Below the pieces are notes generated by a model. It was not told the DNA's origin. It saw only the letters and a list, made by a program, of their open reading frames with translations, and made no database searches. The position numbers and the translations under genes are program-made. Of a DNA stretch of 64,000 bases, positions 1 through 64,000 are shown piece by piece. The stretch spans positions 1,984,001 through 2,048,000 of the forward strand of contig NZ_CP014145.1 in assembly GCF_001542775.1 (NCBI RefSeq), given 5' to 3'. How positions within the stretch are numbered: the first letter of the stretch is position 1; the number at the start of each line of letters is the position of its first letter. This DNA comes from Microterricola viridarii. Its GTDB lineage: Bacteria; Actinomycetota; Actinomycetes; Actinomycetales; Microbacteriaceae.

Positions 1-12
1 GCTCTCGGCGAC

Positions 13-1257
13 TCACGGCGGGGTCCAATCGCGGCCGTCGACCCCCCAGGCGATGAGCAGCCAGCCCCATTGAAGCGCCACGCAGACGAGCAACAGCAGC
101 ACCCGGTAGATGCGCGAACGCGGCACAGCCAGCGCTCCCAACAGCGGGAAGAACGGCATCAGTAGCCGGAAAACACTCGACTGCGGGAAGAACACGGCGA
201 GCAGGTACAGCGCGTAGCTGGCCACCCACAGGCGCAGGTCGACGCCGAGCCGTTTCACCGCGGGGGTGAACATGAACGCAACGAACGCCACGATGAGCAG
301 CACCACGAGGATCGGGCCGCGCGGGCTGCCCAGCCACCAGTCCGCGCTCTGAAACCAGGGGGTGAACGGCAGCAGCTCCCGGTGGCCGATGTAGGGCGCG
401 CGCCAGGCCAGCTCGGTGTCCGTGTACGACATCAGATCCCCGGTGGCGACGGCAGCGGCCAACAGCCAGGCGAGCCCCATCACGCCACTGAACACGGCGA
501 CGGATTCCGCCAGCACCCGTTCCTTGAGCGGGAACGGCTCCCTGCGCCGCACCGCGAAGCGGTAGATGACGTGCAAGCCGAGCGCCAGCGCGAACGCCAG
601 GCCGCTCGGCCGGGTCAGCGCCATCACCGCGACCACCGGGAACAGCAGCGCGTATCTTCGCTCCATCAGCAGCAGCAGCGCCAGCGTCAGCAGCATCAGG
701 TAGAGCGACTCGGCGTAGGCGAACTGCAGCAGCGGCGACAGCGGCGCGAAGCAGAACAGCGCCACCGCGAACAGGGCGCTGCCCGCGGGCAGAACCCGAA
801 TCATCATTCGGTAGAACAGCAGCGCGGTGCCGAACGCGCAGGCGACCGACACGAAAACGGCCATCGGCGCCCACGGCACCCCTGTGATCTCCATCAGCCC
901 GCGCACCAGCATCGGGTAGACGGGCATGAATGCCCAGGCGTTCTCTGCCACATGTCCGGTGGCATCCAGCGGCAACTCGTTGGGGTAGCCCCAGCCGGCG
1001 ATGATCTGGTACCAGCGGCCGTCCCACATGGTGGCGAAGCTGAAGTAGTCCGGGTGGTCGGCCGTCCAGGGGTTGGCCTTCTGCACACTGGCGAGGATCA
1101 GCACGAGGATGGTGGTGACCACCCGCGAGAGCAGGAACACGGCGGTGACGCGCAGCCACCACGGTGTCAGCCGGTAGCGCACGCGCAGCGCGACCGGCAG
1201 GGATGACCGGCCGGTGCGGCGGCGCGCGGCCGTGCCGTGCGCGATCGGGGCGCTCAC
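13..1257 (-). CDS. PIG-V-like membrane mannosyltransferase
   Basis: Multi-spanning membrane protein of about 414 residues resembling the PIG-V/GPI-mannosyltransferase II family. Actinobacterial members are thought to use polyprenyl-phosphate-mannose on the outer face of the membrane. Visible hallmarks are WDGRWYQIIAGWGYP in the first extracytoplasmic loop, NAWAFMPVYPMLVR, AYAESLYLMLL and TRPSGLAFAL, with roughly ten hydrophobic segments. The chosen GTG lies 2 bases past the dapE stop, suggesting translational coupling. A TTG at 1278, inside dapE, would add seven residues. The acceptor (lipoglycan, glycolipid or protein) cannot be told from sequence. Confidence 0.72.
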   Translation of the reverse strand: MSAPIAHGTAARRRTGRSSLPVALRVRYRLTPWWLRVTAVFLLSRVVTTILVLILASVQKANPWTADHPDYFSFATMWDGRWYQIIAGWGYPNELPLDATGHVAENAWAFMPVYPMLVRGLMEITGVPWAPMAVFVSVACAFGTALLFYRMMIRVLPAGSALFAVALFCFAPLSPLLQFAYAESLYLMLLTLALLLLMERRYALLFPVVAVMALTRPSGLAFALALGLHVIYRFAVRRREPFPLKERVLAESVAVFSGVMGLAWLLAAAVATGDLMSYTDTELAWRAPYIGHRELLPFTPWFQSADWWLGSPRGPILVVLLIVAFVAFMFTPAVKRLGVDLRLWVASYALYLLAVFFPQSSVFRLLMPFFPLLGALAVPRSRIYRVLLLLVCVALQWGWLLIAWGVDGRDWTPP

Positions 1258-1259
1258 CG

Positions 1260-2374
1260 TCAGTGGCCGGTGAGCCAAGCGCGCAGCGCGCGTTCGCCGT
1301 CGGTGATCTGGGCGAGGAGCACGCGCTCGTCATCGGCGTGCGCCTTGAGCGGGTCGCCCGGCCCGAAGTTCACCGCCGGGATTCCGAGGGCGCTGAAGCG
1401 GGCGACATCCGTCCAGCCGTACTTCGGTCGCGGCTCCGCCCCGACCGCCGCGACGAAGTTGCGCGCGATGGCCGCGTCCAGTCCGGGGCGGGCGCCCTCT
1501 GCGGCATCCACCACCAGGATCTCGTAGCCCGGGAACAGCTCGTGCATGTGGGCGATCGCCTCGGCGACGCTGCGGCTCGGCGCGAAGCGATAGTTGATGT
1601 GCACCATGGCCTCGTCGGGGATGACGTTGCCTGCCACTCCCCGCTGATGCCGATCGCGTTCAAGCCCTCGCGGTAGACCAGGCCCTCGACCTCGACCTCG
1701 CGCGGCACATAGGTGGCGAGCGTCTGCAGCACCGCGCCGAGCTTGTGGATGGCGTTGTCGCCGACCCAGGCCCGCGCGGAGTGGGCGCGCACGCCGCGGG
1801 TGCGCAGCTCGAATCGGATGGTGCCGTTGCAGCCGCCCTCGACCTGGCCGTTGCTCGGCTCACCGAGGATGGCGAAATCGCCCGTGAACAAGTCGGGGCG
1901 GTCGGCGGCCAGCAGGCCCAGGCCGTTCAGCTCCGACGAGACCTCCTCGTTGTCGTACCACATCCAGGTCACGTCGACCCGGGGCGCGGTGAGCTCGGCG
2001 GCGAGCTTCAGCTGCACCGCGACACCCGCCTTCATGTCGACGGTGCCGCGGCCCCAGAGGTAGTCGCGATCCTCGAACGTCTCGAACCGGGTCGGCAGGT
2101 TGTCGTTGACCGGCACCGTGTCGATGTGGCCGGCGATGATGACTCGCTGCGCGCGGCCGAGGTTCGTGCGGGCAACGACGCAATTGCCGTGCCGGATCAG
2201 CTCGAGGTGCGCCGCGTCGGCCAGGGTCGCTTCGATTGCGTCCGCCAGCCGCTTCTCGGCGCCGGAGACGGAGTCGATGTCGCAGATCTGGCGGGTGATG
2301 TCGACCGAGCTGGCGGCCAGGTCCAGCCGCTCAGTGCCGGGGCCTGCGTTGACGGGAGATTCGAGGGCTGCCAT
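1260..2374 (-). pseudogene. dapE: Succinyl-diaminopimelate desuccinylase, frameshifted as given
   Basis: DapE hydrolyses N-succinyl-LL-2,6-diaminopimelate to LL-DAP and succinate, a late step of lysine and peptidoglycan precursor synthesis. It is an M20-family zinc peptidase. The N-terminal part reads through the metal-site motifs [21 protein letters not shown] and YDNEEVSSE. The C-terminal part resumes in another frame at [20 protein letters not shown] and ends KAHADDERV. The break is at the C4 run 1639-1642 (G4 on the coding strand). One more G gives [13 protein letters not shown] and a continuous 371-residue protein. ATG start at 2374. The gene is divergent from dapD. Probably a sequencing error, since the function is normally essential. 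Confidence 0.88.
1639..1642. other. Frame break in dapE at a 4-base G/C run
   Basis: Restoring a fifth G on the coding strand rejoins the two DapE halves without a gap. See the finding on recurrent four-base runs. Confidence 0.85.
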
Positions 2375-2473
2375 GCCCCCAGCGTAGCTTCCGGATGCTG
2401 CCGACTGCGGCATCCGGAACACACAGCGCAACGCGGAACCGGCGCCTCCCCGCGCGCCAGTACGCTTGACGAC

Positions 2474-3466
2474 ATGCACGTTACCGAGCCGTCTGGCGCC
2501 CCTGCCCCCATGCCCGCCGCCACGCACGCCTGGGCCTCCGGCCTCAGCACGGTCGCCGCTGATGGCACCGTGCTCGACGCCTGGTTCCCGGCTCCCGCAC
2601 TCGGCCGCCGGCCGGAATCCGTCGACCGGTGGATCGCCCCGGCCGAGTTCGCCGCGCTGCTCGGCGAGGACGCGCGCCGCGGGGTGCACGTCGACTTCGT
2701 CAACATCGAGATTGAGCTGGCGGCCGCCCCGGCCAGCACGGCCGACGCGTACCTGCGCCTGCACCTGCTCTCGCACCTGTTGGTGCGCCCGAACACGATC
2801 AATCTGGACGGCATCTTCGGCCAGCTGCCGAACGTGGCCTGGACCAACGCCGGCCCGATCGCCCCGGCCGACCTCGACAGGCTGCGCCCGCAGCTGCAGC
2901 GGGCTGGCATCCACGTCACCGGTCTGGACAAGTTCCCCCGGCTGCTCGACTATGTGACGCCGGAGCGGGTGCGCATCGCGGATGCCTCCCGCGTGCGCCT
3001 CGGCGCGCACCTCGCGCCCGGCACCACCGTGATGCACGAGGGCTTCGTGAACTTCAACGCGGGAACGCTCGGCTCCTCGATGGTGGAGGGTCGCATCTCG
3101 CAGGGCGTTGTCGTCGGCGACGGCGCCGACATCGGCGGCGGTGCCTCGATCATGGGCACGCTCTCCGGCGGCGGCACCGACCGCATCAGCATCGGAGCGC
3201 GGGCCCTGCTCGGCGCCAACTCGGGCGTCGGCATCTCGATCGGCGACGACAGCGTCGTCGAGGCGGGGCTCTACGTCACGGCCGGCACCAAGGTGGTCGT
3301 GATCGATCCGACCGCAGCGGCCGGCTCCCCCGTGCGTTCCGTGAAGGCCAGCGCCCTCTCCGGCGCGGCGAACCTGCTGTTCCGGCGCAACTCGCTGAGC
3401 GGCGCCGTCGAGGTGCTGCCGCGTGACGGCAGCGGCATCGTGTTGAACGCGGCCCTGCACGCCTAG
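2474..3466 (+). CDS. dapD: 2,3,4,5-tetrahydropyridine-2,6-dicarboxylate N-succinyltransferase
   Basis: DapD transfers succinyl from succinyl-CoA to tetrahydrodipicolinate, the first committed step of the succinylase route to meso-DAP. The 330-residue length matches the actinobacterial form, which is longer than that of E. coli. The C-terminal half holds the left-handed beta-helix of hexapeptide repeats ([20 protein letters not shown], then [20 protein letters not shown]). The N-terminal domain has the family stretch [17 protein letters not shown]. The gene is transcribed away from dapE across about 100 bases, so the two steps probably share a regulatory region. Confidence 0.93.
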
Positions 3467-3526
3467 GCGTGTCGGGCGGCCCGCCGTATAGGGTCGCAGT
3501 ACGGGATTCGCGACGAGGGGGTTGCA

Positions 3527-6121
3527 GTGGGAACGGACGCACCACGATCTCGGCGGAGCCGAGGGGTTCGAGCACTGATCGCCGTGCTGGCCACCGTGCT
3601 CGTGCTGCTGCTGGTCACGGCGGGCATCGGCATCTGGACGGTGCAGCGCTCCTTCCCCACCACGACCGGCCGCATCGACGTCCCCGGGCTGAGCAAGCCG
3701 GTCACCGTGTCCAGAGACGCAGCCGGCATCCCGCAGATCACCGCGGACACCGCCCACGACCTGTTCTACGCGCAGGGCTTCGTGCACTCGCAAGACCGCT
3801 TCTGGGAGATGGACTTCCGCCGGCACGTGACCAGCGGCCGGCTCGCCGAGATGTTCGGGGAATCTCAGGTGGGCACCGACTCCTTCATCCGCACCCTCGG
3901 CTGGCGCGCCACCGCCGAGGCGGAGGTGGCAATGCTCGACACCGAGACGCTCGGCTACTACGAGGCCTATGCCGAGGGCGTGAACGCCTACCTGGGCAGT
4001 CGTTCCGGCGCAGACCTCTCGCTCGAATACGCCGTCCTGGGGCTGCAGAACGGGCAGTACCAGCCGGAGCGCTGGACGCCGGCCGATTCCGTCGCCTGGC
4101 TGAAGGCGATGGCGTGGGACCTGCGCAGCAACCTCGAGGACGAGATCGACCGGGCGCTGCTGGCCACGGCGCTGCCCGCCGCGGATGTCGCGCTGCTGCA
4201 TCCGGCGTACCCCTACGGCACGCACCCGACGATCATCGCGGGCAGCGGAGCGCCGGCGGCCCCGGCAGCCCCGGCTGACGAGCCGGACTCTGAGGCGGAC
4301 GCGAGTGCGGACGCCGCGGATGCCGCGACGGCCGCGCTCGCCGAGCCGGCCGCGCTCGACGCCCTCGACGCGCTGCAGGCCAGCCTGGCCGCCCTGCCCG
4401 AGCTGATTGGCCCCGCCGGCAACGAGATCGGCTCGAACTCCTGGGTGGTGGCCGGGGCGCTGACCGAGTCTGGCTCCCCGCTGCTGGCCAACGACCCGCA
4501 CCTCGGCGCCGCCATGCCCTCTGTCTGGTACCAGATGGGACTGCGCTGCAGCACGGTCAGCGCGGAGTGCCCCTTCGACGTGGCCGGCTACAGCTTCTCC
4601 GGGCTGCCCGGCATCATCATCGGCCACAACGCCTCCATCGCCTGGGGCCTCACCAACCTGGGCCCAGATGTCGCCGACCTCTATCTGGAGAAGGTAACCC
4701 CCGACGGCTACGAGCTCGACGGGGCCGTGCACCCTTTCACCGTGCGCACCGAGACCATCACGGTGGCCGGCGGGGAGCCGGTCGAGCTGGAGATCCGCTC
4801 GACGGCCCGCGGCCCCGTCGTCTCCGGTATCACCGATCAGTTCGGGAGCATCGCCGCGGACTACCCCGCGGCGAGCGGGCTGCCGGCCGGCGACTACGCC
4901 CTGTCGCTGCAATGGACGGCGCTGACCCCTGGCCACACGCCGTCGGCCGTCTTCGCGATCGACAAGGCGCAGAACTGGGACGAGTTTCGGGCCGGCGCGC
5001 GCCTGTTCGAGGTGCCGTCGCAGAATCTGATCTATGCGGACACCTCCGGCAACATCGGCTACCAGGCGCCGGGCCGGATCCCGATCCGCAGCGCCGGCGA
5101 CGGCACGCTGCCGCTGCCCGGCTGGACGAGCGAGAACGGGTGGGTGGGCGAAATCCCGTTCGAGGAGCTGCCGAGCGTGCTCAACCCCGAGAGCGGCATG
5201 ATCGTCACCGCCAACAACTCCGCCGTCGGCGAGGGCTTCCCACGGATGCTCACCCAGGACTGGGATCTGGGCTACCGGGCACAGCAGATCAACGACCGGC
5301 TGACCACGGCCATCACCGCCGGGGAGAAGCTCACGGTGAAGGGCATGGCGTCGATCCAAGCCGATAACTTCAACGCGAACGCCGCGGCGCTCGCCCCGGT
5401 GCTGGCCGAGCTCCCCCTCAAACCGGAGGCGGCTGAGGCGCAGCGGCTGCTCGCGAACTGGGACTACTCCGATGACGCCGACTCTGCGGCATCCGCCTAC
5501 TTCAACATGACCTGGCGGCAGCTGCTCGCGGCGATGTTCCACGACAAGCTGCCGGAGAGCACGTGGCCGGCCGGCGGCGACCGCTGGTTCGGCGTCGTCG
5601 GCGCGCTGCTCGAACAGCCGGACTCCCCGTGGTGGACCAACGAGCGGCTCGGCATCTCCGGGCGCGACGCCATGCTCAGCTACGCGGCGGAGCAGGCCTG
5701 GCAGGAGGGCGTCGACACCTTCGGCGCCGACCCGCGGCGCTGGCAGTGGGGGAAGCTGCACACGCTCACCCTCACCAACGCGAGCTTCGGCGAGTCGGGC
5801 ATCGCGCCGATCGAGTGGCTGTTCAACCGCGGGCCGATCCCCGTCGCCGGCGGGTCCTCCGTGGTGAACGCGGTCGGCTGGGATGCGAGCACGGGTTACA
5901 CGGTCGACTGGGTGCCGTCGATGCGCATGGTTGTCGACCTGGCGGACCTCGACGACTCCACGTGGGTGAACCTGACCGGCGCGTCCGGGCACGCCTTCCA
6001 CCCGCACTACGACGACCAGACGCCGCTCTGGCAGGAGCATAAGACCCGGACCTGGGCCTTCACGCCGGATACCGTGCGCGAGGCCGCCCGCGACGTTCTG
6101 CAGCTGCATCCGAAGCCGTAG
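3527..6121 (+). CDS. Penicillin acylase family protein (N-terminal nucleophile hydrolase)
   Basis: S45-family amidase precursor of 864 residues. Members hydrolyse amide bonds of beta-lactam side chains, N-acyl homoserine lactones or other acyl amides; the substrate here is unknown. After a cytoplasmic start there is one hydrophobic segment (about residues 15-40), so the protein is exported or anchored. The alpha-part motif FYAQGFVHSQDRFWEMD is present. The expected self-cleavage site is GSNSW, with Ser about residue 303 as nucleophile. A spacer of almost only Ala, Asp, Glu and Pro (about residues 240-282) precedes it. The beta part has NDPHLG and the oxyanion region. GTG start with upstream GAGGGGG. 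Confidence 0.85.
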   Translation: MGTDAPRSRRSRGVRALIAVLATVLVLLLVTAGIGIWTVQRSFPTTTGRIDVPGLSKPVTVSRDAAGIPQITADTAHDLFYAQGFVHSQDRFWEMDFRRHVTSGRLAEMFGESQVGTDSFIRTLGWRATAEAEVAMLDTETLGYYEAYAEGVNAYLGSRSGADLSLEYAVLGLQNGQYQPERWTPADSVAWLKAMAWDLRSNLEDEIDRALLATALPAADVALLHPAYPYGTHPTIIAGSGAPAAPAAPADEPDSEADASADAADAATAALAEPAALDALDALQASLAALPELIGPAGNEIGSNSWVVAGALTESGSPLLANDPHLGAAMPSVWYQMGLRCSTVSAECPFDVAGYSFSGLPGIIIGHNASIAWGLTNLGPDVADLYLEKVTPDGYELDGAVHPFTVRTETITVAGGEPVELEIRSTARGPVVSGITDQFGSIAADYPAASGLPAGDYALSLQWTALTPGHTPSAVFAIDKAQNWDEFRAGARLFEVPSQNLIYADTSGNIGYQAPGRIPIRSAGDGTLPLPGWTSENGWVGEIPFEELPSVLNPESGMIVTANNSAVGEGFPRMLTQDWDLGYRAQQINDRLTTAITAGEKLTVKGMASIQADNFNANAAALAPVLAELPLKPEAAEAQRLLANWDYSDDADSAASAYFNMTWRQLLAAMFHDKLPESTWPAGGDRWFGVVGALLEQPDSPWWTNERLGISGRDAMLSYAAEQAWQEGVDTFGADPRRWQWGKLHTLTLTNASFGESGIAPIEWLFNRGPIPVAGGSSVVNAVGWDASTGYTVDWVPSMRMVVDLADLDDSTWVNLTGASGHAFHPHYDDQTPLWQEHKTRTWAFTPDTVREAARDVLQLHPKP

Positions 6122-6530
6122 GGGCAGCGCCGGCGTCTCGATACTCGACCAACGGGTTGGGCGGGTCCCCTCCCGTTGGCTCGAGGGAGCGCCAGCGACC
6201 GAAGCCAATAACCGAACGGCCACGCCGGCTCCCGGGCTTCGGCGCCTGCGCTGCTCGTTCCTCGCGGCGCGGCCGCCTCCAGCCGACGTGCGTTCCCCGC
6301 CGGTCACGCCTCAGCCGGCGCGCAATTCCCCGCTGATCGAGGAGGCCCGCCAGGGCCGTATCGAGACCCGGTCACCGGCGAGAAACCGTGTCACGCACGA
6401 GGTCTCGATACGCTCGTTCCTCGCTACTCGACCAACGGGTAAGGCGGCGCGCACAACGTGGCCGGGGCGGAACGCGAAACGACCCCGCTGGCCAGGGGCC
6501 GACGGGGTCGTTCTCAGAGTGGACCGGTGC
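6122..6530. repeat. Intergenic region with palindromic Microbacteriaceae-type repeats
   Basis: About 400 bases without a convincing gene. At 6144-6185 an inverted repeat has arms CTCGACCAACGGG / CCCGTTGG-C-TCGAG around a G-rich loop. A related stretch at about 6400-6440 repeats CTCGATACGCTCGTTCCTC and CTCGACCAACGGG. Such REP-like elements are common between genes in this family, and no function is claimed. The right end holds the citrate synthase terminator. Confidence 0.6.
6479..6511 (-). terminator. Terminator downstream of citrate synthase
   Basis: Perfect 9-base arms ACGACCCCG / CGGGGTCGT around a 15-base loop. On the minus strand the hairpin is followed by TTT. It lies 20 bases beyond the gltA stop. 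Confidence 0.75.
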
Positions 6531-7859
6531 TTAGCGCTCCGGGAAGTCGCGCGCGGGCGCTCCCGTGTACAGCTGCTGCGGGCGGCCGATCTTCGTCTGC
6601 GGGTCCTCGTTCATCTCACGCCAGTGCGCGATCCAGCCGGGAAGGCGGCCGATCGCGAACAGCACGGTGAACATGTGCGTCGGGAAGCCCATCGCCTTGT
6701 AGATGACGCCGGTGTAGAAGTCGACGTTCGGGTACAAGCGGCGGGACTTGAAGTACTCGTCCTCCAGCGCGATCTTCTCGAGCTCCATGGCGATGTCGAG
6801 CAGTTCGTCCTTGACGCCGAGCGCCTCGAGCACCTCGTGGGCGCTCTCCTTGACCAGCTTGGCGCGCGGGTCGTAGTTCTTGTAGACGCGGTGCCCGAAG
6901 CCCATCAGCTTGACGCCGGCTTCCTTGTTCTTCACGCGCTCCACGTAGCGGGCAACGCCCTCTCCGGAGTCGCGGATCTCGGCGAGCATCGTCAGCACGG
7001 CCTCGTTGGCGCCGCCGTGCAGCGGGCCGAACAGCGCGTTGATGCCGGCGGAGACGGAGGCGAACAGGTTGGCCTCGGTCGAGCCGACCAGGCGCACCGT
7101 CGAGGTGGATGCGTTCTGCTCGTGGTCCTCGTGCAGGATCAGCAGGCGCTCCAGCGCCTTCGACAGCACCGGGTTGACGACGTAGGGCTCGGCCAGGTTG
7201 CCGAAGTTGAGCTTCAGGAAGTTGTCGACGAAGCTCAGCGAGTTATCGGGGTACAGGAAGGCCTGGCCGATGCTCTTCTTGTGCGCGTAGGCCGCCATGA
7301 CGGGCAGCTTCGCGAGCAGGCGGATGGTGGCCAGCTCGACGTGTTCCGGGTTCTTCGGGTCGATCGAGTCCTGGTAGTAGGTCGACAGGGCCGAGACACC
7401 GGATGCCAGCACCGACATGGGGTGGGCGTCGTGCGGCAGCGCGCTGAAGAAGCCCTTCAGGTCTTCGTGCAGCAGCGTGTGGCGACGGATCTTCTCGTCG
7501 AACTCGCTGAGCTCGGTGGCGGTCGGCAGCTCGCCGTAGATCAGCAGCCATGCTGTCTCGAGGAAGCTCGCGTTCTTCGCGATCTGCTCGATCGGGTAGC
7601 CGCGGTAGCGCAGGATGCCCTGCTCGCCGTCGATGAACGTGATCGCCGACTTCGTCGACGCCGTGTTCACGAAGCCGTAGTCCAGACCGGTCAGGCCGGT
7701 CTGCTTGGTCAGCGTGGACATGTCCAGGCTGTCTGGCCCGTCGACGCTGGAGATGATGGGGAACTCTGCAGTTCCGCCCGGGTAGCTCAGCGTTGCAACG
7801 GCCGGCTGTGTCGGCTTGGCTGCGGCTGTTCCGGCCTGTGTCTGATCGACGTCGCCCAC
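6531..7859 (-). CDS. gltA: Citrate synthase
   Basis: Condenses acetyl-CoA and oxaloacetate to citrate, the entry step of the TCA cycle. It is the type II (larger, usually hexameric) form. Family stretches include ITFIDGEQGILRYRGYPIEQ, LILHEDHEQNASTSTVR, the active-site region FGPLHGGANEAV and MGFGHRVYKNYDPRAK, which carries the catalytic His. The GTG at 7859 was chosen because AGGAGG sits 4 bases upstream, giving 442 residues. An in-frame start at 7913 would add 18 residues of low complexity. The gene stands alone, with its own terminator. Confidence 0.95.
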   Translation of the reverse strand: MGDVDQTQAGTAAAKPTQPAVATLSYPGGTAEFPIISSVDGPDSLDMSTLTKQTGLTGLDYGFVNTASTKSAITFIDGEQGILRYRGYPIEQIAKNASFLETAWLLIYGELPTATELSEFDEKIRRHTLLHEDLKGFFSALPHDAHPMSVLASGVSALSTYYQDSIDPKNPEHVELATIRLLAKLPVMAAYAHKKSIGQAFLYPDNSLSFVDNFLKLNFGNLAEPYVVNPVLSKALERLLILHEDHEQNASTSTVRLVGSTEANLFASVSAGINALFGPLHGGANEAVLTMLAEIRDSGEGVARYVERVKNKEAGVKLMGFGHRVYKNYDPRAKLVKESAHEVLEALGVKDELLDIAMELEKIALEDEYFKSRRLYPNVDFYTGVIYKAMGFPTHMFTVLFAIGRLPGWIAHWREMNEDPQTKIGRPQQLYTGAPARDFPER

Positions 7860-8146
7860 GGGGCCTCCTGGATCCTGGATGGTGGAAGTAGAAGAAAGTT
7901 GATGGACGGGCACGCGATGGGCGGGCAGTCCGAGTTACAGCCTAATCCGCCCCGCGACCTACTGTTGCATCCGCTGAAGAATGCGAGGATCCGTTAGAGG
8001 TAAGCTCCTGAATCTGCGCCCCAGCCCGGCACACTAGGATCAGCCCATGACCACGAGGCGGGGGCTCGCTGGCTGCGGCATCGCCGCGGCGGCCCTCCTC
8101 TTGTTCGGCTGCGCGGCCGGACCGGATGCCGACGACTGGCGCCTCT

Positions 8147-8150
8147 CCCC
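8147..8150. other. First frame break in the 8047 lipoprotein gene
   Basis: C4 run. Adding one C joins the signal peptide to the downstream reading frame with no lost residues. Confidence 0.75.
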
Positions 8151-8895
8151 GTCACCGTGAACGACGGCTCCGCCGGGGACAGCGATGTCACCTACGTCAT
8201 CTGGAACATCAGCGACGACACCGCGGGCGGCGTCTGGACGGAATCCGCCGGATCTTGGCTCCGTGTGGCGGCGGATGGCGCGATCACCCGGTTCAACGCC
8301 GGCCCCGAGTACGGGCGGACCGCCCTCGACATCGCCGCGATCAACACAACCATGCTCTACGTGCTGCGCCCCCTCGGCAGCGGCCAGCTGAACACAACGG
8401 TCGAGCTCTTCGACACCGCGACCCGCGTCTCAGAGCCTGTGCTCACCGGCCAGCGTGTGCCGACGAGCCCCGATCCGATTCGGCCGTTCACCGCGGACGG
8501 CCCCGTCACGGTTGACTCCCCGTTCGGCCCGATCACGAGCATCGACGTCGACCAGAGCGGCCGGCTCGTCTTCGTCGAACGCGTGGACCTGCCGCGCCAC
8601 AGCTCCGAGCAGTATGTGGTGCGACGGATGTCGCGCGACGGCGCGCTGGAAACGCTCGCCGGGATGGCGCCGCCGCCCGCCGAGGGCAGCGGGACCGAGG
8701 TTCCGGTCAGGCAGCCGCGCGACGGCGAGCAGCTCCGCACCCTCGCCCTGACTGCGGCATCCGTCGATGTCACCGCCGGCGACCCCCTCGGCATCGTCAT
8801 CGGAACGGAGCACGGCGTGTTCCAGATCAGGGAGGACGGCACCGCCCGCGTCATCGACGGCGCGCTGCCAGCCGACTCCCCCGACGTGCCGCGCT

Positions 8896-8899
8896 GGGG
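8896..8899. other. Second frame break in the 8047 lipoprotein gene
   Basis: G4 run. Adding one G joins VPRWG to YGPGYRVRLVD and carries the frame on to the natural stop at 9241. Confidence 0.75.
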
Positions 8900-9246
8900 T
8901 ACGGCCCCGGCTACCGTGTGCGCCTGGTGGATTCCGCAGAGGGCGGCGCCGTTGTGCTGCCGGTCGCCGCGACGCCGGAGCCGGCCCCGATGTGGGTGGC
9001 GGGCGGCTCCGCTCGGTTCCGCGAGCTCCTCGATGGCGGGACCGGCGGCTGGGCCGCCGAACCGCCGGCGGGGCTCGCCGTGCTGGACGGCACGATGCGG
9101 TCGTCGGAGGCGCTGGCGCGCACCCGCAACGCGGTCTGGGTGGCGCCCGGCGTGCTCGTCGGGATCCTGCCCGGTGGCGGCGATGAGTCCGCGCTCGCCC
9201 GGATCGAGCTGCCGACGCCGACTGCCCGCCCGATCGAGTAGTGCGG

Positions 9247-10350
9247 CTAGGCTGCGCGCAGGCGCGCCGCCGCGGCCGCGATCCGCTCGTCGCTCGCGGT
9301 GAGCGAGAAGCGCACGTGGTTCGGGTAGACGTCGCCGTAGAAGGTTCCGGGGCCGGCCAGGATGCCGAGGCCGGCGAGCCTGTCGATGGACTCCCAGGCG
9401 CTCCTGCCCTCTGTTGCCCAGAGGTAGAGCCCCGCCTCGCTGTTGTCGATCGTGAAGCCGGCGGCGACGAGCGCCGGCAGCAGCACCGCGCGGCGGGCCC
9501 GGTAGAGCTCGCGCTGGGCGTCTACGTGGGTGTCGTCGCCGAGGGCGACGACCATGGCCTCCTGCAGCGGAGCGGGAAGCATGAGCCCGGCGTGCTTGCG
9601 CACGGTGAGCAGGCGCTGGATGACGCCGCCGCAGCCGGCGGCGAAGGCGGCGCGGTAGCCGGCCATGTTCGACTGCTTGCTCAGCGAGTAGACGGCGAGC
9701 ACGTTCTTGCGGTCGTCGCCGACGACGCGCGGGTCGAGGATGCTGGGGATGGGCTCGGCGTCCCAGGGGGCGTCCCAGCCGAGCTCTGCGTAGCACTCGT
9801 CGCTGACGATGACGGCGCCGAGCTCACGGGCTCTGTCGCGGGCGGCGCGCAGCTCATCGATGCCGAGCACGCGGCCGTCCGGGTTGCCCGGGCTGTTCAG
9901 CCAGATCAGCTTCGTGCTCTCCGGCCACTCGCTCGGCTCGTCGGAGGCCAGTGCCTCCGCGCCGGCGATGGCCGCGCCGATCGCGTAGGTCGGGTAGGCC
10001 GCGCGCGGGTGAACGATGGTGTCCCCCTCGCCGACTCCGAGCATGAACGGCAGCAGTGCGACGAGCTCCTTGGAGCCGACCGTCGGCAGCACATTGCGCT
10101 CGGCGAGGCCGGGCACGCCGCGGCGGCGCTCGAACCAGTCGATGATGGCCCGCTGCAGCGCGGGTGTTCCCGCCGTCTGCGGGTAGGCGTGGGCATCCGT
10201 CGCCTGGGCGAGCGCATCGCGGATGATGGCGGGCGTCGGGTCGACGGGCGAGCCGATCGACAGGTCGACGATGCCGTCCGGGTGCCGGCGTGCGCGCTCG
10301 GCGAACGGCACCATCTGGTCCCAGGGGTACTCTGGCAGCTCTTTCAGCAC
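9247..10350 (-). CDS. dapC: Succinyldiaminopimelate transaminase
   Basis: PLP-dependent class I/II aminotransferase making N-succinyl-LL-2,6-diaminopimelate from the keto acid, the step between DapD and DapE. The 367-residue protein has [10 protein letters not shown], the PLP-phosphate and aldimine regions [11 protein letters not shown] and [13 protein letters not shown] (Schiff-base Lys), and a C-terminal [11 protein letters not shown]. The GTG at 10350 lies 11 bases after the ferredoxin stop, so the two are probably co-transcribed. A fdx-dapC pair also occurs in Mycobacterium, which supports the DapC call over a generic aminotransferase. Reading further upstream only enters the ferredoxin gene. 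Confidence 0.9.
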
Positions 10351-10361
10351 GGGGCGGGCGC

Positions 10362-10682
10362 TCAGTGGGCCTGCGGCGGAAGCACAGAGATCACCGGGTG
10401 GTCCTTGGCGATGACGCCGACCTTGGCCGCGCCGCCCGGGGAGCCGATGTCGTCGAAGAACTCGACGTTGGCCTTGTAGTAGTCGGCCCACTGCTCAGGC
10501 AGATCGTCTTCGTAGTAGATGGCCTCGACGGGGCACACCGGCTCGCAGGCACCGCAGTCGACGCACTCGTCGGGGTGAATGTAGAGCGAACGCTCACCCT
10601 CGTAGATGCAGTCAACCGGGCACTCATCGATGCAAGCACGGTCTTTGACGTCGACGCACGGAAGAGCGATGACATAGGTCAC
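10362..10682 (-). CDS. fdxA: Ferredoxin, seven-iron type
   Basis: Small electron carrier of 106 residues. It begins [29 protein letters not shown] and contains [18 protein letters not shown], the cysteine pattern of a 7Fe ([3Fe-4S]+[4Fe-4S]) ferredoxin. The rest is the usual acidic C-terminal extension. It is the first gene of a pair with dapC. Redox partners cannot be inferred from the window. Confidence 0.95.
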
Positions 10683-10733
10683 AGTGTTCAGATTCCCTTC
10701 GCGAGCCCACCCTTGCAGGCGGTTCCCACAAGT

Positions 10734-11678
10734 CTACGCGCGCGGCGAGGGACGGGCGGGCAATCGTGGCCAGGCGAGCACGATCGCGGCGATGATCACC
10801 GGCCCCATCGTCCAGGCCAGACCGAGCGCTCCCTCTGGGATCAGCACCGAGCCGCCGGTGCTCCGCAGCGACAACACAAAGATCGTCACCAGCGCGCCGA
10901 GCGCGGTGAACAGCACCGTGACGCGGTCGTGCAGCACCAGCCGCAGGCCGACGAGCAGCGCGGTGAAGCCGACCAGGCCGAGCAGCAGCCCCCACGGCAC
11001 CGTGATCCCGAAGATCTCCGCCGTGGACTGGTGCGCGACGGTGCCCATCGCAGCGAAGAGCGCGCCGACCAGGAAGCCGAGCACGGCCGCACCGATGCGA
11101 CTGCTCACGCTGGGGGTGTCGGCAGGTTCCGGCTGGCCGCCGCCGATCAAAACGAACTGCTCGGTCGCGCCAAGCAGGCGCGGGGCCTGGCCGTCGACAG
11201 TGACGGTGCGCTCGACCACGCTGACTCCGGGCAGCGCGGCCAGGGCATCGCTCTTGGCGTCCAGGTGGTCGGAGACATCGACGGCGATCAGGCGTTGACC
11301 GGCCGGCATCCGGCCGCTCACCGCAAGATAGACGGGCAGGTGGCGGGCGGCTGCCTCTTCCAGCGCCGCGGTGACGAGCTCGGACGCAGCGCTGTGTTCC
11401 GCGCCGGCCAGTGGCGCGGGCACCACGACGGCCGAGCTGCGCTGGCCGTCGAGAGCGTCGGCGACAGCGGCGCGGGCATCATTCCCCGCCACGGCGACGT
11501 TGCGCGCGCCCATCGCCCAGAGACCGGCATCCGCGTCGGCGTCGCCGGCAGAGCTGAGCACCGAGGCCGAGGAGCCCGCGTCAACCAACCGGGCAATCGT
11601 GCCACCGGCCTGGGCCAGGGCGTCGCGGCCGCGGGGAAACACGAGAAGCACCCGTTCTTCCCGTCCACTCAAAACCAC
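10734..11678 (-). CDS. Membrane protein with a degenerate PIG-L/LmbE-like N-terminal domain
   Basis: 314 residues. The first ~100 residues read like the start of a PIG-L/LmbE deacetylase such as MshB: RVLLVF, then [17 protein letters not shown], then GARNVAVAG. The metal-binding HPDD motif is replaced by PRGRD (residues 15-19), so zinc-dependent deacetylation is unlikely. After about residue 185 come four hydrophobic segments ([66 protein letters not shown]). The GTG start has GAAAGG upstream. It lies just upstream of fdxA-dapC on the same strand. The domain call is my inference from sequence resemblance. Confidence 0.6.
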
Positions 11679-11785
11679 GTTTCAGCCTTTCGTTCGAGAA
11701 GAACTCCTGGCGCTCATCCTAACGAGCGCGCGACTGGACAATCACCTTTCTCAGGTCTACGCTCGACCACCGGAGGCTTTCCGCC

Positions 11786-11804
11786 TAAGGGTAGGCTTAC
11801 CAAA
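11786..11804 (+). promoter_or_regulatory. DtxR/IdeR-type iron box upstream of efeU
   Basis: TAAGGGTAGGCTTACCAAA matches the DtxR/IdeR consensus TTAGGTTAGGCTAACCTAA at 15 of 19 positions. It sits 30 bases before the efeU ATG, a placement expected for iron-dependent repression. Confidence 0.8.
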
Positions 11805-11834
11805 CTCCCAGACTTACAGCCACACGGAAGAACC

Positions 11835-12692
11835 ATGCTCGCCAATTATCTGATCGGCCTCCGCGAGGGTCTCGAAGCGGCCCTGATCGTCACCATCCTG
11901 ATCGCCTACATCGTCAAGATCGACCGGCGTGACCTGCTCGGCCGCATCTGGCTCGGCATCGGGCTGGCCGTGCTGCTCGCCCTCGGCATCGGCGCGATCC
12001 TCACCTTCGGCACCTACGGGCTGAGCTTCGAGGCGCAGGAGGCCATCGGCGGCATCCTCTCCATCGTCGCCACCGGGTTCGTGACCTGGATGGTGTTCTG
12101 GATGCTGCGCACCGCCCGCGACCTCAAGGGCGTTCTACACGGCAACATCGACAAGCACCTGGACGGCACCGGCTGGGGGCTCGTCATCGTCGCGTTCCTC
12201 GCCGTCGGCCGCGAGGGCATCGAGACCGCGCTGTTCATTTGGGCGGCCGTGCAGGCGACCGGCGAGACCACCATGCCGATCCTCGGCGCGAGCCTCGGCA
12301 TCCTCACCGCCGTCGGGCTCGGTTGGCTGCTCTACTCCGGCATGCTGCGCATCAACCTGTCGAAGTTCTTCACCTGGACGGGCGCCGCCCTGATCATCGT
12401 CGCCGGTGGGGTGCTCGCCTACGGCGTGCACGACCTGCAGGAGGCCGGCATCCTGCCCGGCCTGCACAACCTGGCGTTCGACGTGAGCGCCGCGATCCCG
12501 CCGGACAGCTGGTACGGAACGCTGCTCAAGGGCACGCTCAACTTCTCGCCGGCCACCACCTGGCTGGAGGCCGCAGTCTGGCTCGGCTATGTGGTGCCGA
12601 CGCTCACGATATTCATCGTGAAGAGCCGCGCCGGACGGCGCCCGGCGCACAAGCCTGCGCCGGCGGCACCCGTCGCCCTCCCGGCCTCCTAG
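11835..12692 (+). CDS. efeU: Ferrous iron permease EfeU (FTR1 family)
   Basis: Membrane permease of the EfeUOB iron-uptake system, homologous to yeast Ftr1. The two REXXE motifs needed for iron passage are present: REGLE at residues 10-14 and REGIE at 126-130. About seven hydrophobic segments and a short basic tail follow (285 residues). It is first of three co-directional genes, with efeO starting 55 bases downstream. The iron box 30 bases upstream indicates derepression under low iron. An FTR1 partner for a multicopper oxidase is less likely, since EfeO and EfeB follow. Confidence 0.95.
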
Positions 12693-12747
12693 CCCGCCGT
12701 CCCCTTCCCCGTTTTCACCCCACACGACCCTTCCTGAGGAGACCTCT

Positions 12748-13926
12748 GTGTCACGCCTGCTCCGCCCCGCCATCGCCTCCGTCGCCGCCGGCGCCGCCCT
12801 CCTGCTGCTCTCCGGCTGCGTCGCCAACGCCCCGACGGCGGATGCCGGCCACACCGGCATCGGCGTCGACAGCAGCGCCGACGCCTGCACCATCGACACC
12901 GCATCGGCGCCGAGCGGCAACGTGCGCTTCACCGTCAAGAACTCCGGCACCCAGGTGACCGAGTTCTACCTGCTGGCCGACGACGGCCTGCGCATCGTCG
13001 GTGAGGTCGAGAACGTCGGCCCCGGAATCAGCCGCGACCTCGTCATCCAGGCCCGCCCCGGCGACTACTTCACCGTCTGCAAGCCGGGCATGGTCGGCGC
13101 GGGCATCGGCAAGGCCGCGTTCACCGTGACGGACTCCGGCCACGACTTCGAGGCCGACGCCGACCTCACCGCCCAGGTCGCCGCCGCGAACCTGAACTAC
13201 GCCGCATACGTCAAGGACCAGATCGCCCAGCTGGTGACCGGCACCGACGCTTTCGCCGCCGCCTACACCGCCGGCAACGACGAGGAGGCCCGCGCCCTCT
13301 ACGCGCCCACCCGCGTGCACTGGGAGCGCGTCGAGACCGTCGCCGAATCCTTCGGCGACCTCGACCCGATGCTCGACCTCCGTGAGGCCGACCTCGAGGA
13401 AGGGCAGGAGTGGACCGGCTGGCACGCCATGGAGAAGGACCTCTGGCCGGCCAACGCCGAGGCCGGCTTCGCCGCGTACACGCCGGAGCAGCGCCAGGCC
13501 CTCGCCGACAAGCTCGTCGCCGACACAGCGACCCTGAACGACAAGGTGCAGAACCTCGACTTCACGCTCGACATGCAGACCAACGGCGCCATCGGCCTGA
13601 TGGACGAGGTCGCCAGCGGCAAGGTCACCGGCGAGGAGGAGTTCTGGTCGCACACCGACCTCTGGGACTTCCAGGCCAACGTCGACGGCGCGACCGTGCT
13701 CTACGGTGGCGTGCGCGACATCTTGCTGGCCAAGGATGCCGACCTCGCCGCGAAGTTGGACCGCGAGTTCGCCGCGCTGCAGAAGCTGCTCGACGCCCAG
13801 CGGGTCGGGGACGGATTCAAGCTGTACACCGAGCTCAGCCCGGCCGAGATCCGCGCGTTCTCCGACCAGGTCAACGCCCTCGGCGAGCCGCTCAACCAGC
13901 TCACCGCCGCCCTCGTGCTCAACTAA
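12748..13926 (+). CDS. efeO: Iron uptake system protein EfeO
   Basis: Extracytoplasmic component of EfeUOB that is thought to bind ferrous/ferric iron and pass it to EfeU. The lipoprotein signal ends LLLLSGCVANA, as expected for an actinomycete. The protein has an N-terminal cupredoxin-like domain (NVRFTVKNSGTQVTEFYLL, ending PGDYFTVCKPGMVG) followed by the imelysin/M75 domain with GWHAMEKDLWP and the long helical region. Full length at 392 residues. GTG start with GAGGAGA upstream, 55 bases after efeU. Confidence 0.94.
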   Translation: MSRLLRPAIASVAAGAALLLLSGCVANAPTADAGHTGIGVDSSADACTIDTASAPSGNVRFTVKNSGTQVTEFYLLADDGLRIVGEVENVGPGISRDLVIQARPGDYFTVCKPGMVGAGIGKAAFTVTDSGHDFEADADLTAQVAAANLNYAAYVKDQIAQLVTGTDAFAAAYTAGNDEEARALYAPTRVHWERVETVAESFGDLDPMLDLREADLEEGQEWTGWHAMEKDLWPANAEAGFAAYTPEQRQALADKLVADTATLNDKVQNLDFTLDMQTNGAIGLMDEVASGKVTGEEEFWSHTDLWDFQANVDGATVLYGGVRDILLAKDADLAAKLDREFAALQKLLDAQRVGDGFKLYTELSPAEIRAFSDQVNALGEPLNQLTAALVLN

Positions 13927-13936
13927 TCTGAGAAGC

Positions 13937-15286
13937 ATGAACACTCCTGACGACCGCTCCCCCGGCGACCCTGCCGCGGGGCCGGTCGATGGCTCCGTGG
14001 AGTCGGCGACTGAGCAGCCCGCCCCGCGCGGGCTCTCCCGCCGCGGCCTGCTCGGGCTGGCCGGCGCGACGGTGGCGGGCATCGGGCTCGGCGTCGGCGC
14101 CGACCGCGCCGTGATCGCGGCATCCGGAGCCGGCCAGTCCGCCCCGAACGCCGCCACCTACCCGTTCTACGGCAGCCACCAGTCCGGCATCGTGACGCCG
14201 GCTCAGGACCGGCTGCACTTCGCGGCGTTCGACATGGCCGGCGACGCCGGCCGGGCCGAGCTGATCGAGCTGCTGCAGGACTGGACGGTCGCCGCGGCGG
14301 CCATGACGGCCGGCCGTGACATCGGCGACTTCGGCGCGGTGAGCGGCAACTACGACGCCCCGCCGGAGGACACCGGGGAGGCGCAGGGACTTCCGGCCGG
14401 CGGCCTCACCATCACCTTCGGCTTCGGCCCCGCCCTGTTCCGCGACGCCGCGGGCGCCGACCGCTTCGGCATCGCGTCCCGCCAGCCCGCAGCCCTCACC
14501 CGGCTGCCGCACTTTCCCGGCGACATGTTGGAAGCCGAGGCCTCCGACGGGGAGCTCTGCATCCAGGCTTGCGCCGACGACCCGCAGGTCGCCGTGCACG
14601 CCATCCGCAATCTCACCCGCATCGCCTTCGGCCGGGCCACGCTTCGCTGGTCGCAGCTGGGCTTTGGCCGCACCTCCTCCACCAGCACAGCCCAGGCCAC
14701 CCCGCGCAACCTGTTCGGTTTCAAGGACGGCACGTCGAACGTGAAGGCAGAGGAGACGGCCACCGTCAACGAACAGGTGTGGGTGCACCCGGACGATGGC
14801 CCAGCATGGCTGGCCGGCGGAAGCTACCTGGTGGCCCGTCGCATCCGGATGACGATCGAGACCTGGGATCGCACGATCTTGCGCGAGCAGGAGGCCGTCT
14901 TCGGCCGTACCAAGGGCGAGGGTGCGCCGCTCTCCGGCGGCACCGAGTTCACACCACCCGATTTCGAGATCACGGGCCGCGGTGACAAGCCGCTCATCGC
15001 CGAAACCGCCCACATGCGACTCTCCCACCCCAGCCACAACGGCGGCGCGGCCATGCTGCGCCGGGGCTACAACTTCGTCGACGGCAACGACCAGCTGGGG
15101 CGCCTGAACGCCGGCTTGTTCTTCCTGAGCTACCAGCGCTCACCGGAGCAGTTCGTCACGGTGCAGTCGCAGCTGGCCAAGAACGATGCGCTCAACGAGT
15201 ACATCCGGCACGTGGGCTCCGCGCTGTTCGCGGTGCCGGCCGGTATCCGCAAGGGCGGCTACGTGGGCGAGGCGTTGTTCGCCTAG
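13937..15286 (+). CDS. efeB: Deferrochelatase/peroxidase EfeB (DyP type, Tat substrate)
   Basis: Haem-dependent DyP-type peroxidase of the EfeUOB system. E. coli EfeB is exported by Tat and acts in iron uptake or iron release from haem. A twin-arginine signal (SRRGLLGLAGATVAGIGLG) starts near residue 33. The DyP signature FGFKDGTSN carries the catalytic Asp, and the proximal His region TAHMRLSHPSHNGG and GYNFVDG follow. 449 residues. The ATG lies 10 bases after the efeO stop, with GAGAAG upstream. Confidence 0.94.
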   Translation: MNTPDDRSPGDPAAGPVDGSVESATEQPAPRGLSRRGLLGLAGATVAGIGLGVGADRAVIAASGAGQSAPNAATYPFYGSHQSGIVTPAQDRLHFAAFDMAGDAGRAELIELLQDWTVAAAAMTAGRDIGDFGAVSGNYDAPPEDTGEAQGLPAGGLTITFGFGPALFRDAAGADRFGIASRQPAALTRLPHFPGDMLEAEASDGELCIQACADDPQVAVHAIRNLTRIAFGRATLRWSQLGFGRTSSTSTAQATPRNLFGFKDGTSNVKAEETATVNEQVWVHPDDGPAWLAGGSYLVARRIRMTIETWDRTILREQEAVFGRTKGEGAPLSGGTEFTPPDFEITGRGDKPLIAETAHMRLSHPSHNGGAAMLRRGYNFVDGNDQLGRLNAGLFFLSYQRSPEQFVTVQSQLAKNDALNEYIRHVGSALFAVPAGIRKGGYVGEALFA

Positions 15287-15295
15287 CGGGGCTCC

Positions 15296-15760
15296 CTAGC
15301 GGGGAACGACGGTGTACAGCACGCCCTGCTCGCTGCCGACGACCATGACGACGTAGTTCGCGTTCTGCGCGAAGTAGCTGGCGCCGGTGACGCCGTCGAC
15401 CTCCGGCAGCTTCTCGGGGGTGAACCCCTCCGGCGCGGCGAAGCCGGCCGCCTCCAGCTGCGCCGTCGCGTCGGCGACGGGGTCGGCCGCGCTCGACTTG
15501 ATGACGACGACCCAGCCGGCGGTGCCGTCGGGGTTCTTGCCGCCGCCGACGATGTCTCCCTCGATGACGGGAACCTCGCTCGGCCAGCCCTCCGGCATGG
15601 CGCCGACGGAGACAGCGCCTCCGGATGCGTCCTTGACAGCGCCGCTGACGGCTCCGCCCACGGCATCGCCGATGCTGCTGCAGCCGGCGAGGAGGGGCGC
15701 TCCCAGCAGCAATGCCGCAATGGCCAACGGTGCAACGACTCGTCTGCGCAGGATGTTCAT
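15296..15760 (-). CDS. Putative lipoprotein of unknown function
   Basis: 154 residues. The signal peptide ends in the lipobox LLAGC (Cys about residue 27). A Gly/Ala/Val-rich linker is followed by a compact domain (PEGWPSEVPVIEGDIVGGGK, then GWVVVIKSS, then AQLEAAGFAAPEGFTPE, ending LYTVVPR). This is a pattern seen in many small actinobacterial surface lipoproteins, but I do not recognise a named family. It ends nine bases from the efeB stop on the opposite strand, so the two are convergent. Confidence 0.75.
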   Translation of the reverse strand: MNILRRRVVAPLAIAALLLGAPLLAGCSSIGDAVGGAVSGAVKDASGGAVSVGAMPEGWPSEVPVIEGDIVGGGKNPDGTAGWVVVIKSSAADPVADATAQLEAAGFAAPEGFTPEKLPEVDGVTGASYFAQNANYVVMVVGSEQGVLYTVVPR

Positions 15761-15853
15761 GGCGTTGCTCCGATCGGGGCGGTCTGGGGCGAACGCGTCG
15801 CGCTCGCCCCGTCAAGTTTACGGCAGGCCCGGTTGGCCCGGCCGTGGATGCGC

Positions 15854-16660
15854 CTAGCCGGCGTAGGTGGCGAGCCAGCCAGCCGGATCGAAGCGCACAC
15901 CGTCTGCGTGGTACAGCTCGAGATGCAGGTGCGGCCCGGTCGACTGCCCGGTGGTGCCGACGACGCCCAGAAGCTGGCCGGCGCTGACAGTCTGCCCAAC
16001 GGAGACAGTCATCGAGCCATACTCCATGTGGCCGTAGGAACTGAGGACGGTCTGGCCGTCGACGACGTGCCGGATGTCGACGTGCGTGCCGAGCCCGCCG
16101 CTGTCGTTGGCGGCCTCGACCACGACGCCGTCGGCGATCGCGACGACGGGCGTTCCGGCGCCGGGGTTCAGGTCGAGCCCGTCGTGGAACGTCGAGCAGC
16201 CGTCGCAGGGCGCCGACCGCGGCCCGAAGGCGTCGGAGACGCGGGTGCCGACCGGCACGGGCCACACCACGAGGCCGACGGCGGGCGCCGCGGCCGCGGG
16301 GGCCGCAACGGGCTCGGGGGCGGGGGCGACGTATGCGTCCGCCAGGTAGGAGGCCTGTTCGGCAACCAGCGGCGACGCGCCGCTCTGAACGGTGTTGAGG
16401 GCCTCGACCGACTGGGATTCCGGCGCCGCGCGCAGCAGGGCGGCGGCATCCGCGTTCTCATCCGCGAGGACGGCGGCGGTCGCGGCGGTAGTCGGAAGGG
16501 CGGCGAAACCCAGCGAGGTGGCCATGGCCACACCCGTGAGGAGCACGCGCAGAGTGCGGGAAGAGGTGCTCGTGCGGCGGCTGGCCACCGCAGGCGAATC
16601 GGCTGGGGACGGACGTGCTGGAAGGAAGAAGCTCATAACGTGTGTGGGGGTGCGGCGCAT
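15854..16660 (-). CDS. M23 family peptidoglycan metallopeptidase
   Basis: Secreted LytM-like endopeptidase expected to cut peptidoglycan cross-links. The C-terminal domain has the M23 zinc-site motifs FHDGLDLNPGAGTPVVA and GPHLHLEL, with GHMEYGSMTVSVGQTVSAGQ between. The N-terminal part has a signal/transmembrane segment (LRVLLTGVAMATSLGFAAL) and an Ala/Pro linker before the catalytic domain. I start at the ATG 16660 (GAGAG just upstream); an ATG at 16636 or a start farther out at 16705 is possible. I looked upstream for a c-di-AMP riboswitch, which often governs such genes, and did not find one. Confidence 0.87.
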   Translation of the reverse strand: MRRTPTHVMSFFLPARPSPADSPAVASRRTSTSSRTLRVLLTGVAMATSLGFAALPTTAATAAVLADENADAAALLRAAPESQSVEALNTVQSGASPLVAEQASYLADAYVAPAPEPVAAPAAAAPAVGLVVWPVPVGTRVSDAFGPRSAPCDGCSTFHDGLDLNPGAGTPVVAIADGVVVEAANDSGGLGTHVDIRHVVDGQTVLSSYGHMEYGSMTVSVGQTVSAGQLLGVVGTTGQSTGPHLHLELYHADGVRFDPAGWLATYAG

Positions 16661-16867
16661 ACTCTCGGTTCGACGGAAGCGCCGCAGCCGCGGGCGCACA
16701 GGCAATCAGACGAGTGTAGGAACGCCGGCTGGGCGCCCAGGGCGGTACCGATCTGTTTAAGCTGAGAGATCCCCATCTTATCGGCGCGCCTGATCAGCCC
16801 GATCCCGGCTATCCCCGCACGATCCCGCCCCATCCGGGCCAAGGGGCACGGATGCCGCAGACGCAGA

Positions 16868-16898
16868 AACGGCCGCCACGCGATGCGTGACGGCCGTT
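16868..16898 (-). terminator. Terminator downstream of typA
   Basis: Hairpin with arms AACGGCCG / CGGCCGTT extended by CACGC / GCGTG around a GAT loop, followed on the minus strand by TTT. It ends 13 bases beyond the typA stop. Confidence 0.75.
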
Positions 16899-16911
16899 CC
16901 CGGTGCAGAGA

Positions 16912-18822
16912 CTAGCCCTGGTTCTGCTTCTTCAGACGCGAGTAGGTGCGGGCGCGCGCGGTGGAGTCGAGCTCCACCTTGCGGATACGCACGAACTCGG
17001 GCGTCACCTCGACGCACTCGTCCTCACGGGCGAACTCGAGCGACTCCTCCAGCGTCAGCTTGCGCGACGGCGTCATGCGCTCGAACGAGTCCGAGGTGGA
17101 CTGGCGCATGTTGGTGAGCTGCTTCTCCTTGGTGATGTTGACGTCCATGTCGTCGGCGCGCGAGTTCTCGCCGACAACCATGCCCTCGTAGACCTCCTGC
17201 GTCGGCTCGACGAAGAACGACATGCGCTCCTGCAGAGCGACCATGGCGAACGGAGTGGCAACACCGGCGCGGTCGGCCACGATGGAGCCGTTCGTGCGGG
17301 TCGTGATCTCTCCGGCCCACGGGGCGTAGCCGTGCGAAACGGCGTTGGCGATACCAGCACCACGGGTGATGGTCATGAACTCGGTGCGGAAGCCGATGAG
17401 GCCGCGCGAGGGAACGACGAACTCCATGCGAACCCAGCCGGTGCCGTGGTTGGACATGCCTTCCATCAGGCCCTTGCGGGCGGCGAGCAGCTGCGTGATC
17501 GCACCGAGGAACTCCTCGGGAGCGTCGATCGTGAGGTGCTCGTGCGGCTCGTGGGTCTTGCCGTCGACCTTCTTCAGAACCACCTGCGGCTTGCCGACGG
17601 TGAGCTCGAAGCCCTCGCGACGCATCTGCTCGACGAGGATGGAGAGGGCGAGCTCGCCACGACCCTGGACTTCCCAGGCGTCCGGACGACCGATGTCGAC
17701 CAGCTTGAGCGAGACGTTACCGACGAGCTCGCGGTCGAGACGGTCCTTGACCATACGAGCGGTGAGCTTGTGGCCCTTGACCTTGCCGATGATCGGCGAG
17801 GTGTTGGTGCCGATCGTCATCGAGATGGCGGGGTCGTCGACCGTGATGGTCGGCAGCGGGCGCACGTCGTTGACGTCGGCGAGGGTCTCACCGATGAAGA
17901 TGTCCTCGAAGCCGGCGACGGCGACGATGTCACCGGGGCCTGCGCTCTCGGCGGGGAAGCGGTCCAGAGCCTTCGTGATGAAGAGCTCGGTCACGCGCAC
18001 GTTGGCAACGGTGCCGTCGTGCTTGACCCAGGCCACGGTCTGGCCCTTCTTGATGGTGCCCTGGAAGATGCGCAGCAGCGCGAGGCGGCCGAGGAACGGC
18101 GAGGAGTCCAGGTTGGTGACCCAGGCCTGCAGCGGGTGCTCGTCGTCGTAGACGGGAGCCGGAACGTGCTTGAGGATGGCCTCGAAGAGGGGCTCAAGGT
18201 CGTCGTTGTCCGGCAGCGAGCCGTTCTCCGGCTTGTTGAGGCTGGCGGCACCGTTACGGCCGGACGCGTACACGACGGGAACGTCGAGGATCGAGTCCAG
18301 GTCGAGGTCGGGGACCTCGTCGGCCATGTCGCTGGCCAGGCCGAGGAGCAGGTCCTGGCTCTCGGCAACGACCTCATCGATACGAGCGTCGGGGCGGTCG
18401 GTCTTGTTGACCAACAGGATGACGGGCAGCTTGGCCTCGAGTGCCTTACGCAGCACGAAGCGGGTCTGCGGCAGCGGGCCCTCGCTGGAGTCAACGAGGA
18501 GTACGACGCCGTCCACCATGGAGAGACCGCGCTCAACCTCGCCACCGAAGTCGGCGTGGCCGGGGGTGTCGATCACGTTGATGACGATGGGGCCGTCGGT
18601 GGCGTGCTTGCCCTTGTACGAAACTGCCGTGTTCTTGGCAAGGATCGTGATGCCCTTTTCGCGCTCCAGCTCGTTGGAGTCCATGGCGCGCTCTTCGAGG
18701 TGAGCGTGCTCGGCGAACGAGTCGGTCTGGCGCAGCATGGCGTCAACCAGGGTCGTCTTGCCGTGGTCAACGTGGGCGACAATCGCCACATTTCGGAGGT
18801 TATCGCGCGTGGCGAGTGCCAT
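16912..18822 (-). CDS. typA: Translational GTPase TypA/BipA
   Basis: Ribosome-associated GTPase of the EF-G superfamily, involved in stress and cold adaptation and in 50S assembly. GTPase motifs are [10 protein letters not shown] (P-loop), [17 protein letters not shown] (G3) and [11 protein letters not shown] (G4). They are followed by the EF-G-like domains and the BipA-specific C-terminal domain (for example [20 protein letters not shown] and [17 protein letters not shown]). 636 residues from the ATG at 18822, which has AAGGAC upstream. The in-frame extension upstream is not family sequence. Confidence 0.96.
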
Positions 18823-18999
18823 AAAAGTTTGTCCTTGGTCTGCTTTGTGCGTTGAGTTGCGCCTCGCGGCGAGCACTCTGCTCGACGGGATCAGGCTGAG
18901 AAGAGCACTGATGAAGCGCGCGATAGGGCCGGTCTTACAGTTGCGAAATCGAGGTTCGCTGATACCCTATGCAACCAGTTTACCCTGAATTGCGACAAA

Positions 19000-19036
19000 A
19001 TCGGCCCAGCCCCCGGATGCCGGGGACTGGGCCGAT
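19000..19036 (-). terminator. Terminator of the peptide ABC transporter operon
   Basis: Long hairpin with arms ATCGGCCCAG / CTGGGCCGAT extended inward by CCCCGG / CCGGGG. On the minus strand it is followed directly by TTTT. It lies about 30 bases beyond the stop of the ATPase gene. Confidence 0.85.
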
Positions 19037-19066
19037 CGTTGTGGTGCGCGTAGAGGCGCCGGAGAC

Positions 19067-20815
19067 TTAGCGTCCGAAGACGAAGTTCCCGCCCGGGATG
19101 GCCGCCAACAGGTCCTGCGTGTAGGTCTCACGCGGGTTGTCGAAGACCTCGTCGGTGGTCGCCGCCTCGATGATCTCGCCCTTCTTCATGACGCAGACGT
19201 TGTCGGCGATCAGACGCACGACCGCGAGGTCGTGGGTGATGAAGAGGTAGGTGAGGCCCAGCTCGGTCTGCAGCTCGGTGAGCAGGTTCAGGATCTGACC
19301 CTGCACGAGCACGTCGAGGGCGGAGACCGCCTCGTCGAGCACGAGCACGTCGGGCTTGAGCGCGAGCGCCCGGGCCACGGCGATGCGCTGACGCTGGCCA
19401 CCCGAGAGCTCGCTCGGGTAGCGGTAACGCGTCGACGCGGGCAGCGACACCTGGTCGAGGAGCTCAAGCACGCGGGCCTGACGCTCCTTGGCGGTGCCGA
19501 CCTTGTGCGCGAGCAGCGGTTCGGCGATGGTGTTGCCGACGCTGTACTGCGGGTCGAGCGAGCCGTACGGGTCCTGGAACACCGGCTGCACTCGGCGGCG
19601 GAACTTGAGCAGCTCCGCCCCCTTCAGCGCTGCGACGTCCTGGCCGTCGAACTCGATCTTGCCGCTGGTGATGGACTCCAGCTGCAGGATCAACTTGGCG
19701 ACCGTCGACTTGCCGGAGCCGGACTCGCCCACGATGGCCGTGGTCGTGCCCTTCTGCACACCGAAGCTCACGCCGTTCACGGCCTGCAGCTCGTTGTACT
19801 TGAAGCCCTGCTGGCGGATGCGGTACGTCTTGGAGACGTTCTGCACCGAGATCAGCGGCTTCTCCGGAGCGGCCTGCTCGCGCTCTGCAGCGCGGGCGAT
19901 CAGCGTCGCGTCGAGCGAGTCGCCCGAGAAGATCGCGGGCGCCGCGGCATCCGCGTGCTTGGCCGACTGGATCCGCCGTGAGGCGAGGCTCGGCGCGGCC
20001 GCAACGAGGCGCTGCGTGTACGGGTGCTGCGGGTTCGCGAGGATCTCCTGCGAGGAGCCGGACTCGACGATCCTGCCGCGGTACATGACAACCAGCTGCT
20101 CGGCGCGCTCAGCAGCCAGACCGAGGTCGTGCGTGATGAACAGCACCGAGGTGCCGTAGTCACGCGTGAGCGTGCCCAGGTGGTCCAGGATCTGGCGCTG
20201 CACCGTCACGTCGAGGGCCGAGGTCGGCTCGTCGGCGATCAGGAGCTTCGGGCGGGCCGAGAGGCCGATACCGATCAGCACGCGCTGGCGCATGCCGCCA
20301 GAGAACTGGTGCGGGTACTGCTTGAGACGCTCAGACGCGTCACTCAGTCCGGCCTCCTGCAGAACCTGGATGGCGCGAAGACGCGCCTCCTTGCCCTGCG
20401 CGACACCGTTGGCCTTGATGGCCTCCTCGACCTGGAAACCGATGTTCCAGACCGGGTTGAGGTTCGACATCGGGTCCTGCGGCACGTAGCCGATCAGGCG
20501 TCCACGGACGTCCTGGATCTCCTTGGCCGAGAGCTTGGTGAGGTCACGGCCCTCGAACAGGATCTCGCCGCCGGTGACGGCGCCGGTGCCCGGGAGCAGG
20601 TTGATGATCGACTGAGCGGTCGTGGTCTTGCCAGATCCCGACTCCCCCACGATGGCCAGGCTCTGACCGGCGTAGAGGGTGAGGTCGACGCCGCGGACAG
20701 CAGGCACGAGGCCGCGCTGGGTGCGGAAGCCTACCTCGAGATTGCGAATCTGCAGCAGTGGCGTTTCCGAGGTATCGATGTTCTGGCTCTTGTTCTCGTT
20801 CATGATCTGGGTCAT
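19067..20815 (-). CDS. Peptide ABC transporter ATP-binding protein, fused OppD/OppF type
   Basis: Two complete ATPase halves in one 582-residue chain. The N-terminal half is DppD/OppD-like (Walker A GESGSGKTTTAQ, signature FSGGMRQRVLIGIGLS). The C-terminal half is OppF-like (GESGSGKSTVAK, signature LSGGQRQRIAVARAL, Walker B VLVLDEAVSALD). Each carries the oligopeptide C-terminal extension (HPYTQRLVAAAPSL and the C-terminal TYTQDLLAAIPGG). A fused ATPase is usual in actinobacterial opp/dpp operons. Its start overlaps the end of the upstream permease gene by four bases. Confidence 0.93.
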   Translation of the reverse strand: MTQIMNENKSQNIDTSETPLLQIRNLEVGFRTQRGLVPAVRGVDLTLYAGQSLAIVGESGSGKTTTAQSIINLLPGTGAVTGGEILFEGRDLTKLSAKEIQDVRGRLIGYVPQDPMSNLNPVWNIGFQVEEAIKANGVAQGKEARLRAIQVLQEAGLSDASERLKQYPHQFSGGMRQRVLIGIGLSARPKLLIADEPTSALDVTVQRQILDHLGTLTRDYGTSVLFITHDLGLAAERAEQLVVMYRGRIVESGSSQEILANPQHPYTQRLVAAAPSLASRRIQSAKHADAAAPAIFSGDSLDATLIARAAEREQAAPEKPLISVQNVSKTYRIRQQGFKYNELQAVNGVSFGVQKGTTTAIVGESGSGKSTVAKLILQLESITSGKIEFDGQDVAALKGAELLKFRRRVQPVFQDPYGSLDPQYSVGNTIAEPLLAHKVGTAKERQARVLELLDQVSLPASTRYRYPSELSGGQRQRIAVARALALKPDVLVLDEAVSALDVLVQGQILNLLTELQTELGLTYLFITHDLAVVRLIADNVCVMKKGEIIEAATTDEVFDNPRETYTQDLLAAIPGGNFVFGR

Positions 20816-21756
20816 CGACGTGCCCTCGCTGCCGGGTCAAGCGCGTCACGCACCACGTCGCCGAGCATCAGGAACGACAGCACGGTGAGCGAAAGCGCAG
20901 CGGACGGGAGCAGGAGCACCTGCGGGTTGGTGCGGATCGACGTCTGCGCCTGGGCGATGTCGTTGCCCCAGGACATGACGGTCGGCGGGAGGCCGATACC
21001 GAGGAAGGACAGCGTCGCCTCGGCGACGATGAAGGTTCCGAGCGAGATCGTCGCGACCACGATCACCGGGGCGATCGAGTTCGGCACCACGTGGCGGACC
21101 AGGATCTTGAACTTCGAAACGCCGAGCGCGATAGACGCCGTGACGTAGTCGGAGTTGCTTGCCGAGAGAACGGCACCACGCATGATGCGGGCGATCTGTG
21201 GCCAGGCGAACACGGCGAGCACGAATGCCACCGTGAGCGGCGTGCGCTCCGGGATGACCGACATCAGAACGATCGCACCGAGAACGGTGGGGATCGCGAA
21301 GAAGATGTCGCCGACCCGCGAGACGAAGGAATCGAGGAAGCCACCGTAGTAACCGGCGAGCGATCCGATGATGATTCCGCTGAACGTGACGAGCAGTGTC
21401 GCGATCAGGCCGACGGTGACAGATGCCTGCGTACCGAAGATGATGCGCGAGTAAACGTCACAGCCCTGGCGGGTGAACCCGAGCGGGTGGCCCGCCGTGG
21501 GTGCACCGTTGCTGTTCGCCAGTTCACAGCCGAGGTTGGGCGAGACCGAGGTGAACAACCCCGGGAACGCCGCAACGACCAGAATCAGCAGGATCAGCGC
21601 GGAGGAGAACCAGAACGACGGGCGACGGCGCATGGAATCCCAGGCGTCATCCCACGTGCTGCGGGCCTTCTGCGACTCGTCGAGCTTGTCGACGACTGCG
21701 ACGGGTGTCTCTTCGAGCGGAGCAACGTAGTGCTCTTGGAATTTTCTATTTTGCAT
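20812..21756 (-). CDS. Peptide ABC transporter permease, DppC/OppC type
   Basis: Inner-membrane subunit. It begins MQNRKFQEHYVAPLEETPV, has the OppC_N segment (SMRRRPSFWFSSALILLILVV), then an extracytoplasmic loop with GCDVYSRIIFGTQASV, and the permease core with an EAA-type loop (AFVLAVFAWPQIARIMRGAVL, then ALGVSKFKILVRHVVPN). 314 residues. The ATG 21756 lies inside the end of the DppB-type gene, so translation is coupled. Reading upstream of this ATG gives non-family residues. Confidence 0.92.
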   Translation of the reverse strand: MQNRKFQEHYVAPLEETPVAVVDKLDESQKARSTWDDAWDSMRRRPSFWFSSALILLILVVAAFPGLFTSVSPNLGCELANSNGAPTAGHPLGFTRQGCDVYSRIIFGTQASVTVGLIATLLVTFSGIIIGSLAGYYGGFLDSFVSRVGDIFFAIPTVLGAIVLMSVIPERTPLTVAFVLAVFAWPQIARIMRGAVLSASNSDYVTASIALGVSKFKILVRHVVPNSIAPVIVVATISLGTFIVAEATLSFLGIGLPPTVMSWGNDIAQAQTSIRTNPQVLLLPSAALSLTVLSFLMLGDVVRDALDPAARARR

Positions 21757-22675
21757 AGCGAATCCTCGGGTCAAGCAGGGCGTAGAGCAGGTCGACGAGC
21801 AGGTTCGCGACAACGAAGATGATCACCATGATCGCGACGAACGAGACGACAGTCGGGCCCTCGCCCAGAATCACGGCGCGGTAGACGGTGCCACCCACTC
21901 CGTTGATGTTGAAGATGCCCTCCGTGACGATGGCACCGACCATGAGCGCACCCAGGTCGACACCCAGGAAGGTCACGACGGGTACCAGCGAGTTGCGCAA
22001 AACGTGGACAGAGACGACGCGGCGGCGGGACAGCCCCTTTGCTGTTGCCGTGCGCACGAAGTCCGCGTTCAAGTTGTCGGCGACGCTGGCCCGGGTCAAT
22101 CGCACAATGTAGGCGAACGAGACGGATGCCAGCACGATGGCCGGTAGGACCAGCTCACTGTATGGCGCCGCACTGCTCACTGTTGTGCGCGCCCAGCCCA
22201 ACTGGATGCCGAAGACAAACTGCAATACGAAACCGATGACGAACGTCGGAACCGAGATCAGCAGCAGGCTGACCACGAGAGCGCTCGCATCGAACCACTT
22301 GCCCTTGCGGAGACCGGCGACCAGACCAACGATGATGCCGAAGACGGCCTCAAAGAAGAGCGCGAGGGTGGCCAGGCGCAGCGTGATCGGGAATGCCTGA
22401 GCCATGACGTCACTGACCGGGCGACCCGAGTAGGTCGTGCCGAAGTCGCCCTGGAACAGTCCGCCGATGTAGAGGAGGTACTGCACGATGAACGGCTTGT
22501 CGAGGTTGTACTGCGCCCGCACCTGCTCAATGACGCCGGGAGCGGGGGGTCGATCACCGTAAAGTGCGGCGATGGGGTCTCCGGGAAGAGAGAAGACCAT
22601 GAAATAAATCAAAAATGTCGCGCCAAAGAAGACGGGAATCATCTGGAGAATACGTCTGCCGGTGTACCACAGCAT
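21746..22675 (-). CDS. Peptide ABC transporter permease, DppB/OppB type
   Basis: Inner-membrane subunit of 309 residues. The N-terminal motif RRILQMIPVFFGATFLIYFM is followed by LPGDPIAALYGD, LFQGDFGTTYSGRPV and an EAA loop (FVRTATAKGLSRRRVVSVHVLRNS), ending LLYALLDPRIRYAK. The ATG 22675 is chosen over the in-frame ATG 22681 because GGAGG directly abuts the latter but lies 6 bases before the former. It overlaps the following permease gene by 11 bases. Confidence 0.93.
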   Translation of the reverse strand: MLWYTGRRILQMIPVFFGATFLIYFMVFSLPGDPIAALYGDRPPAPGVIEQVRAQYNLDKPFIVQYLLYIGGLFQGDFGTTYSGRPVSDVMAQAFPITLRLATLALFFEAVFGIIVGLVAGLRKGKWFDASALVVSLLLISVPTFVIGFVLQFVFGIQLGWARTTVSSAAPYSELVLPAIVLASVSFAYIVRLTRASVADNLNADFVRTATAKGLSRRRVVSVHVLRNSLVPVVTFLGVDLGALMVGAIVTEGIFNINGVGGTVYRAVILGEGPTVVSFVAIMVIIFVVANLLVDLLYALLDPRIRYAK

Positions 22676-22733
22676 CAGCATCCTCCGTTCACAGAGAGAA
22701 GCATGGGGGTCACAATCACTGTAGAAGCCTAGT

Positions 22734-22772
22734 CGCCCTGCTGCCCGGGTTTGTGACTCGGGCAGCAGGGCG
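22734..22772 (-). terminator. Intra-operon hairpin between the binding-protein and permease genes
   Basis: Arms CGCCCTGCTGCCCG / CGGGCAGCAGGGCG (14 perfect pairs, with extra pairing toward the loop). It sits in the 125-base gap after the substrate-binding-protein gene. There is no strong T run, so partial termination or mRNA 3'-end protection is likelier than a full stop. Such hairpins often raise binding-protein levels above permease levels. Confidence 0.65.
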
Positions 22773-22800
22773 AGCTATGGGGTGAAGTTAGTAGCGGGTG

Positions 22801-24429
22801 CTACTTCTTCGTAATCTGGCTGTACAGCGGGACGGAGTCCCAGCCGAACACAACATTGTCGACCTGGTCAGACCAGACGCCCACGACGTTGGAGTACCAG
22901 AGCGGCACGGTGGCGAGGTCCGAAAGCAGGACCTCCTGTGCAGCCTGGTACTTCGCGGTTGCATCTTCGATGGTCTTGGCGTTCGAGCCCTCCTTGAGGA
23001 GGCCGTCGAACTCGGGGCTGGTGTAGCCCTCGTAGTTGCTGCCTGCACCGGTCTGGTAGAGCGGGGCGAGGAAGTTGTACATCGAGGGGTAGTCGCCCTG
23101 CCAGCCGGCGCGAACGCCGCCCGTCAGCGTCTGGTTCTTACGGTCGTCCAGCATTGCGGCGAACGTCGGGTAAGGCTTGCCAGCGGCGGTGATGCCGAGC
23201 GTGTTCGCGATGCTGTTGGTGACAGCCTCGACCCAGGCCTGGTGGCCACCGTCGGAGTTGTACGCGATGGTGAACTCGCCCTCGAACGGCGAGATCTTGT
23301 CAGCCTCGGCCCAGACCTTCTTGGCCTCTTCCGGGTTGTACGCGAGAACGTCGGCGCCCTTGAGCTTGTCGGTCCAGCCGTTGATGACCGGCGAGGTGTA
23401 GTCGGTCGCCGGGGTACGGGTGCCCTGGAAGATGACGTCGGTGATCTCGTCGCGGTTGATCGACATCGAGATGGCGTGACGACGCAGCTGTCCCTCTTCA
23501 CCGCTGAAGTGCGCGATGTACTCGGGGATGTTGAATGCCTGGAAGATCGCGGCGGCCTGGTTGGCGTTGCGCTCCGGGAAGTCGGTCTCGAAGGTCTGGA
23601 ATGCCGAGTCCGGCACACCGTCGAGCACGTCGAGGTTTCCACCCTGAGCATCGGCGTATGCAGCCTCAAGCGTCGGGTAGAAGATGATCGTCAGGCCACC
23701 GTTGGCGGGGGTGCGGACACCCTTGTAGTCGGGGTTGGTGATCAGGTCGATCTTCTCTTCGTGGACCCAAGCCTTGTCGGAGGCCAGCTTGTACGGGCCG
23801 TTTCCGATCGGGTTCTGGCCGAAGGCTTCCATGTCGGCGAGGCCGGCCTTGGGGATCGGCATGTAGGCCGTGTAGCCCAGGCGCAGCGGCCAGTCGGCCT
23901 CGGGAGCAGCAAGCTCGACCGTGAAGGTCTTGTCGTCAACGATCTTGAGACCGGTGAGCTCGGTGTCAGCGTCGTAGGAGAAGCCCACGATGTTGTCGAA
24001 GAAGTAGGAGGCGCTCTGTGCGTTGCTGAACAGTGCCGCGTACTTCCATGCGTCGACGAAGGAGGCAGCGTCAACGGGCTCGCCGTTGGTGAACTTCCAG
24101 CCGTCGTTGAGCGTGACCGTCCAGTTGGTGGCGTCGTCGGACTCGATCGACTTCGCGACCTCGTTCTCGATGGCGCCGTCTGCCGTGTACGACACCAGAC
24201 CAGCGAAGATCGACGTGGTGATCTTGCCGCCACCGGTCTCGGTGGTGTTGGCGGGGAGCAGCGGGTTCTGCGGCTCGGAACCGTTGGTCGTGATGATGGC
24301 CGTCGACGAACCGGTGGAACCGGTCGTGCTGCCATCGCCGCTGCCACTGTCGGTCGCGCAACCGCTCAGCGCGAGCGCGCTGGCGGCAGCAAGAGCGACG
24401 GCGACGAGGCCTAGCTTCTTGATCTTCAA
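22801..24429 (-). CDS. Peptide ABC transporter substrate-binding lipoprotein (OppA/DppA family)
   Basis: Extracytoplasmic solute-binding protein, family 5 (542 residues). The lipoprotein signal LKIKKLGLVAVALAAASALALSGC is followed by a Gly/Ser/Thr linker and family stretches NGSEPQNPLLPANTTETGGG, VTLNDGWKFTNGEPVDAASFVDAWKY, FGQNPIGNGPYKL and INRDEI. The TTG at 24429 is used because AGGAGG lies 6 bases upstream and the signal peptide begins there. It is the first gene of the operon. Peptide specificity cannot be read from sequence. Confidence 0.93.
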   Translation of the reverse strand: MKIKKLGLVAVALAAASALALSGCATDSGSGDGSTTGSTGSSTAIITTNGSEPQNPLLPANTTETGGGKITTSIFAGLVSYTADGAIENEVAKSIESDDATNWTVTLNDGWKFTNGEPVDAASFVDAWKYAALFSNAQSASYFFDNIVGFSYDADTELTGLKIVDDKTFTVELAAPEADWPLRLGYTAYMPIPKAGLADMEAFGQNPIGNGPYKLASDKAWVHEEKIDLITNPDYKGVRTPANGGLTIIFYPTLEAAYADAQGGNLDVLDGVPDSAFQTFETDFPERNANQAAAIFQAFNIPEYIAHFSGEEGQLRRHAISMSINRDEITDVIFQGTRTPATDYTSPVINGWTDKLKGADVLAYNPEEAKKVWAEADKISPFEGEFTIAYNSDGGHQAWVEAVTNSIANTLGITAAGKPYPTFAAMLDDRKNQTLTGGVRAGWQGDYPSMYNFLAPLYQTGAGSNYEGYTSPEFDGLLKEGSNAKTIEDATAKYQAAQEVLLSDLATVPLWYSNVVGVWSDQVDNVVFGWDSVPLYSQITKK

Positions 24430-24659
24430 GTTTTCCTCCTGTGCAAAGTGGGCAACGGCAGCACGGAATCCATTTGTCGCACCGCCGCGCCAAGTACCCA
24501 CGAGATTATGCAGCGCGGCCACCATCTGCAAATCCAGTGTCCAACTGTTATAGACCAGCAACGTCATGCGCAGATTTTCTGCAGATTCTTACAAAATTCA
24601 ACATAATTCGTCTAACGGTCGCAGGATCTTGCGCGTCCCGCGCGTGCTTGAATTACCCC

Positions 24660-25064
24660 ATGGTCTCCGCAGCCTCTTCGCATCCCGCACTGCTCATCTT
24701 TGACGGCGATTGCGGGTTCTGCACGAGCGCCGTCGGCTGGCTCCGACGCACCCTGCCGGCCATGCCCGAAGCCTCCCCCTACCAGTGGACGGCGCTTGGG
24801 GATCACGGGCTGAGCGAGACGGATGCCGCCTCGAGGGTGTGGCTCGTCGTGCGCGATGGGGGCGGAGCCGTCCGCCGCCTCGGCGGCCACCGCGCTGTGG
24901 CTGGACTGCTGACGCATCAGCCGGTCGCTGCCCTCCGCCTGCTCGGCCACCTGATGAACCTGCCGCCGTTTTCCTGGGCCGCCGCACTCGGCTACGCGCT
25001 GGTTGCGCGCTACCGTTTCGCGCTGCCCGGTGGCACGCCGGCCTGCCGGGTCGGCCAGTCGTGA
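24660..25064 (+). CDS. DCC-family thiol-disulfide oxidoreductase (DUF393)
   Basis: 134-residue protein of the DCC family, with the defining N-terminal LIFDGDCGFCTSAVGWLRR (Cys-x-x-Cys). The fold is thioredoxin-like by family knowledge; the partner is unknown. The ATG at 24660 lies divergent from the peptide transporter operon with about 230 bases between. The TGA stop overlaps the next ATG in an ATGA arrangement, so it is translationally coupled to the CPBP protein gene. Confidence 0.85.
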   Translation: MVSAASSHPALLIFDGDCGFCTSAVGWLRRTLPAMPEASPYQWTALGDHGLSETDAASRVWLVVRDGGGAVRRLGGHRAVAGLLTHQPVAALRLLGHLMNLPPFSWAAALGYALVARYRFALPGGTPACRVGQS

Positions 25065-25849
25065 TGCCTGAGCGGCCTGCGGCCATCACCGACCCGGCCA
25101 TGCGTCGGCGGTTGTGGATCGAGCTCGTCATCGTGCTGGGGCTCTCGCTCGGGGCATCCGCCGTCTACTCGATCGTCTCGCTGATCGCCAAGCTGACCCA
25201 ACCGGTTCCCCTCGGCGATCAGAGCACCGCCCTGAACACCGCGCAGTCGACCCGGGAGTGGCTCGACTTCACCTACCAGTTCCTGCACATCTTCTTCGCG
25301 CTGTTTGCCGTCGCCCTGGTGCTCTACCTGCTCTGGCGGCCGGGCCACAGCCCGTTCCGCCGGATAGGCTTCGACCTCACCCGGCCCGGGCGCGACCTCG
25401 GCGCCGGCCTACTGCTGGCGGCCGTCATCGGCATCCCGGGCATCGGGCTCTACCTGGCCGGCCGCGCGCTCGGGATCACCGTCGCCATCAGCGCTTCGCC
25501 GTTGGACACGTTCTGGTGGACGATCCCGATCCTGCTGCTCTCGGCCGCGAATGCGGCGCTCAGCGAGGAGATCATCGTCGTCGGCTACCTGTTCACCCGG
25601 CTGCGCCAGTTCGGCTGGAACCGCTGGGCGATCATCCTCGGCAGCGCGACCCTGCGCGGCAGCTACCACCTGTACCAGGGCATCGGCCCGTTCTTCGGCA
25701 ACTTCGCCATGGGCGTGCTGTTCGGCTGGTTCTACGAGAAGCGCGGCCGCACCATGCCGCTCGTCGTGGCGCACTGGATCCTCGATGCGGCGTCCTTCGT
25801 GCTCTACCCGCTTGCCGTGCTCTGGTGGCCGACCCTCTTCAGCGCCTGA
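25064..25849 (+). CDS. CPBP family intramembrane metalloprotease
   Basis: 261-residue membrane protein of the CPBP/Abi family (Rce1-like). Motif 1 is NAALSEEIIVVGYLFTRLRQ (Glu-Glu), motif 2 is GSYHLYQG (His), and motif 3 is HWILDAASF. About seven to eight hydrophobic segments. In actinobacteria such proteins are often of unknown substrate. It starts within the DCC gene's stop codon and is followed after 27 bases by the first long palindrome, which likely terminates the unit. Confidence 0.88.
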   Translation: MPERPAAITDPAMRRRLWIELVIVLGLSLGASAVYSIVSLIAKLTQPVPLGDQSTALNTAQSTREWLDFTYQFLHIFFALFAVALVLYLLWRPGHSPFRRIGFDLTRPGRDLGAGLLLAAVIGIPGIGLYLAGRALGITVAISASPLDTFWWTIPILLLSAANAALSEEIIVVGYLFTRLRQFGWNRWAIILGSATLRGSYHLYQGIGPFFGNFAMGVLFGWFYEKRGRTMPLVVAHWILDAASFVLYPLAVLWWPTLFSA

Positions 25850-25875
25850 CACGTGCCGCGCCCGGCCACACCCTG

Positions 25876-25937
25876 AATCGAGAAGCAAGAAAACGCACCA
25901 AGACCGAAGTCTTGGTGCGTTTTCTTGCTTGTCGATT
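25876..25937. repeat. 62-base palindrome, copy 1 (terminator-like)
   Basis: Inner arms of 22 bases, 25883-25904 and 25909-25930, are perfectly complementary around the loop CGAA. The outer arms pair too, with one G-G mismatch at 25882/25931. The arms contain GAAAAC / GTTTTC, so it can terminate in both directions. The core is identical to copy 2 at 26984-27045. Confidence 0.85.
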
Positions 25938-25964
25938 GTGTTGGCGGGCGCGAGGAGGCCGCGT

Positions 25965-25973
25965 TGTGGATAA
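25965..25973 (+). promoter_or_regulatory. Perfect DnaA-box-like 9-mer before the DUF559 gene
   Basis: TGTGGATAA is the reverse complement of the DnaA box TTATCCACA. It is isolated and 39 bases before the chosen ATG. It may be a promoter or leader element of the DUF559 gene rather than a DnaA site. Confidence 0.4.
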
Positions 25974-26011
25974 CTTCTGCGCGGGATGCGGGCTTCGCGC
26001 GATCATGGGGC

Positions 26012-26962
26012 ATGCCTCGCCTTGTGCCGCTGCCGCCCGAGCGGGGCGGGCGCGCCTTTTCGGTGAACGACGGCCGCGATGCTGGCCTCACTCTGGGGCG
26101 TTTGCGCAGCAACGATCTCAGAAGCCCGTTCCACGGCATCCGCGCCACGGAGAGCACCGACGACGACCCACTCGAGCACTGCCGGGCGTACGCGAAGCGG
26201 ATGCGACCCGGCCAGTTCTTCAGCCACCTCACCGCCGCGCGGCTGTGGGGCGCACCGCTTCCCGCGCAGTTCGGGCCAGGGGCAATCGGCGCCGCCGAGC
26301 CGCTCCATGTATCGAGTTGCGCGCCGCAGCGCCCGCCGCACACACGCGGCGTCATCGGGCACGACTTTCCCGCTGATGGCGTTCCGCATCAGCTCCGCCA
26401 CGGGCTGCCGGTTGCCAGCGCCGCCGCAATGTGGGTGCAGCTCGCCGGGCTCCTCCCGCCCGATGAACTCGTGGTCGTCGGCGACTACCTCGTGCTCGAC
26501 CCGTTCCTGCTCGACCCTCTCGACCCGCGCCCCTATGCGACCATCGCCGAACTGGCCGATCAGTTGGCGGCCCACCGCGGGCGCGGGAAGCGCGCGGCCG
26601 TTGCCGCGCTCGCCCGGGTGCGCACCGGTGCGGAGTCGCGACCGGAGACGCTGCTCCGACTCCTGCTGGTTGATGCGGGCCTTCCCGAGCCGCTGCTCAA
26701 CCAGGTGCTGAAGGACTCGGGCGGTCGCTTCCTGGGACGGGTCGACATGGTCTACCCGGAGTGGCGGGTCGTTGTGGAGTACGACGGTGACCAACACCGC
26801 ACGAGCACCGCGCAGTACGAGCGCGATCTGACCCGGCTCGACGCGATCCGCCGCGCGGGCTGGACCGTGATCCGAGTGCGCAAGCACGGGCTGTTCGTGC
26901 GCCCAGAGACGGCCGTTGCCCAGGTTCGCGCCGCACTCATCGCGGGCGGCTGGCACGGGTGA
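26012..26962 (+). CDS. DUF559/Vsr-like nuclease-domain protein with AbiEi-like N-terminus
   Basis: 316 residues. The N-terminal ~90 residues read as a winged-helix segment seen in AbiEi-type antitoxins (AFSVNDGRDAGLTLGRLRS, then GQFFSHLTAARLWGAPLP). The C-terminal domain is DUF559, a PD-(D/E)xK fold related to Vsr: Asp245 in RVDMVYP, then EYDGDQH (Glu256, Asp258, His262), then RRAGWTVIRVRKHGLF. No matching toxin gene (AbiEii nucleotidyltransferase) is nearby. The gene lies alone between two identical palindromes. Possible roles are DNA repair, restriction or an orphan regulator; none is shown. Confidence 0.75.
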   Translation: MPRLVPLPPERGGRAFSVNDGRDAGLTLGRLRSNDLRSPFHGIRATESTDDDPLEHCRAYAKRMRPGQFFSHLTAARLWGAPLPAQFGPGAIGAAEPLHVSSCAPQRPPHTRGVIGHDFPADGVPHQLRHGLPVASAAAMWVQLAGLLPPDELVVVGDYLVLDPFLLDPLDPRPYATIAELADQLAAHRGRGKRAAVAALARVRTGAESRPETLLRLLLVDAGLPEPLLNQVLKDSGGRFLGRVDMVYPEWRVVVEYDGDQHRTSTAQYERDLTRLDAIRRAGWTVIRVRKHGLFVRPETAVAQVRAALIAGGWHG

Positions 26963-26983
26963 CCGCCCCTCCCGCCCAGAATT

Positions 26984-27045
26984 CATCGAGAAGCAAGAAA
27001 ACGCACCAAGACCGAAGTCTTGGTGCGTTTTCTTGCTTCTCGATG
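26984..27045. repeat. 62-base palindrome, copy 2 (bidirectional terminator)
   Basis: Perfect 29-base arms around the loop CGAA (26984-27012 and 27017-27045). It sits between the convergent DUF559 gene and gcvP, 11 bases from the gcvP stop, so it serves both as terminator. Confidence 0.9.
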
Positions 27046-27056
27046 GACGAGACGGT

Positions 27057-29969
<2,913 letters not shown>

Positions 29970-30032
29970 TGCTCTCGAGATTCTCTGTGCTGGTTCAAAC
30001 GGATGTTCGTCAGAAGCGGATGCGCTCGGTGA

Positions 30033-30404
30033 CTAGTCGGCGATGAGCGCGCTGTACTCGTCGTAGCTCAGCAGCGTCGGCAGCTCGGCGAAGCTGATCT
30101 TGATGAGCCAGCCCTCGCCGAAGGGGTCGGAGTTGATCAGCTCGGGTGCGTCGACCAGGGCCTGGTTGATCTCGGTGACGGTGCCGTCGACGGGGATGAT
30201 CAGCTCGCCGACCGACTTGGTCGACTCGATCTCGCCGACAACGCTGCCAGCGGTGATCTCGTCGCCGGAGTCCGGCAGGTCGACGAACACGACGTCGCCC
30301 AGCTGGTCGGCGGCGTAGGCGGTGATGCCTACGACGGCGGTGTTGCCGTCGACGAGCAGCCACTCGTGGTCGGCGGTGTACTGGAGGGTGGTGGGCTCGG
30401 CCAT
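30033..30404 (-). CDS. gcvH: Glycine cleavage system H protein
   Basis: Lipoyl carrier protein (123 residues) that shuttles the aminomethyl group between P, T and L proteins. The lipoylation site is the Lys in [16 protein letters not shown]. The rest is typical ([31 protein letters not shown] at the start). AAAGGAG lies just upstream of the ATG. Between gcvT and gcvP in the operon. Confidence 0.97.
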
Positions 30405-30443
30405 GATGGCTCCTTTGAGTGGGGTGATCGGGGTGTTCTGGGG

Positions 30444-31592
30444 TTACTTGTCGCGCTTGTAGAAGGGCAGAGCGACGACGGATGCCGGCACGCGGCTGCC
30501 GCGCACGTCGATGAAGATCTCGGTGCCGAGCTCTGCGTGGCCGGGGTCGACGAAGGCCATCGCGATCGGGTGGCCGAGCGTCGGCGAGAGCGCGCCGCTG
30601 GTGATCACGCCGATGGCGGGCGCGTCGGCATCCGTGCTGGCGAACAGCGGGTAGTCGGCGCGGCCGGCCCGGCGGCCCTCTGCGGCGAGGCCGACGAGCA
30701 CGCGGGCGCCCTCTGCCGGGCCCCGCTCGCTGGCGGCGCGGCCGACGAAGTCGCCCTCCTTGGCCAGTGCGACGACGCGGCCGAGGCCCGCCTGCGCCGG
30801 GAACACGTCGGTGCCGAGCTCGTGGCCGTAGAGCGGCATGCCGGCCTCCAGGCGCAGCGTGTCGCGGCTGGCGAGCCCGCAGGGAACGAGGCCGTGGTCG
30901 GCGCCGGCCGCGCTGAGCGCGGCCCAGAGCTCGGCCGCCTCGTCGGTCTGGATGTACAGCTCGAAGCCGTCCTCGCCGGTGTAGCCGGTGCGGGCGATGA
31001 GGAGCGGGGCGCCGTTGAAGGCGGCATCCGTCGACCAGTAGTACTTGAGCTCGTCGAGCGCGATGCCGAGCCCGGTGATGCCCGTCGTCGCCTCGAGGAT
31101 CGCGCGGGAGGCTGGCCCCTGTACGGCGATCAGAGCGATCTGGTCGCTCAGGTCGGTGACGGTCACGTCGAAGCCGGATGCGCGCTCGGCCAAGGCCGGA
31201 ACAACTGCAAAACGGTTGCCGGCATTGGCGACGACGAGGAATCGCTCCTCGCCCAGCCGGTACACGACGAGATCGTCGACGATGCCGCCATCCGCGTTCA
31301 GCAGCAGGCTGTACTTGGCCTGGCCGAGTTTGACGGCCGAGATCTTGCCGGCGAGGGCGTAGTCGAGAAACGCCGGAGCGGCCGGGCCCTCGACGAGGAT
31401 CTCGGCCATGTGCGAGATGTCGAAGATGCCGGCGGCTGTGCGCACGGCGTGGTGCTCGGCGAGGTCGCTCGAATAGCGCACGGGCATCTGCCAGCCGCCG
31501 AAGTCGGTGAAGCTGGCGCCGGCGTCGACGTGCTGCTGGTGCAGCGGGGAGAAGCGCGCGGTGCCGGTGGTATCGGTGGTGGCGTCAGTCAT
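30444..31592 (-). CDS. gcvT: Glycine cleavage system aminomethyltransferase, T protein
   Basis: Transfers the C1 unit from aminomethyl-lipoyl-GcvH to tetrahydrofolate, releasing ammonia. 382 residues. Visible are FTDFGGWQMPVRYSSDLAEHHAVR, DISHMAEILVEGP, LLNADGGIVDDLVVYRL (folate/catalytic Asp region) and ARTGYTGEDGFELYI. The ATG 31592 is preferred over a GTG at 31610, since GAGG lies between them and upstream of the GTG there is no ribosome binding site. First gene of the operon, under the riboswitch. Confidence 0.95.
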   Translation of the reverse strand: MTDATTDTTGTARFSPLHQQHVDAGASFTDFGGWQMPVRYSSDLAEHHAVRTAAGIFDISHMAEILVEGPAAPAFLDYALAGKISAVKLGQAKYSLLLNADGGIVDDLVVYRLGEERFLVVANAGNRFAVVPALAERASGFDVTVTDLSDQIALIAVQGPASRAILEATTGITGLGIALDELKYYWSTDAAFNGAPLLIARTGYTGEDGFELYIQTDEAAELWAALSAAGADHGLVPCGLASRDTLRLEAGMPLYGHELGTDVFPAQAGLGRVVALAKEGDFVGRAASERGPAEGARVLVGLAAEGRRAGRADYPLFASTDADAPAIGVITSGALSPTLGHPIAMAFVDPGHAELGTEIFIDVRGSRVPASVVALPFYKRDK

Positions 31593-31667
31593 TGACAAGG
31601 AGTTCCTCACGTCGAACCGGCAGGCGCCGGGCGAGATTCTGGACGGTCGCGTGACCGTCTCGGAACT

Positions 31668-31869
31668 CCCCCTCTGTCATCCGGCCTGAGAGTTTCACCG
31701 CGGCCCGCCGGAGTCGGCAGGGAGTGCGGCTTTCACCTTGGGCGGGATCTCGCTTGGCGAGATCCTCTTTCCAGAGTGGCCAAATCGACGCGGTACTTAT
31801 ACCTGAGAGATTGTCGGGGAGGATTGCTCCTTCGGTGCCGATACGCATCGCTGCGCCCGGCTCTCCCGC
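31668..31869 (-). ncRNA. Tandem glycine riboswitch of gcvT
   Basis: On the minus strand the leader holds two glycine-aptamer signatures. Aptamer 1 begins GGGAGAGCCGGGCGC and has GCACCGAAGGAGCAA, then CTCCCC and ATCTCTCAGG. Aptamer 2 follows a short linker containing GTACCG, with GGAAAGAGGATC, then GCCCAAGGTGAAAGCC, and closes with GAAACTCTCAGGCCGG. Glycine binding is known to turn on gcv operons in this class. It ends about 75 bases before the gcvT ATG. Confidence 0.92.
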
Positions 31870-31964
31870 GTCGACCATGTGGCCCGATATTCAGTTGCTG
31901 CCAGCATAGCGCGCGGGCTGGGGCGCCGCGCGCGGCGCCCGCCTGGGTCACGCAATTGCCTTCA

Positions 31965-31977
31965 GGTCAAGTTGACC
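31965..31977. promoter_or_regulatory. NrtR operator 1
   Basis: Perfect palindrome GGTCAAGTTGACC, with half-sites GTCAA / TTGAC one base apart. It overlaps a possible -35 (TTGACC). Confidence 0.75.
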
Positions 31978-32001
31978 ATAAGATGGGCATCCTGACTTAG
32001 A

Positions 32002-32012
32002 GTCAATTTGAC
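32002..32012. promoter_or_regulatory. NrtR operator 2
   Basis: GTCAATTTGAC has the same half-sites and spacing as operator 1, with centres 36 bases apart. It lies about 30 bases before the nrtR ATG. Confidence 0.75.
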
Positions 32013-32042
32013 CCTGAGGTATCTGCGAGAGGCGGATGACGC

Positions 32043-32789
32043 ATGAGTTCAGCCCCGGCCCACGAACCGGCGCACGAGCCAGCCACGGCCGAGCTTGCGG
32101 TCTCGACCGTCATTTTCGCGCTGCACGCAGAGCCGTCATCCGAGCTCCCCTCGCTCTGGCTGCCGCTCGTGCGGCGCACCCGCGAGCCGTTCGAAGGCCA
32201 ATGGGCGCTGCCGGGCGGCTGGCTTCCCGTCGACGAGGAGCTCGGCAAGGCCGCAGCCCGCACCCTCAACGAGACGACCGGGCTCACCCCGAAATACCTC
32301 GAGCAGCTCTACACTTTCGGGGCGCTGGATCGCTCCCCCGGACGCCGGGTGGTCTCCGTCGTCTACTGGGCGCTCGTGCAGTCCGATGAGGCGGCCCGCG
32401 CCGCCGAGGGCGAGAACGTGCGCTGGTTCCCGGCCGACGACCTGCCGGAGCTGGCCTTCGACCACAACCTCATCGTCGACTACGCCCTCTGGCGGCTGCG
32501 CACCAAGCTGGAGTACTCCCGCATCGCGCACGCCTTCCTCGGCGAGACGTTCACCCTCGCCCAGCTGCGCGAGGTGCATGAGGCCGTGCTGCAGCGGCCC
32601 ATCGACCCGGCGAACTTCCGCCGCACGATCGAGGCGTCGAAGACCGTCATCGCCACCGACGAGTACCTGGCCGGCACCCCGCACCGGCCGCCCCGCCTCT
32701 ACCGTTTCGACTCCACCGTTCACTCCGCGAACGGCGACCCCGCAGACCTCGGCCCCCTCGGCCGCGCCACCCCTGGGAAGGCATCATGA
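32043..32789 (+). CDS. nrtR: NrtR-type transcriptional regulator of NAD synthesis (Nudix-related)
   Basis: Regulator that represses NAD genes; ADP-ribose relieves repression in characterised members. It has an N-terminal Nudix-like domain (WALPGGWLPVDEELGKAAARTLNETTGL) whose catalytic box is degenerate (RTLNETTG in place of REUXEEXG), as expected for a sensor rather than a hydrolase. The C-terminal winged-helix region is FTLAQLREVHEAVLQRPIDPANFRRTIEAS. 248 residues. Two matched palindromes lie upstream, and the ATGA junction couples it to nadA, so the operon is probably autorepressed. Confidence 0.9.
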   Translation: MSSAPAHEPAHEPATAELAVSTVIFALHAEPSSELPSLWLPLVRRTREPFEGQWALPGGWLPVDEELGKAAARTLNETTGLTPKYLEQLYTFGALDRSPGRRVVSVVYWALVQSDEAARAAEGENVRWFPADDLPELAFDHNLIVDYALWRLRTKLEYSRIAHAFLGETFTLAQLREVHEAVLQRPIDPANFRRTIEASKTVIATDEYLAGTPHRPPRLYRFDSTVHSANGDPADLGPLGRATPGKAS

Positions 32790-34150
32790 GCACCACCGCA
32801 CAAAACCCTGCCATGACCGCATCGGTCGACCGCGTCATCCAGCTGATCTCCAGCGGCTCTTCTGCGACCGAGAGCTGCTCGCCCGAGCTGGCGAAGGGCC
32901 CCTGGGAGTTCGACGCCGGCCCCGTCTCCTACGGTCCCGGCTCCTCCATGGGCGACGTGATCCCGACCGGCTCGCCGCGCCAGGGCGCGCTGCCCGCCGA
33001 GTACAAGACGGCCAGCGACGAAGAGCTGGACGCCCGGGTGCGCGCCGCGAAGGCGACCTTCGGCGACCGGGTGCTCGTGCTCGGCCACTTCTACCAGCGC
33101 GACGAGGTCGTCGCCCACGCCGACTACATCGGTGACTCGTTCCAGCTGGCCGGCGCCGCCCGGTCGCGGCCGGATGCCGAGGCGATCGTGTTCTGCGGTG
33201 TGCACTTCATGGCCGAGACAGCCGACCTTCTCTCCACGCCCGAGCAGGCCGTGATCCTGCCGAACCTGGCCGCCGGCTGCTCGATGGCCGACATGGCCGA
33301 CATCGACTCGGTCACCGAGTGCTGGGAGCAGCTCGAAGAGCTCTACGGCACCGAGCCGGACGAGACCGGCCGGGTGCCCGTCATCCCGGTCACCTACATG
33401 AACTCCTCCGCGGCGCTCAAGGCGTTCTGCGGCGAGCGCGGCGGCATCGTCTGCACGTCCTCCAACGCCGAGACCGTGTTGGAGTGGGCGTTCGAGCGCG
33501 GTCAGCGGGTACTGTTCTTCCCCGACCAGCACCTCGGCCGCAACACGGCGAAGGCGATGGGCGTTCCGCTCGAGCAGATGCCGATGTGGAACCCGCGCAA
33601 GGCGCTCGGCGGCAACACCGAGGAAGAGCTCGACGACGCGAAGGTGATCCTCTGGCACGGCTTCTGCAGCGTGCACAAGCGCTTCACCGTCGCCCAGATC
33701 GAGCAGGCCCGGGCCAGCCACCCCGGTGTGCGCGTGATCGTGCACCCGGAATGCCCGATGCCCGTTGTGGACGCCGCCGACGAGTACGGCTCCACCGACT
33801 ACATCACGAAGGCCATCCAGGCCGCCCCGGCCGGCTCGACGTTCGCGATCGGCACCGAGATCAACCTCGTGCAGCGCCTCGCCGCCCAGCACCCGGAGCA
33901 CACCATCTTCTGCCTCGACCCGGTCGTGTGCCCGTGCTCGACCATGTACCGGATCCACCCCGGCTACCTCGCCTGGGTGCTGGAATCGTTGGTTGCCGGC
34001 GAGGTCGTCAACCAGGTGTCGGTCAGCGCCGAGGTGGCGGCGCCTGCCCGCCTTGCCCTCGAGCGGATGCTGGCCGCCAAGCCGCCCGCCAACGGCGGCG
34101 GCACCGCGCCTGCTGCTGCCGCCGCCGCTATTGCTGCGACGGGCGTCTGA
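32786..34150 (+). CDS. nadA: Quinolinate synthase
   Basis: Condenses iminoaspartate with dihydroxyacetone phosphate to quinolinate using a [4Fe-4S] cluster. 454 residues, the longer actinobacterial form. Cysteine-bearing motifs are VFCGVHFMAETADLL, HPECPMPVVDAADEYGST and FCLDPVVCPCSTMYRIHP. VLGHFYQRDEVV and YMNSSAALKAFCGERGG are also typical. It overlaps the nrtR stop by four bases and is followed one base on by nadB. Confidence 0.96.
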   Translation: MSTTAQNPAMTASVDRVIQLISSGSSATESCSPELAKGPWEFDAGPVSYGPGSSMGDVIPTGSPRQGALPAEYKTASDEELDARVRAAKATFGDRVLVLGHFYQRDEVVAHADYIGDSFQLAGAARSRPDAEAIVFCGVHFMAETADLLSTPEQAVILPNLAAGCSMADMADIDSVTECWEQLEELYGTEPDETGRVPVIPVTYMNSSAALKAFCGERGGIVCTSSNAETVLEWAFERGQRVLFFPDQHLGRNTAKAMGVPLEQMPMWNPRKALGGNTEEELDDAKVILWHGFCSVHKRFTVAQIEQARASHPGVRVIVHPECPMPVVDAADEYGSTDYITKAIQAAPAGSTFAIGTEINLVQRLAAQHPEHTIFCLDPVVCPCSTMYRIHPGYLAWVLESLVAGEVVNQVSVSAEVAAPARLALERMLAAKPPANGGGTAPAAAAAAIAATGV

Positions 34151-34151
34151 G

Positions 34152-35771
34152 ATGAGCACCGTTCTGGTGATCGGCAGCGGGCTCGGCGGCCTCTTTGCCG
34201 CGGTGCGCGCTGCCGATGCCGGGCACCGTGTCACCCTGGTGACCAAGGGTGCCCTCGACGAGAGCAACACCGGCCACGCCCAGGGCGGCATCGCCGCCTC
34301 GCTGTTCCCCGATGACTCCCCCAACGCCCACCTGCTCGACACGTTGCGCGCCGGCGCAGGCCTGAGCGATGCCGCGGCCGCGCGCGTGCTCTGCGATGAG
34401 GGCCCGGCGCGGGTGCGCGACCTGATTCGCTTCGGCGCGCACTTCGACCGCGACGAGTCCGGGCTGGCCCGCGGGCTCGAGGCGGCGCACGTGCGGCCCC
34501 GGGTCGTGCACGCCGGCGGCGATGCAACGGGGGCCGAGATCGCCCGCGCCATGCTCGACGCCCTCTCCCGCCGGCCGATCGTCGTGCGCGAGCAGACCAT
34601 GCTGGTCGAGTTGCTGACCGAGCCGACACCGAACGCCGCCGACCGCGTGGTGGGGGCCGAGCTGCAGGCGGCCGACGGGCGGCGCGAGAAGCTGTATGCC
34701 GACGCCGTGGTGCTCGCCACCGGCGGCGCCGGGCAGCTGTTCCGGCACACGACGAACCCGGCCATCGCCACCGGAGACGGCGTCGCCGCCGCCTGGCGGG
34801 CCGGCGCACGCCTGCGCGACCTCGAGTTCGTGCAGTTCCATCCGACCGCGCTGGCCGTTCCGGGCACCCCGCTCGTCTCCGAGGCGGTGCGCGGGGAGGG
34901 CGCCGTACTGCGCAACCGCGCCGGCGAGCGGTTCATGCTCGGCCGGCATCCGCTCGCCGAGCTTGCACCCCGCGACATCGTGGCGCGCGAGATCGCCGTC
35001 GAGATGGCCGCACAGGGCGGACAGCCGGTGCTGCTCGACGCCACCGCGCTCGCCCCGACGGCCGCAGAGAACGCGGCGCTGCTCGCCGGCCGCTTCCCGA
35101 CCATCACGGCTGCCTGCACCGACAACGGCCTGGACTGGGCCACCCTGCCCGTTCCGGTGACGCCCGCCGCGCACTACTGGATGGGTGGCATCGCCACCGA
35201 CCTGTGGGGCCGCACCTCGCTGCCCGGCCTGTTCGCCGTCGGCGAGGCAGCCTGCACCGGCGCGCACGGCGCCAACCGGCTCGCCTCGAACTCGCTGCTG
35301 GAGGCGGCCGTGTTTGCCGACCGTGCGGTACGGGCGCTGACGGCGGATGTCGCGGCGTCCGCCGATCTGCCAGTCAGCGGATACGAGCGGCGACACGCCA
35401 CGACAGACACCCGTTCTGACGGTGTGTCGCCCGGCGCATCCGCCGAACGGCTACGCCCCGACGAGAACCGCGAGCACACCGCGCTGCGCGCGACGGTGCA
35501 GACGCTGCTCTGGGACACGGCCGGGCTTGAGCGGGACGGCGATATGCTCGCCGCCGCAGCGGACGCCCTGGCCGCGCTGCCCCGGCCGTACACCGGCCCC
35601 GGCGCCAGCCGCCGCGCCATCGAGGACGCCAACCTGCTCGACCTGGCCCGCCTGCTCGTGGCCGCGGCGAGCGCCCGCACCGCATCCGTCGGCGCTCATT
35701 TCCGCCGCGACGCCCCACTCTCTGCACCCTCCGAAACACCCGCCTCCCGAGAGGAAGCCCTCGCATGCTGA
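34152..35771 (+). CDS. nadB: L-aspartate oxidase
   Basis: FAD enzyme oxidising L-aspartate to iminoaspartate, the substrate of NadA. 539 residues. It has the dinucleotide fold GSGLGGLFAAVRAADAG, then HAQGGIAASLF, ATGGAGQLFRHTTNP, LEFVQFHPTAL and VGEAACTGAHGANRLASNSLLE. The C-terminal part with the helical domain is more variable. The last seven bases overlap nadC. Confidence 0.95.
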   Translation: MSTVLVIGSGLGGLFAAVRAADAGHRVTLVTKGALDESNTGHAQGGIAASLFPDDSPNAHLLDTLRAGAGLSDAAAARVLCDEGPARVRDLIRFGAHFDRDESGLARGLEAAHVRPRVVHAGGDATGAEIARAMLDALSRRPIVVREQTMLVELLTEPTPNAADRVVGAELQAADGRREKLYADAVVLATGGAGQLFRHTTNPAIATGDGVAAAWRAGARLRDLEFVQFHPTALAVPGTPLVSEAVRGEGAVLRNRAGERFMLGRHPLAELAPRDIVAREIAVEMAAQGGQPVLLDATALAPTAAENAALLAGRFPTITAACTDNGLDWATLPVPVTPAAHYWMGGIATDLWGRTSLPGLFAVGEAACTGAHGANRLASNSLLEAAVFADRAVRALTADVAASADLPVSGYERRHATTDTRSDGVSPGASAERLRPDENREHTALRATVQTLLWDTAGLERDGDMLAAAADALAALPRPYTGPGASRRAIEDANLLDLARLLVAAASARTASVGAHFRRDAPLSAPSETPASREEALAC

Positions 35772-36619
35772 GCAATGCCGCCATCACCACCGTGGTCTCT
35801 GCCGCCCTGCTCGAGGACGCCCCGTGGGGTGACGTGACCTCCGAGCTGCTGATCCCCGAGAGGGCGACGGCCACGGCCGAACTCGTCGCCCGTGAGGCCG
35901 GCGTGTTCAGCGGCGCCGCCCTCGTGCGCGCCGCCTTCACCCTGACCGACCCGGCCATCCACGTCGAGGTCCTGGTGCCGGATGCCGCCGCTTTCGAGCG
36001 CGGCGCCGTGCTCGCCCGGGTGAACGGCCCGGCCCGCGGCATCCTGCAGGCCGAACGCGTCGCCCTCAACCTGGTGCAGCGGATGAGCGGCATCGCGACG
36101 CTGACCGCCCGCTACGTCACCGAGACGGAGGGCACCCGGGCGCGCATCGTCGACACCCGCAAGACCACGCCAGGGCTGCGGGCGCTGGAACGCCAGGCCG
36201 TGCGCGACGGCGGCGGCCACAACCACCGCTTCAGCCTGAGCGACGCCGTCATGGCCAAGGACAACCACCTGGCCGTGCTCACCGCGGGCGACCTCTCGGT
36301 CACCGACGCCCTGCTGGCGCTCCGGGCCCGGCTCTCGCACACCACCCACCTCGAGGTGGAGGTCGACCGGCTCGACCAGATCGAACCCGTGCTGGCCGCC
36401 GGCATCGACACCATCATGCTCGACAACTTCAGCCCGGAACAGCTGCGCCAGGGCGTGCAGCAGGTTGCCGGGCGGGCCATCGTCGAGGCCAGCGGCGGGG
36501 TCAGCCTCGACACGGTGCGGGCGATTGCGGCATCCGGGGTCGACATCATCTCGGTCGGCGCACTCACCCACAGCGTGCGCGCCCTCGACCTCGGCCTCGA
36601 TGTGGTCCTCTCCGCCTAG
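35765..36619 (+). CDS. nadC: Nicotinate-nucleotide pyrophosphorylase (carboxylating)
   Basis: Quinolinate phosphoribosyltransferase, making nicotinate mononucleotide with loss of CO2. 284 residues. It has DTRKTTPGLRALERQAVRDGGGHNHRF, AVMAKDNHLAV, LEVEVDRLDQIEPVLAAG and VEASGGVSLDTVRAIAASGVD. The start overlaps nadB by seven bases. Confidence 0.96.
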   Translation: MLSNAAITTVVSAALLEDAPWGDVTSELLIPERATATAELVAREAGVFSGAALVRAAFTLTDPAIHVEVLVPDAAAFERGAVLARVNGPARGILQAERVALNLVQRMSGIATLTARYVTETEGTRARIVDTRKTTPGLRALERQAVRDGGGHNHRFSLSDAVMAKDNHLAVLTAGDLSVTDALLALRARLSHTTHLEVEVDRLDQIEPVLAAGIDTIMLDNFSPEQLRQGVQQVAGRAIVEASGGVSLDTVRAIAASGVDIISVGALTHSVRALDLGLDVVLSA

Positions 36620-36628
36620 GAACCCCCG

Positions 36629-37809
36629 ATGAGCCAGCCCAGCAACTCCCTGTATCACGACGCGATCTACCTCGACCATGCCGCGAGCGCCCCCGTGCGC
36701 CCCGAGGCACTGGCCGCGATGTGGCCGTGGTTGAGCGGCGAGTTCGGCAACCCGTCCAGCCACCACCGGGCCGGGGAATCCGCCGCGGCCGCGCTCGAGG
36801 CGGCCAGGTCCGAGGTTGCCGCTGCGCTCGGCTGCCGGGCCGGCGAGGTGCTGTTCACGGCCGGCGGCACCGAGTCCGACAACCTCGCCGTCAAGGGCAT
36901 CGCGCTCGGCCGGCCGCGCGGCCGGCACATCGTCAGTACACCGCTCGAGCACGAGGCTGTGCTCGAGTCGCTCGACTACCTGCGCCGGCTGCACGGGTTC
37001 ACCGTTGACTTCCTGCACCCGGATGCCGCCGGCCGGGTCGACCCCGCCGAGCTCGCCGCCCTGCTGCGCCCAGACAGCACGCTCGCCAGCGTGCACTACG
37101 CCAACAACGAGATCGGCACGGTGCAGCCGATTCCGGAGCTCGCCGCCGTCGCCGCCGCGGCGGGGGTGCCGCTGCACACGGACGCGGTGCAGGCCGCAGG
37201 CTGGCTGCCGCTGGACGTGCGCGCGCTCGGCGTGGACGCCCTCGGCATCTCGGGCCACAAGGTCGGCGCCCCAAGGGCATCGGTGCGCTGTTCGTGCGCG
37301 GTCGGTTGCCGTTGGAACCGTTGCTGCACGGCGGCGGCCAGGAGCGGGGTCGGCGCAGTGGCACCGAGAACGTCGCTGGGGCCGTCGCCCTGGCGACCGC
37401 GCTGAGGCTGGCGGAGGGCGAGCGTCTGGCCGGCGCCGCCGATCACGCCACCGCCCTCCGCGACGAGTTCATCACGGCCGTGCTCGGCGCGGTGCCCGAG
37501 GCGACCTTGACCGGGCACCCGAGCAGCCGCCTGCCCGGCTCCGCCTCCTTCGTGTTCGCCGGTACCAGCGGCGAGGCTGTGCTGTTGGAGCTGGAGCGCC
37601 GCGGCGTGATCTGCTCCAGCGGTTCGGCGTGCGCGGCCGGCTCCGACGAGGCCTCCCCCGTGCTCACCGCGATCGGCCTGCCGCCGGAACTGGCGCAGAC
37701 CGCCGTGCGCTTCACCTTCTCCACGGCTACCAGCGCCGAGCAGCTCCGGGCCGCCGCGGCCGCCGTCGTGGGCGCGGTCGCCGCGGTCGCCGGCATCGCC
37801 GGCCGTTAG
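36629..37809 (+). pseudogene. Cysteine desulfurase (NifS/IscS type), frameshifted as given
   Basis: PLP enzyme that removes sulfur from cysteine. As the last gene of nadABC it probably supplies sulfur for NadA's cluster. It begins YLDHAASAPVRPEALAAMWP and has FTAGGTESDNLAVKG, HYANNEIGTVQP and the PLP lysine region ISGHKVGAP. The frame then breaks at the C4 run 37269-37272. One more C gives APKGIGALFVRGRLPLEPLLHGGGQERGRRSGTEN, and the second half carries the active-site loop SSGSACAAGSDEAS. Repaired length is 393 residues. It starts nine bases after nadC. The break is probably an error in the sequence. Confidence 0.88.
37269..37272. other. Frame break in the cysteine desulfurase gene
   Basis: C4 run. 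A fifth C restores the family sequence GAPKGIGALF without loss of residues. Confidence 0.85.
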
Positions 37810-37872
37810 CCGGGTCGCCGCAATCACACCACAGAGGTTTACCTCCGCCGTGTCGCTCGATAGGGTGAAAAG

Positions 37873-38010
37873 ATGAGCACTCCATCAGCAAACACGAACC
37901 GAGATGACCACGACCTCTCGGACGAGGAGCTGCTGGCGCCCGAGGAGTCGATTCTGAAGGGGTGGCTGCCCACCCCGACTCCGACGGATGGCCCGGCGCC
38001 CGCTCCCTGA
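37873..38010 (+). CDS. Small acidic protein of 45 residues, unknown
   Basis: Possible small gene: MSTPSANTNRDDHDLSDEEL onward to LLAPEESILKGWLPTPTPTDGPAPAP. It is acidic in the middle with a Pro/Thr tail. The sequence AGGGTGAAAAG directly precedes the ATG. No domain is recognised. It follows the cysteine desulfurase by 63 bases on the same strand. Confidence 0.42.
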   Translation: MSTPSANTNRDDHDLSDEELLAPEESILKGWLPTPTPTDGPAPAP

Positions 38011-38350
38011 GCGTCGCCACCCTTTTCACCGCAGCCCGGATGCCGGCGCCGCCCGGCGCATCTGAGTAGCAGCGCATCCGAGTAGCAGCGCATCCGAGCA
38101 ACACTGCACGAGAGCAACGCCGCAGAGTGCTGTCGGTGGTCGGGAATAGATTTGCCGGTGTCGGCGCTGAGCTGACAGGTAGATCTTCCGACGCTGACTG
38201 ACCTCACCACTGGCATCCACTGAAAACCTCGACGGGGTGACCGCGACATTCGGGCGACAACGCGTCGCCGTCGCACCGGCCCCCTGCCGACGCTGATTGC
38301 TCTCCCTGCGCAATACGCCCTCTCAACCTTCATCGAAACGAAAATTGACT
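38011..38350. repeat. Intergenic region with a 16-base tandem repeat
   Basis: 340 bases without a convincing gene. At 38058-38105 a 16-base unit close to GCATCCGAGTAGCAGC occurs three times in tandem (first copy CTG for CCG; the last one decays). The remainder, up to the MFS start, shows no element I can name. Confidence 0.55.
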
Positions 38351-39838
38351 GTGACTGAACGCACCGCTTCCGATGCCGAGGCTCTTGACACGAGCTCGGT
38401 TCCCCGCCAACTAGACCCTGCCGTCGAACGCCGCAATAACAAGGTGATCTGGCTGCTCGTCGCCTCCACGTTCGTGGTGTTCCTGAACGAGACCACGATG
38501 GGCGTCGCCCTCCGCCCGATCATGGAGAGCCTGCACGTCGACGAACGCGCCGGCCAGTGGCTGACCACCGCGTTCCTGCTGACAATGGCCGTTGTCATCC
38601 CCATCACCGGCTACCTGCTGCAGCGCTTCAACACGCGCCCGATCTACATCGCCGCGATGTCGCTGTTCACCGTGGGCACCGCCATCGCGTTCCTCGCGCC
38701 GAGCTTCGAGGTTCTGCTCGCGGCGCGCGTGGTGCAGGCATCCGGCACGGCGATCATGATGCCGCTGCTCATGACCACGCTGATGACGCTGGTGCCGCCG
38801 CACCACCGCGGCAAGATGATGGGCAACGTCTCCATCGTCATGTCGGTGGCCCCGGCCATCGGCCCGACCTTCTCCGGACTGATGCTGAACAGCTTCGGCT
38901 GGCGCGGCATCTTCGGTGTCATGCTGCCGATCGGCCTGGCCATGCTGGCGTATGGCATGCGCAAGGTGGAGAACGTGAGCACCCCGACCAAGGTGCCGCT
39001 GGATCTGCTGTCCGTGGTGCTCTCCGCCATCGGCTTCGGCGGGCTCATCTACGGCCTCAGCGCGGTCGGAGCCACGTCGACCGGCGCGGTGAACCCCGCG
39101 ATCGTCGGCCTGATCGGCGGCGGCATCGCGCTGGTGCTGTTCGTGCTGCGCCAGTTGCAGCTGCAGCGCCGAGACCAGGCGCTGCTCGACCTGCGCACCT
39201 TCCGCTTCCCGCAGTTCACGATCTCACTCGGCATGATGCTGGTGATGATGGCTTCGCTGTTCGGCGTGATCATCGTGCTGCCGCTGTTCATGCTCGGCGT
39301 GCTGGAACTCGACCCGGTGACGGCCGGCCTGCTTCTGCTGCCTGGCGGCATCCTGATGGGTGTCATCGCGCCGTTCGTCGGCCGTCTGTTCGACCGTTTC
39401 GGGCCGCGGCCGCTGCTGGTGCCCGGCACGATCCTGGTCAGCGCGGTGCTCTGGACGCTCACCATCGTCGACGAGAACACCTCGATCTGGTTCCTGCTCG
39501 CCGCCCACATGGTGATGAGCTTCGGCCTGGCGCTGATCTTCACGCCGCTGTTCACCTCGGCGCTCGGTGCCGTCACGCCGCGGTTCTACTCGCACGCCAG
39601 CGCCATGCTCTCGACGCTGCAGCAGCTGGCGGGGGCCGCGGGCACGGCGCTGTTCATCACGGTGCTGGCGTCGCAGACGGCGCAGTTGCTCGCGGGCGGC
39701 GCGGCGGCGGATGCCGCGGCGGCCGGCGGAACCCGGGCGGCCTTCACGATCGGCGCGATCATCTCGATGTTCGCCATCGTCGGCGCCTTCTTCGTCAAGA
39801 AGCCGGCCGACATGGAGGGCGTGCACGCCGGCCACTAA
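38351..39838 (+). CDS. MFS transporter, DHA2 (drug:H+ antiporter) family
   Basis: 495-residue multidrug-type exporter. The early segment VFLNETTMGVALRPIMESLHV and TAFLLTMAVVIPITGYLLQRF match the DHA2 pattern, followed by ASGTAIMMPLLMTTLMTLVPP and a second set of hydrophobic segments (about 14 in all). The start is taken as GTG at 38351 (VTERTASD). No good ribosome binding site is seen, so a start elsewhere near here is possible. The substrate is unknown. Confidence 0.85.
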   Translation: MTERTASDAEALDTSSVPRQLDPAVERRNNKVIWLLVASTFVVFLNETTMGVALRPIMESLHVDERAGQWLTTAFLLTMAVVIPITGYLLQRFNTRPIYIAAMSLFTVGTAIAFLAPSFEVLLAARVVQASGTAIMMPLLMTTLMTLVPPHHRGKMMGNVSIVMSVAPAIGPTFSGLMLNSFGWRGIFGVMLPIGLAMLAYGMRKVENVSTPTKVPLDLLSVVLSAIGFGGLIYGLSAVGATSTGAVNPAIVGLIGGGIALVLFVLRQLQLQRRDQALLDLRTFRFPQFTISLGMMLVMMASLFGVIIVLPLFMLGVLELDPVTAGLLLLPGGILMGVIAPFVGRLFDRFGPRPLLVPGTILVSAVLWTLTIVDENTSIWFLLAAHMVMSFGLALIFTPLFTSALGAVTPRFYSHASAMLSTLQQLAGAAGTALFITVLASQTAQLLAGGAAADAAAAGGTRAAFTIGAIISMFAIVGAFFVKKPADMEGVHAGH

Positions 39839-40371
39839 CCGGTGTCCGGCCGGCCGGGCCCGCACGGGACTCGGCCGGTTGGCTTCAGTCGCACGTTCCT
39901 TCGAGCCAACGGAGGGGTTTCGACAAGCTCAACCAGCGGAGCAGGGCCGCCGCGCCGCGCCGGCATCCGCTCCCCCGGGTGCCGGCCGACTGGCTTCGGT
40001 CGCAGGCTCCCTCGAGCTAACGCAGGGGTTTCGACAAGCTCAACCAGCGGGGCAAGGTCGCCGCGCCGCGCCGGCATCCGATCCGCTCCGCCAGATGCCG
40101 GGCGACTGGCTTCGGTCGCACGCTCCCTCGAGCCAACGCAGGGGTTTCGACAAGCTCAACCAGCGGGGCAAGGTCGCCGCGCCGCCCTGCCCCGCTGGCT
40201 GGAGGGCGCCGCGCCGCGACGAAGGAGCAGCGCAGCGCCCGAAGCCCGAGAGTCAACCGGATCGCGCCGCCCCGGCATCCGCTCCCCCGGGTGCCGGCCG
40301 GTTGGCTTCGGTCGCACGCTCCCTCGAGCCAACGGAGCAACCAGCGGGGCAGGGTCGCCGCGCTGCCCTGC
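39839..40371. repeat. Intergenic tandem repeat array, period 111-116 bases
   Basis: Three full copies and a partial fourth of a roughly 110-base unit. The shared core TTTCGACAAGCTCAACCAGC lies within 39915-39939, 40026-40050 and 40142-40166. It is preceded by TGGCTTCGGTCGCA...CTCGAGCCAACG and followed by GGGCAAGGTCGCCGCG. A truncated copy at about 40300-40365 lacks the TTTCGACAAG part. There is no gene in the stretch. Similar units occur between genes in Microbacteriaceae. Confidence 0.8.
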
Positions 40372-41283
40372 CTAGAGCTGGGCCTCGGCCGTGCGCTCCA
40401 GGTCGGAGCTCGGTCGCTGGCTCTGCGTGGCGATCGCCGTGGCCGCGGCGGCGCAGACGAGGCCGATCGCGACGATCTGCAGCGCGCTGAACTGCTCACC
40501 CAAGATCAGCCAGCCGAACAGAGCGGCGATGGCCGGGCCGCAGGCGGTGATGATCGCGTACACCCGGGTGTCGACCCGGCGCAGGATGAAGGTGTCCAGG
40601 CTGTACGGCAGCGCGGAGGAGAGCACTCCGATGGCCACGAGCAGTCCGAGGAGACCCCAGTCCAGCGCGGCTGCGTCGAACGTGAAGATGGCGATCGGAA
40701 GCACGAGCACGAGGCTGACGATTCCGGCCACGGTCAGCCCTTCCAGCCCGGGCAGTGTGAGCGCGACGCGGCGCGTGAACAGGATGTAGCCGGCCCAGGA
40801 CGCGCCCGCGATCAGCGCGAGGGTAATGCCCACCAGATCCACCGTGCCGTCGAGTCCGGTGAGCAGCACGACCCCGGCGCCGGCCGCGAGCGCGCACACG
40901 AAGTCGAGCAGGCGGCGGCTCACCGCGAGCGCCAGCGCCAGCGGGCCGAGGAACTCGATCGTCGCGGCCAACCCGAGCCCGATGATGTGCACCGAGGCGT
41001 AGAAGCTGAGGTTCATCACGGCCATCACCACGCCGAGCGCGACGGCGGGCCAGAGCCTGGCCCAGCTGAGCTCGGCGCGCTTCGGCCGGTAGATCGGCAC
41101 CAGCACAAGCGTCATCACGATCTGGCGCACGGCGACGACCACGGGGGCGCCGACGAGCGGCATCGCGACGCCGGCCAGTGCCGAGCCGAGATTGATGCTC
41201 ACCTCGGTGCCGACCTGGGTGGCGGCGCCGATCGTGCCGCGTCTGGCCAGGTGCGCCTCGGGGGTGGTGGACTGCGCGCTCAT
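40372..41283 (-). CDS. EamA/RhaT family transporter
   Basis: 303-residue membrane protein of the DMT superfamily. About ten hydrophobic segments form the two EamA repeats (LWPAVALGVVMAVMNLSFYASVH onward, then ASWAGYILFTRRVALTLPGLEG). It resembles RhtA/threonine-type exporters (ATIEFLGPLALALAVSRR). The ATG has AAGGGC upstream. A metabolite exporter is likely; the substrate is not visible. Confidence 0.85.
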   Translation of the reverse strand: MSAQSTTPEAHLARRGTIGAATQVGTEVSINLGSALAGVAMPLVGAPVVVAVRQIVMTLVLVPIYRPKRAELSWARLWPAVALGVVMAVMNLSFYASVHIIGLGLAATIEFLGPLALALAVSRRLLDFVCALAAGAGVVLLTGLDGTVDLVGITLALIAGASWAGYILFTRRVALTLPGLEGLTVAGIVSLVLVLPIAIFTFDAAALDWGLLGLLVAIGVLSSALPYSLDTFILRRVDTRVYAIITACGPAIAALFGWLILGEQFSALQIVAIGLVCAAAATAIATQSQRPSSDLERTAEAQL

Positions 41284-41452
41284 GCCGATGGGCCCTTCTT
41301 GTCACGGATTCTGACAAGCCCTGTCGATCCAACTACCGTCCAGCCGTATGGCCCAGACGATTGCTCAGTTTAGTCGCTGTCGCCAGCGCATCCTGTACAC
41401 AGTATTCGTGGCGGGGCTTTCGGGGGCGGATGCAGCTGGCTAGCCTCTGAGC

Positions 41453-41725
41453 ATGTGCCGAAACATCCACACGCTGCACAATTTCGAGCCAGAGGCCACC
41501 GACGACGAGGTGTACGCCGCTGCGCTGCAGTACGTGCGCAAGATCAGCGGGTCCACGAATCCATCTCAGGCGAACAGGGACGCGTTCGAGCGAGCGGTCG
41601 CCGAGGTCGCGCATGTGACGCGTCATCTGCTCGAGGACCTGGTGAGCACCGCGCCGCCGAAGAACCGCGAAGAAGAGGCGCTGAAGGCGCACGCCCGGGC
41701 GGTGCAGCGCTTCGGCGCTGCCTGA
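41453..41725 (+). CDS. DUF2277 family protein
   Basis: 90 residues. It matches DUF2277 as I know it: MCRNIHTLHNFEPEATDDEV at the start and FERAVAEVAHVTRHLLEDL in the middle, with PPKNREEEALKAHARAVQRF at the end. It is conserved in actinobacteria and function is unknown. It stands 114 bases before the LysR-like gene on the same strand. Confidence 0.85.
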   Translation: MCRNIHTLHNFEPEATDDEVYAAALQYVRKISGSTNPSQANRDAFERAVAEVAHVTRHLLEDLVSTAPPKNREEEALKAHARAVQRFGAA

Positions 41726-41839
41726 GCCCGGCGGCGCAGCGGCTGCGGAGCCTGTCGCGGCCGCTGCGGGGCTGGCGCACAGCGCGACCGCGTACTCTGG
41801 GAGAACCGCGCATCGGCGCGGACCTTCGAAAGGCGTCCC

Positions 41840-42187
41840 GTGGACATCTCCCTGCTCAGGCACTACGTCACTGTGGCGACCGAGCTCGACCTGGCCAAGG
41901 CTGCGAGCGCCCTCGGCGTCTCGCACGCCACCCTCAGCGGCTCCCTGAACCAGGTGGAGGCCCTCGTCGGCGCCCACCTCATCAACCGCGCCACCAGCAC
42001 CATGAGCCTGACGCCGGCCGGCGAGATGTTCCTCGCGACCGCCGTGGCCGAGATCGCCGCGTACGACGCGGCCAACAAGCCGCCGGCCCCGAAGGCGGGC
42101 GGCAAGGCCAAGGCCAACAAGGGCAAGGGCCGGGCGCCGCGGGTCAAGGGCGAGCCGCTGCCGTACAAGAAGCGCCAGTCCCGCTAG
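41840..42187 (+). CDS. LysR-type helix-turn-helix domain alone, with basic tail
   Basis: 115 residues. The N-terminal 60 are a LysR-type winged HTH (LRHYVTVATELDLAKAASALGVSHATLSGSLNQVEALVGAHLINR, with TPAGEMFL closing the wing). The inducer-binding domain is absent. Instead there is a Lys/Ala/Pro/Gly-rich tail (KAGGKAKANKGKGRAPRVKG, ending PLPYKKRQSR). The stop is clean, with no homology resuming downstream, so this is a real short form. GTG start with GAAAGG upstream. Function is unknown; it may bind DNA without a ligand. Confidence 0.75.
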   Translation: MDISLLRHYVTVATELDLAKAASALGVSHATLSGSLNQVEALVGAHLINRATSTMSLTPAGEMFLATAVAEIAAYDAANKPPAPKAGGKAKANKGKGRAPRVKGEPLPYKKRQSR

Positions 42188-42209
42188 CACCCTGCTAGCC
42201 TCCGATGCT

Positions 42210-43226
42210 GTGAAAGCAATCGTGGAGGACGCAGCCGGCACTGGCCAGGGCCGGACAGAACTGTATTGGGCGGAGACGGACGACCCGGTGCCGGCCGCCG
42301 ACGAGGTCGTGATCGATGTCGCCGCAACCGCCGTCAACCGGGCCGACCTGATGCAGCGCCAGGGCGGATACCCCGTCCCCGCCGGCGATTCACCGATTCT
42401 CGGCCTGGAGTGCGCCGGCGTCATCAGCGAAGTCGGTTCGGCGGTGCAGGGTTGGGCGGTCGGCGACCGTGTATGCGCGCTCCTGAACGGCGGTGGCTAC
42501 GCCGAGCGGGTGGCGGTGCCCGCGACCCAACTGCTGCCCGTTCCTGCGACGCTCTCGCTGGTTGAGGCCGCGTCCCTGCCCGAGTCGCTCTGCACCGTCT
42601 GGTCCAATCTGGCGATGGGCTTCAGCGCGCCGCTGCCTGGCGAGGCCGCACTCATCCACGGCGGCGCCAGCGGGCTCGGCAGCATGGCGGTCCAACTCGC
42701 GGCCTGCGCCGGGTACACCGTGTTTGCGACGGCGGGTTCGCCAGAGCGCGCCCGCGCCACCGAGCGGTGGGGCGCAGTGCGCGGCATCGACTACCGCAGC
42801 GAGGACTTCGTTGCCGTGGTGGCCGAGCTCACCGCCGGCCGCGGTGTCAACGTCATCCTGGACGTCGTCGGCGGCAGCTACCTGCAGCGCAACCTCGACA
42901 GCCTGGCCGACGACGGCCGACTGATGATCGTGGCCGGCCTCGGCGGCTCGAGCGCCACCCTCGATCTCGCATCGATGTTCACGCGCCGGCTGAGCGTTCA
43001 TGCCACCACCCTCCGCTCCCGCGCGCGCACCGGCCCGACGTCCAAGGCGGCGGTGGTGGCCAGGGTGCGCGCCGACGTCTGGCCCTGGTTCGAGTCCGGG
43101 CAGGCCCGCCCCCTGATTGGGCGGGTGCTACCGATCGAGAGCGTCGAGGAGGCGCACCGCGAGATCGCCGACGGCACGGCGCTGCCGGGCAAGACGGTGC
43201 TGGAGTTGCCGGCCGGCCCGCGCTGA
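42210..43226 (+). CDS. NAD(P)H-quinone oxidoreductase, MDR family (QOR/PIG3-like)
   Basis: 338 residues without the catalytic zinc cysteines. It has VVIDVAATAVNRADLMQRQGGYPVPAG, LGLECAGVISEVGSAVQGWAVGDRVCALL, and the NADPH-binding motif LIHGGASGLGSMAVQLAACAG. It resembles PIG3/QorA quinone reductases. GTG start; the stop lies eight bases from the convergent ABC-F gene. Confidence 0.88.
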   Translation: MKAIVEDAAGTGQGRTELYWAETDDPVPAADEVVIDVAATAVNRADLMQRQGGYPVPAGDSPILGLECAGVISEVGSAVQGWAVGDRVCALLNGGGYAERVAVPATQLLPVPATLSLVEAASLPESLCTVWSNLAMGFSAPLPGEAALIHGGASGLGSMAVQLAACAGYTVFATAGSPERARATERWGAVRGIDYRSEDFVAVVAELTAGRGVNVILDVVGGSYLQRNLDSLADDGRLMIVAGLGGSSATLDLASMFTRRLSVHATTLRSRARTGPTSKAAVVARVRADVWPWFESGQARPLIGRVLPIESVEEAHREIADGTALPGKTVLELPAGPR

Positions 43227-43233
43227 CGCTCGC

Positions 43234-44903
<1,670 letters not shown>

Positions 44904-44944
44904 CCGTCAACCCTATGCGGCCCCGCCGGGTGTCAGGCACGGCC

Positions 44945-46222
44945 TCAGCGGCGCTCGACCGCCTCGTGCGCCGGATTCTGCACCTCGTCCGCAGACACCG
45001 CGACCAGGTCGATCGGCGGCCGCCGGATGAGCAGCGCCGTCGCGATGCTGAGCGCAATCGCGAACACGCCCATCAGCACGAAGCTGGGCGTCCAGTCGCC
45101 GGATGCCGTGTGCACCAGGCCGATGAGGAGCGAACCCGCACCCGCCAGCACGTAGCCGACACCCTGGCCGATGGCCGAGACGACGCCGGCGGTGTGCGCG
45201 TTCGCGGAGAGGCCGACGATGAGGCTGATCGCCAGGCCGAACGCGGCGCTCTGCACCGCGCCGAGCAGGCCGACGACCCAGAAGTACTGCCCGCCACCCG
45301 CCACGAACAACCAGGCAACGCCGAGCGCAACCACCAAGCCCAGCCCCGGCCCGAACCAGCGCAGCACCCCCGGCCGTCTGGCAATGATGGGGGTCAGCAT
45401 GGTCGGCAGGAAGCCGGCGATGCTGAACCATGCCAGCAGACCGCCGCGCACGGCAGCTGGTTCGCCCCGGTCGGCCAGGAACAGCGGCAGCCACGCGGTC
45501 ACGGCGAAGTAGAGCAGGGCCTGCAGCCCGAACACGACGGTGACGAGCACGAGCGTGCGCACCCCACCGGCGGGCAGCGCAAGCCGCGGCCGGGCGTGAC
45601 CGGGCAGCCGGATGCCGGACCGACTGGCCACGAATGTCATCGCGAGCGCGGCCACCACGGCGGGCACCGCCCACACGCCGAGGGCGAGCGGGACGCTCTC
45701 GCCCAGCGCGTGGTGCAGCGGCACGGAGAGCCCGGCGCCGAGCGCCGCACCGACACCGAACGACATGCTGCTCAGCCCGACCCAGAGCCCGCCCGCGTTC
45801 AGTGACTTCAGGTATTGCGGCAACAGCGTGCCGGCGGCCATGATCGCGGTGCCGGCCACGGCGGTGCCGAGCAACAACTGCCCGGGCAGCGCGACACGCA
45901 GCACGAGGGCGGCAGCAAGCGCGAGCATCACCCAGCCGAGCGCGCGGCCCACCCCGATGCGCCGGGCGAGCCACGGGCCGAGCGGCGCCGTCAGGCCAAA
46001 GGCGATGACCGGCAGCGTGACGAGCGCCGTCGTCGCCCCGGCATCCAGGCCGAAGTGCGCGCCCGTCTCACCGAGCAGCGCGGCGACGGAGGTGATCGCC
46101 GGTCGGAGGTTCACCCCGACGAGGAGCGCGGCGACCAGCCCCAGCGTCGCCGTGCGCGGGCGCGTGGCGCGGATGGCGGCAGCGGGAGCGTCGGTGATGC
46201 CCACCTCAGCGGCCGACGACAC
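44945..46222 (-). CDS. MFS transporter, CynX/NimT family
   Basis: 425 residues, about twelve hydrophobic segments. It has the CynX/NimT-type start LRPAITSVAALLG and GAMP-like gate positions (LSSMSFGVGAALGAGLSVPL). It overlaps the upstream amidohydrolase gene by 17 bases if the GTG 46222 is used; a GTG at 46204 is also possible. Cotranscription with an amidohydrolase suggests uptake or export of its substrate or product. Cyanate itself is not implied. Confidence 0.82.
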   Translation of the reverse strand: MSSAAEVGITDAPAAAIRATRPRTATLGLVAALLVGVNLRPAITSVAALLGETGAHFGLDAGATTALVTLPVIAFGLTAPLGPWLARRIGVGRALGWVMLALAAALVLRVALPGQLLLGTAVAGTAIMAAGTLLPQYLKSLNAGGLWVGLSSMSFGVGAALGAGLSVPLHHALGESVPLALGVWAVPAVVAALAMTFVASRSGIRLPGHARPRLALPAGGVRTLVLVTVVFGLQALLYFAVTAWLPLFLADRGEPAAVRGGLLAWFSIAGFLPTMLTPIIARRPGVLRWFGPGLGLVVALGVAWLFVAGGGQYFWVVGLLGAVQSAAFGLAISLIVGLSANAHTAGVVSAIGQGVGYVLAGAGSLLIGLVHTASGDWTPSFVLMGVFAIALSIATALLIRRPPIDLVAVSADEVQNPAHEAVERR

Positions 46223-47417
46223 GGAGCCCGTCGGCGACGACCCGGCCGTTGTGGATGACGGTGCGGTCGACGCCCCTGTCCATCACGGCGCTCGTCGGTG
46301 TCTCGCCGTCCACCAGCAGAAGCTCGGCCCGGTCGCCGACGGCGAGGCCCTGCCGGCTGCCCAGCCCGGTCACGCGCGGGGCGTCGTGGCTCATGATGCT
46401 GGCCCCGCCGAGCGTGGCGACGGCGAGGGCGAGCTCAATGTGCTCGTCGCGGCGGAATCCGTTGGTGAACGCCAGTTGCCAGGTGCGGTCGAGCATGTCG
46501 CAGTTGCCGTAGGGGCTCCAGTAGTCGCGCTGGCCGTCCTCGCCCAGCCCGACACGCACGCCGGCCTCGACCAGCTGCAGCAGCGAGAGCGGGCGCCGGG
46601 CGGCCGGGGCGACGGTGGCCATTGCGATGTCGAGCTCGGCGAACTCCTCGATCAGCCGGCGGCTGACGGCCTCGGAAACCGAGCCGAGCTCGTAGGCGTG
46701 CGAGAGCGTCACCTTGCCCTGCATACCGAGTGCGCGGGTGCGCTCCAGGATCAGCTCGGTGCTGAACACGCCCAGCTCGCCGGGCTCGTGCAGGTGGATG
46801 TCGACCTCGACCTGGTATTTCTCGGCGAGGCCGAAGACGATGTCGAGGTGTTTCGCCGGGTCGCGGTCGAGCTGGCTGGGGTCGATGCCGCCCATCACGT
46901 CGGCGCCCTGCCGCAGCGACTCCTCGAGTACCTCGACGGTGCCGGGTTCGCGCAGGATGCCGGCCTGCGGGAACGTCATGATCTGCACGTCGGCCTGCTC
47001 GGCGAAGGCCTCCTTCGCGGCGAGCACCGCGTCGAACTTCTCCAGGCCGCAGTCCACGTCGACCTGCGCGTAGCTGCGCACCCGGGTGGTGCCGTTGGCG
47101 ATCATCCGTTCCAGCGTGCCGGCCACCCGCTCGGGCAGACCGATCTCGGCGTCGCGCCAGTTGTTCCTGTCATTCAGCATCATCCCCCAGACCCCGGGGC
47201 TGCCGGTGTGCTCGCGGAACGGCAGCCCGATCCGCGTCGAGTCGAGGTGCACGTGCACGTCGCTGAACGCGGGCAGCAGCAGACGGCCGCGGCCCTCGAC
47301 GGCATCCGGCGCGGCTGCGCCCTGCGGGTCGTGGGCGCGCACGCCAGTGATCACGCCGTCGGCGATCTCGACGTCGGCTGCGGGGCCACCCCACGGGCGG
47401 GCGTTGCGAATGAGCAT
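46206..47417 (-). CDS. Amidohydrolase, cytosine-deaminase-like
   Basis: 403-residue metal-dependent hydrolase. The metal motif is SDVHVHLDSTRIGLPFREH, followed by VDIHLHEPGELG, LSHAYELGSV and GEDGQRDYWSPYGNCDML, a layout close to cytosine deaminase and related cyclic-amide deaminases. Substrate is not identifiable, and key cytosine-specific positions were not verified. The ATG 47417 has AAGGAC upstream. It faces the GntR gene across paired operators and is first in an operon with the MFS transporter. Confidence 0.82.
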   Translation of the reverse strand: MLIRNARPWGGPAADVEIADGVITGVRAHDPQGAAAPDAVEGRGRLLLPAFSDVHVHLDSTRIGLPFREHTGSPGVWGMMLNDRNNWRDAEIGLPERVAGTLERMIANGTTRVRSYAQVDVDCGLEKFDAVLAAKEAFAEQADVQIMTFPQAGILREPGTVEVLEESLRQGADVMGGIDPSQLDRDPAKHLDIVFGLAEKYQVEVDIHLHEPGELGVFSTELILERTRALGMQGKVTLSHAYELGSVSEAVSRRLIEEFAELDIAMATVAPAARRPLSLLQLVEAGVRVGLGEDGQRDYWSPYGNCDMLDRTWQLAFTNGFRRDEHIELALAVATLGGASIMSHDAPRVTGLGSRQGLAVGDRAELLLVDGETPTSAVMDRGVDRTVIHNGRVVADGLRVVGR

Positions 47418-47494
47418 GCTGGTTGTCCTTCCCGGGCCGGATGCCGGCGACCGCACCGGCCCGCGCGGTTCTCGGTGGCCGCGCATCAGCCTTA

Positions 47495-47504
47495 TGGTAT
47501 CCCA
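47495..47504. promoter_or_regulatory. GntR-type operator, site 1
   Basis: TGGTATCCCA, an inverted copy of site 2 (TGG-N4-CCA layout), lying 78 bases upstream of the amidohydrolase ATG. Confidence 0.6.
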
Positions 47505-47568
47505 AATGGCTGAGTAGCCACCCGGCAAGTCGACGGTTGCTGGCGGGCTTGCGGCGGTGCTGATATCT

Positions 47569-47578
47569 TGGGATACCA
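47569..47578. promoter_or_regulatory. GntR-type operator, site 2
   Basis: TGGGATACCA, the reverse complement of site 1, about 50 bases upstream of the GntR ATG. Together the two sites form a longer inverted arrangement across the divergent promoters. Confidence 0.6.
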
Positions 47579-47628
47579 CGAGTGGACTGTGCCCGTTCCG
47601 GCTGGTCCCCGACGCGCGAGGAGACGCC

Positions 47629-48324
47629 ATGGAGCAGCAGCCGAGCAGCACACCCTCGGCCGCCACCGGCGCCCACGGCGAGGCTCGCCCGGAGGGCGTG
47701 TACCGCGCGCTGCTTCGCTCGATCATCGCCGGCGACGCGGCGCCGGGCAGCCGGCTCAAGGAGCGCGAGCTCTCCGAGCGCTACGCGGTCTCCCGTATCC
47801 CCATCCGTCAGGCGCTGCAGCGCCTCGAGTCCGAGGGCTTTGTGCTGGCAGAGCCGCGCCGCGGCGCCGTCGTCAAGCCGATGACCCGGCACGACGTCGA
47901 GGAGCTTTTCGACGCGCGGCTCTGCATCGAGCCGTTCGCGACGAGGCACGCGGCGCTGCGGCTGGCCGCCGGCATCGAGTCAGCGGATCGCCTGACCGCG
48001 ATCCTTGCCGAGGCCCGGTCGCGGTTCGCCGACGGCGACGATGTCGAGGGCATCTCCTCGAACCTGGGCTTCCACGCCGAGGTCGTGCGGCTCTCGGGCA
48101 ACGGCCTACTGGTGCGCAGCCTCCAGCCGATGCTCGGCCGAATGGAGTGGGTCTTCCGCCTCACCCACGGCGCCCGGGAGGGCGAGCAGGCCGGGGAACA
48201 CCAGCAGCTCTACGAGGCGCTGCTCCAGGGCAATGCCGAACTCGCCGCCGCTCAGGCGTACGCGCACATTGAGCGCGGGCGCGTGCCAACGCTCGCCGCG
48301 CTCGCGCCGTTTCTCACGCGGTGA
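47629..48324 (+). CDS. GntR family transcriptional regulator (FadR/FCD type)
   Basis: 231 residues. The N-terminal winged helix is VYRALLRSIIAGDAAPGSRL, then KERELSERYAVSRIPIRQAL and RLESEGFVLAEPRRGAVV. The C-terminal all-helical FCD ligand-binding domain follows (ELFDARLCIEPFATRHAALR, then HAEVVRLSGNGLLVRSLQPM). The ATG 47629 has GAGGAGA upstream. It is divergent from the amidohydrolase/MFS operon with matched palindromes between, so it likely controls that operon and itself. Confidence 0.9.
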   Translation: MEQQPSSTPSAATGAHGEARPEGVYRALLRSIIAGDAAPGSRLKERELSERYAVSRIPIRQALQRLESEGFVLAEPRRGAVVKPMTRHDVEELFDARLCIEPFATRHAALRLAAGIESADRLTAILAEARSRFADGDDVEGISSNLGFHAEVVRLSGNGLLVRSLQPMLGRMEWVFRLTHGAREGEQAGEHQQLYEALLQGNAELAAAQAYAHIERGRVPTLAALAPFLTR

Positions 48325-48382
48325 CGGCACCCGAACAGCCAGCCACCGACCCCTGAGCGCTGGGCTCGAAGCCGAAGCGCCA

Positions 48383-48952
48383 CTACGCAGAACGGTCGAG
48401 CAGCAGCCCGACGCGCTCGGCGAGATAGCCGGCGAAGGGGCGCAACGCGTCATCCGGCGCCGTGGGGCTCCACCGCACCAGCGCGCTGTCGTCGCGCAGA
48501 ACGAGCGCGCCGACGGAAGAGCGCAGCACTTCGGCATCCAGCAGAATTGGCTCCGCGTCGAAGTTCACGGTCTCGCCCCGTTCGAACGGCCCGCGGAAGG
48601 CCGCCGCCCGGAAGCCGCGGCGCTCCTCCGCCGAGACCGACTGGTAGCCCGGATGCCGCGGGTCCACCGCCCGGGTGGTGTGCCCGGTCGCGTACAGCGT
48701 GCCGTCGGTGCCGAGCAGGAACACGCCGAGCCGCCACACGCGGCCAATCGGCACCATCTGCGCCTCGCGGGTGAACAGCAGGGCGCGGCGCCGGGGCGGT
48801 TCAAAGCGCGCGAGGGCCTCGGTGGCGGCATCCGCCCGTCTCAAGCTCTGCACCGCTTCGGCGAGCGCCCGCCCGATCACGGCCAGCACCTCAGCCCTGT
48901 CGTCGCCGGGTTGCGCGTTGCTGCCCTGGCCTGTCTTGCCCTGCTCACTCAC
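48383..48952 (-). CDS. Hypothetical protein
   Basis: 189 residues, no family recognised. From the GTG 48952 it reads SEQGKTGQGSNAQPGDD, a helical stretch (AEVLAVIGRALAEAVQSLRR), then RRALLFTREAQMVPIGRVWRLGVFLLGTDGTLYATGHTTR. It ends GYLAERVGLLLDRSA. No signal peptide or membrane segment is seen. It is divergent from the bile-acid-symporter-like gene. Confidence 0.65.
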   Translation of the reverse strand: MSEQGKTGQGSNAQPGDDRAEVLAVIGRALAEAVQSLRRADAATEALARFEPPRRRALLFTREAQMVPIGRVWRLGVFLLGTDGTLYATGHTTRAVDPRHPGYQSVSAEERRGFRAAAFRGPFERGETVNFDAEPILLDAEVLRSSVGALVLRDDSALVRWSPTAPDDALRPFAGYLAERVGLLLDRSA

Positions 48953-49025
48953 GCTCAGAAGTCTAGAACGCGCGTCGGCAACGGGGGCTAGCGCCGGGGG
49001 CCAGGGTCTCGGCCATACTGGGCCC

Positions 49026-49922
49026 ATGGGATCAGCGTTGACCACCATCGGATTGCCCGTCGCCCTCGGCATCATCATGTTCGGGCTGGGCTTGAGCCTG
49101 ACCGCCGGCGACTTCTCGCGGGTCGCGAAGCAGCCGAAGGCGGTGTTCATCGCCCTCGTCTGCCAACTGCTGATCCTGCCGTTCGTATGCTTCGGCCTGG
49201 TTCTGGCGTTCCAGCTCCCGCCGGTGCAGGCGGTGGGCATGCTGTTGCTCGCCGCCGCGCCGGGCGGCACGACCGCGAACCTCTACAGCCACCTGTTCCG
49301 CGGCGACGTGGCCCTGAACATCTCGCTCACCGCGCTCAACTCGGTGATCGCGGTCATCACGCTGCCGCTCATCACGAATCTGGCGATCGCCTACTTCATG
49401 CCGGGCAACACCTCGCTCGGGCTGCAGTTGTCGAAGACCGTGGAGGTGTTCGTGATCGTGCTGGCCCCCGTCGTTCTGGGCATGCTGGTGCGGCGCTGGC
49501 GCACCGGTTTCGCCGATGCAATGGACAAGCCGGTTCGCATCGCCTCGATCGTGATCCTGATCGTGGTGATCGCCGGCTCCATCATCTCCAACTCCGACAT
49601 CCTGCTCGCCAACCTCGGCCAGTTGGCGGGGATCACCACCCTGTTCTGCCTGCTCAGCCTCAGCGTCGGGTTTTTCGTGCCGCGGTTGTTCCGGGTGGGG
49701 CGGCGCCAGGCCGTCGCCAGCGCCTTCGAGATCGGCATCCACAACGCGACGCTGGCCATCGTGATCGCGCAGACCGTGCTCGGCAGCGTCGAGCTCAGCC
49801 TGCCGGCCGCGGTCTACGGCGTGCTGATGTTCTTCATCGCGCTCGCCTTCGGCCTCGGCCTGCGTCTCAGCGACCGGTCGCGGGCGGATGACGCGGCGGC
49901 GGCCGTGCCGGCGAGCGCCTGA
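49026..49922 (+). CDS. Bile acid:sodium symporter family (BASS) transporter
   Basis: 298 residues, about nine hydrophobic segments. It has FGLGLSLTAGDFSRVAKQPKAV, LLAAAPGGTTANLYSHLFRGDVALNISLTALNSV and FEIGIHNATLAIVIAQTVL, all typical of the BASS/YocS group. Such proteins usually carry organic anions (pyruvate, pantothenate or others) with sodium. The ATG 49026 is the first in frame after the divergent intergenic space. Confidence 0.87.
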   Translation: MGSALTTIGLPVALGIIMFGLGLSLTAGDFSRVAKQPKAVFIALVCQLLILPFVCFGLVLAFQLPPVQAVGMLLLAAAPGGTTANLYSHLFRGDVALNISLTALNSVIAVITLPLITNLAIAYFMPGNTSLGLQLSKTVEVFVIVLAPVVLGMLVRRWRTGFADAMDKPVRIASIVILIVVIAGSIISNSDILLANLGQLAGITTLFCLLSLSVGFFVPRLFRVGRRQAVASAFEIGIHNATLAIVIAQTVLGSVELSLPAAVYGVLMFFIALAFGLGLRLSDRSRADDAAAAVPASA

Positions 49923-49932
49923 GCGCTGGCCC

Positions 49933-50853
49933 ATGCGCATCGAAGTGGTCATCGCCAGTTGGGAGCAGGGCTGCTGCGGTGTGCCGATTGGGCTCGGCGA
50001 CACCGCGACGTACAACCTCGTCGCGTTCGCCCCCGCGCTCGGGGGTGCGAGCGCAGTGCCCCGCTTCTTCAGCGACAACCATGGTCAGACTCCGTCAGAG
50101 GTGCCGCAGGCGCGCGTTGCGGGGGTCGTCGCTGCCATCACCGGGGTGAGCTACCCGCGCGTCCCGGTGGCCGGCCAAGCAGGCACGTTCACCTCCGATC
50201 CCACTCGACCTCAACTGCACCCGCTGAGCTCGATCGGTGACGAGGGCGACGATGGGCTGAGCGAGTACCTCGTGCTGCTGGACGTCGCCGACGGCACCGA
50301 TCTGCCGCACTTCGTGCTGGCTGCGGAGCGCACGGCGCACCAGGAACGGGAGGCCCGCACCGACCGGCTGCGCGAGCTGCGTTCCCGTGACGAAGTGGGG
50401 GTGCTGCTGCGTGCGCTCGCGGATGACGCCGCCCTCCGCTTCGGCGCACTGGCTCGCATCGTGCGTTCCGACGACGCCTCGGCATTCAGCATCCTTCCGG
50501 AGCGCGCCGGTGCGGCGGCGCTGCACTGGCTGCGCTCGGCGGAGGAGGGCGCAGACGGCATCCGTGTGCAGCTCGGCGACGGCGTCTGGGAGGTGCCCGC
50601 CGACCCCGTGCGGGCCGAGGTGCTGCGCGAGTTTCTGGACGCCGCCGCGGCGGGCAGGGTCGAGGAGCAGCGACCAGAACACGGCGACGAGATGGGCCCG
50701 TTTCAGACGGTCGTCACCGCCGCCGACGGCCGCAGGTGGGTGGCGACGACGGACGACCTCGCGCGCTTCGGCATCGGCGGCGTGTTCGCCATGACCGGGC
50801 CGCTCGCGCGGCGCCTGGAGCGCGGTACCCACCGTTACGTCGCGTGGGAGTAG
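49933..50853 (+). CDS. DUF6578-like protein, unknown function
   Basis: 306 residues. The start MRIEVVIASWEQGCCGVPIGLGDTATYNLVAF resembles the DUF6578 pattern (a Trp-containing strand, then CCG, then a turn), known from actinobacteria. The remainder is soluble, with LAAERTAHQEREARTDRLRE and FQTVVTAADGRRWVATTDDL. It begins ten bases after the BASS transporter and may be co-transcribed. The family name is a resemblance call only. Confidence 0.65.
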   Translation: MRIEVVIASWEQGCCGVPIGLGDTATYNLVAFAPALGGASAVPRFFSDNHGQTPSEVPQARVAGVVAAITGVSYPRVPVAGQAGTFTSDPTRPQLHPLSSIGDEGDDGLSEYLVLLDVADGTDLPHFVLAAERTAHQEREARTDRLRELRSRDEVGVLLRALADDAALRFGALARIVRSDDASAFSILPERAGAAALHWLRSAEEGADGIRVQLGDGVWEVPADPVRAEVLREFLDAAAAGRVEEQRPEHGDEMGPFQTVVTAADGRRWVATTDDLARFGIGGVFAMTGPLARRLERGTHRYVAWE

Positions 50854-51010
50854 CGCCGACATCCGGTTGGGAGGCTGACGGCGGATCGGGAGGCCGTTCC
50901 GGGCCGCACGTCGCCTCCCCATCGCATTGCTGCCTCCCGACCGGATGGGGCGGGCGGCAGTTTCAGGGGCCACCGCGGCATCCGCACGCGCGCCCCGAAT
51001 CGCGGAGCGG

Positions 51011-51199
51011 CTACGCGGGCGAGGGCTCGATCCGCCATTGCCCGACGGGCACGTAGGCGGAGTCCGAGAGGGTCTCGTGGGTGCCCTCGACCAGCTCGTA
51101 GTGCTTCAGGTTGCCGGCCCAGTAGCGCAGGATGCGGGAGAGTTCCGCCTCCGGCTCGCCAGTCAGGGCATCCATGTCAACGGTGAGTGAGAACTGCAT
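51011..51199 (-). CDS. Small hypothetical protein, 62 residues
   Basis: MQFSLTVDMDALTGEPEAEL, RILRYWAGNLKHYELVEGTH, then VPVGQWRIEPSPA. The RILRYWAGxLK pattern recalls small actinobacterial proteins I have seen but cannot name. Codon use matches the neighbours and the start is ATG. It follows the alpha/beta hydrolase direction and is separated from it by 35 bases. Confidence 0.6.
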   Translation of the reverse strand: MQFSLTVDMDALTGEPEAELSRILRYWAGNLKHYELVEGTHETLSDSAYVPVGQWRIEPSPA

Positions 51200-51234
51200 C
51201 CGTCCACGCTAGGCAGCGGCTGCAGAATCCGCAA

Positions 51235-52086
51235 TCAGTCCCAGTCCCAGCGCACGGGGCCGTCGGAGTCCATCCGGCTGAGCAGGTCGCCGAGCACGGC
51301 CGCCCACTCCGCCGTCGCGTCGAGGTGTGCGTCGTGGCTGCCCGCACCGAGGTCCACCCGCAGCGTGGCGGGCCGGGCTTCAAGAAAGGCGAGCTTGCGC
51401 TCCTCGTCGAACATGCCGTCCGGGGCGAAGACCGCCGCCGTCGGCACGGTCAGGGTCTCCCACTCGTCCCAGCGCGCCTTCGCGTGCAGCGCCGCGATCG
51501 ACGTCTGCAGGAAGGCGGGCTCGAAGCGCGGGCGCAGTCCGCCGTCGCACGCCTCGAGGTCGGCCAGCCAGGCGTGACCGATGGCGGTGTCGCCGAGGAA
51601 GGCGCCGGCGGCCGCGACATCCGTGAAAGGAACGGGCCAGGAGGCGAAGTACCCGCCGATGCGCTCGGCGGCCTCGGGCGGCGATGCCTGCACGTCGCCT
51701 TCCAGCAGAACGAGCATGCGCACCAGGTCGGGGCGGGCGGCGGCCACGAGCAGCGCGGTGTGCGCCCCCATCGACTGGCCAACGAGGGCGACGCCCGCAG
51801 GCGCATCCAGGCCCTCGATCACGGCGATGACGTCGCGCACGTAGGCCTCGCGGGAGCCGTCGGCCGGATGCCGCGTGCTGTGGCCGTGCCCGCGGAGGTC
51901 GACCAGCACCGAGCGGTAGCCGGGCCCGATCGCCTCGGCGGTCGGCACAAACTCCGCGCCGCTGCCGGCCAAACCGTGCAGGAACACCACCGTGGGGCGG
52001 GTGTCGGCCGCGCCGGGCGCGGCGGCGCCGCCAGCATCCGTCAGGAAACTGATCGTGACGTCGCCGAGGGCGAGCTCGTGGCGCAC
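51235..52086 (-). CDS. Alpha/beta hydrolase
   Basis: 283 residues. It has the oxyanion region VVFLHGLAGSGAEF, the strand RSVLVDLRGHGHSTRHP, the nucleophile elbow LVGQSMGAHTALLVAAARP (Ser), and a late His in GSHDAHLDATAEW. An epoxide hydrolase, esterase or C-C hydrolase role cannot be separated from sequence. It starts four bases downstream of the PhnA-like gene on the same strand. Confidence 0.85.
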   Translation of the reverse strand: MRHELALGDVTISFLTDAGGAAAPGAADTRPTVVFLHGLAGSGAEFVPTAEAIGPGYRSVLVDLRGHGHSTRHPADGSREAYVRDVIAVIEGLDAPAGVALVGQSMGAHTALLVAAARPDLVRMLVLLEGDVQASPPEAAERIGGYFASWPVPFTDVAAAGAFLGDTAIGHAWLADLEACDGGLRPRFEPAFLQTSIAALHAKARWDEWETLTVPTAAVFAPDGMFDEERKLAFLEARPATLRVDLGAGSHDAHLDATAEWAAVLGDLLSRMDSDGPVRWDWD

Positions 52087-52089
52087 CGG

Positions 52090-52449
52090 CTAGACCTTCT
52101 TGACGACGCTGGACTTGAGCTGGGTCGGGCCGACGCCGTCGACCTTGCAGTCGATGTCGTGGTCGCCGACACCCTGCAGCAGACGGATGCCGCGCACCTT
52201 GGTGCCGACCTTGATGACCGTCGAGCTGCCTTTGACCTTGAGGTCCTTGATCACCGTGACGGTGTCACCGTCGGCGAGTACGTTGCCCACGGCGTCCTTG
52301 ATCACGGGCTCGGATGCCGCGGCATCCGCCCCCTCGCCGTCTGCCGCCGCGGCCCACTCGTGGCCGCACATCGGGCAGACCAGCAGCGCGCCCATCTCGT
52401 AGGCGTGTTCGCTGGAGCATTCGGGGCAGAGCGGCAGGGAGTCAGTCAC
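52090..52449 (-). CDS. PhnA/YjdM-type zinc-ribbon protein
   Basis: 119 residues. The N-terminal zinc ribbon is CPECSSEHAYEMGALLVCPMCGHEW. The C-terminal PhnA domain has IKDAVGNVLADGDTVTVIKDLKVKGSSTVIKVGTKVRGIRL. Despite the old name, a role in phosphonate use is not established. It lies four bases upstream of the hydrolase gene on the same strand. Confidence 0.92.
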   Translation of the reverse strand: MTDSLPLCPECSSEHAYEMGALLVCPMCGHEWAAAADGEGADAAASEPVIKDAVGNVLADGDTVTVIKDLKVKGSSTVIKVGTKVRGIRLLQGVGDHDIDCKVDGVGPTQLKSSVVKKV

Positions 52450-52514
52450 CCCTCCAGCGTAACTGGGCGCGTAACACTGGCCGTTCTCGGCGGATCTCGC
52501 CTAGCGTTTTCACC

Positions 52515-52973
52515 ATGAGCAGCGACGAACAGCATGACGCACCGACCCCTCAGATCACCGAGAGCGGCGGAAAGCGCGTGCTGCACGTCGACCCGGTCGG
52601 CGCGCCCATCGTCGGCCCGGAGGACACCTCAGACCTCGTCGGCAACGCCTGGATCGAGAATGTGGAACTGATCGCACTGCCGGTCTCCCGGCTCGACCCG
52701 GAGTTCTTCCGGCTGGCATCCGGGCAGGCCGGGGCTCTCCTGCAGAAGGTCGTGAACTACCAGCTCCGCCTGGCCGTCATCGGCGACATCAGCACGCATC
52801 TGGCCGCCAGCGGGGCGCTGCGTGACTTCGTCTGGGAGTCCAACCGCGGCGAGCACATCTGGTTCTTCGCGGAGGTGGCGGAGTTGGAGCGGAAGCTTGA
52901 GGAACGGCAGGCGGTGCTCGATGCTGCGCTGGCTGCCCAGCACCGGGCCGCGACCGCGGGCCCCCTGGCATAG
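52515..52973 (+). CDS. DUF4180 domain protein
   Basis: 152 residues matching DUF4180: GPEDTSDLVGNAWIENVELIALPVSRLDPEFF, then LLQKVVNYQLRLAVIGDIS, then ASGALRDFVWESNRGEHIWFF. Function is unknown in the family. The N-terminus is a short acidic/His-containing stretch and the C-terminus has a charged helix. It is divergent from the PhnA-like gene with 65 bases between. Confidence 0.82.
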   Translation: MSSDEQHDAPTPQITESGGKRVLHVDPVGAPIVGPEDTSDLVGNAWIENVELIALPVSRLDPEFFRLASGQAGALLQKVVNYQLRLAVIGDISTHLAASGALRDFVWESNRGEHIWFFAEVAELERKLEERQAVLDAALAAQHRAATAGPLA

Positions 52974-53077
52974 CGGGGCTGCCGCGGGGAAGACGCTGAG
53001 AGATCCAGTGCGATCCGGTTCGGATCGAGGGAACTCCTGCGAGACTATGACCACTCCAGAGGATCACGAGGTGGATC

Positions 53078-53323
53078 ATGAAGAAGGACATGCAGAAGCA
53101 GATGCAGAAGCAGCGCTGGGCGGACATGAGCACTGGCCGGCGCGCCGGAGCCATCATTGCCGGGGCTGTGCAGATCGCGCTGGCGGTCACCGCATGGGTT
53201 GACCTGGCCAAACGCCCGGCCGAGCGGGTCAACGGGCCCAAGGGGCTCTGGGCCGGCATCATCGCAATCAACTTCATCGGCCCGATTTCCTACTTCGTGG
53301 GCGGGCGCCGCTCCTCCGACTGA
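53078..53323 (+). CDS. Small membrane protein, PLDc_N-like
   Basis: 81 residues. A basic N-terminus (MKKDMQKQMQKQRWADM) is followed by two hydrophobic segments, ending GPISYFVGGRRSSD, a layout seen in the phospholipase D N-terminal (PLDc_N) family of two-helix membrane proteins. No catalytic function is implied. The start lies 43 bases before the next gene's start region ends. Confidence 0.7.
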   Translation: MKKDMQKQMQKQRWADMSTGRRAGAIIAGAVQIALAVTAWVDLAKRPAERVNGPKGLWAGIIAINFIGPISYFVGGRRSSD

Positions 53324-53366
53324 GTTCTCGACTGCGGATGTCGGAGGGCCCCGGTATTCTGCCGCC

Positions 53367-54068
53367 ATGGATATCGTTCTAGTTCCCGGTTTCTGGTTGG
53401 ACGCGAGCTCGTGGGATGCGGTGACACCGCCGCTGGTCGCGGCCGGACACCGCGTGCATCCGCTCACCCTGCCCGGGTTGGAGTCGGTCGATGCCTCACG
53501 TTCCGGCATCGGCCTGCGCGAGCACATCGACGCGGTCGTCGCCGTGGTCGACAGCCTCGAAGGCCCGGTCGTGCTGGTCGGTCATTCGGGCGGCGGCGCC
53601 ATCATCTACGGCGTGACGGATGCCCGACCCAACCGCATCGCGCGCGCGATCTATGTCGATTCCGGGCCGCTCGGCGAGGGCGAGTCGATCAACGACGAGC
53701 TGCCGGCCGACGGTGACGACGTGCCGCTGCCCGCGTGGGAGTTGTTCGAGGACGCAGACCTCATTGACCTGGACGAGGGTCTCCGTGCCGCGTTCCGGGC
53801 CCGGGCGATCCCGGAGCCACGCGGCGTCGCGCAAGACGCCATGCAACTGCACGACGAGCGCCGCTTGGCGGTGCCGACGACGATCATCGCCTGTGAGTTC
53901 ACTGCCGCCCAGGTCACCGAGTGGCTGGCCGCCGGCGCGCCCTTCTTGGCCGAGCTGGCCCGGGTGGGCGACGCCGAGTACGTCGACCTGCCGACCGGGC
54001 ACTGGCCGCAGTTCACGAAGCCGGCCGAGCTGGCGGCCGCGATCCTCGCAGCGGTCGACCGGGGCTAG
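53367..54068 (+). CDS. Alpha/beta hydrolase, EstB/pyrethroid-esterase-like
   Basis: 233 residues. It opens MDIVLVPGFWLDASSWDAVTPPL, has the nucleophile elbow GHSGGGAI (Ser) and a C-terminal His in DLPTGHWPQFTKPAELAA. It resembles small actinobacterial hydrolases annotated as alpha/beta hydrolase or methyl-ester hydrolase; specificity unknown. It ends at a long hairpin that can terminate it and the convergent gene. Confidence 0.82.
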   Translation: MDIVLVPGFWLDASSWDAVTPPLVAAGHRVHPLTLPGLESVDASRSGIGLREHIDAVVAVVDSLEGPVVLVGHSGGGAIIYGVTDARPNRIARAIYVDSGPLGEGESINDELPADGDDVPLPAWELFEDADLIDLDEGLRAAFRARAIPEPRGVAQDAMQLHDERRLAVPTTIIACEFTAAQVTEWLAAGAPFLAELARVGDAEYVDLPTGHWPQFTKPAELAAAILAAVDRG

Positions 54069-54140
54069 CGGTCCCGGCCAGCGCCTTCCTCGACCCGAGT
54101 GCGCCGTTAGCGCAGCACTCGCGTTGCCCCGCACGAAAAG

Positions 54141-54187
54141 TGCACTCTCGCCGCACCTGGGCAGATACCCGGTGCGGCGAGAGTGCA
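54141..54187. terminator. Bidirectional hairpin between convergent genes
   Basis: Perfect 17-base arms TGCACTCTCGCCGCACC / GGTGCGGCGAGAGTGCA around a 13-base loop. It lies between the stops at 54068 (plus) and 54242 (minus). Confidence 0.75.
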
Positions 54188-54241
54188 GAGGCCGCGGGCC
54201 CGCTGTCCCCCGACGAGCGGCCCGCGACGTGTTGCCGCGAG

Positions 54242-55690
54242 CTAGTTGCCCGCGAAGTCCAGCATCGAGTCGTCGACGGCGATGACCGACCAGGTTCCGC
54301 CGTCTGCATCCGTGAACTCATAGGCAGGAACGACGAGCACGCTGCCGTCGGGCTGCCACTGGCTCGTCAGGCCCAGTCGGGCGCTGACGATCTTCACGTC
54401 GGTCACCGGCCACGCAACTGCGGCGCCTGCCGACGGCGTCGCCGGCGGCTCGGTCGGCGCCACCCACTCTCCGGTATCGGTGACCGTCTGCTCGCGCATG
54501 GCAATCGGCATTGCTGTCATCTGCGCGCCGAAGCGCGGGTCAGAGAGCCGCTTGAAGGCATCCTGTTCGCTGACAATGGCGTACTCACCGAGGGGCACGA
54601 GCGTGGCCAGTGACCCGGAGACGCTGAAGACTCCGGCATCCATCATCTCGAGGTACCAGGCTTGGCCGACGCGTTGGCCGTCGACGACGGGCCACGCTTG
54701 CGCGGTGCGGGTGTAAATGGAGCCCTCCCAGGTGTCGGAAGTGAACTCGAATGCATCGGCGTCAAGCCCGGCAGCCGTGACGATGCCGCGCAGCGCGTCG
54801 ATCGCAGCCTGCTCGCTGGGCAGGCTCGTGGGCATCGGGCACATGCCGTCGGCGGCGGGCTCCGCGCACTGCCAGGGGCTGATCGCGGGGTTGTTGAAGT
54901 TGAAGCTGAGGGTGCCGTCGAGGCTGACGTAGACGGTCGGCGCGGTGCCGTCCTGCGGCCCCACCAACCACGCGCCGTCCTTGAGCTCGGGGGTTCCCTC
55001 GACGCCGAGGGCCGCCGCGAGCGCCGCCACTCGCTCCGGGGTGGATGCCGAGCGGGCGTCGTAGCCGAAGCCGGCGGCACTGCCGGTCTTCGTGGACAGC
55101 CCGGAAGAGCTGAAGTTGTTGCGGCTGAATCCCCACGGCATCGACATCCTGTCGCCCGCGGAGCCCATATTCATCGGCTCGGGCGTGGGCAGGCCGCTGA
55201 TACCGCTCGCCATGCCTTCGCCCTGGGGCGACATGGCACCCGCGCCCGTGCCGGACTGCAGGGAGATGGGCGGGGCCGCGCCGCCACCGGGAGCCAGCGG
55301 GCCACCAGCCATGAGGTTGCCCCCGGTGGCCGACCCCAGGCCGAACGCGGCGCCGCCGACGATCGCGATCGAGGCCGCAACTGCGGCAATCGGCAGCCAG
55401 CGCGGGCGGCGACGCGCCCGCTCTGCCGTCAAGTCGTGCACCGGGGCGGGCTCGGGGGCCGCCGTGGAGTCTGCCGACGCACCGAGGGTGCGGGCGAGCA
55501 CGTCGTCGACGAAGCCGGCGCTGGGCTCGAGGCCCGCCGCGGGATCTGCGGCGCGCAGTCGGGCTTCAGCGTCGAACGAGTTCTCGGCACCGTTCGCGGC
55601 ACCGGTAGCGCCGCCAGCAGCGTTCTCACCAGCAGCATTCTCGCCAGCGATGTCGTTGTCTTTGTCGTTGTCGTTCGAGTTGGCATTCAT
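54242..55690 (-). CDS. Membrane protein, possible anti-sigma-type partner of the adjacent ECF factor
   Basis: 482 residues. An acidic N-terminal cytoplasmic part of about 95 residues (rich in Asn, Asp, Gly, Ala) leads to one transmembrane segment (RWLPIAAVAASIAIVGGAAFG). The extracytoplasmic part has a Gly/Ala/Met-rich linker and a larger domain (VYVSLDGTLSFNFNNPAISPWQ, then AFKRLSDPRFGAQMTAMPIA). It lies directly downstream of the ECF sigma gene, which fits an anti-sigma or sensor role. No zinc-anti-sigma HxxxCxxC motif was seen, so this is inference. The ATG 55690 has GGAGGG 8 bases upstream. Confidence 0.7.
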   Translation of the reverse strand: MNANSNDNDKDNDIAGENAAGENAAGGATGAANGAENSFDAEARLRAADPAAGLEPSAGFVDDVLARTLGASADSTAAPEPAPVHDLTAERARRRPRWLPIAAVAASIAIVGGAAFGLGSATGGNLMAGGPLAPGGGAAPPISLQSGTGAGAMSPQGEGMASGISGLPTPEPMNMGSAGDRMSMPWGFSRNNFSSSGLSTKTGSAAGFGYDARSASTPERVAALAAALGVEGTPELKDGAWLVGPQDGTAPTVYVSLDGTLSFNFNNPAISPWQCAEPAADGMCPMPTSLPSEQAAIDALRGIVTAAGLDADAFEFTSDTWEGSIYTRTAQAWPVVDGQRVGQAWYLEMMDAGVFSVSGSLATLVPLGEYAIVSEQDAFKRLSDPRFGAQMTAMPIAMREQTVTDTGEWVAPTEPPATPSAGAAVAWPVTDVKIVSARLGLTSQWQPDGSVLVVPAYEFTDADGGTWSVIAVDDSMLDFAGN

Positions 55691-55759
55691 GTCGTTCACC
55701 CTCCGTGAGTGCGGTTCACTTGGAGATATGTGGCCAAAGGCCCAAACCTTGCATGTGGC

Positions 55760-56305
55760 TTAGAACGAGAGCCGTTCTTGCCAGGCGTCGCGCAGCCTCT
55801 TGCGGGCGCGGGAGAGGGCGGCATCCGCCCCGGAGCGCGAGATGCCCAGCACCTCGGCGAGTTCCACGCCGTCCAGGCCCTCCCACGCGTTCAGCAGCAG
55901 GATGTGCCGGTCACGCTCACCGACGCTGGCGAGTGCGCCGCGCAGTTCCGCGTCGAACAGCAGGCTCAGCTCCGGGTCGTCGCTGACACGCGTGTGACGC
56001 GACTCCGGCACCTCGTCGACCGGCAGGTCGACCAGTTTGCGGCGGTGGTTGGCGAGCGTGAAACCTGCCGTGCGGTACAGCCAGGGCAGCACGGCATACG
56101 TCGGCACGTCGTCGCGGCGGCGCCACGCGGTCACGAAGACTTCGGCGGCGAGGTCCTCGGCGTCTTGCCGGGGTGCGCGACGGGCGAAATAACGCACGAG
56201 AGCCGTGGAGTGCTCACGCACCACCGCGGTGAACCACTCCCCCTCGTCGCGGGCGGCGCGCTCAGGCGCCGCGGGCTGGATGGCTTCCTCGGTGCGCTCC
56301 GGCAT
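55760..56305 (-). CDS. ECF-type RNA polymerase sigma factor
   Basis: 181 residues. Region 2 is ALVRYFARRAPRQDAEDLAAEVFVTAWRRRDDVPTYAVLPWLYRTA, and region 4 is LNAWEGLDGVELAEVLGISRSGADAALSRARKRLRDAW. The ATG 56305 has GAGGGGG upstream; a GTG at 56356 would add 17 residues. It is first of a pair with the membrane protein at 54242, 69 bases apart. Confidence 0.92.
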   Translation of the reverse strand: MPERTEEAIQPAAPERAARDEGEWFTAVVREHSTALVRYFARRAPRQDAEDLAAEVFVTAWRRRDDVPTYAVLPWLYRTAGFTLANHRRKLVDLPVDEVPESRHTRVSDDPELSLLFDAELRGALASVGERDRHILLLNAWEGLDGVELAEVLGISRSGADAALSRARKRLRDAWQERLSF

Positions 56306-56464
56306 CGCGTCCCCCTCGCTCACATCGGCCACGGCTGTTTCGTTGTCGATCGTCACGTGTGGAATATGTCGCGACCTCGCCGATTCTTGCAGCGGATTCG
56401 GAAATCCTTCGACAGCGGGCGCCACGTTGTGTCGGCAGACCTGTTTTCAGCCTGCTCGGCACGC

Positions 56465-57430
56465 TCAGCCGAGCGAGAGTGCGACGCCATCGAGGATGTC
56501 GTGTTCGCTCGTCGTGACGAACTCGAGTGGGTGCCCGGCGGCGGCCGTCGCCTGCGCGATCCGCTGCAGGACGGTCGACCAGATGACCGCCCCGGCCACG
56601 ATCACGTCGACCCGGCCCGGGTGCATGAACCCCAGAGCGGCCCGCTCGGCACGCGGCATCCGGGCGAGCGAGTCGCAGGCGTCGAGCACGACGGCCAGCG
56701 GCAGCTTGCTGCCGTTGATCGCGTCTGGCTGGTAGGAGTCCAGGCCCAGCGCGTGCGCGGTGATCGTCGTCACCGTGCCGGCCACGCCGACGACCTCGGT
56801 CGCGAGCGACACATCGACGGTGGCGGACGCGGCGTCCAGTGCGGCATTCACGTCTGCGCGCAGTGCGGCCAGTGCGGCGTCGTCTTGCGCGACGTCACCG
56901 TCCACCCCAGCGCCCAGATGCCGCTCGGTCATGCGCACGCAGCCGATGTCCATAGAGATCGCGGCCTCGGGCGCATCGCGCCCGAGCACCAGCTCGGTCG
57001 AGCCGCCGCCGAGGTCGATGACGAGGTGGCGCGCGGCGGGATCGTGCTGCGCGGCCACCGCGGTGAGCGCGCCGCGGAAGGACAGCGCGGCCTCCTCGGT
57101 GCCGGCGATCACCTCGGCCGGAACGCCGAGGATCTGCTGCACGGCGTCGGTGAACTCGGCGCGGTTGGCGGCGTCACGGGTGGCGGATGTCGCGACGAAA
57201 CGGATCCGCTCGACCCGGTGCTCGCGGCAGAGCTCGGCGTAGCGGCGGGTGGCGTCCAGAGTGCGGGCGAGCGCGTCATCCGCGAACCGCCCGGTCTTGT
57301 CGACGCCCTGCCCCAGCCGCACCACCTCGAGCGTGCGCACCACGTCGCTGAGGCCGCCGCGCCCGTCAAGGTCGGCGATGAGCAGGCGGATCGAGTTGGT
57401 TCCGCAGTCGATGGCGGCTACACGGGTCAC
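56465..57430 (-). CDS. Ppx/GppA phosphatase family protein
   Basis: 321 residues. It has the phosphate-binding AAIDCGTNSIRLLIADLDGRGG, then VIAGTEEAALSFRGAL and VIDLGGGSTELVLG. Members hydrolyse polyphosphate or pppGpp; which one is used here cannot be told. It is the short form lacking the C-terminal HD-like extension of larger Ppx. It stands between the ECF pair and the lipoprotein gene. Confidence 0.88.
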   Translation of the reverse strand: MTRVAAIDCGTNSIRLLIADLDGRGGLSDVVRTLEVVRLGQGVDKTGRFADDALARTLDATRRYAELCREHRVERIRFVATSATRDAANRAEFTDAVQQILGVPAEVIAGTEEAALSFRGALTAVAAQHDPAARHLVIDLGGGSTELVLGRDAPEAAISMDIGCVRMTERHLGAGVDGDVAQDDAALAALRADVNAALDAASATVDVSLATEVVGVAGTVTTITAHALGLDSYQPDAINGSKLPLAVVLDACDSLARMPRAERAALGFMHPGRVDVIVAGAVIWSTVLQRIAQATAAAGHPLEFVTTSEHDILDGVALSLG

Positions 57431-57514
57431 GGGTCACACTTTCGGTCGGGCGAACAGGCCCCTTCGAGGCTAGCCTGCGGATGCGCTCGCGCGAACACCC
57501 GGCGCCCGCACCCG

Positions 57515-58192
57515 TTACGAGCAATACTCGCTCGGCGGCGTGGGGGTGTCGCGCACGAAGATGCCTCGAACGGTGTCGTCGTACAGGCTGAAGACGATCC
57601 ACACCCGAGCATCGCCTGGCACCGCGTAGAACAGGGTCGGGTCCTCTCCCCCGCCGTATTCACCGGATTTCGCGATGTCGGGGTAGGCGGCCAGCAACTC
57701 GGCCAGCGATGAACCGATGCGAATGCCCTCTGCCGTGTGCGGAGAGCTGTTGCTCACATCCATTGAGCTGTCCCACCCCGAGAGAGACATGCCGGTGACG
57801 GTGGAGAAGTCGTCGGAGAGGTGCGCCACCAGCGTCAGCGCTCCGTCGTGTTTGAACCGTGCGGCGGGGCACCACTCGGGCAGTTCGTCCTCGACGAATG
57901 CCGCCATGGCTGGCCGCACCTCGGCGATCGGCCCGCCCTGTGCGACCGGCCCGATCCCATCAAAACCGATCAGCCACGAGCTCGGATCCTCGAGATCGAT
58001 CGCGGGCACTGCCGGCTGCTCGGGCTCCACCGGGGGTGGAGTTTCGTCCTGACTGGGAGCAGGGGTGGCGGGTGCCGTCGGCGTCTGTGGATCCGTCGTC
58101 GGATCCGGCCGAGCCCCCGGCCCGGGAGTGCACCCGCTGAGCAGAGCGATGACGATGCCGACACCAACCGCGGTCGCACACAGCGACTTCAT
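57515..58192 (-). CDS. Putative lipoprotein of unknown function
   Basis: About 225 residues from the ATG 58192. The signal peptide ends VGIVIALLSGC, followed by a Pro/Thr-rich linker and a domain with SWLIGFDGIGPVAQGGPIAE, GIRIGSSLAELLAAYPDIAK and ARVWIVFSLYDDTVRGIFV. This last pattern is often seen in actinobacterial lipoproteins. The start is not certain: GTG 58207 or TTG 58219 are also in frame. Its function is not recognised. Confidence 0.75.
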   Translation of the reverse strand: MKSLCATAVGVGIVIALLSGCTPGPGARPDPTTDPQTPTAPATPAPSQDETPPPVEPEQPAVPAIDLEDPSSWLIGFDGIGPVAQGGPIAEVRPAMAAFVEDELPEWCPAARFKHDGALTLVAHLSDDFSTVTGMSLSGWDSSMDVSNSSPHTAEGIRIGSSLAELLAAYPDIAKSGEYGGGEDPTLFYAVPGDARVWIVFSLYDDTVRGIFVRDTPTPPSEYCS

Positions 58193-58427
58193 CCCCCGGA
58201 AAGTACTCACGAGCTCCAACCTAAGAGACGGGATGCCGCGAGCGCGAGACGCAAGGGCGACGAGGCCATCTGACGGAACGAATCGTTATGTCTGCGCACG
58301 CCCGGTCGGCGGTGCGGGCCAAACGAGGAGCGCCTCGGCACGCACCTGCCGGGGTCGCTGAGCCGGGAGATACCCTTGAAGGGGATCGACCGCTTGCGCG
58401 GCATCCGTCAAACAATTGGGGGAACTC

Positions 58428-58727
58428 ATGACAGACAGCTCAACCACGTCGACCGGCCACGCGGGGCGCGGGCTCGGCATCACGGCCTTCATCCTCTCCA
58501 TCTTCCTGAACATTGTCGGCGTCATCCTGGGCATCATCGCCTTGATGATCTCGCGCCGGGCCGGCGTGAAGAACGGCTGGGCGGTGGCGGCCATCGTCGT
58601 CGGCGCCGTCATCTTTGTGGTGCTGGGCGCGGCAACCCTGGTCGGCCTCACCGCCATCAACACGCAGTGCGGCGATCTGGGCCCCGGCGTGCACCAGTGG
58701 AACGGCCTGACGCTGACCTGCCCCTAG
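58428..58727 (+). CDS. DUF4190-like small membrane protein
   Basis: 99 residues. After a short polar start come two hydrophobic segments: LGITAFILSIFLNIVGVILGIIALMISRR, then WAVAAIVVGAVIFVVLGAATLVGLTAI. The layout recalls DUF4190-type proteins. GGGGGAACTC lies just upstream of the ATG. It is divergent from the lipoprotein gene, and the function is unknown. Confidence 0.8.
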   Translation: MTDSSTTSTGHAGRGLGITAFILSIFLNIVGVILGIIALMISRRAGVKNGWAVAAIVVGAVIFVVLGAATLVGLTAINTQCGDLGPGVHQWNGLTLTCP

Positions 58728-58806
58728 CCCGCCGGTGGGCTAGTGCTCGATCTCGATCGCGGCCGGTCGCCGCGGCATCCGGGACCGCGGCAAAGAGGAC
58801 GGAGCG

Positions 58807-59481
58807 CTACTCCCGGCCATCCTCGAGCGGGATGAGCATGGTGCGGAAGGGACCCGGCGTGGAGTGCAGCTCCCAGATGCGCGAGGCGATGTCGTCGACG
58901 CCGCCCGGCAGCTGAAGTTTGGGAATGCCTCCTGGGATCACGAGCTGGCGGACGCGGATGCCCTCGTCCTCGAGCGCCTCGTGAAGCATCTCGCCATAGG
59001 CGCTCTCGGCCGGGAACGCAACCGACGTTCCGGCGAACCCGGCGCGTGCCTTCACCGAGGTGCCACCGTTGATGAGGATGACGCTGCCCTCGCCCTTCTC
59101 GCGCATTGCCGGCAGCACTGCGCGCACCGCGTGGATGAGGCCGAGCGCTGAGAACTGCAGCGCTTCCAGCGCCAGCTCGGGAGTCAGATCGAGTACCGGC
59201 TTCAGGTACTCGCGAGACGGGAGCGGGCTGTACTGCAGCGTGAGAATCGGGCCCAACTCGACGGCGGCACGCGCGAGCGCGGCCTCAAGTGCCGCTGGCT
59301 CCCGCACGTCCGCGGCGTAGCCACGGGCGCTCACGCCATCCGCTTCGAGCTCGGCGGCCAAGGCGTCAAGCTTCGACTGGTCCCTGGAGATCAGGGCAAC
59401 CGAGAAGCCCACGCGTCCGAACGTGCGGGCGACCGCTGCGCCGAGTCCCGGTCCAGCTCCGATGATTGCGATGACGGGCAT
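58807..59481 (-). CDS. SDR-fold protein without the usual Tyr-x-x-x-Lys
   Basis: 224 residues of Rossmann fold. The nucleotide motif IIGAGPGLGAAVARTFGRVGF is near the N-terminus and INGGTSVKARAGFAG holds the usual serine (Ser142). The position expected for Tyr and Lys reads AFPAESAYGEM (155-165), with Phe156 and Ser160 or Glu159 in place of the pair. Dehydrogenase activity is therefore doubtful. It may bind NAD(P) as a regulator. AAGGAAC lies upstream of the ATG. Confidence 0.8.
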   Translation of the reverse strand: MPVIAIIGAGPGLGAAVARTFGRVGFSVALISRDQSKLDALAAELEADGVSARGYAADVREPAALEAALARAAVELGPILTLQYSPLPSREYLKPVLDLTPELALEALQFSALGLIHAVRAVLPAMREKGEGSVILINGGTSVKARAGFAGTSVAFPAESAYGEMLHEALEDEGIRVRQLVIPGGIPKLQLPGGVDDIASRIWELHSTPGPFRTMLIPLEDGRE

Positions 59482-59610
59482 TGTGAGTTCCTTCGGCGAT
59501 GACGGCGGCTTGGGTTCCCGAAAGCCTACCGGGGCGCGGCCAGGTGGGCGGCGCGGCTCAGCGGTCCAGATCCGGCCCTGGTCCCGGCAACCGCGCGATA
59601 CCGTGAATAC

Positions 59611-60195
59611 ATGGCCGAAATCGAAGGACTCGACGAATTGCTGACAGCGCTGAACGCCGGAGTGACGATTCCCGGTGGTTCGCCACACCACGCGGCCATG
59701 CACGCCGCGAGTCAGGAGTCGTTGCGCATCACCGCCGAGCTCAACGGGCGCTACCACTCCCCGGATGGCGTCAGGGCGCTGATGAGCGAGCTGATCGGGC
59801 ACGAGGTCCCCGAGTCGTTCACTCTCTTCCCGCCGTTCAGCGCCGACTTCGGCAAGAACATCCGTTTCGGTGCGGATGTGTTCGTCAACAGCGGCTGCCG
59901 ATTCCAGGATCAGGGCGGCATCGACATCGGCGAGGGATCCCTCATCGGCCACAACGCCGTCATCACGACGTTGAACCACGACATGGCGCCGAGCCGTCGG
60001 GCCGACATGCACCCGGCGCGAGTGGTGATCGGCCGGGGCGTGTGGTTCGGGGCCAACGTGACGGTACTGCCGGGCGTGACGATCGGCGATGGAGCCGTGG
60101 TCGGCGCGGGAGCCGTTGTCACGAAGGATGTGGCCCCGCTGGCCGTGGTCGTTGGCGTGCCAGCGAAGCAGGTGGGCACGGTGTCGGACGACTGA
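59611..60195 (+). CDS. Sugar O-acetyltransferase (LacA/Maa-like)
   Basis: 194 residues. It has the N-terminal maltose-acetyltransferase-like helix region ([20 protein letters not shown]) and a left-handed beta helix of hexapeptide repeats ([20 protein letters not shown], then [32 protein letters not shown]), with the His residue of [17 protein letters not shown] in the active-site zone. It transfers acetyl from acetyl-CoA to a sugar. ATG start. Confidence 0.92.
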
Positions 60196-60256
60196 TCGGC
60201 GCTTCAGACGTGCCCCTTCGTCGGCTCGAACCGCCGAAGCCGGACCGCCGGGAGGG

Positions 60257-60661
60257 TCAGGCGGTCTCGCGCGGCGGGTTGTGCATGAACTCAATCCGGA
60301 TGCCGTTGTCGTCCTCGACGAAGGAGGCGTAGTACCGGTCCGTGAACCGGGGGTACTCCTTCGGGTCGCGCACAACCGTCCAGCCGGTGTCGGTCGCGAT
60401 CCGATGCAGGCGGTCCACCTCCGCGCGCGAGCCGACGGCAAAAGCCAGGTGCTGCCACCCGACTCGCCCGTGACGGTGCGGCCCAGTACCCGGATCTCGA
60501 GCCGGCAGCAGGATGAGCTCCGGCTCTCCGTCCAGGTTCCAGGAGACCGACCCGTTGGCGTCGTACCGGGCGAATCCGAGCGCCGTCAGCACAGGGTCGA
60601 ACTGGGTGACCGCGCGCGGCACGTCGTCGACCGTGATGCCGAGATGATCAAAAATGGGCAT
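60257..60661 (-). CDS. VOC superfamily protein
   Basis: 134 residues with two beta-alpha-beta-beta-beta units of the glyoxalase/bleomycin-resistance fold (DHLGITVDDVPRAVTQFDPVLTALGFARY, then HLAFAVGSRAEVDRLHRIAT, then SFVEDDNGIRIEFMHN). The metal-site positions fit an extradiol-dioxygenase-like or glyoxalase-like role. Substrate unknown. Confidence 0.87.
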   Translation of the reverse strand: MPIFDHLGITVDDVPRAVTQFDPVLTALGFARYDANGSVSWNLDGEPELILLPARDPGTGPHRHGRVGWQHLAFAVGSRAEVDRLHRIATDTGWTVVRDPKEYPRFTDRYYASFVEDDNGIRIEFMHNPPRETA

Positions 60662-60700
60662 GAGCAGACGCTACCGGATGCATCCGCCGCGGCCCTCGAT

Positions 60701-60740
60701 AAGTCCCGCGGCCCCCGATAAATCCGGTGCCGCGGGACTT
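60701..60740. repeat. Inverted repeat between the VOC and ychF genes
   Basis: Perfect 12-base arms AAGTCCCGCGGC / GCCGCGGGACTT. A second possible pairing, GGCCCCCGA (60710-60718) with TCGGGGGCC (60742-60750), overlaps it, so two mutually exclusive folds exist. No function is clear. Confidence 0.5.
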
Positions 60741-60781
60741 TTCGGGGGCCGCGAGCGCGAAGCGAGCGTGCGAACACCGGA

Positions 60782-60813
60782 ACGGCCCCACCTGCCGAAG
60801 CAGACGGGGCCGT
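60782..60813 (-). terminator. Terminator downstream of ychF
   Basis: Arms ACGGCCCC / GGGGCCGT with an inner CTGC-CGAA-GCAG hairpin. It lies about 20 bases beyond the ychF stop; the minus-strand exit is weakly T-rich. Confidence 0.65.
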
Positions 60814-60831
60814 GCCAGAAGCGAAAATGAA

Positions 60832-61905
60832 CTAGACGTTGAAGCGGAACTCCACGACGTCGCCGTCCTGCATGACGTATTCCTTGCCCTCCATGCGGGC
60901 CTTGCCCTTGGAACGAGCCTCGGCGACCGAGCCGGTCTCGACGAGGTCCTCAAAGGAGATGACCTCGGCCTTGATGAAGCCGCGCTCGAAGTCGGTGTGG
61001 ATGACGCCGGCAGCCTGCGGGGCCTTGGCACCCTTGGGGATGGTCCAGGCGCGGGTCTCTTTCGGACCAGCGGTGAGGTAGGTCTGCAGGCCGAGGGTGT
61101 CGAAGCCGATGCGGGCGAGCTGGTTGAGGCCGGACTCGGTCTGACCGGTCGAGGCGAGCATCTCGGCGGCATCCTCGTCGTCCAGGTCGATCAGCTCGGA
61201 CTCGAGCTTGGCGTCCAGGAAGATGGCCTTGGCCGGGGCGACGAGGGCGGCCAGCTCGGCGAGCTTGGCGTCATCCTGCAGCACAGCCTCGTCAACGTTG
61301 AAGACGTAGATGAAGGGCTTGGCCGTCAGCAGGCCAAGCTCCTTGATGGGCTCGAGGTCGACGGATGCCGCAGACAGCGGGGTTCCGGCGTTCAGCACGT
61401 CGCGGGCCTCGTTGGCGGCCACGAGCACCTCCGGGCCGAGCTTCTTGCCCTTGATCTCCTTCTCGAAGCGCGGGATCGCCTTCTCGAGGGTCTCCAGGTC
61501 GGCGAGGATCAGCTCGGTGTTGATGGTCTCCATGTCGCCGGCCGGGTTGACCTTGCCGTCGACGTGCACCACGTCGGAGTCGGCGAAGCCGCGCACGACC
61601 TGCGCGATGGCGTCGGCCTCGCGGATGTTGGCGAGGAACTTGTTGCCTAGGCCCTCACCCTCGCTGGCGCCGCGCACGATGCCGGCGATGTCGACGAACG
61701 ACACCGCAGCCGGCAGGATGCGCTCGCTGCCGAAGATCTCGGCGAGTTTCTCCAGCCGGGCATCGGGCAGGTTGACGACACCGATGTTGGGCTCGATCGT
61801 GGCGAACGGGTAGTTCGCCGCGAGAACCTGGTTCTTCGTCAGAGCGTTGAAAAGGGTTGACTTGCCGACGTTGGGCAGACCAACGATTCCAATAGTAAGA
61901 GCCAC
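60832..61905 (-). CDS. ychF: Redox-regulated ATPase YchF
   Basis: Obg-family P-loop protein (357 residues) that prefers ATP to GTP and binds ribosomes. Motifs are [16 protein letters not shown], the [29 protein letters not shown] block and the C-terminal TGS domain ([20 protein letters not shown]). The GTG at 61905 gives the family length. It is divergent from the exonuclease gene. Confidence 0.96.
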
Positions 61906-61977
61906 GGTGGGACAGTCTACCTTTCCCGTGCGCCTCCTTCGAAGCCTGCTGTCACCGACGCGTGAGAGCATGGAATC

Positions 61978-62595
61978 GTGCCCCTAGATTTCACCGCGAT
62001 CGACTTCGAAACCGCCAACTCCTCCTCCGCCTCGGCCTGCTCAGTCGGGCTGGTCAAGGTGCGCGATGGCCGTGTCGTTGACGAGGCGAACTGGTTCATC
62101 AAGCCGGCGCCCCCGCACGACGAATTCATGATGTGGAACACGAAGATCCACGGCATTGTGGCGGCGGATGTCGCCGGCGCCGCCGACTGGGCCGGGCAGC
62201 TGCCCGACCTCCTCGACTTCGTCGACGGCGACCACCTGGTTGCGCACAATGCGAGCTTCGACCTCGGCGTGATCAAAGCGGCCACGATCGCCAGCGGGCT
62301 GGTCGTGCCCGACCTGCGCTACGTCTGCAGTCTGCAGGTGGCGCGGCGCACCTACCACCTGGATTCCTACCGGCTCCCGGTCGCGGCGATGGCGGCCGGC
62401 TTCGAGGACTTCCGGCACCACGACGCCCTCGCCGACGCGGAGGCCTGCGCGGCCATCATCGTTCACGCGGCCGCCCGGCACGAGGCCGAAGATCTGGAGC
62501 GCCTTGCGCACATCACCCGCGTGAAGGTCGGCGTGATCGGGCCGGTCGCCACGGCCGATCACGCCAGCTCGCACGGGCCGATGGCCCTGCAGTAG
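61978..62595 (+). CDS. DEDDh 3'-5' exonuclease (DNA polymerase III epsilon-like)
   Basis: 205 residues. Acidic site motifs are FTAIDFETAN (Asp-x-Glu), VAHNASFDLGVI (Asp) and FRHHDALADAEAC (His and Asp). It resembles stand-alone epsilon-like exonucleases used in proofreading or RNA turnover. The C-terminal ~35 residues are unassigned. GTG start. Confidence 0.9.
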   Translation: MPLDFTAIDFETANSSSASACSVGLVKVRDGRVVDEANWFIKPAPPHDEFMMWNTKIHGIVAADVAGAADWAGQLPDLLDFVDGDHLVAHNASFDLGVIKAATIASGLVVPDLRYVCSLQVARRTYHLDSYRLPVAAMAAGFEDFRHHDALADAEACAAIIVHAAARHEAEDLERLAHITRVKVGVIGPVATADHASSHGPMALQ

Positions 62596-62672
62596 CTGGC
62601 GTTTAGCGGCGGGCTCCCCGGTTGCGCGGTGTCGCAGCGAGCCGTGTCGGTGGCAGCTGATTCACTTGCAAG

Positions 62673-64000
62673 ATGGAACCTCTCTTGATGCTCGTGCTCG
62701 GCCTCCTGCTCGGAGCCGCCGTCGGCGTGATCGCCACCTGGATCTATGCCCGCCGGGGCTCCGCGGGTGCCGCTGCCGGGCTGTCGCCCGAGGTGCTGGC
62801 CGCGCGGCACGCGCTGGAGCTCTCTGAGGTGCGCGCCGCCGCGGCATCCGCCCACGCCGGGCTGCAGGCCGAACTCGCCGCAGCCGATGCCACCGTCGAC
62901 GGCCTGCTCACCCAGATCGAGGCGCAGAAGCTGCAGTTCGGCGAGCTGACCGAGCGGCACCGCGCCGACCGCATCGAGCAGGCCGAGCGGGAGCGCCGCG
63001 AGAGCGCCGTGCTGCAGGCGCTCGGCCCGGTGCGCGAGACGCTCAGCACCATGCAGACCACCGTCACCGAGCTCGAGAAGCAGCGCAGCGAGCAGTTCGG
63101 CTCCCTCGCCGAGCAGCTCAAGCAGGCGCAGCTCTCCGACGAGCAGCTGCGCGGGGCGACCGAGTCGCTGGCCAGCGCGCTGCGCTCCAACAGCACCCGT
63201 GGCGTGTGGGGCGAGACGCAGTTGCGCCGCGTCGTGGAGGCGGCGGGTCTGGCCCAGTACGTCGACTTCGACGTGCAGCAGACGATCACGACGGATGCCG
63301 GAATCGGCCGCCCCGACATGGTGATCCGGCTGCCCGGCGGCAAGTCCATCGCCGTCGACGCGAAGGTGCCGCTGGAGCACTACCTGGAGGCGAGCCAGAT
63401 CTCCGTCACCGCGACCGGCGAGGAGGGGGCGCGCCGCAAGGCGCTCGTCGACCGGCACGTCAAGGCGGTGCGCGGGCACATCGATGCCCTCGCCAAGAAG
63501 ACGTATTGGGAGGGGCTCGACGCCAGCCCGGAGTTCGTGGTCGCGTTCATCCCGAGCGAGTCGCTGCTCTCCTCCGCGCTTGAGGCCGACCCGGCGATCC
63601 TTGAGTACTCCTTCAGCAAGCGGGTCGCCCTCGCCTCCCCGTCAACCTGTGGGCAGTGCTGAAGACCGTCGCCTACACCTGGCAGGAGCAGGCGCTGACG
63701 GATGACGCGAAGAAACTGTTCGAGCTGGGTAAGGCGCTCTACGCGCGCCTTGGAACGCTGAGCACGCACGCCGATGGGCTCCGCAAGGCGATCGAGCGCA
63801 CCGTGGACAGTTACAACAAGTTCGCGAACTCGCTCGAGACCCGCGTGCTCGTCACGGCGCGGCAGTTCCCCGGCATCGACGAGACGAAACTCGACCTGCT
63901 GATCGCGCCCGCCCCGATCCACGAGGTGCCGCGCAAGCTGACCGCCGTCGAGCTGGAGCTGCCCGATGCCGCCGAGGCTGCGCCGGAGCTGGAGCTGCCC
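62673..64000 (+). pseudogene. rmuC: DNA recombination protein RmuC, frameshifted as given and cut by the window edge
   Basis: The RmuC family limits recombination at inverted repeats and has a PD-(D/E)xK-like nuclease core. It starts MEPLLMLVLGLLLGAAVGVIATWIYARR (membrane anchor), then a coiled-coil stretch (SEVRAAAASAHAGLQAELAAAD onward to TELEKQRSEQF). The core shows NSTRGVWGETQLRRVVEAAGL and VIRLPGGKSIAVDAKVPLEHYL. The frame breaks at the C4 run 63637-63640. One more C gives LASPVNLWAVLKTVAYTWQ. The reading continues to the end of the window, so the C-terminus is missing here. Confidence 0.88.
63637..63640. other. Frame break in rmuC
   Basis: C4 run. A fifth C restores ASPVNLWAVLKTVAYTWQ, matching the conserved RmuC core without loss of residues. 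Confidence 0.85.

What the first reader, a model, noticed from the sequence alone, without database searches (positions are those of the whole stretch)
1639..63640. Six frame breaks, all at four-base G or C runs that need one more base
In dapE (1639-1642), the 8047 lipoprotein gene twice (8147-8150 and 8896-8899), the cysteine desulfurase (37269-37272), the ABC-F gene (43461-43464) and rmuC (63637-63640), the frame breaks at a run of exactly four G or C. In each case one added base makes a run of five and restores a full protein with no residues lost. dapE is normally essential, and five unrelated genes would not decay in this identical way. This looks like homopolymer under-calling in an assembly. 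Some five-base runs elsewhere in coding sequence are kept (for example in the ABC-F gene near 44816), so the error is partial.
Basis: partly seen in the sequence, partly recalled or inferred. Interest (0 to 1): 0.75.

Follow-up and report, generated by a model that had tools for sequence, protein, structure and literature searches.

The report
Assembly errors that shorten G/C runs
The broken genes in this environmental bacterium are almost certainly sequencing mistakes, in which runs of five or six identical G or C bases were written one base too short, so the cell most likely makes the normal proteins; this is an ordinary and known kind of error.

Summary
The window lies in a single-contig 3.69-Mb Microterricola genome (Microbacteriaceae). 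Six frame breaks in five genes are real in the sequence. Five sit at G/C runs of exactly four, as stated. The sixth is misplaced: three relatives show the lipoprotein frame changes at a C5 run (8878-8882), not at the G4 run 8896-8899.

The breaks are not special to the window. In 1.12 Mb of this genome (0.86 Mb aligned to relative G001) I accepted 31 single-base breaks, all losses, at or next to G/C runs of four or more; the reverse comparison found three broken genes in G001. Inferred loss rises with true run length: 0 of 3697 (four), 24 of 833 (five), 7 of 50 (six). At lost sites G001 matches a full-length run about as often as at intact five-base runs. Two of three 23S rRNA copies lack one C of a C6 run kept in the third copy and in six copies of two relatives. 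Downstream parts of 12 broken genes keep the substitution pattern of working genes.

Best explanation: homopolymer under-calling in a long-read assembly, a known error. The essentiality argument is weaker than stated (intact Ddh bypass of DapE). A context lead failed a test set in advance. No reads were available.

The parts
1639..1642 (-). C4 run (G4 in the coding strand) at which the dapE frame breaks; the pieces are about 1263-1637 and 1631-2353
   Evidence: Pieces match TIGR01900 positions 228-351 and 3-225, back to back; G001, G002 and G003 have a five-base run here; dapE is one open frame in all four relatives.
8147..8150 (+). C4 run at which the frame of the predicted lipoprotein gene (from 8047) first changes
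   Evidence: Three-frame reading against G002/G003 proteins; G001 and G002 have no longer run at this place, so which base is missing is not shown by relatives.
8878..8882 (+).
   Evidence: G001, G002 and G003 proteins follow the downstream frame already before 8896; G002 has a six-base run here, G003 does not.
8896..8899 (+).
   Evidence: Run confirmed; frame already changed upstream.
37269..37272 (+). C4 run at which the NifS/IscS-type cysteine desulfurase frame breaks; pieces 36629-37270 and from about 37270 to 37809
   Evidence: Pieces match TIGR03402 1-199 and 214-366, each below the whole-protein cut-off (the second query began at 37294); G002 and G003 have a five-base run, G001 has the run with one substitution.
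43461..43464 (-). C4 run (G4 in the coding strand) at which an ABC-F ATPase gene breaks; described only, pieces searched apart
   Evidence: pieces match NF000355 separately and below its cut-off; G001 and G002 have a five-base run, G003 has the run with one substitution.
63637..63640 (+). C4 run at which the rmuC frame breaks
   Evidence: Pfam RmuC 8.5e-61 on the first piece; G003 has a five-base run, G001 and G002 do not.

Best explanation
The breaks are consensus errors of the genome assembly, not features of the organism. True runs of five or six G or C were written one base too short in a small share of cases (about 3% of five-base and 14% of six-base runs in aligned genes, by inference), probably because long-read data alone (PacBio continuous long reads or nanopore) were used without short-read polishing. 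Shown here: single-base, one-sided, run-length-dependent losses in all four stretches compared; no decay downstream of 12 breaks; unequal 23S copies. Inferred: that the platform is the cause, and that cells hold the longer runs and make full-length proteins.
For: (1) All 31 accepted single-base breaks over 1.124 Mb of this genome (0.86 Mb aligned) are losses in this genome; 28 are supported by tblastn or by reading frames against relatives, 3 by DNA alignment only. tblastn of G001 proteins finds this genome frame-broken at 13 of 416, 4 of 142, 5 of 121 and 7 of 119 well-matched genes (25 of these 29 genes hold accepted sites); the reverse finds G001 broken at 2 of 424, 0 of 144, 0 of 123 and 1 of 123. 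(2) Loss by inferred true run length: 0 of 3697, 24 of 833 and 7 of 50 for runs of 4, 5 and 6. (3) At 29 mapped lost sites G001 differs from a full-length run at 0/1/2/3 bases in 11/12/3/3 cases; at 915 kept five-base runs the shares are 47.5/35.1/14.4/3.0% (chi-square on 0, 1, 2 or more: p=0.59), as expected if this genome really has the longer run. (4) Two of three 23S copies have C5 where the third and all six copies of G001 and G002 have C6; it is the only difference among this genome's 23S copies. (5) The third-codon-position share of substitutions is 0.70 downstream and 0.67 upstream of 12 breaks: no relaxed constraint. (6) Broken genes include the only FumC-like gene whose best model is fumarase (though below that model's cut-off in all five genomes; no class I fumarase) and a MurT-type ligase. 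(7) Precedent: a PacBio-only Clostridium autoethanogenum genome had about 240 erroneous deletions in 4.35 Mb from under-called homopolymers, found by Illumina with a sample checked by Sanger (PMC4687164, passages).
Against: No reads, assembly method or strain name were available, so nothing was tested directly. At 18 of the 29 mapped sites G001 has no uninterrupted longer run (G002 or G003, compared around the window only, has it at two of these), so there the lost base could be a neighbouring one; three of the 29 differ at three bases, more than the 3% of kept runs. The run-length table rests on my assigning each gap to a run of four or more. dapE loss need not be lethal because an intact Ddh is present. 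Two 16S copies compared show no difference. Sites are denser in the window than elsewhere (6 in 64 kb; Poisson p=0.0095, but the window was chosen for this), which simple under-calling does not explain unless coverage varies.
Confidence: 0.94

Rival explanations
1. Real slippage mutations: the sequenced clone is a mutator or a decaying lineage in which G/C runs contracted in many genes.
For: Real slippage also rises with run length (general knowledge). Ddh offers a bypass for dapE, so that gene could be lost. Density varies along the genome.
Against: No single-base gain among the 31 accepted sites, though slippage gives gains as well as losses; downstream parts of 12 genes show normal constraint; a fumarase-like gene, a MurT-type ligase and 23S copies are hit alike; assembly completeness is 100.
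Confidence: 0.04
2. A mixture: most breaks are errors, but one or a few of the 31 are true lesions in dispensable genes (for example the Stealth-type or lipoprotein gene).
For: G001 has a few breaks too (at window coordinates 230585 and 355220, and a third), so a low background of true or erroneous slips exists.
Against: The background from G001 (3 genes in the same stretches) is about a tenth of the number seen (29 genes by the same tblastn test).
Confidence: 0.25
3. Programmed ribosomal frameshifting at C4/G4 restores the proteins.
For: Frames on both sides look maintained by selection.
Against: At 16 sites checked the run is C or G in the coding strand and lies in all three codon phases (phase 1 in 9 of 16); the relatives are in frame without any shift; thousands of four-base runs in conserved genes are read normally; rRNA is affected too.
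Confidence: 0.01

Closest known systems
PacBio RS II homopolymer under-calling in the published Clostridium autoethanogenum genome (PMC4687164; passages seen)
   Same: Single-base losses in homopolymers, apparent frameshifts in needed genes, about 240 in 4.35 Mb; here 31 in 0.86 aligned Mb.
   Different: That genome is 31% G+C and its discrepancies include T runs; here every accepted site is G/C, but A/T runs of five or more are too rare in these genes to judge (6 in 383 kb). There Illumina and Sanger proved it; here no reads.
Deletion-type gene-fragmenting errors in minION assemblies as profiled by Kastor (PMC12007338; passages seen)
   Same: Deletion errors associated with homopolymers, most after runs of four to five.
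   Different: That paper reports a range of run lengths, insertions and substitutions; here 31 losses and no gains among accepted single-base sites.

Membership tests
Homopolymer under-calling artefact | Losses only, in homopolymers, rising with run length | tested here: met
   0 of 3697, 24 of 833, 7 of 50 (lengths inferred as present length plus one); no single-base gain accepted in this genome (dropped rows are told under Tried and rejected).
Homopolymer under-calling artefact | Blind to gene function, including RNA genes | tested here: met
   Two of three 23S copies short at a C6 run; fumarase-like, MurT-type, thioredoxin and transporter genes among the broken ones. Two of the three 16S copies were compared and are identical.
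Homopolymer under-calling artefact | Accurate reads show the longer run | not testable with these tools
   No reads available.
Homopolymer under-calling artefact | Assembly made from long reads alone | not tested
A paper on the complete genome of Microterricola ERGS5:02 is reference 20 of PMC5909252, which cites references 19 and 20 for its PacBio RSII sequencing (passages); that this window belongs to that strain is not shown.
True pseudogenes | Relaxed constraint downstream of the lesion | tested here: not met
   Third-position share 0.70 downstream and 0.67 upstream over 12 genes; very recent lesions would not show it.
Programmed frameshift site | Fixed slippery sequence in a fixed codon phase, conserved in relatives | tested here: not met
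   Both bases and all three phases at 16 sites; relatives in frame.

The most novel reading that the evidence does not exclude
The strain truly carries dozens of contracted G/C runs in conserved genes, including a fumarase-like gene and 23S copies, and survives because its ribosomes or RNA polymerase slip at such runs often enough to make full-length products.
Probability: 0.02. Interest if true: 0.85.

Novelty: not a real feature. Interest (0 to 1): 0.13.

Why it matters
It is a warning, not a discovery. By extrapolation roughly 100-130 genes of this single-contig genome may be listed as broken when they are not, which would mislead pathway or pseudogene analyses of the genus. Unequal rRNA copies at a homopolymer offer a quick within-genome check for the same error in other assemblies.

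Tried and rejected
Context lead: after the first 17 sites, lost runs looked enriched for CT-C(n)-G (9 of 17 against 129 of 991 kept, p=1.2e-4, post hoc). I wrote a prediction beforehand, took two new stretches and found 1 of 14 (counted by eye from the list; background 13.7%). The prediction failed and the lead was dropped (pooled 10 of 31, p=0.007, driven by the sample that suggested it).

Strand lead: in the window all six corrected sites are C runs on the + strand, but elsewhere both strands occur; not pursued. Clustering: 10 of 14 sites in 108 kb of the first 564 kb (scan p=0.001, span chosen after the fact); the later stretches gave 3 in 200 kb, 6 in 180 kb and 8 in 180 kb, so density varies; uneven coverage is a guess.

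Rows dropped before counts. Single-base rows: 355220 and 230585 (window coordinates; this genome's gene is open and G001's is broken) and 912187 (genome coordinate; poorly matching stretch, shown again). Gaps of 2, 5, 8 and 11 bases. Mixed clusters: 559564 (24 bases plus one) and 1303964 (an 18-base gap plus a one-base gain in this genome; one search shows two one-base gains there, an A and a C, probably between genes, not settled). Clusters with several gaps, except those at 8878, 1400189, 470907 and 498926, which tblastn resolved. Of the 29 genes that tblastn called broken, four hold no accepted site: those at window coordinates 143270 and 236489 and at genome coordinates 872963 and 1387446. 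Kept though seen by DNA alignment only: 349492 (window coordinate), 1342331 and 1396687 (genome coordinates). For the last two stretches I assigned each gap to the nearest G/C run of at least 4 within 14 bases; one (1422291) lies five bases from where BLAST put the gap and a few lie one base off, so the figures for 'touching' a run (2e-19 for 14, 4e-42 for 31) are too strong and I do not rest on them. Lost runs also count among the kept runs of their present length, a small effect.

Essentiality was tested and found weak for dapE (Ddh present). The fumarase call was checked: the broken gene's best model is class II fumarase but below its cut-off, and it also passes a broad aspartate ammonia-lyase subfamily model; the second FumC-like gene is intact and best matched by aspartate ammonia-lyase.

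Literature: five searches; one search found nothing. No paper on these breaks appeared in those listings; the ERGS5:02 paper itself was not seen, only its entry in a reference list.
Full report
What the window is. The window is positions 1984001-2048000 of a single-contig genome of 3,689,726 bases, completeness 100 and contamination 0.52. It is therefore taken to be a Microterricola (Microbacteriaceae), an environmental actinobacterium (habitat recalled). The strain is not named by the tools.

The observation. All six runs are present and exactly four long. DNA alignment of the window and its flanks with G001 gives single-base, frame-changing gaps inside relative genes at dapE, the cysteine desulfurase, the ABC-F gene and rmuC. 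tblastn of proteins from G001, G002 and G003 matches this genome in two frames at the same places, and G002 and G003 show the second lipoprotein break. The dapE pieces cover positions 3-225 and 228-351 of the DapE model, and all four relatives have dapE in one frame. In the window's 62 called genes there are 253 runs of four, 65 of five and one of six, so most five-base runs are intact. About 58.7 kb of the window aligned to G001; breaks in the rest could have been missed.

Beyond the window. I compared 564 kb around the window, then 200 kb far away, then two stretches of 180 kb with the matching parts of G001; 0.86 Mb aligned. Together with the two lipoprotein breaks, 31 single-base breaks were accepted (list; dropped and weakly supported rows are told under Tried and rejected). 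All 31 are losses in this genome. tblastn of G001 proteins finds this genome broken at 13 of 416, 4 of 142, 5 of 121 and 7 of 119 well-matched genes; in the reverse direction G001 is broken at 2 of 424, 0 of 144, 0 of 123 and 1 of 123. Of the three G001 cases one is a C4 where this genome has C5, one a C6 where this genome has C5, and the third has a gap of several residues and may be something else. By run length, losses are 0 of 3697 (four to three), 24 of 833 (five to four) and 7 of 50 (six to five). The class of a lost run is inferred as its present length plus one.

Is the missing base really part of the run? At 29 sites that map to G001, the G001 segment is one base longer. It is a perfect run in 11, has one other base in 12, two in 3 and three in 3. 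At 915 kept five-base runs of this genome the same comparison gives 435, 321, 132 and 27. The distributions do not differ clearly (p=0.59 with two or more pooled), as expected if the true sequence here is the longer run and G001 has simply diverged at some bases. At single sites without a perfect run in any relative the lost base stays ambiguous.

rRNA. This genome has three 23S copies. They differ at one place only: two have C5 and one has C6 on the strand examined. All three copies of G001 and all three of G002 have C6. Copies of rRNA normally stay alike by recombination (general knowledge), so a one-base loss in a homopolymer in two copies fits a calling error. Two of the three 16S copies were compared and are identical.

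Selection. Across 12 broken genes, substitutions against G001 by codon position are 131/91/459 upstream and 121/81/472 downstream of the break, so the downstream parts look like working genes. Broken genes by family match, several read from the intact G001 copy, include DapE, a NifS-type cysteine desulfurase, RmuC and an ABC-F ATPase, a class II fumarase-like gene, a Na/sulfate-type symporter and a Stealth-type protein, thioredoxin and CorA (the CorA site rests on DNA alignment only), and a MurT-type ligase, an M17 peptidase, a P-type ATPase, an AhpC/TSA peroxiredoxin and a CNNM/CorC-type protein. No class I fumarase was found in G000 or G001. The fumarase-like gene scores below the FumC cut-off in all five genomes; the other FumC-like gene is intact and best matched by aspartate ammonia-lyase.

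Mechanism. The most likely cause is a consensus built from long reads without short-read polishing. In Clostridium autoethanogenum a PacBio-only genome carried about 240 wrong deletions from under-called homopolymers, found by Illumina with a sample checked by Sanger sequencing (PMC4687164, passages). For minION assemblies, most deletions follow runs of four to five (PMC12007338, passages). A complete Microterricola genome, ERGS5:02 (J Biotechnol 2016, seen only as a reference-list entry), is one of two references given for PacBio RSII sequencing in PMC5909252 (passages); I cannot show that this window belongs to it. By extrapolation, 31 sites in 0.86 aligned Mb suggest about 130 in the genome, or about 100 if all 1.124 Mb is taken as the base.

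Tests that failed or limit the claim. A sequence-context idea (CT-C-G) failed on new data. The window is denser in breaks than the rest (6 in 64 kb against 25 in 1060 kb), partly because it was chosen for them. Without reads the verdict remains inference, at about 94%.

Noticed in passing
31664-31878 (-): Tandem glycine riboswitch aptamers (Rfam RF00504, 67.0 and 46.6 bits) near the glycine decarboxylase gene at 27057-29969; a known arrangement (recalled).
   Followed up: no
G000:C1:1869402-1872516, 2436170-2439285, 2820922-2824036: Three 23S copies that differ only by one C in a C6/C5 run; two copies are short.
   Followed up: yes
window coordinates 230585 and 355220 (own genome) against G001: G001 itself has a broken gene at a C4 run where this genome has C5, and another at a C6 run where this genome has C5; G001 may carry a few errors or true slips of its own.
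   Followed up: partly
G000:C1:872963: An 8-base extra stretch that breaks a gene relative to G001; not a homopolymer slip, possibly a true lesion. The gene looks LysR-like by eye (no family search).
   Followed up: no
43234-44903 (-): The broken ABC-F gene resembles ribosomal-protection-like ABC-F proteins (NF000355, pieces below the cut-off); its role is unknown and it was described only.
   Followed up: no
G000:C1:498492-499014: A peroxiredoxin gene with two single-base breaks about 240 bases apart, like the lipoprotein gene in the window.
   Followed up: partly
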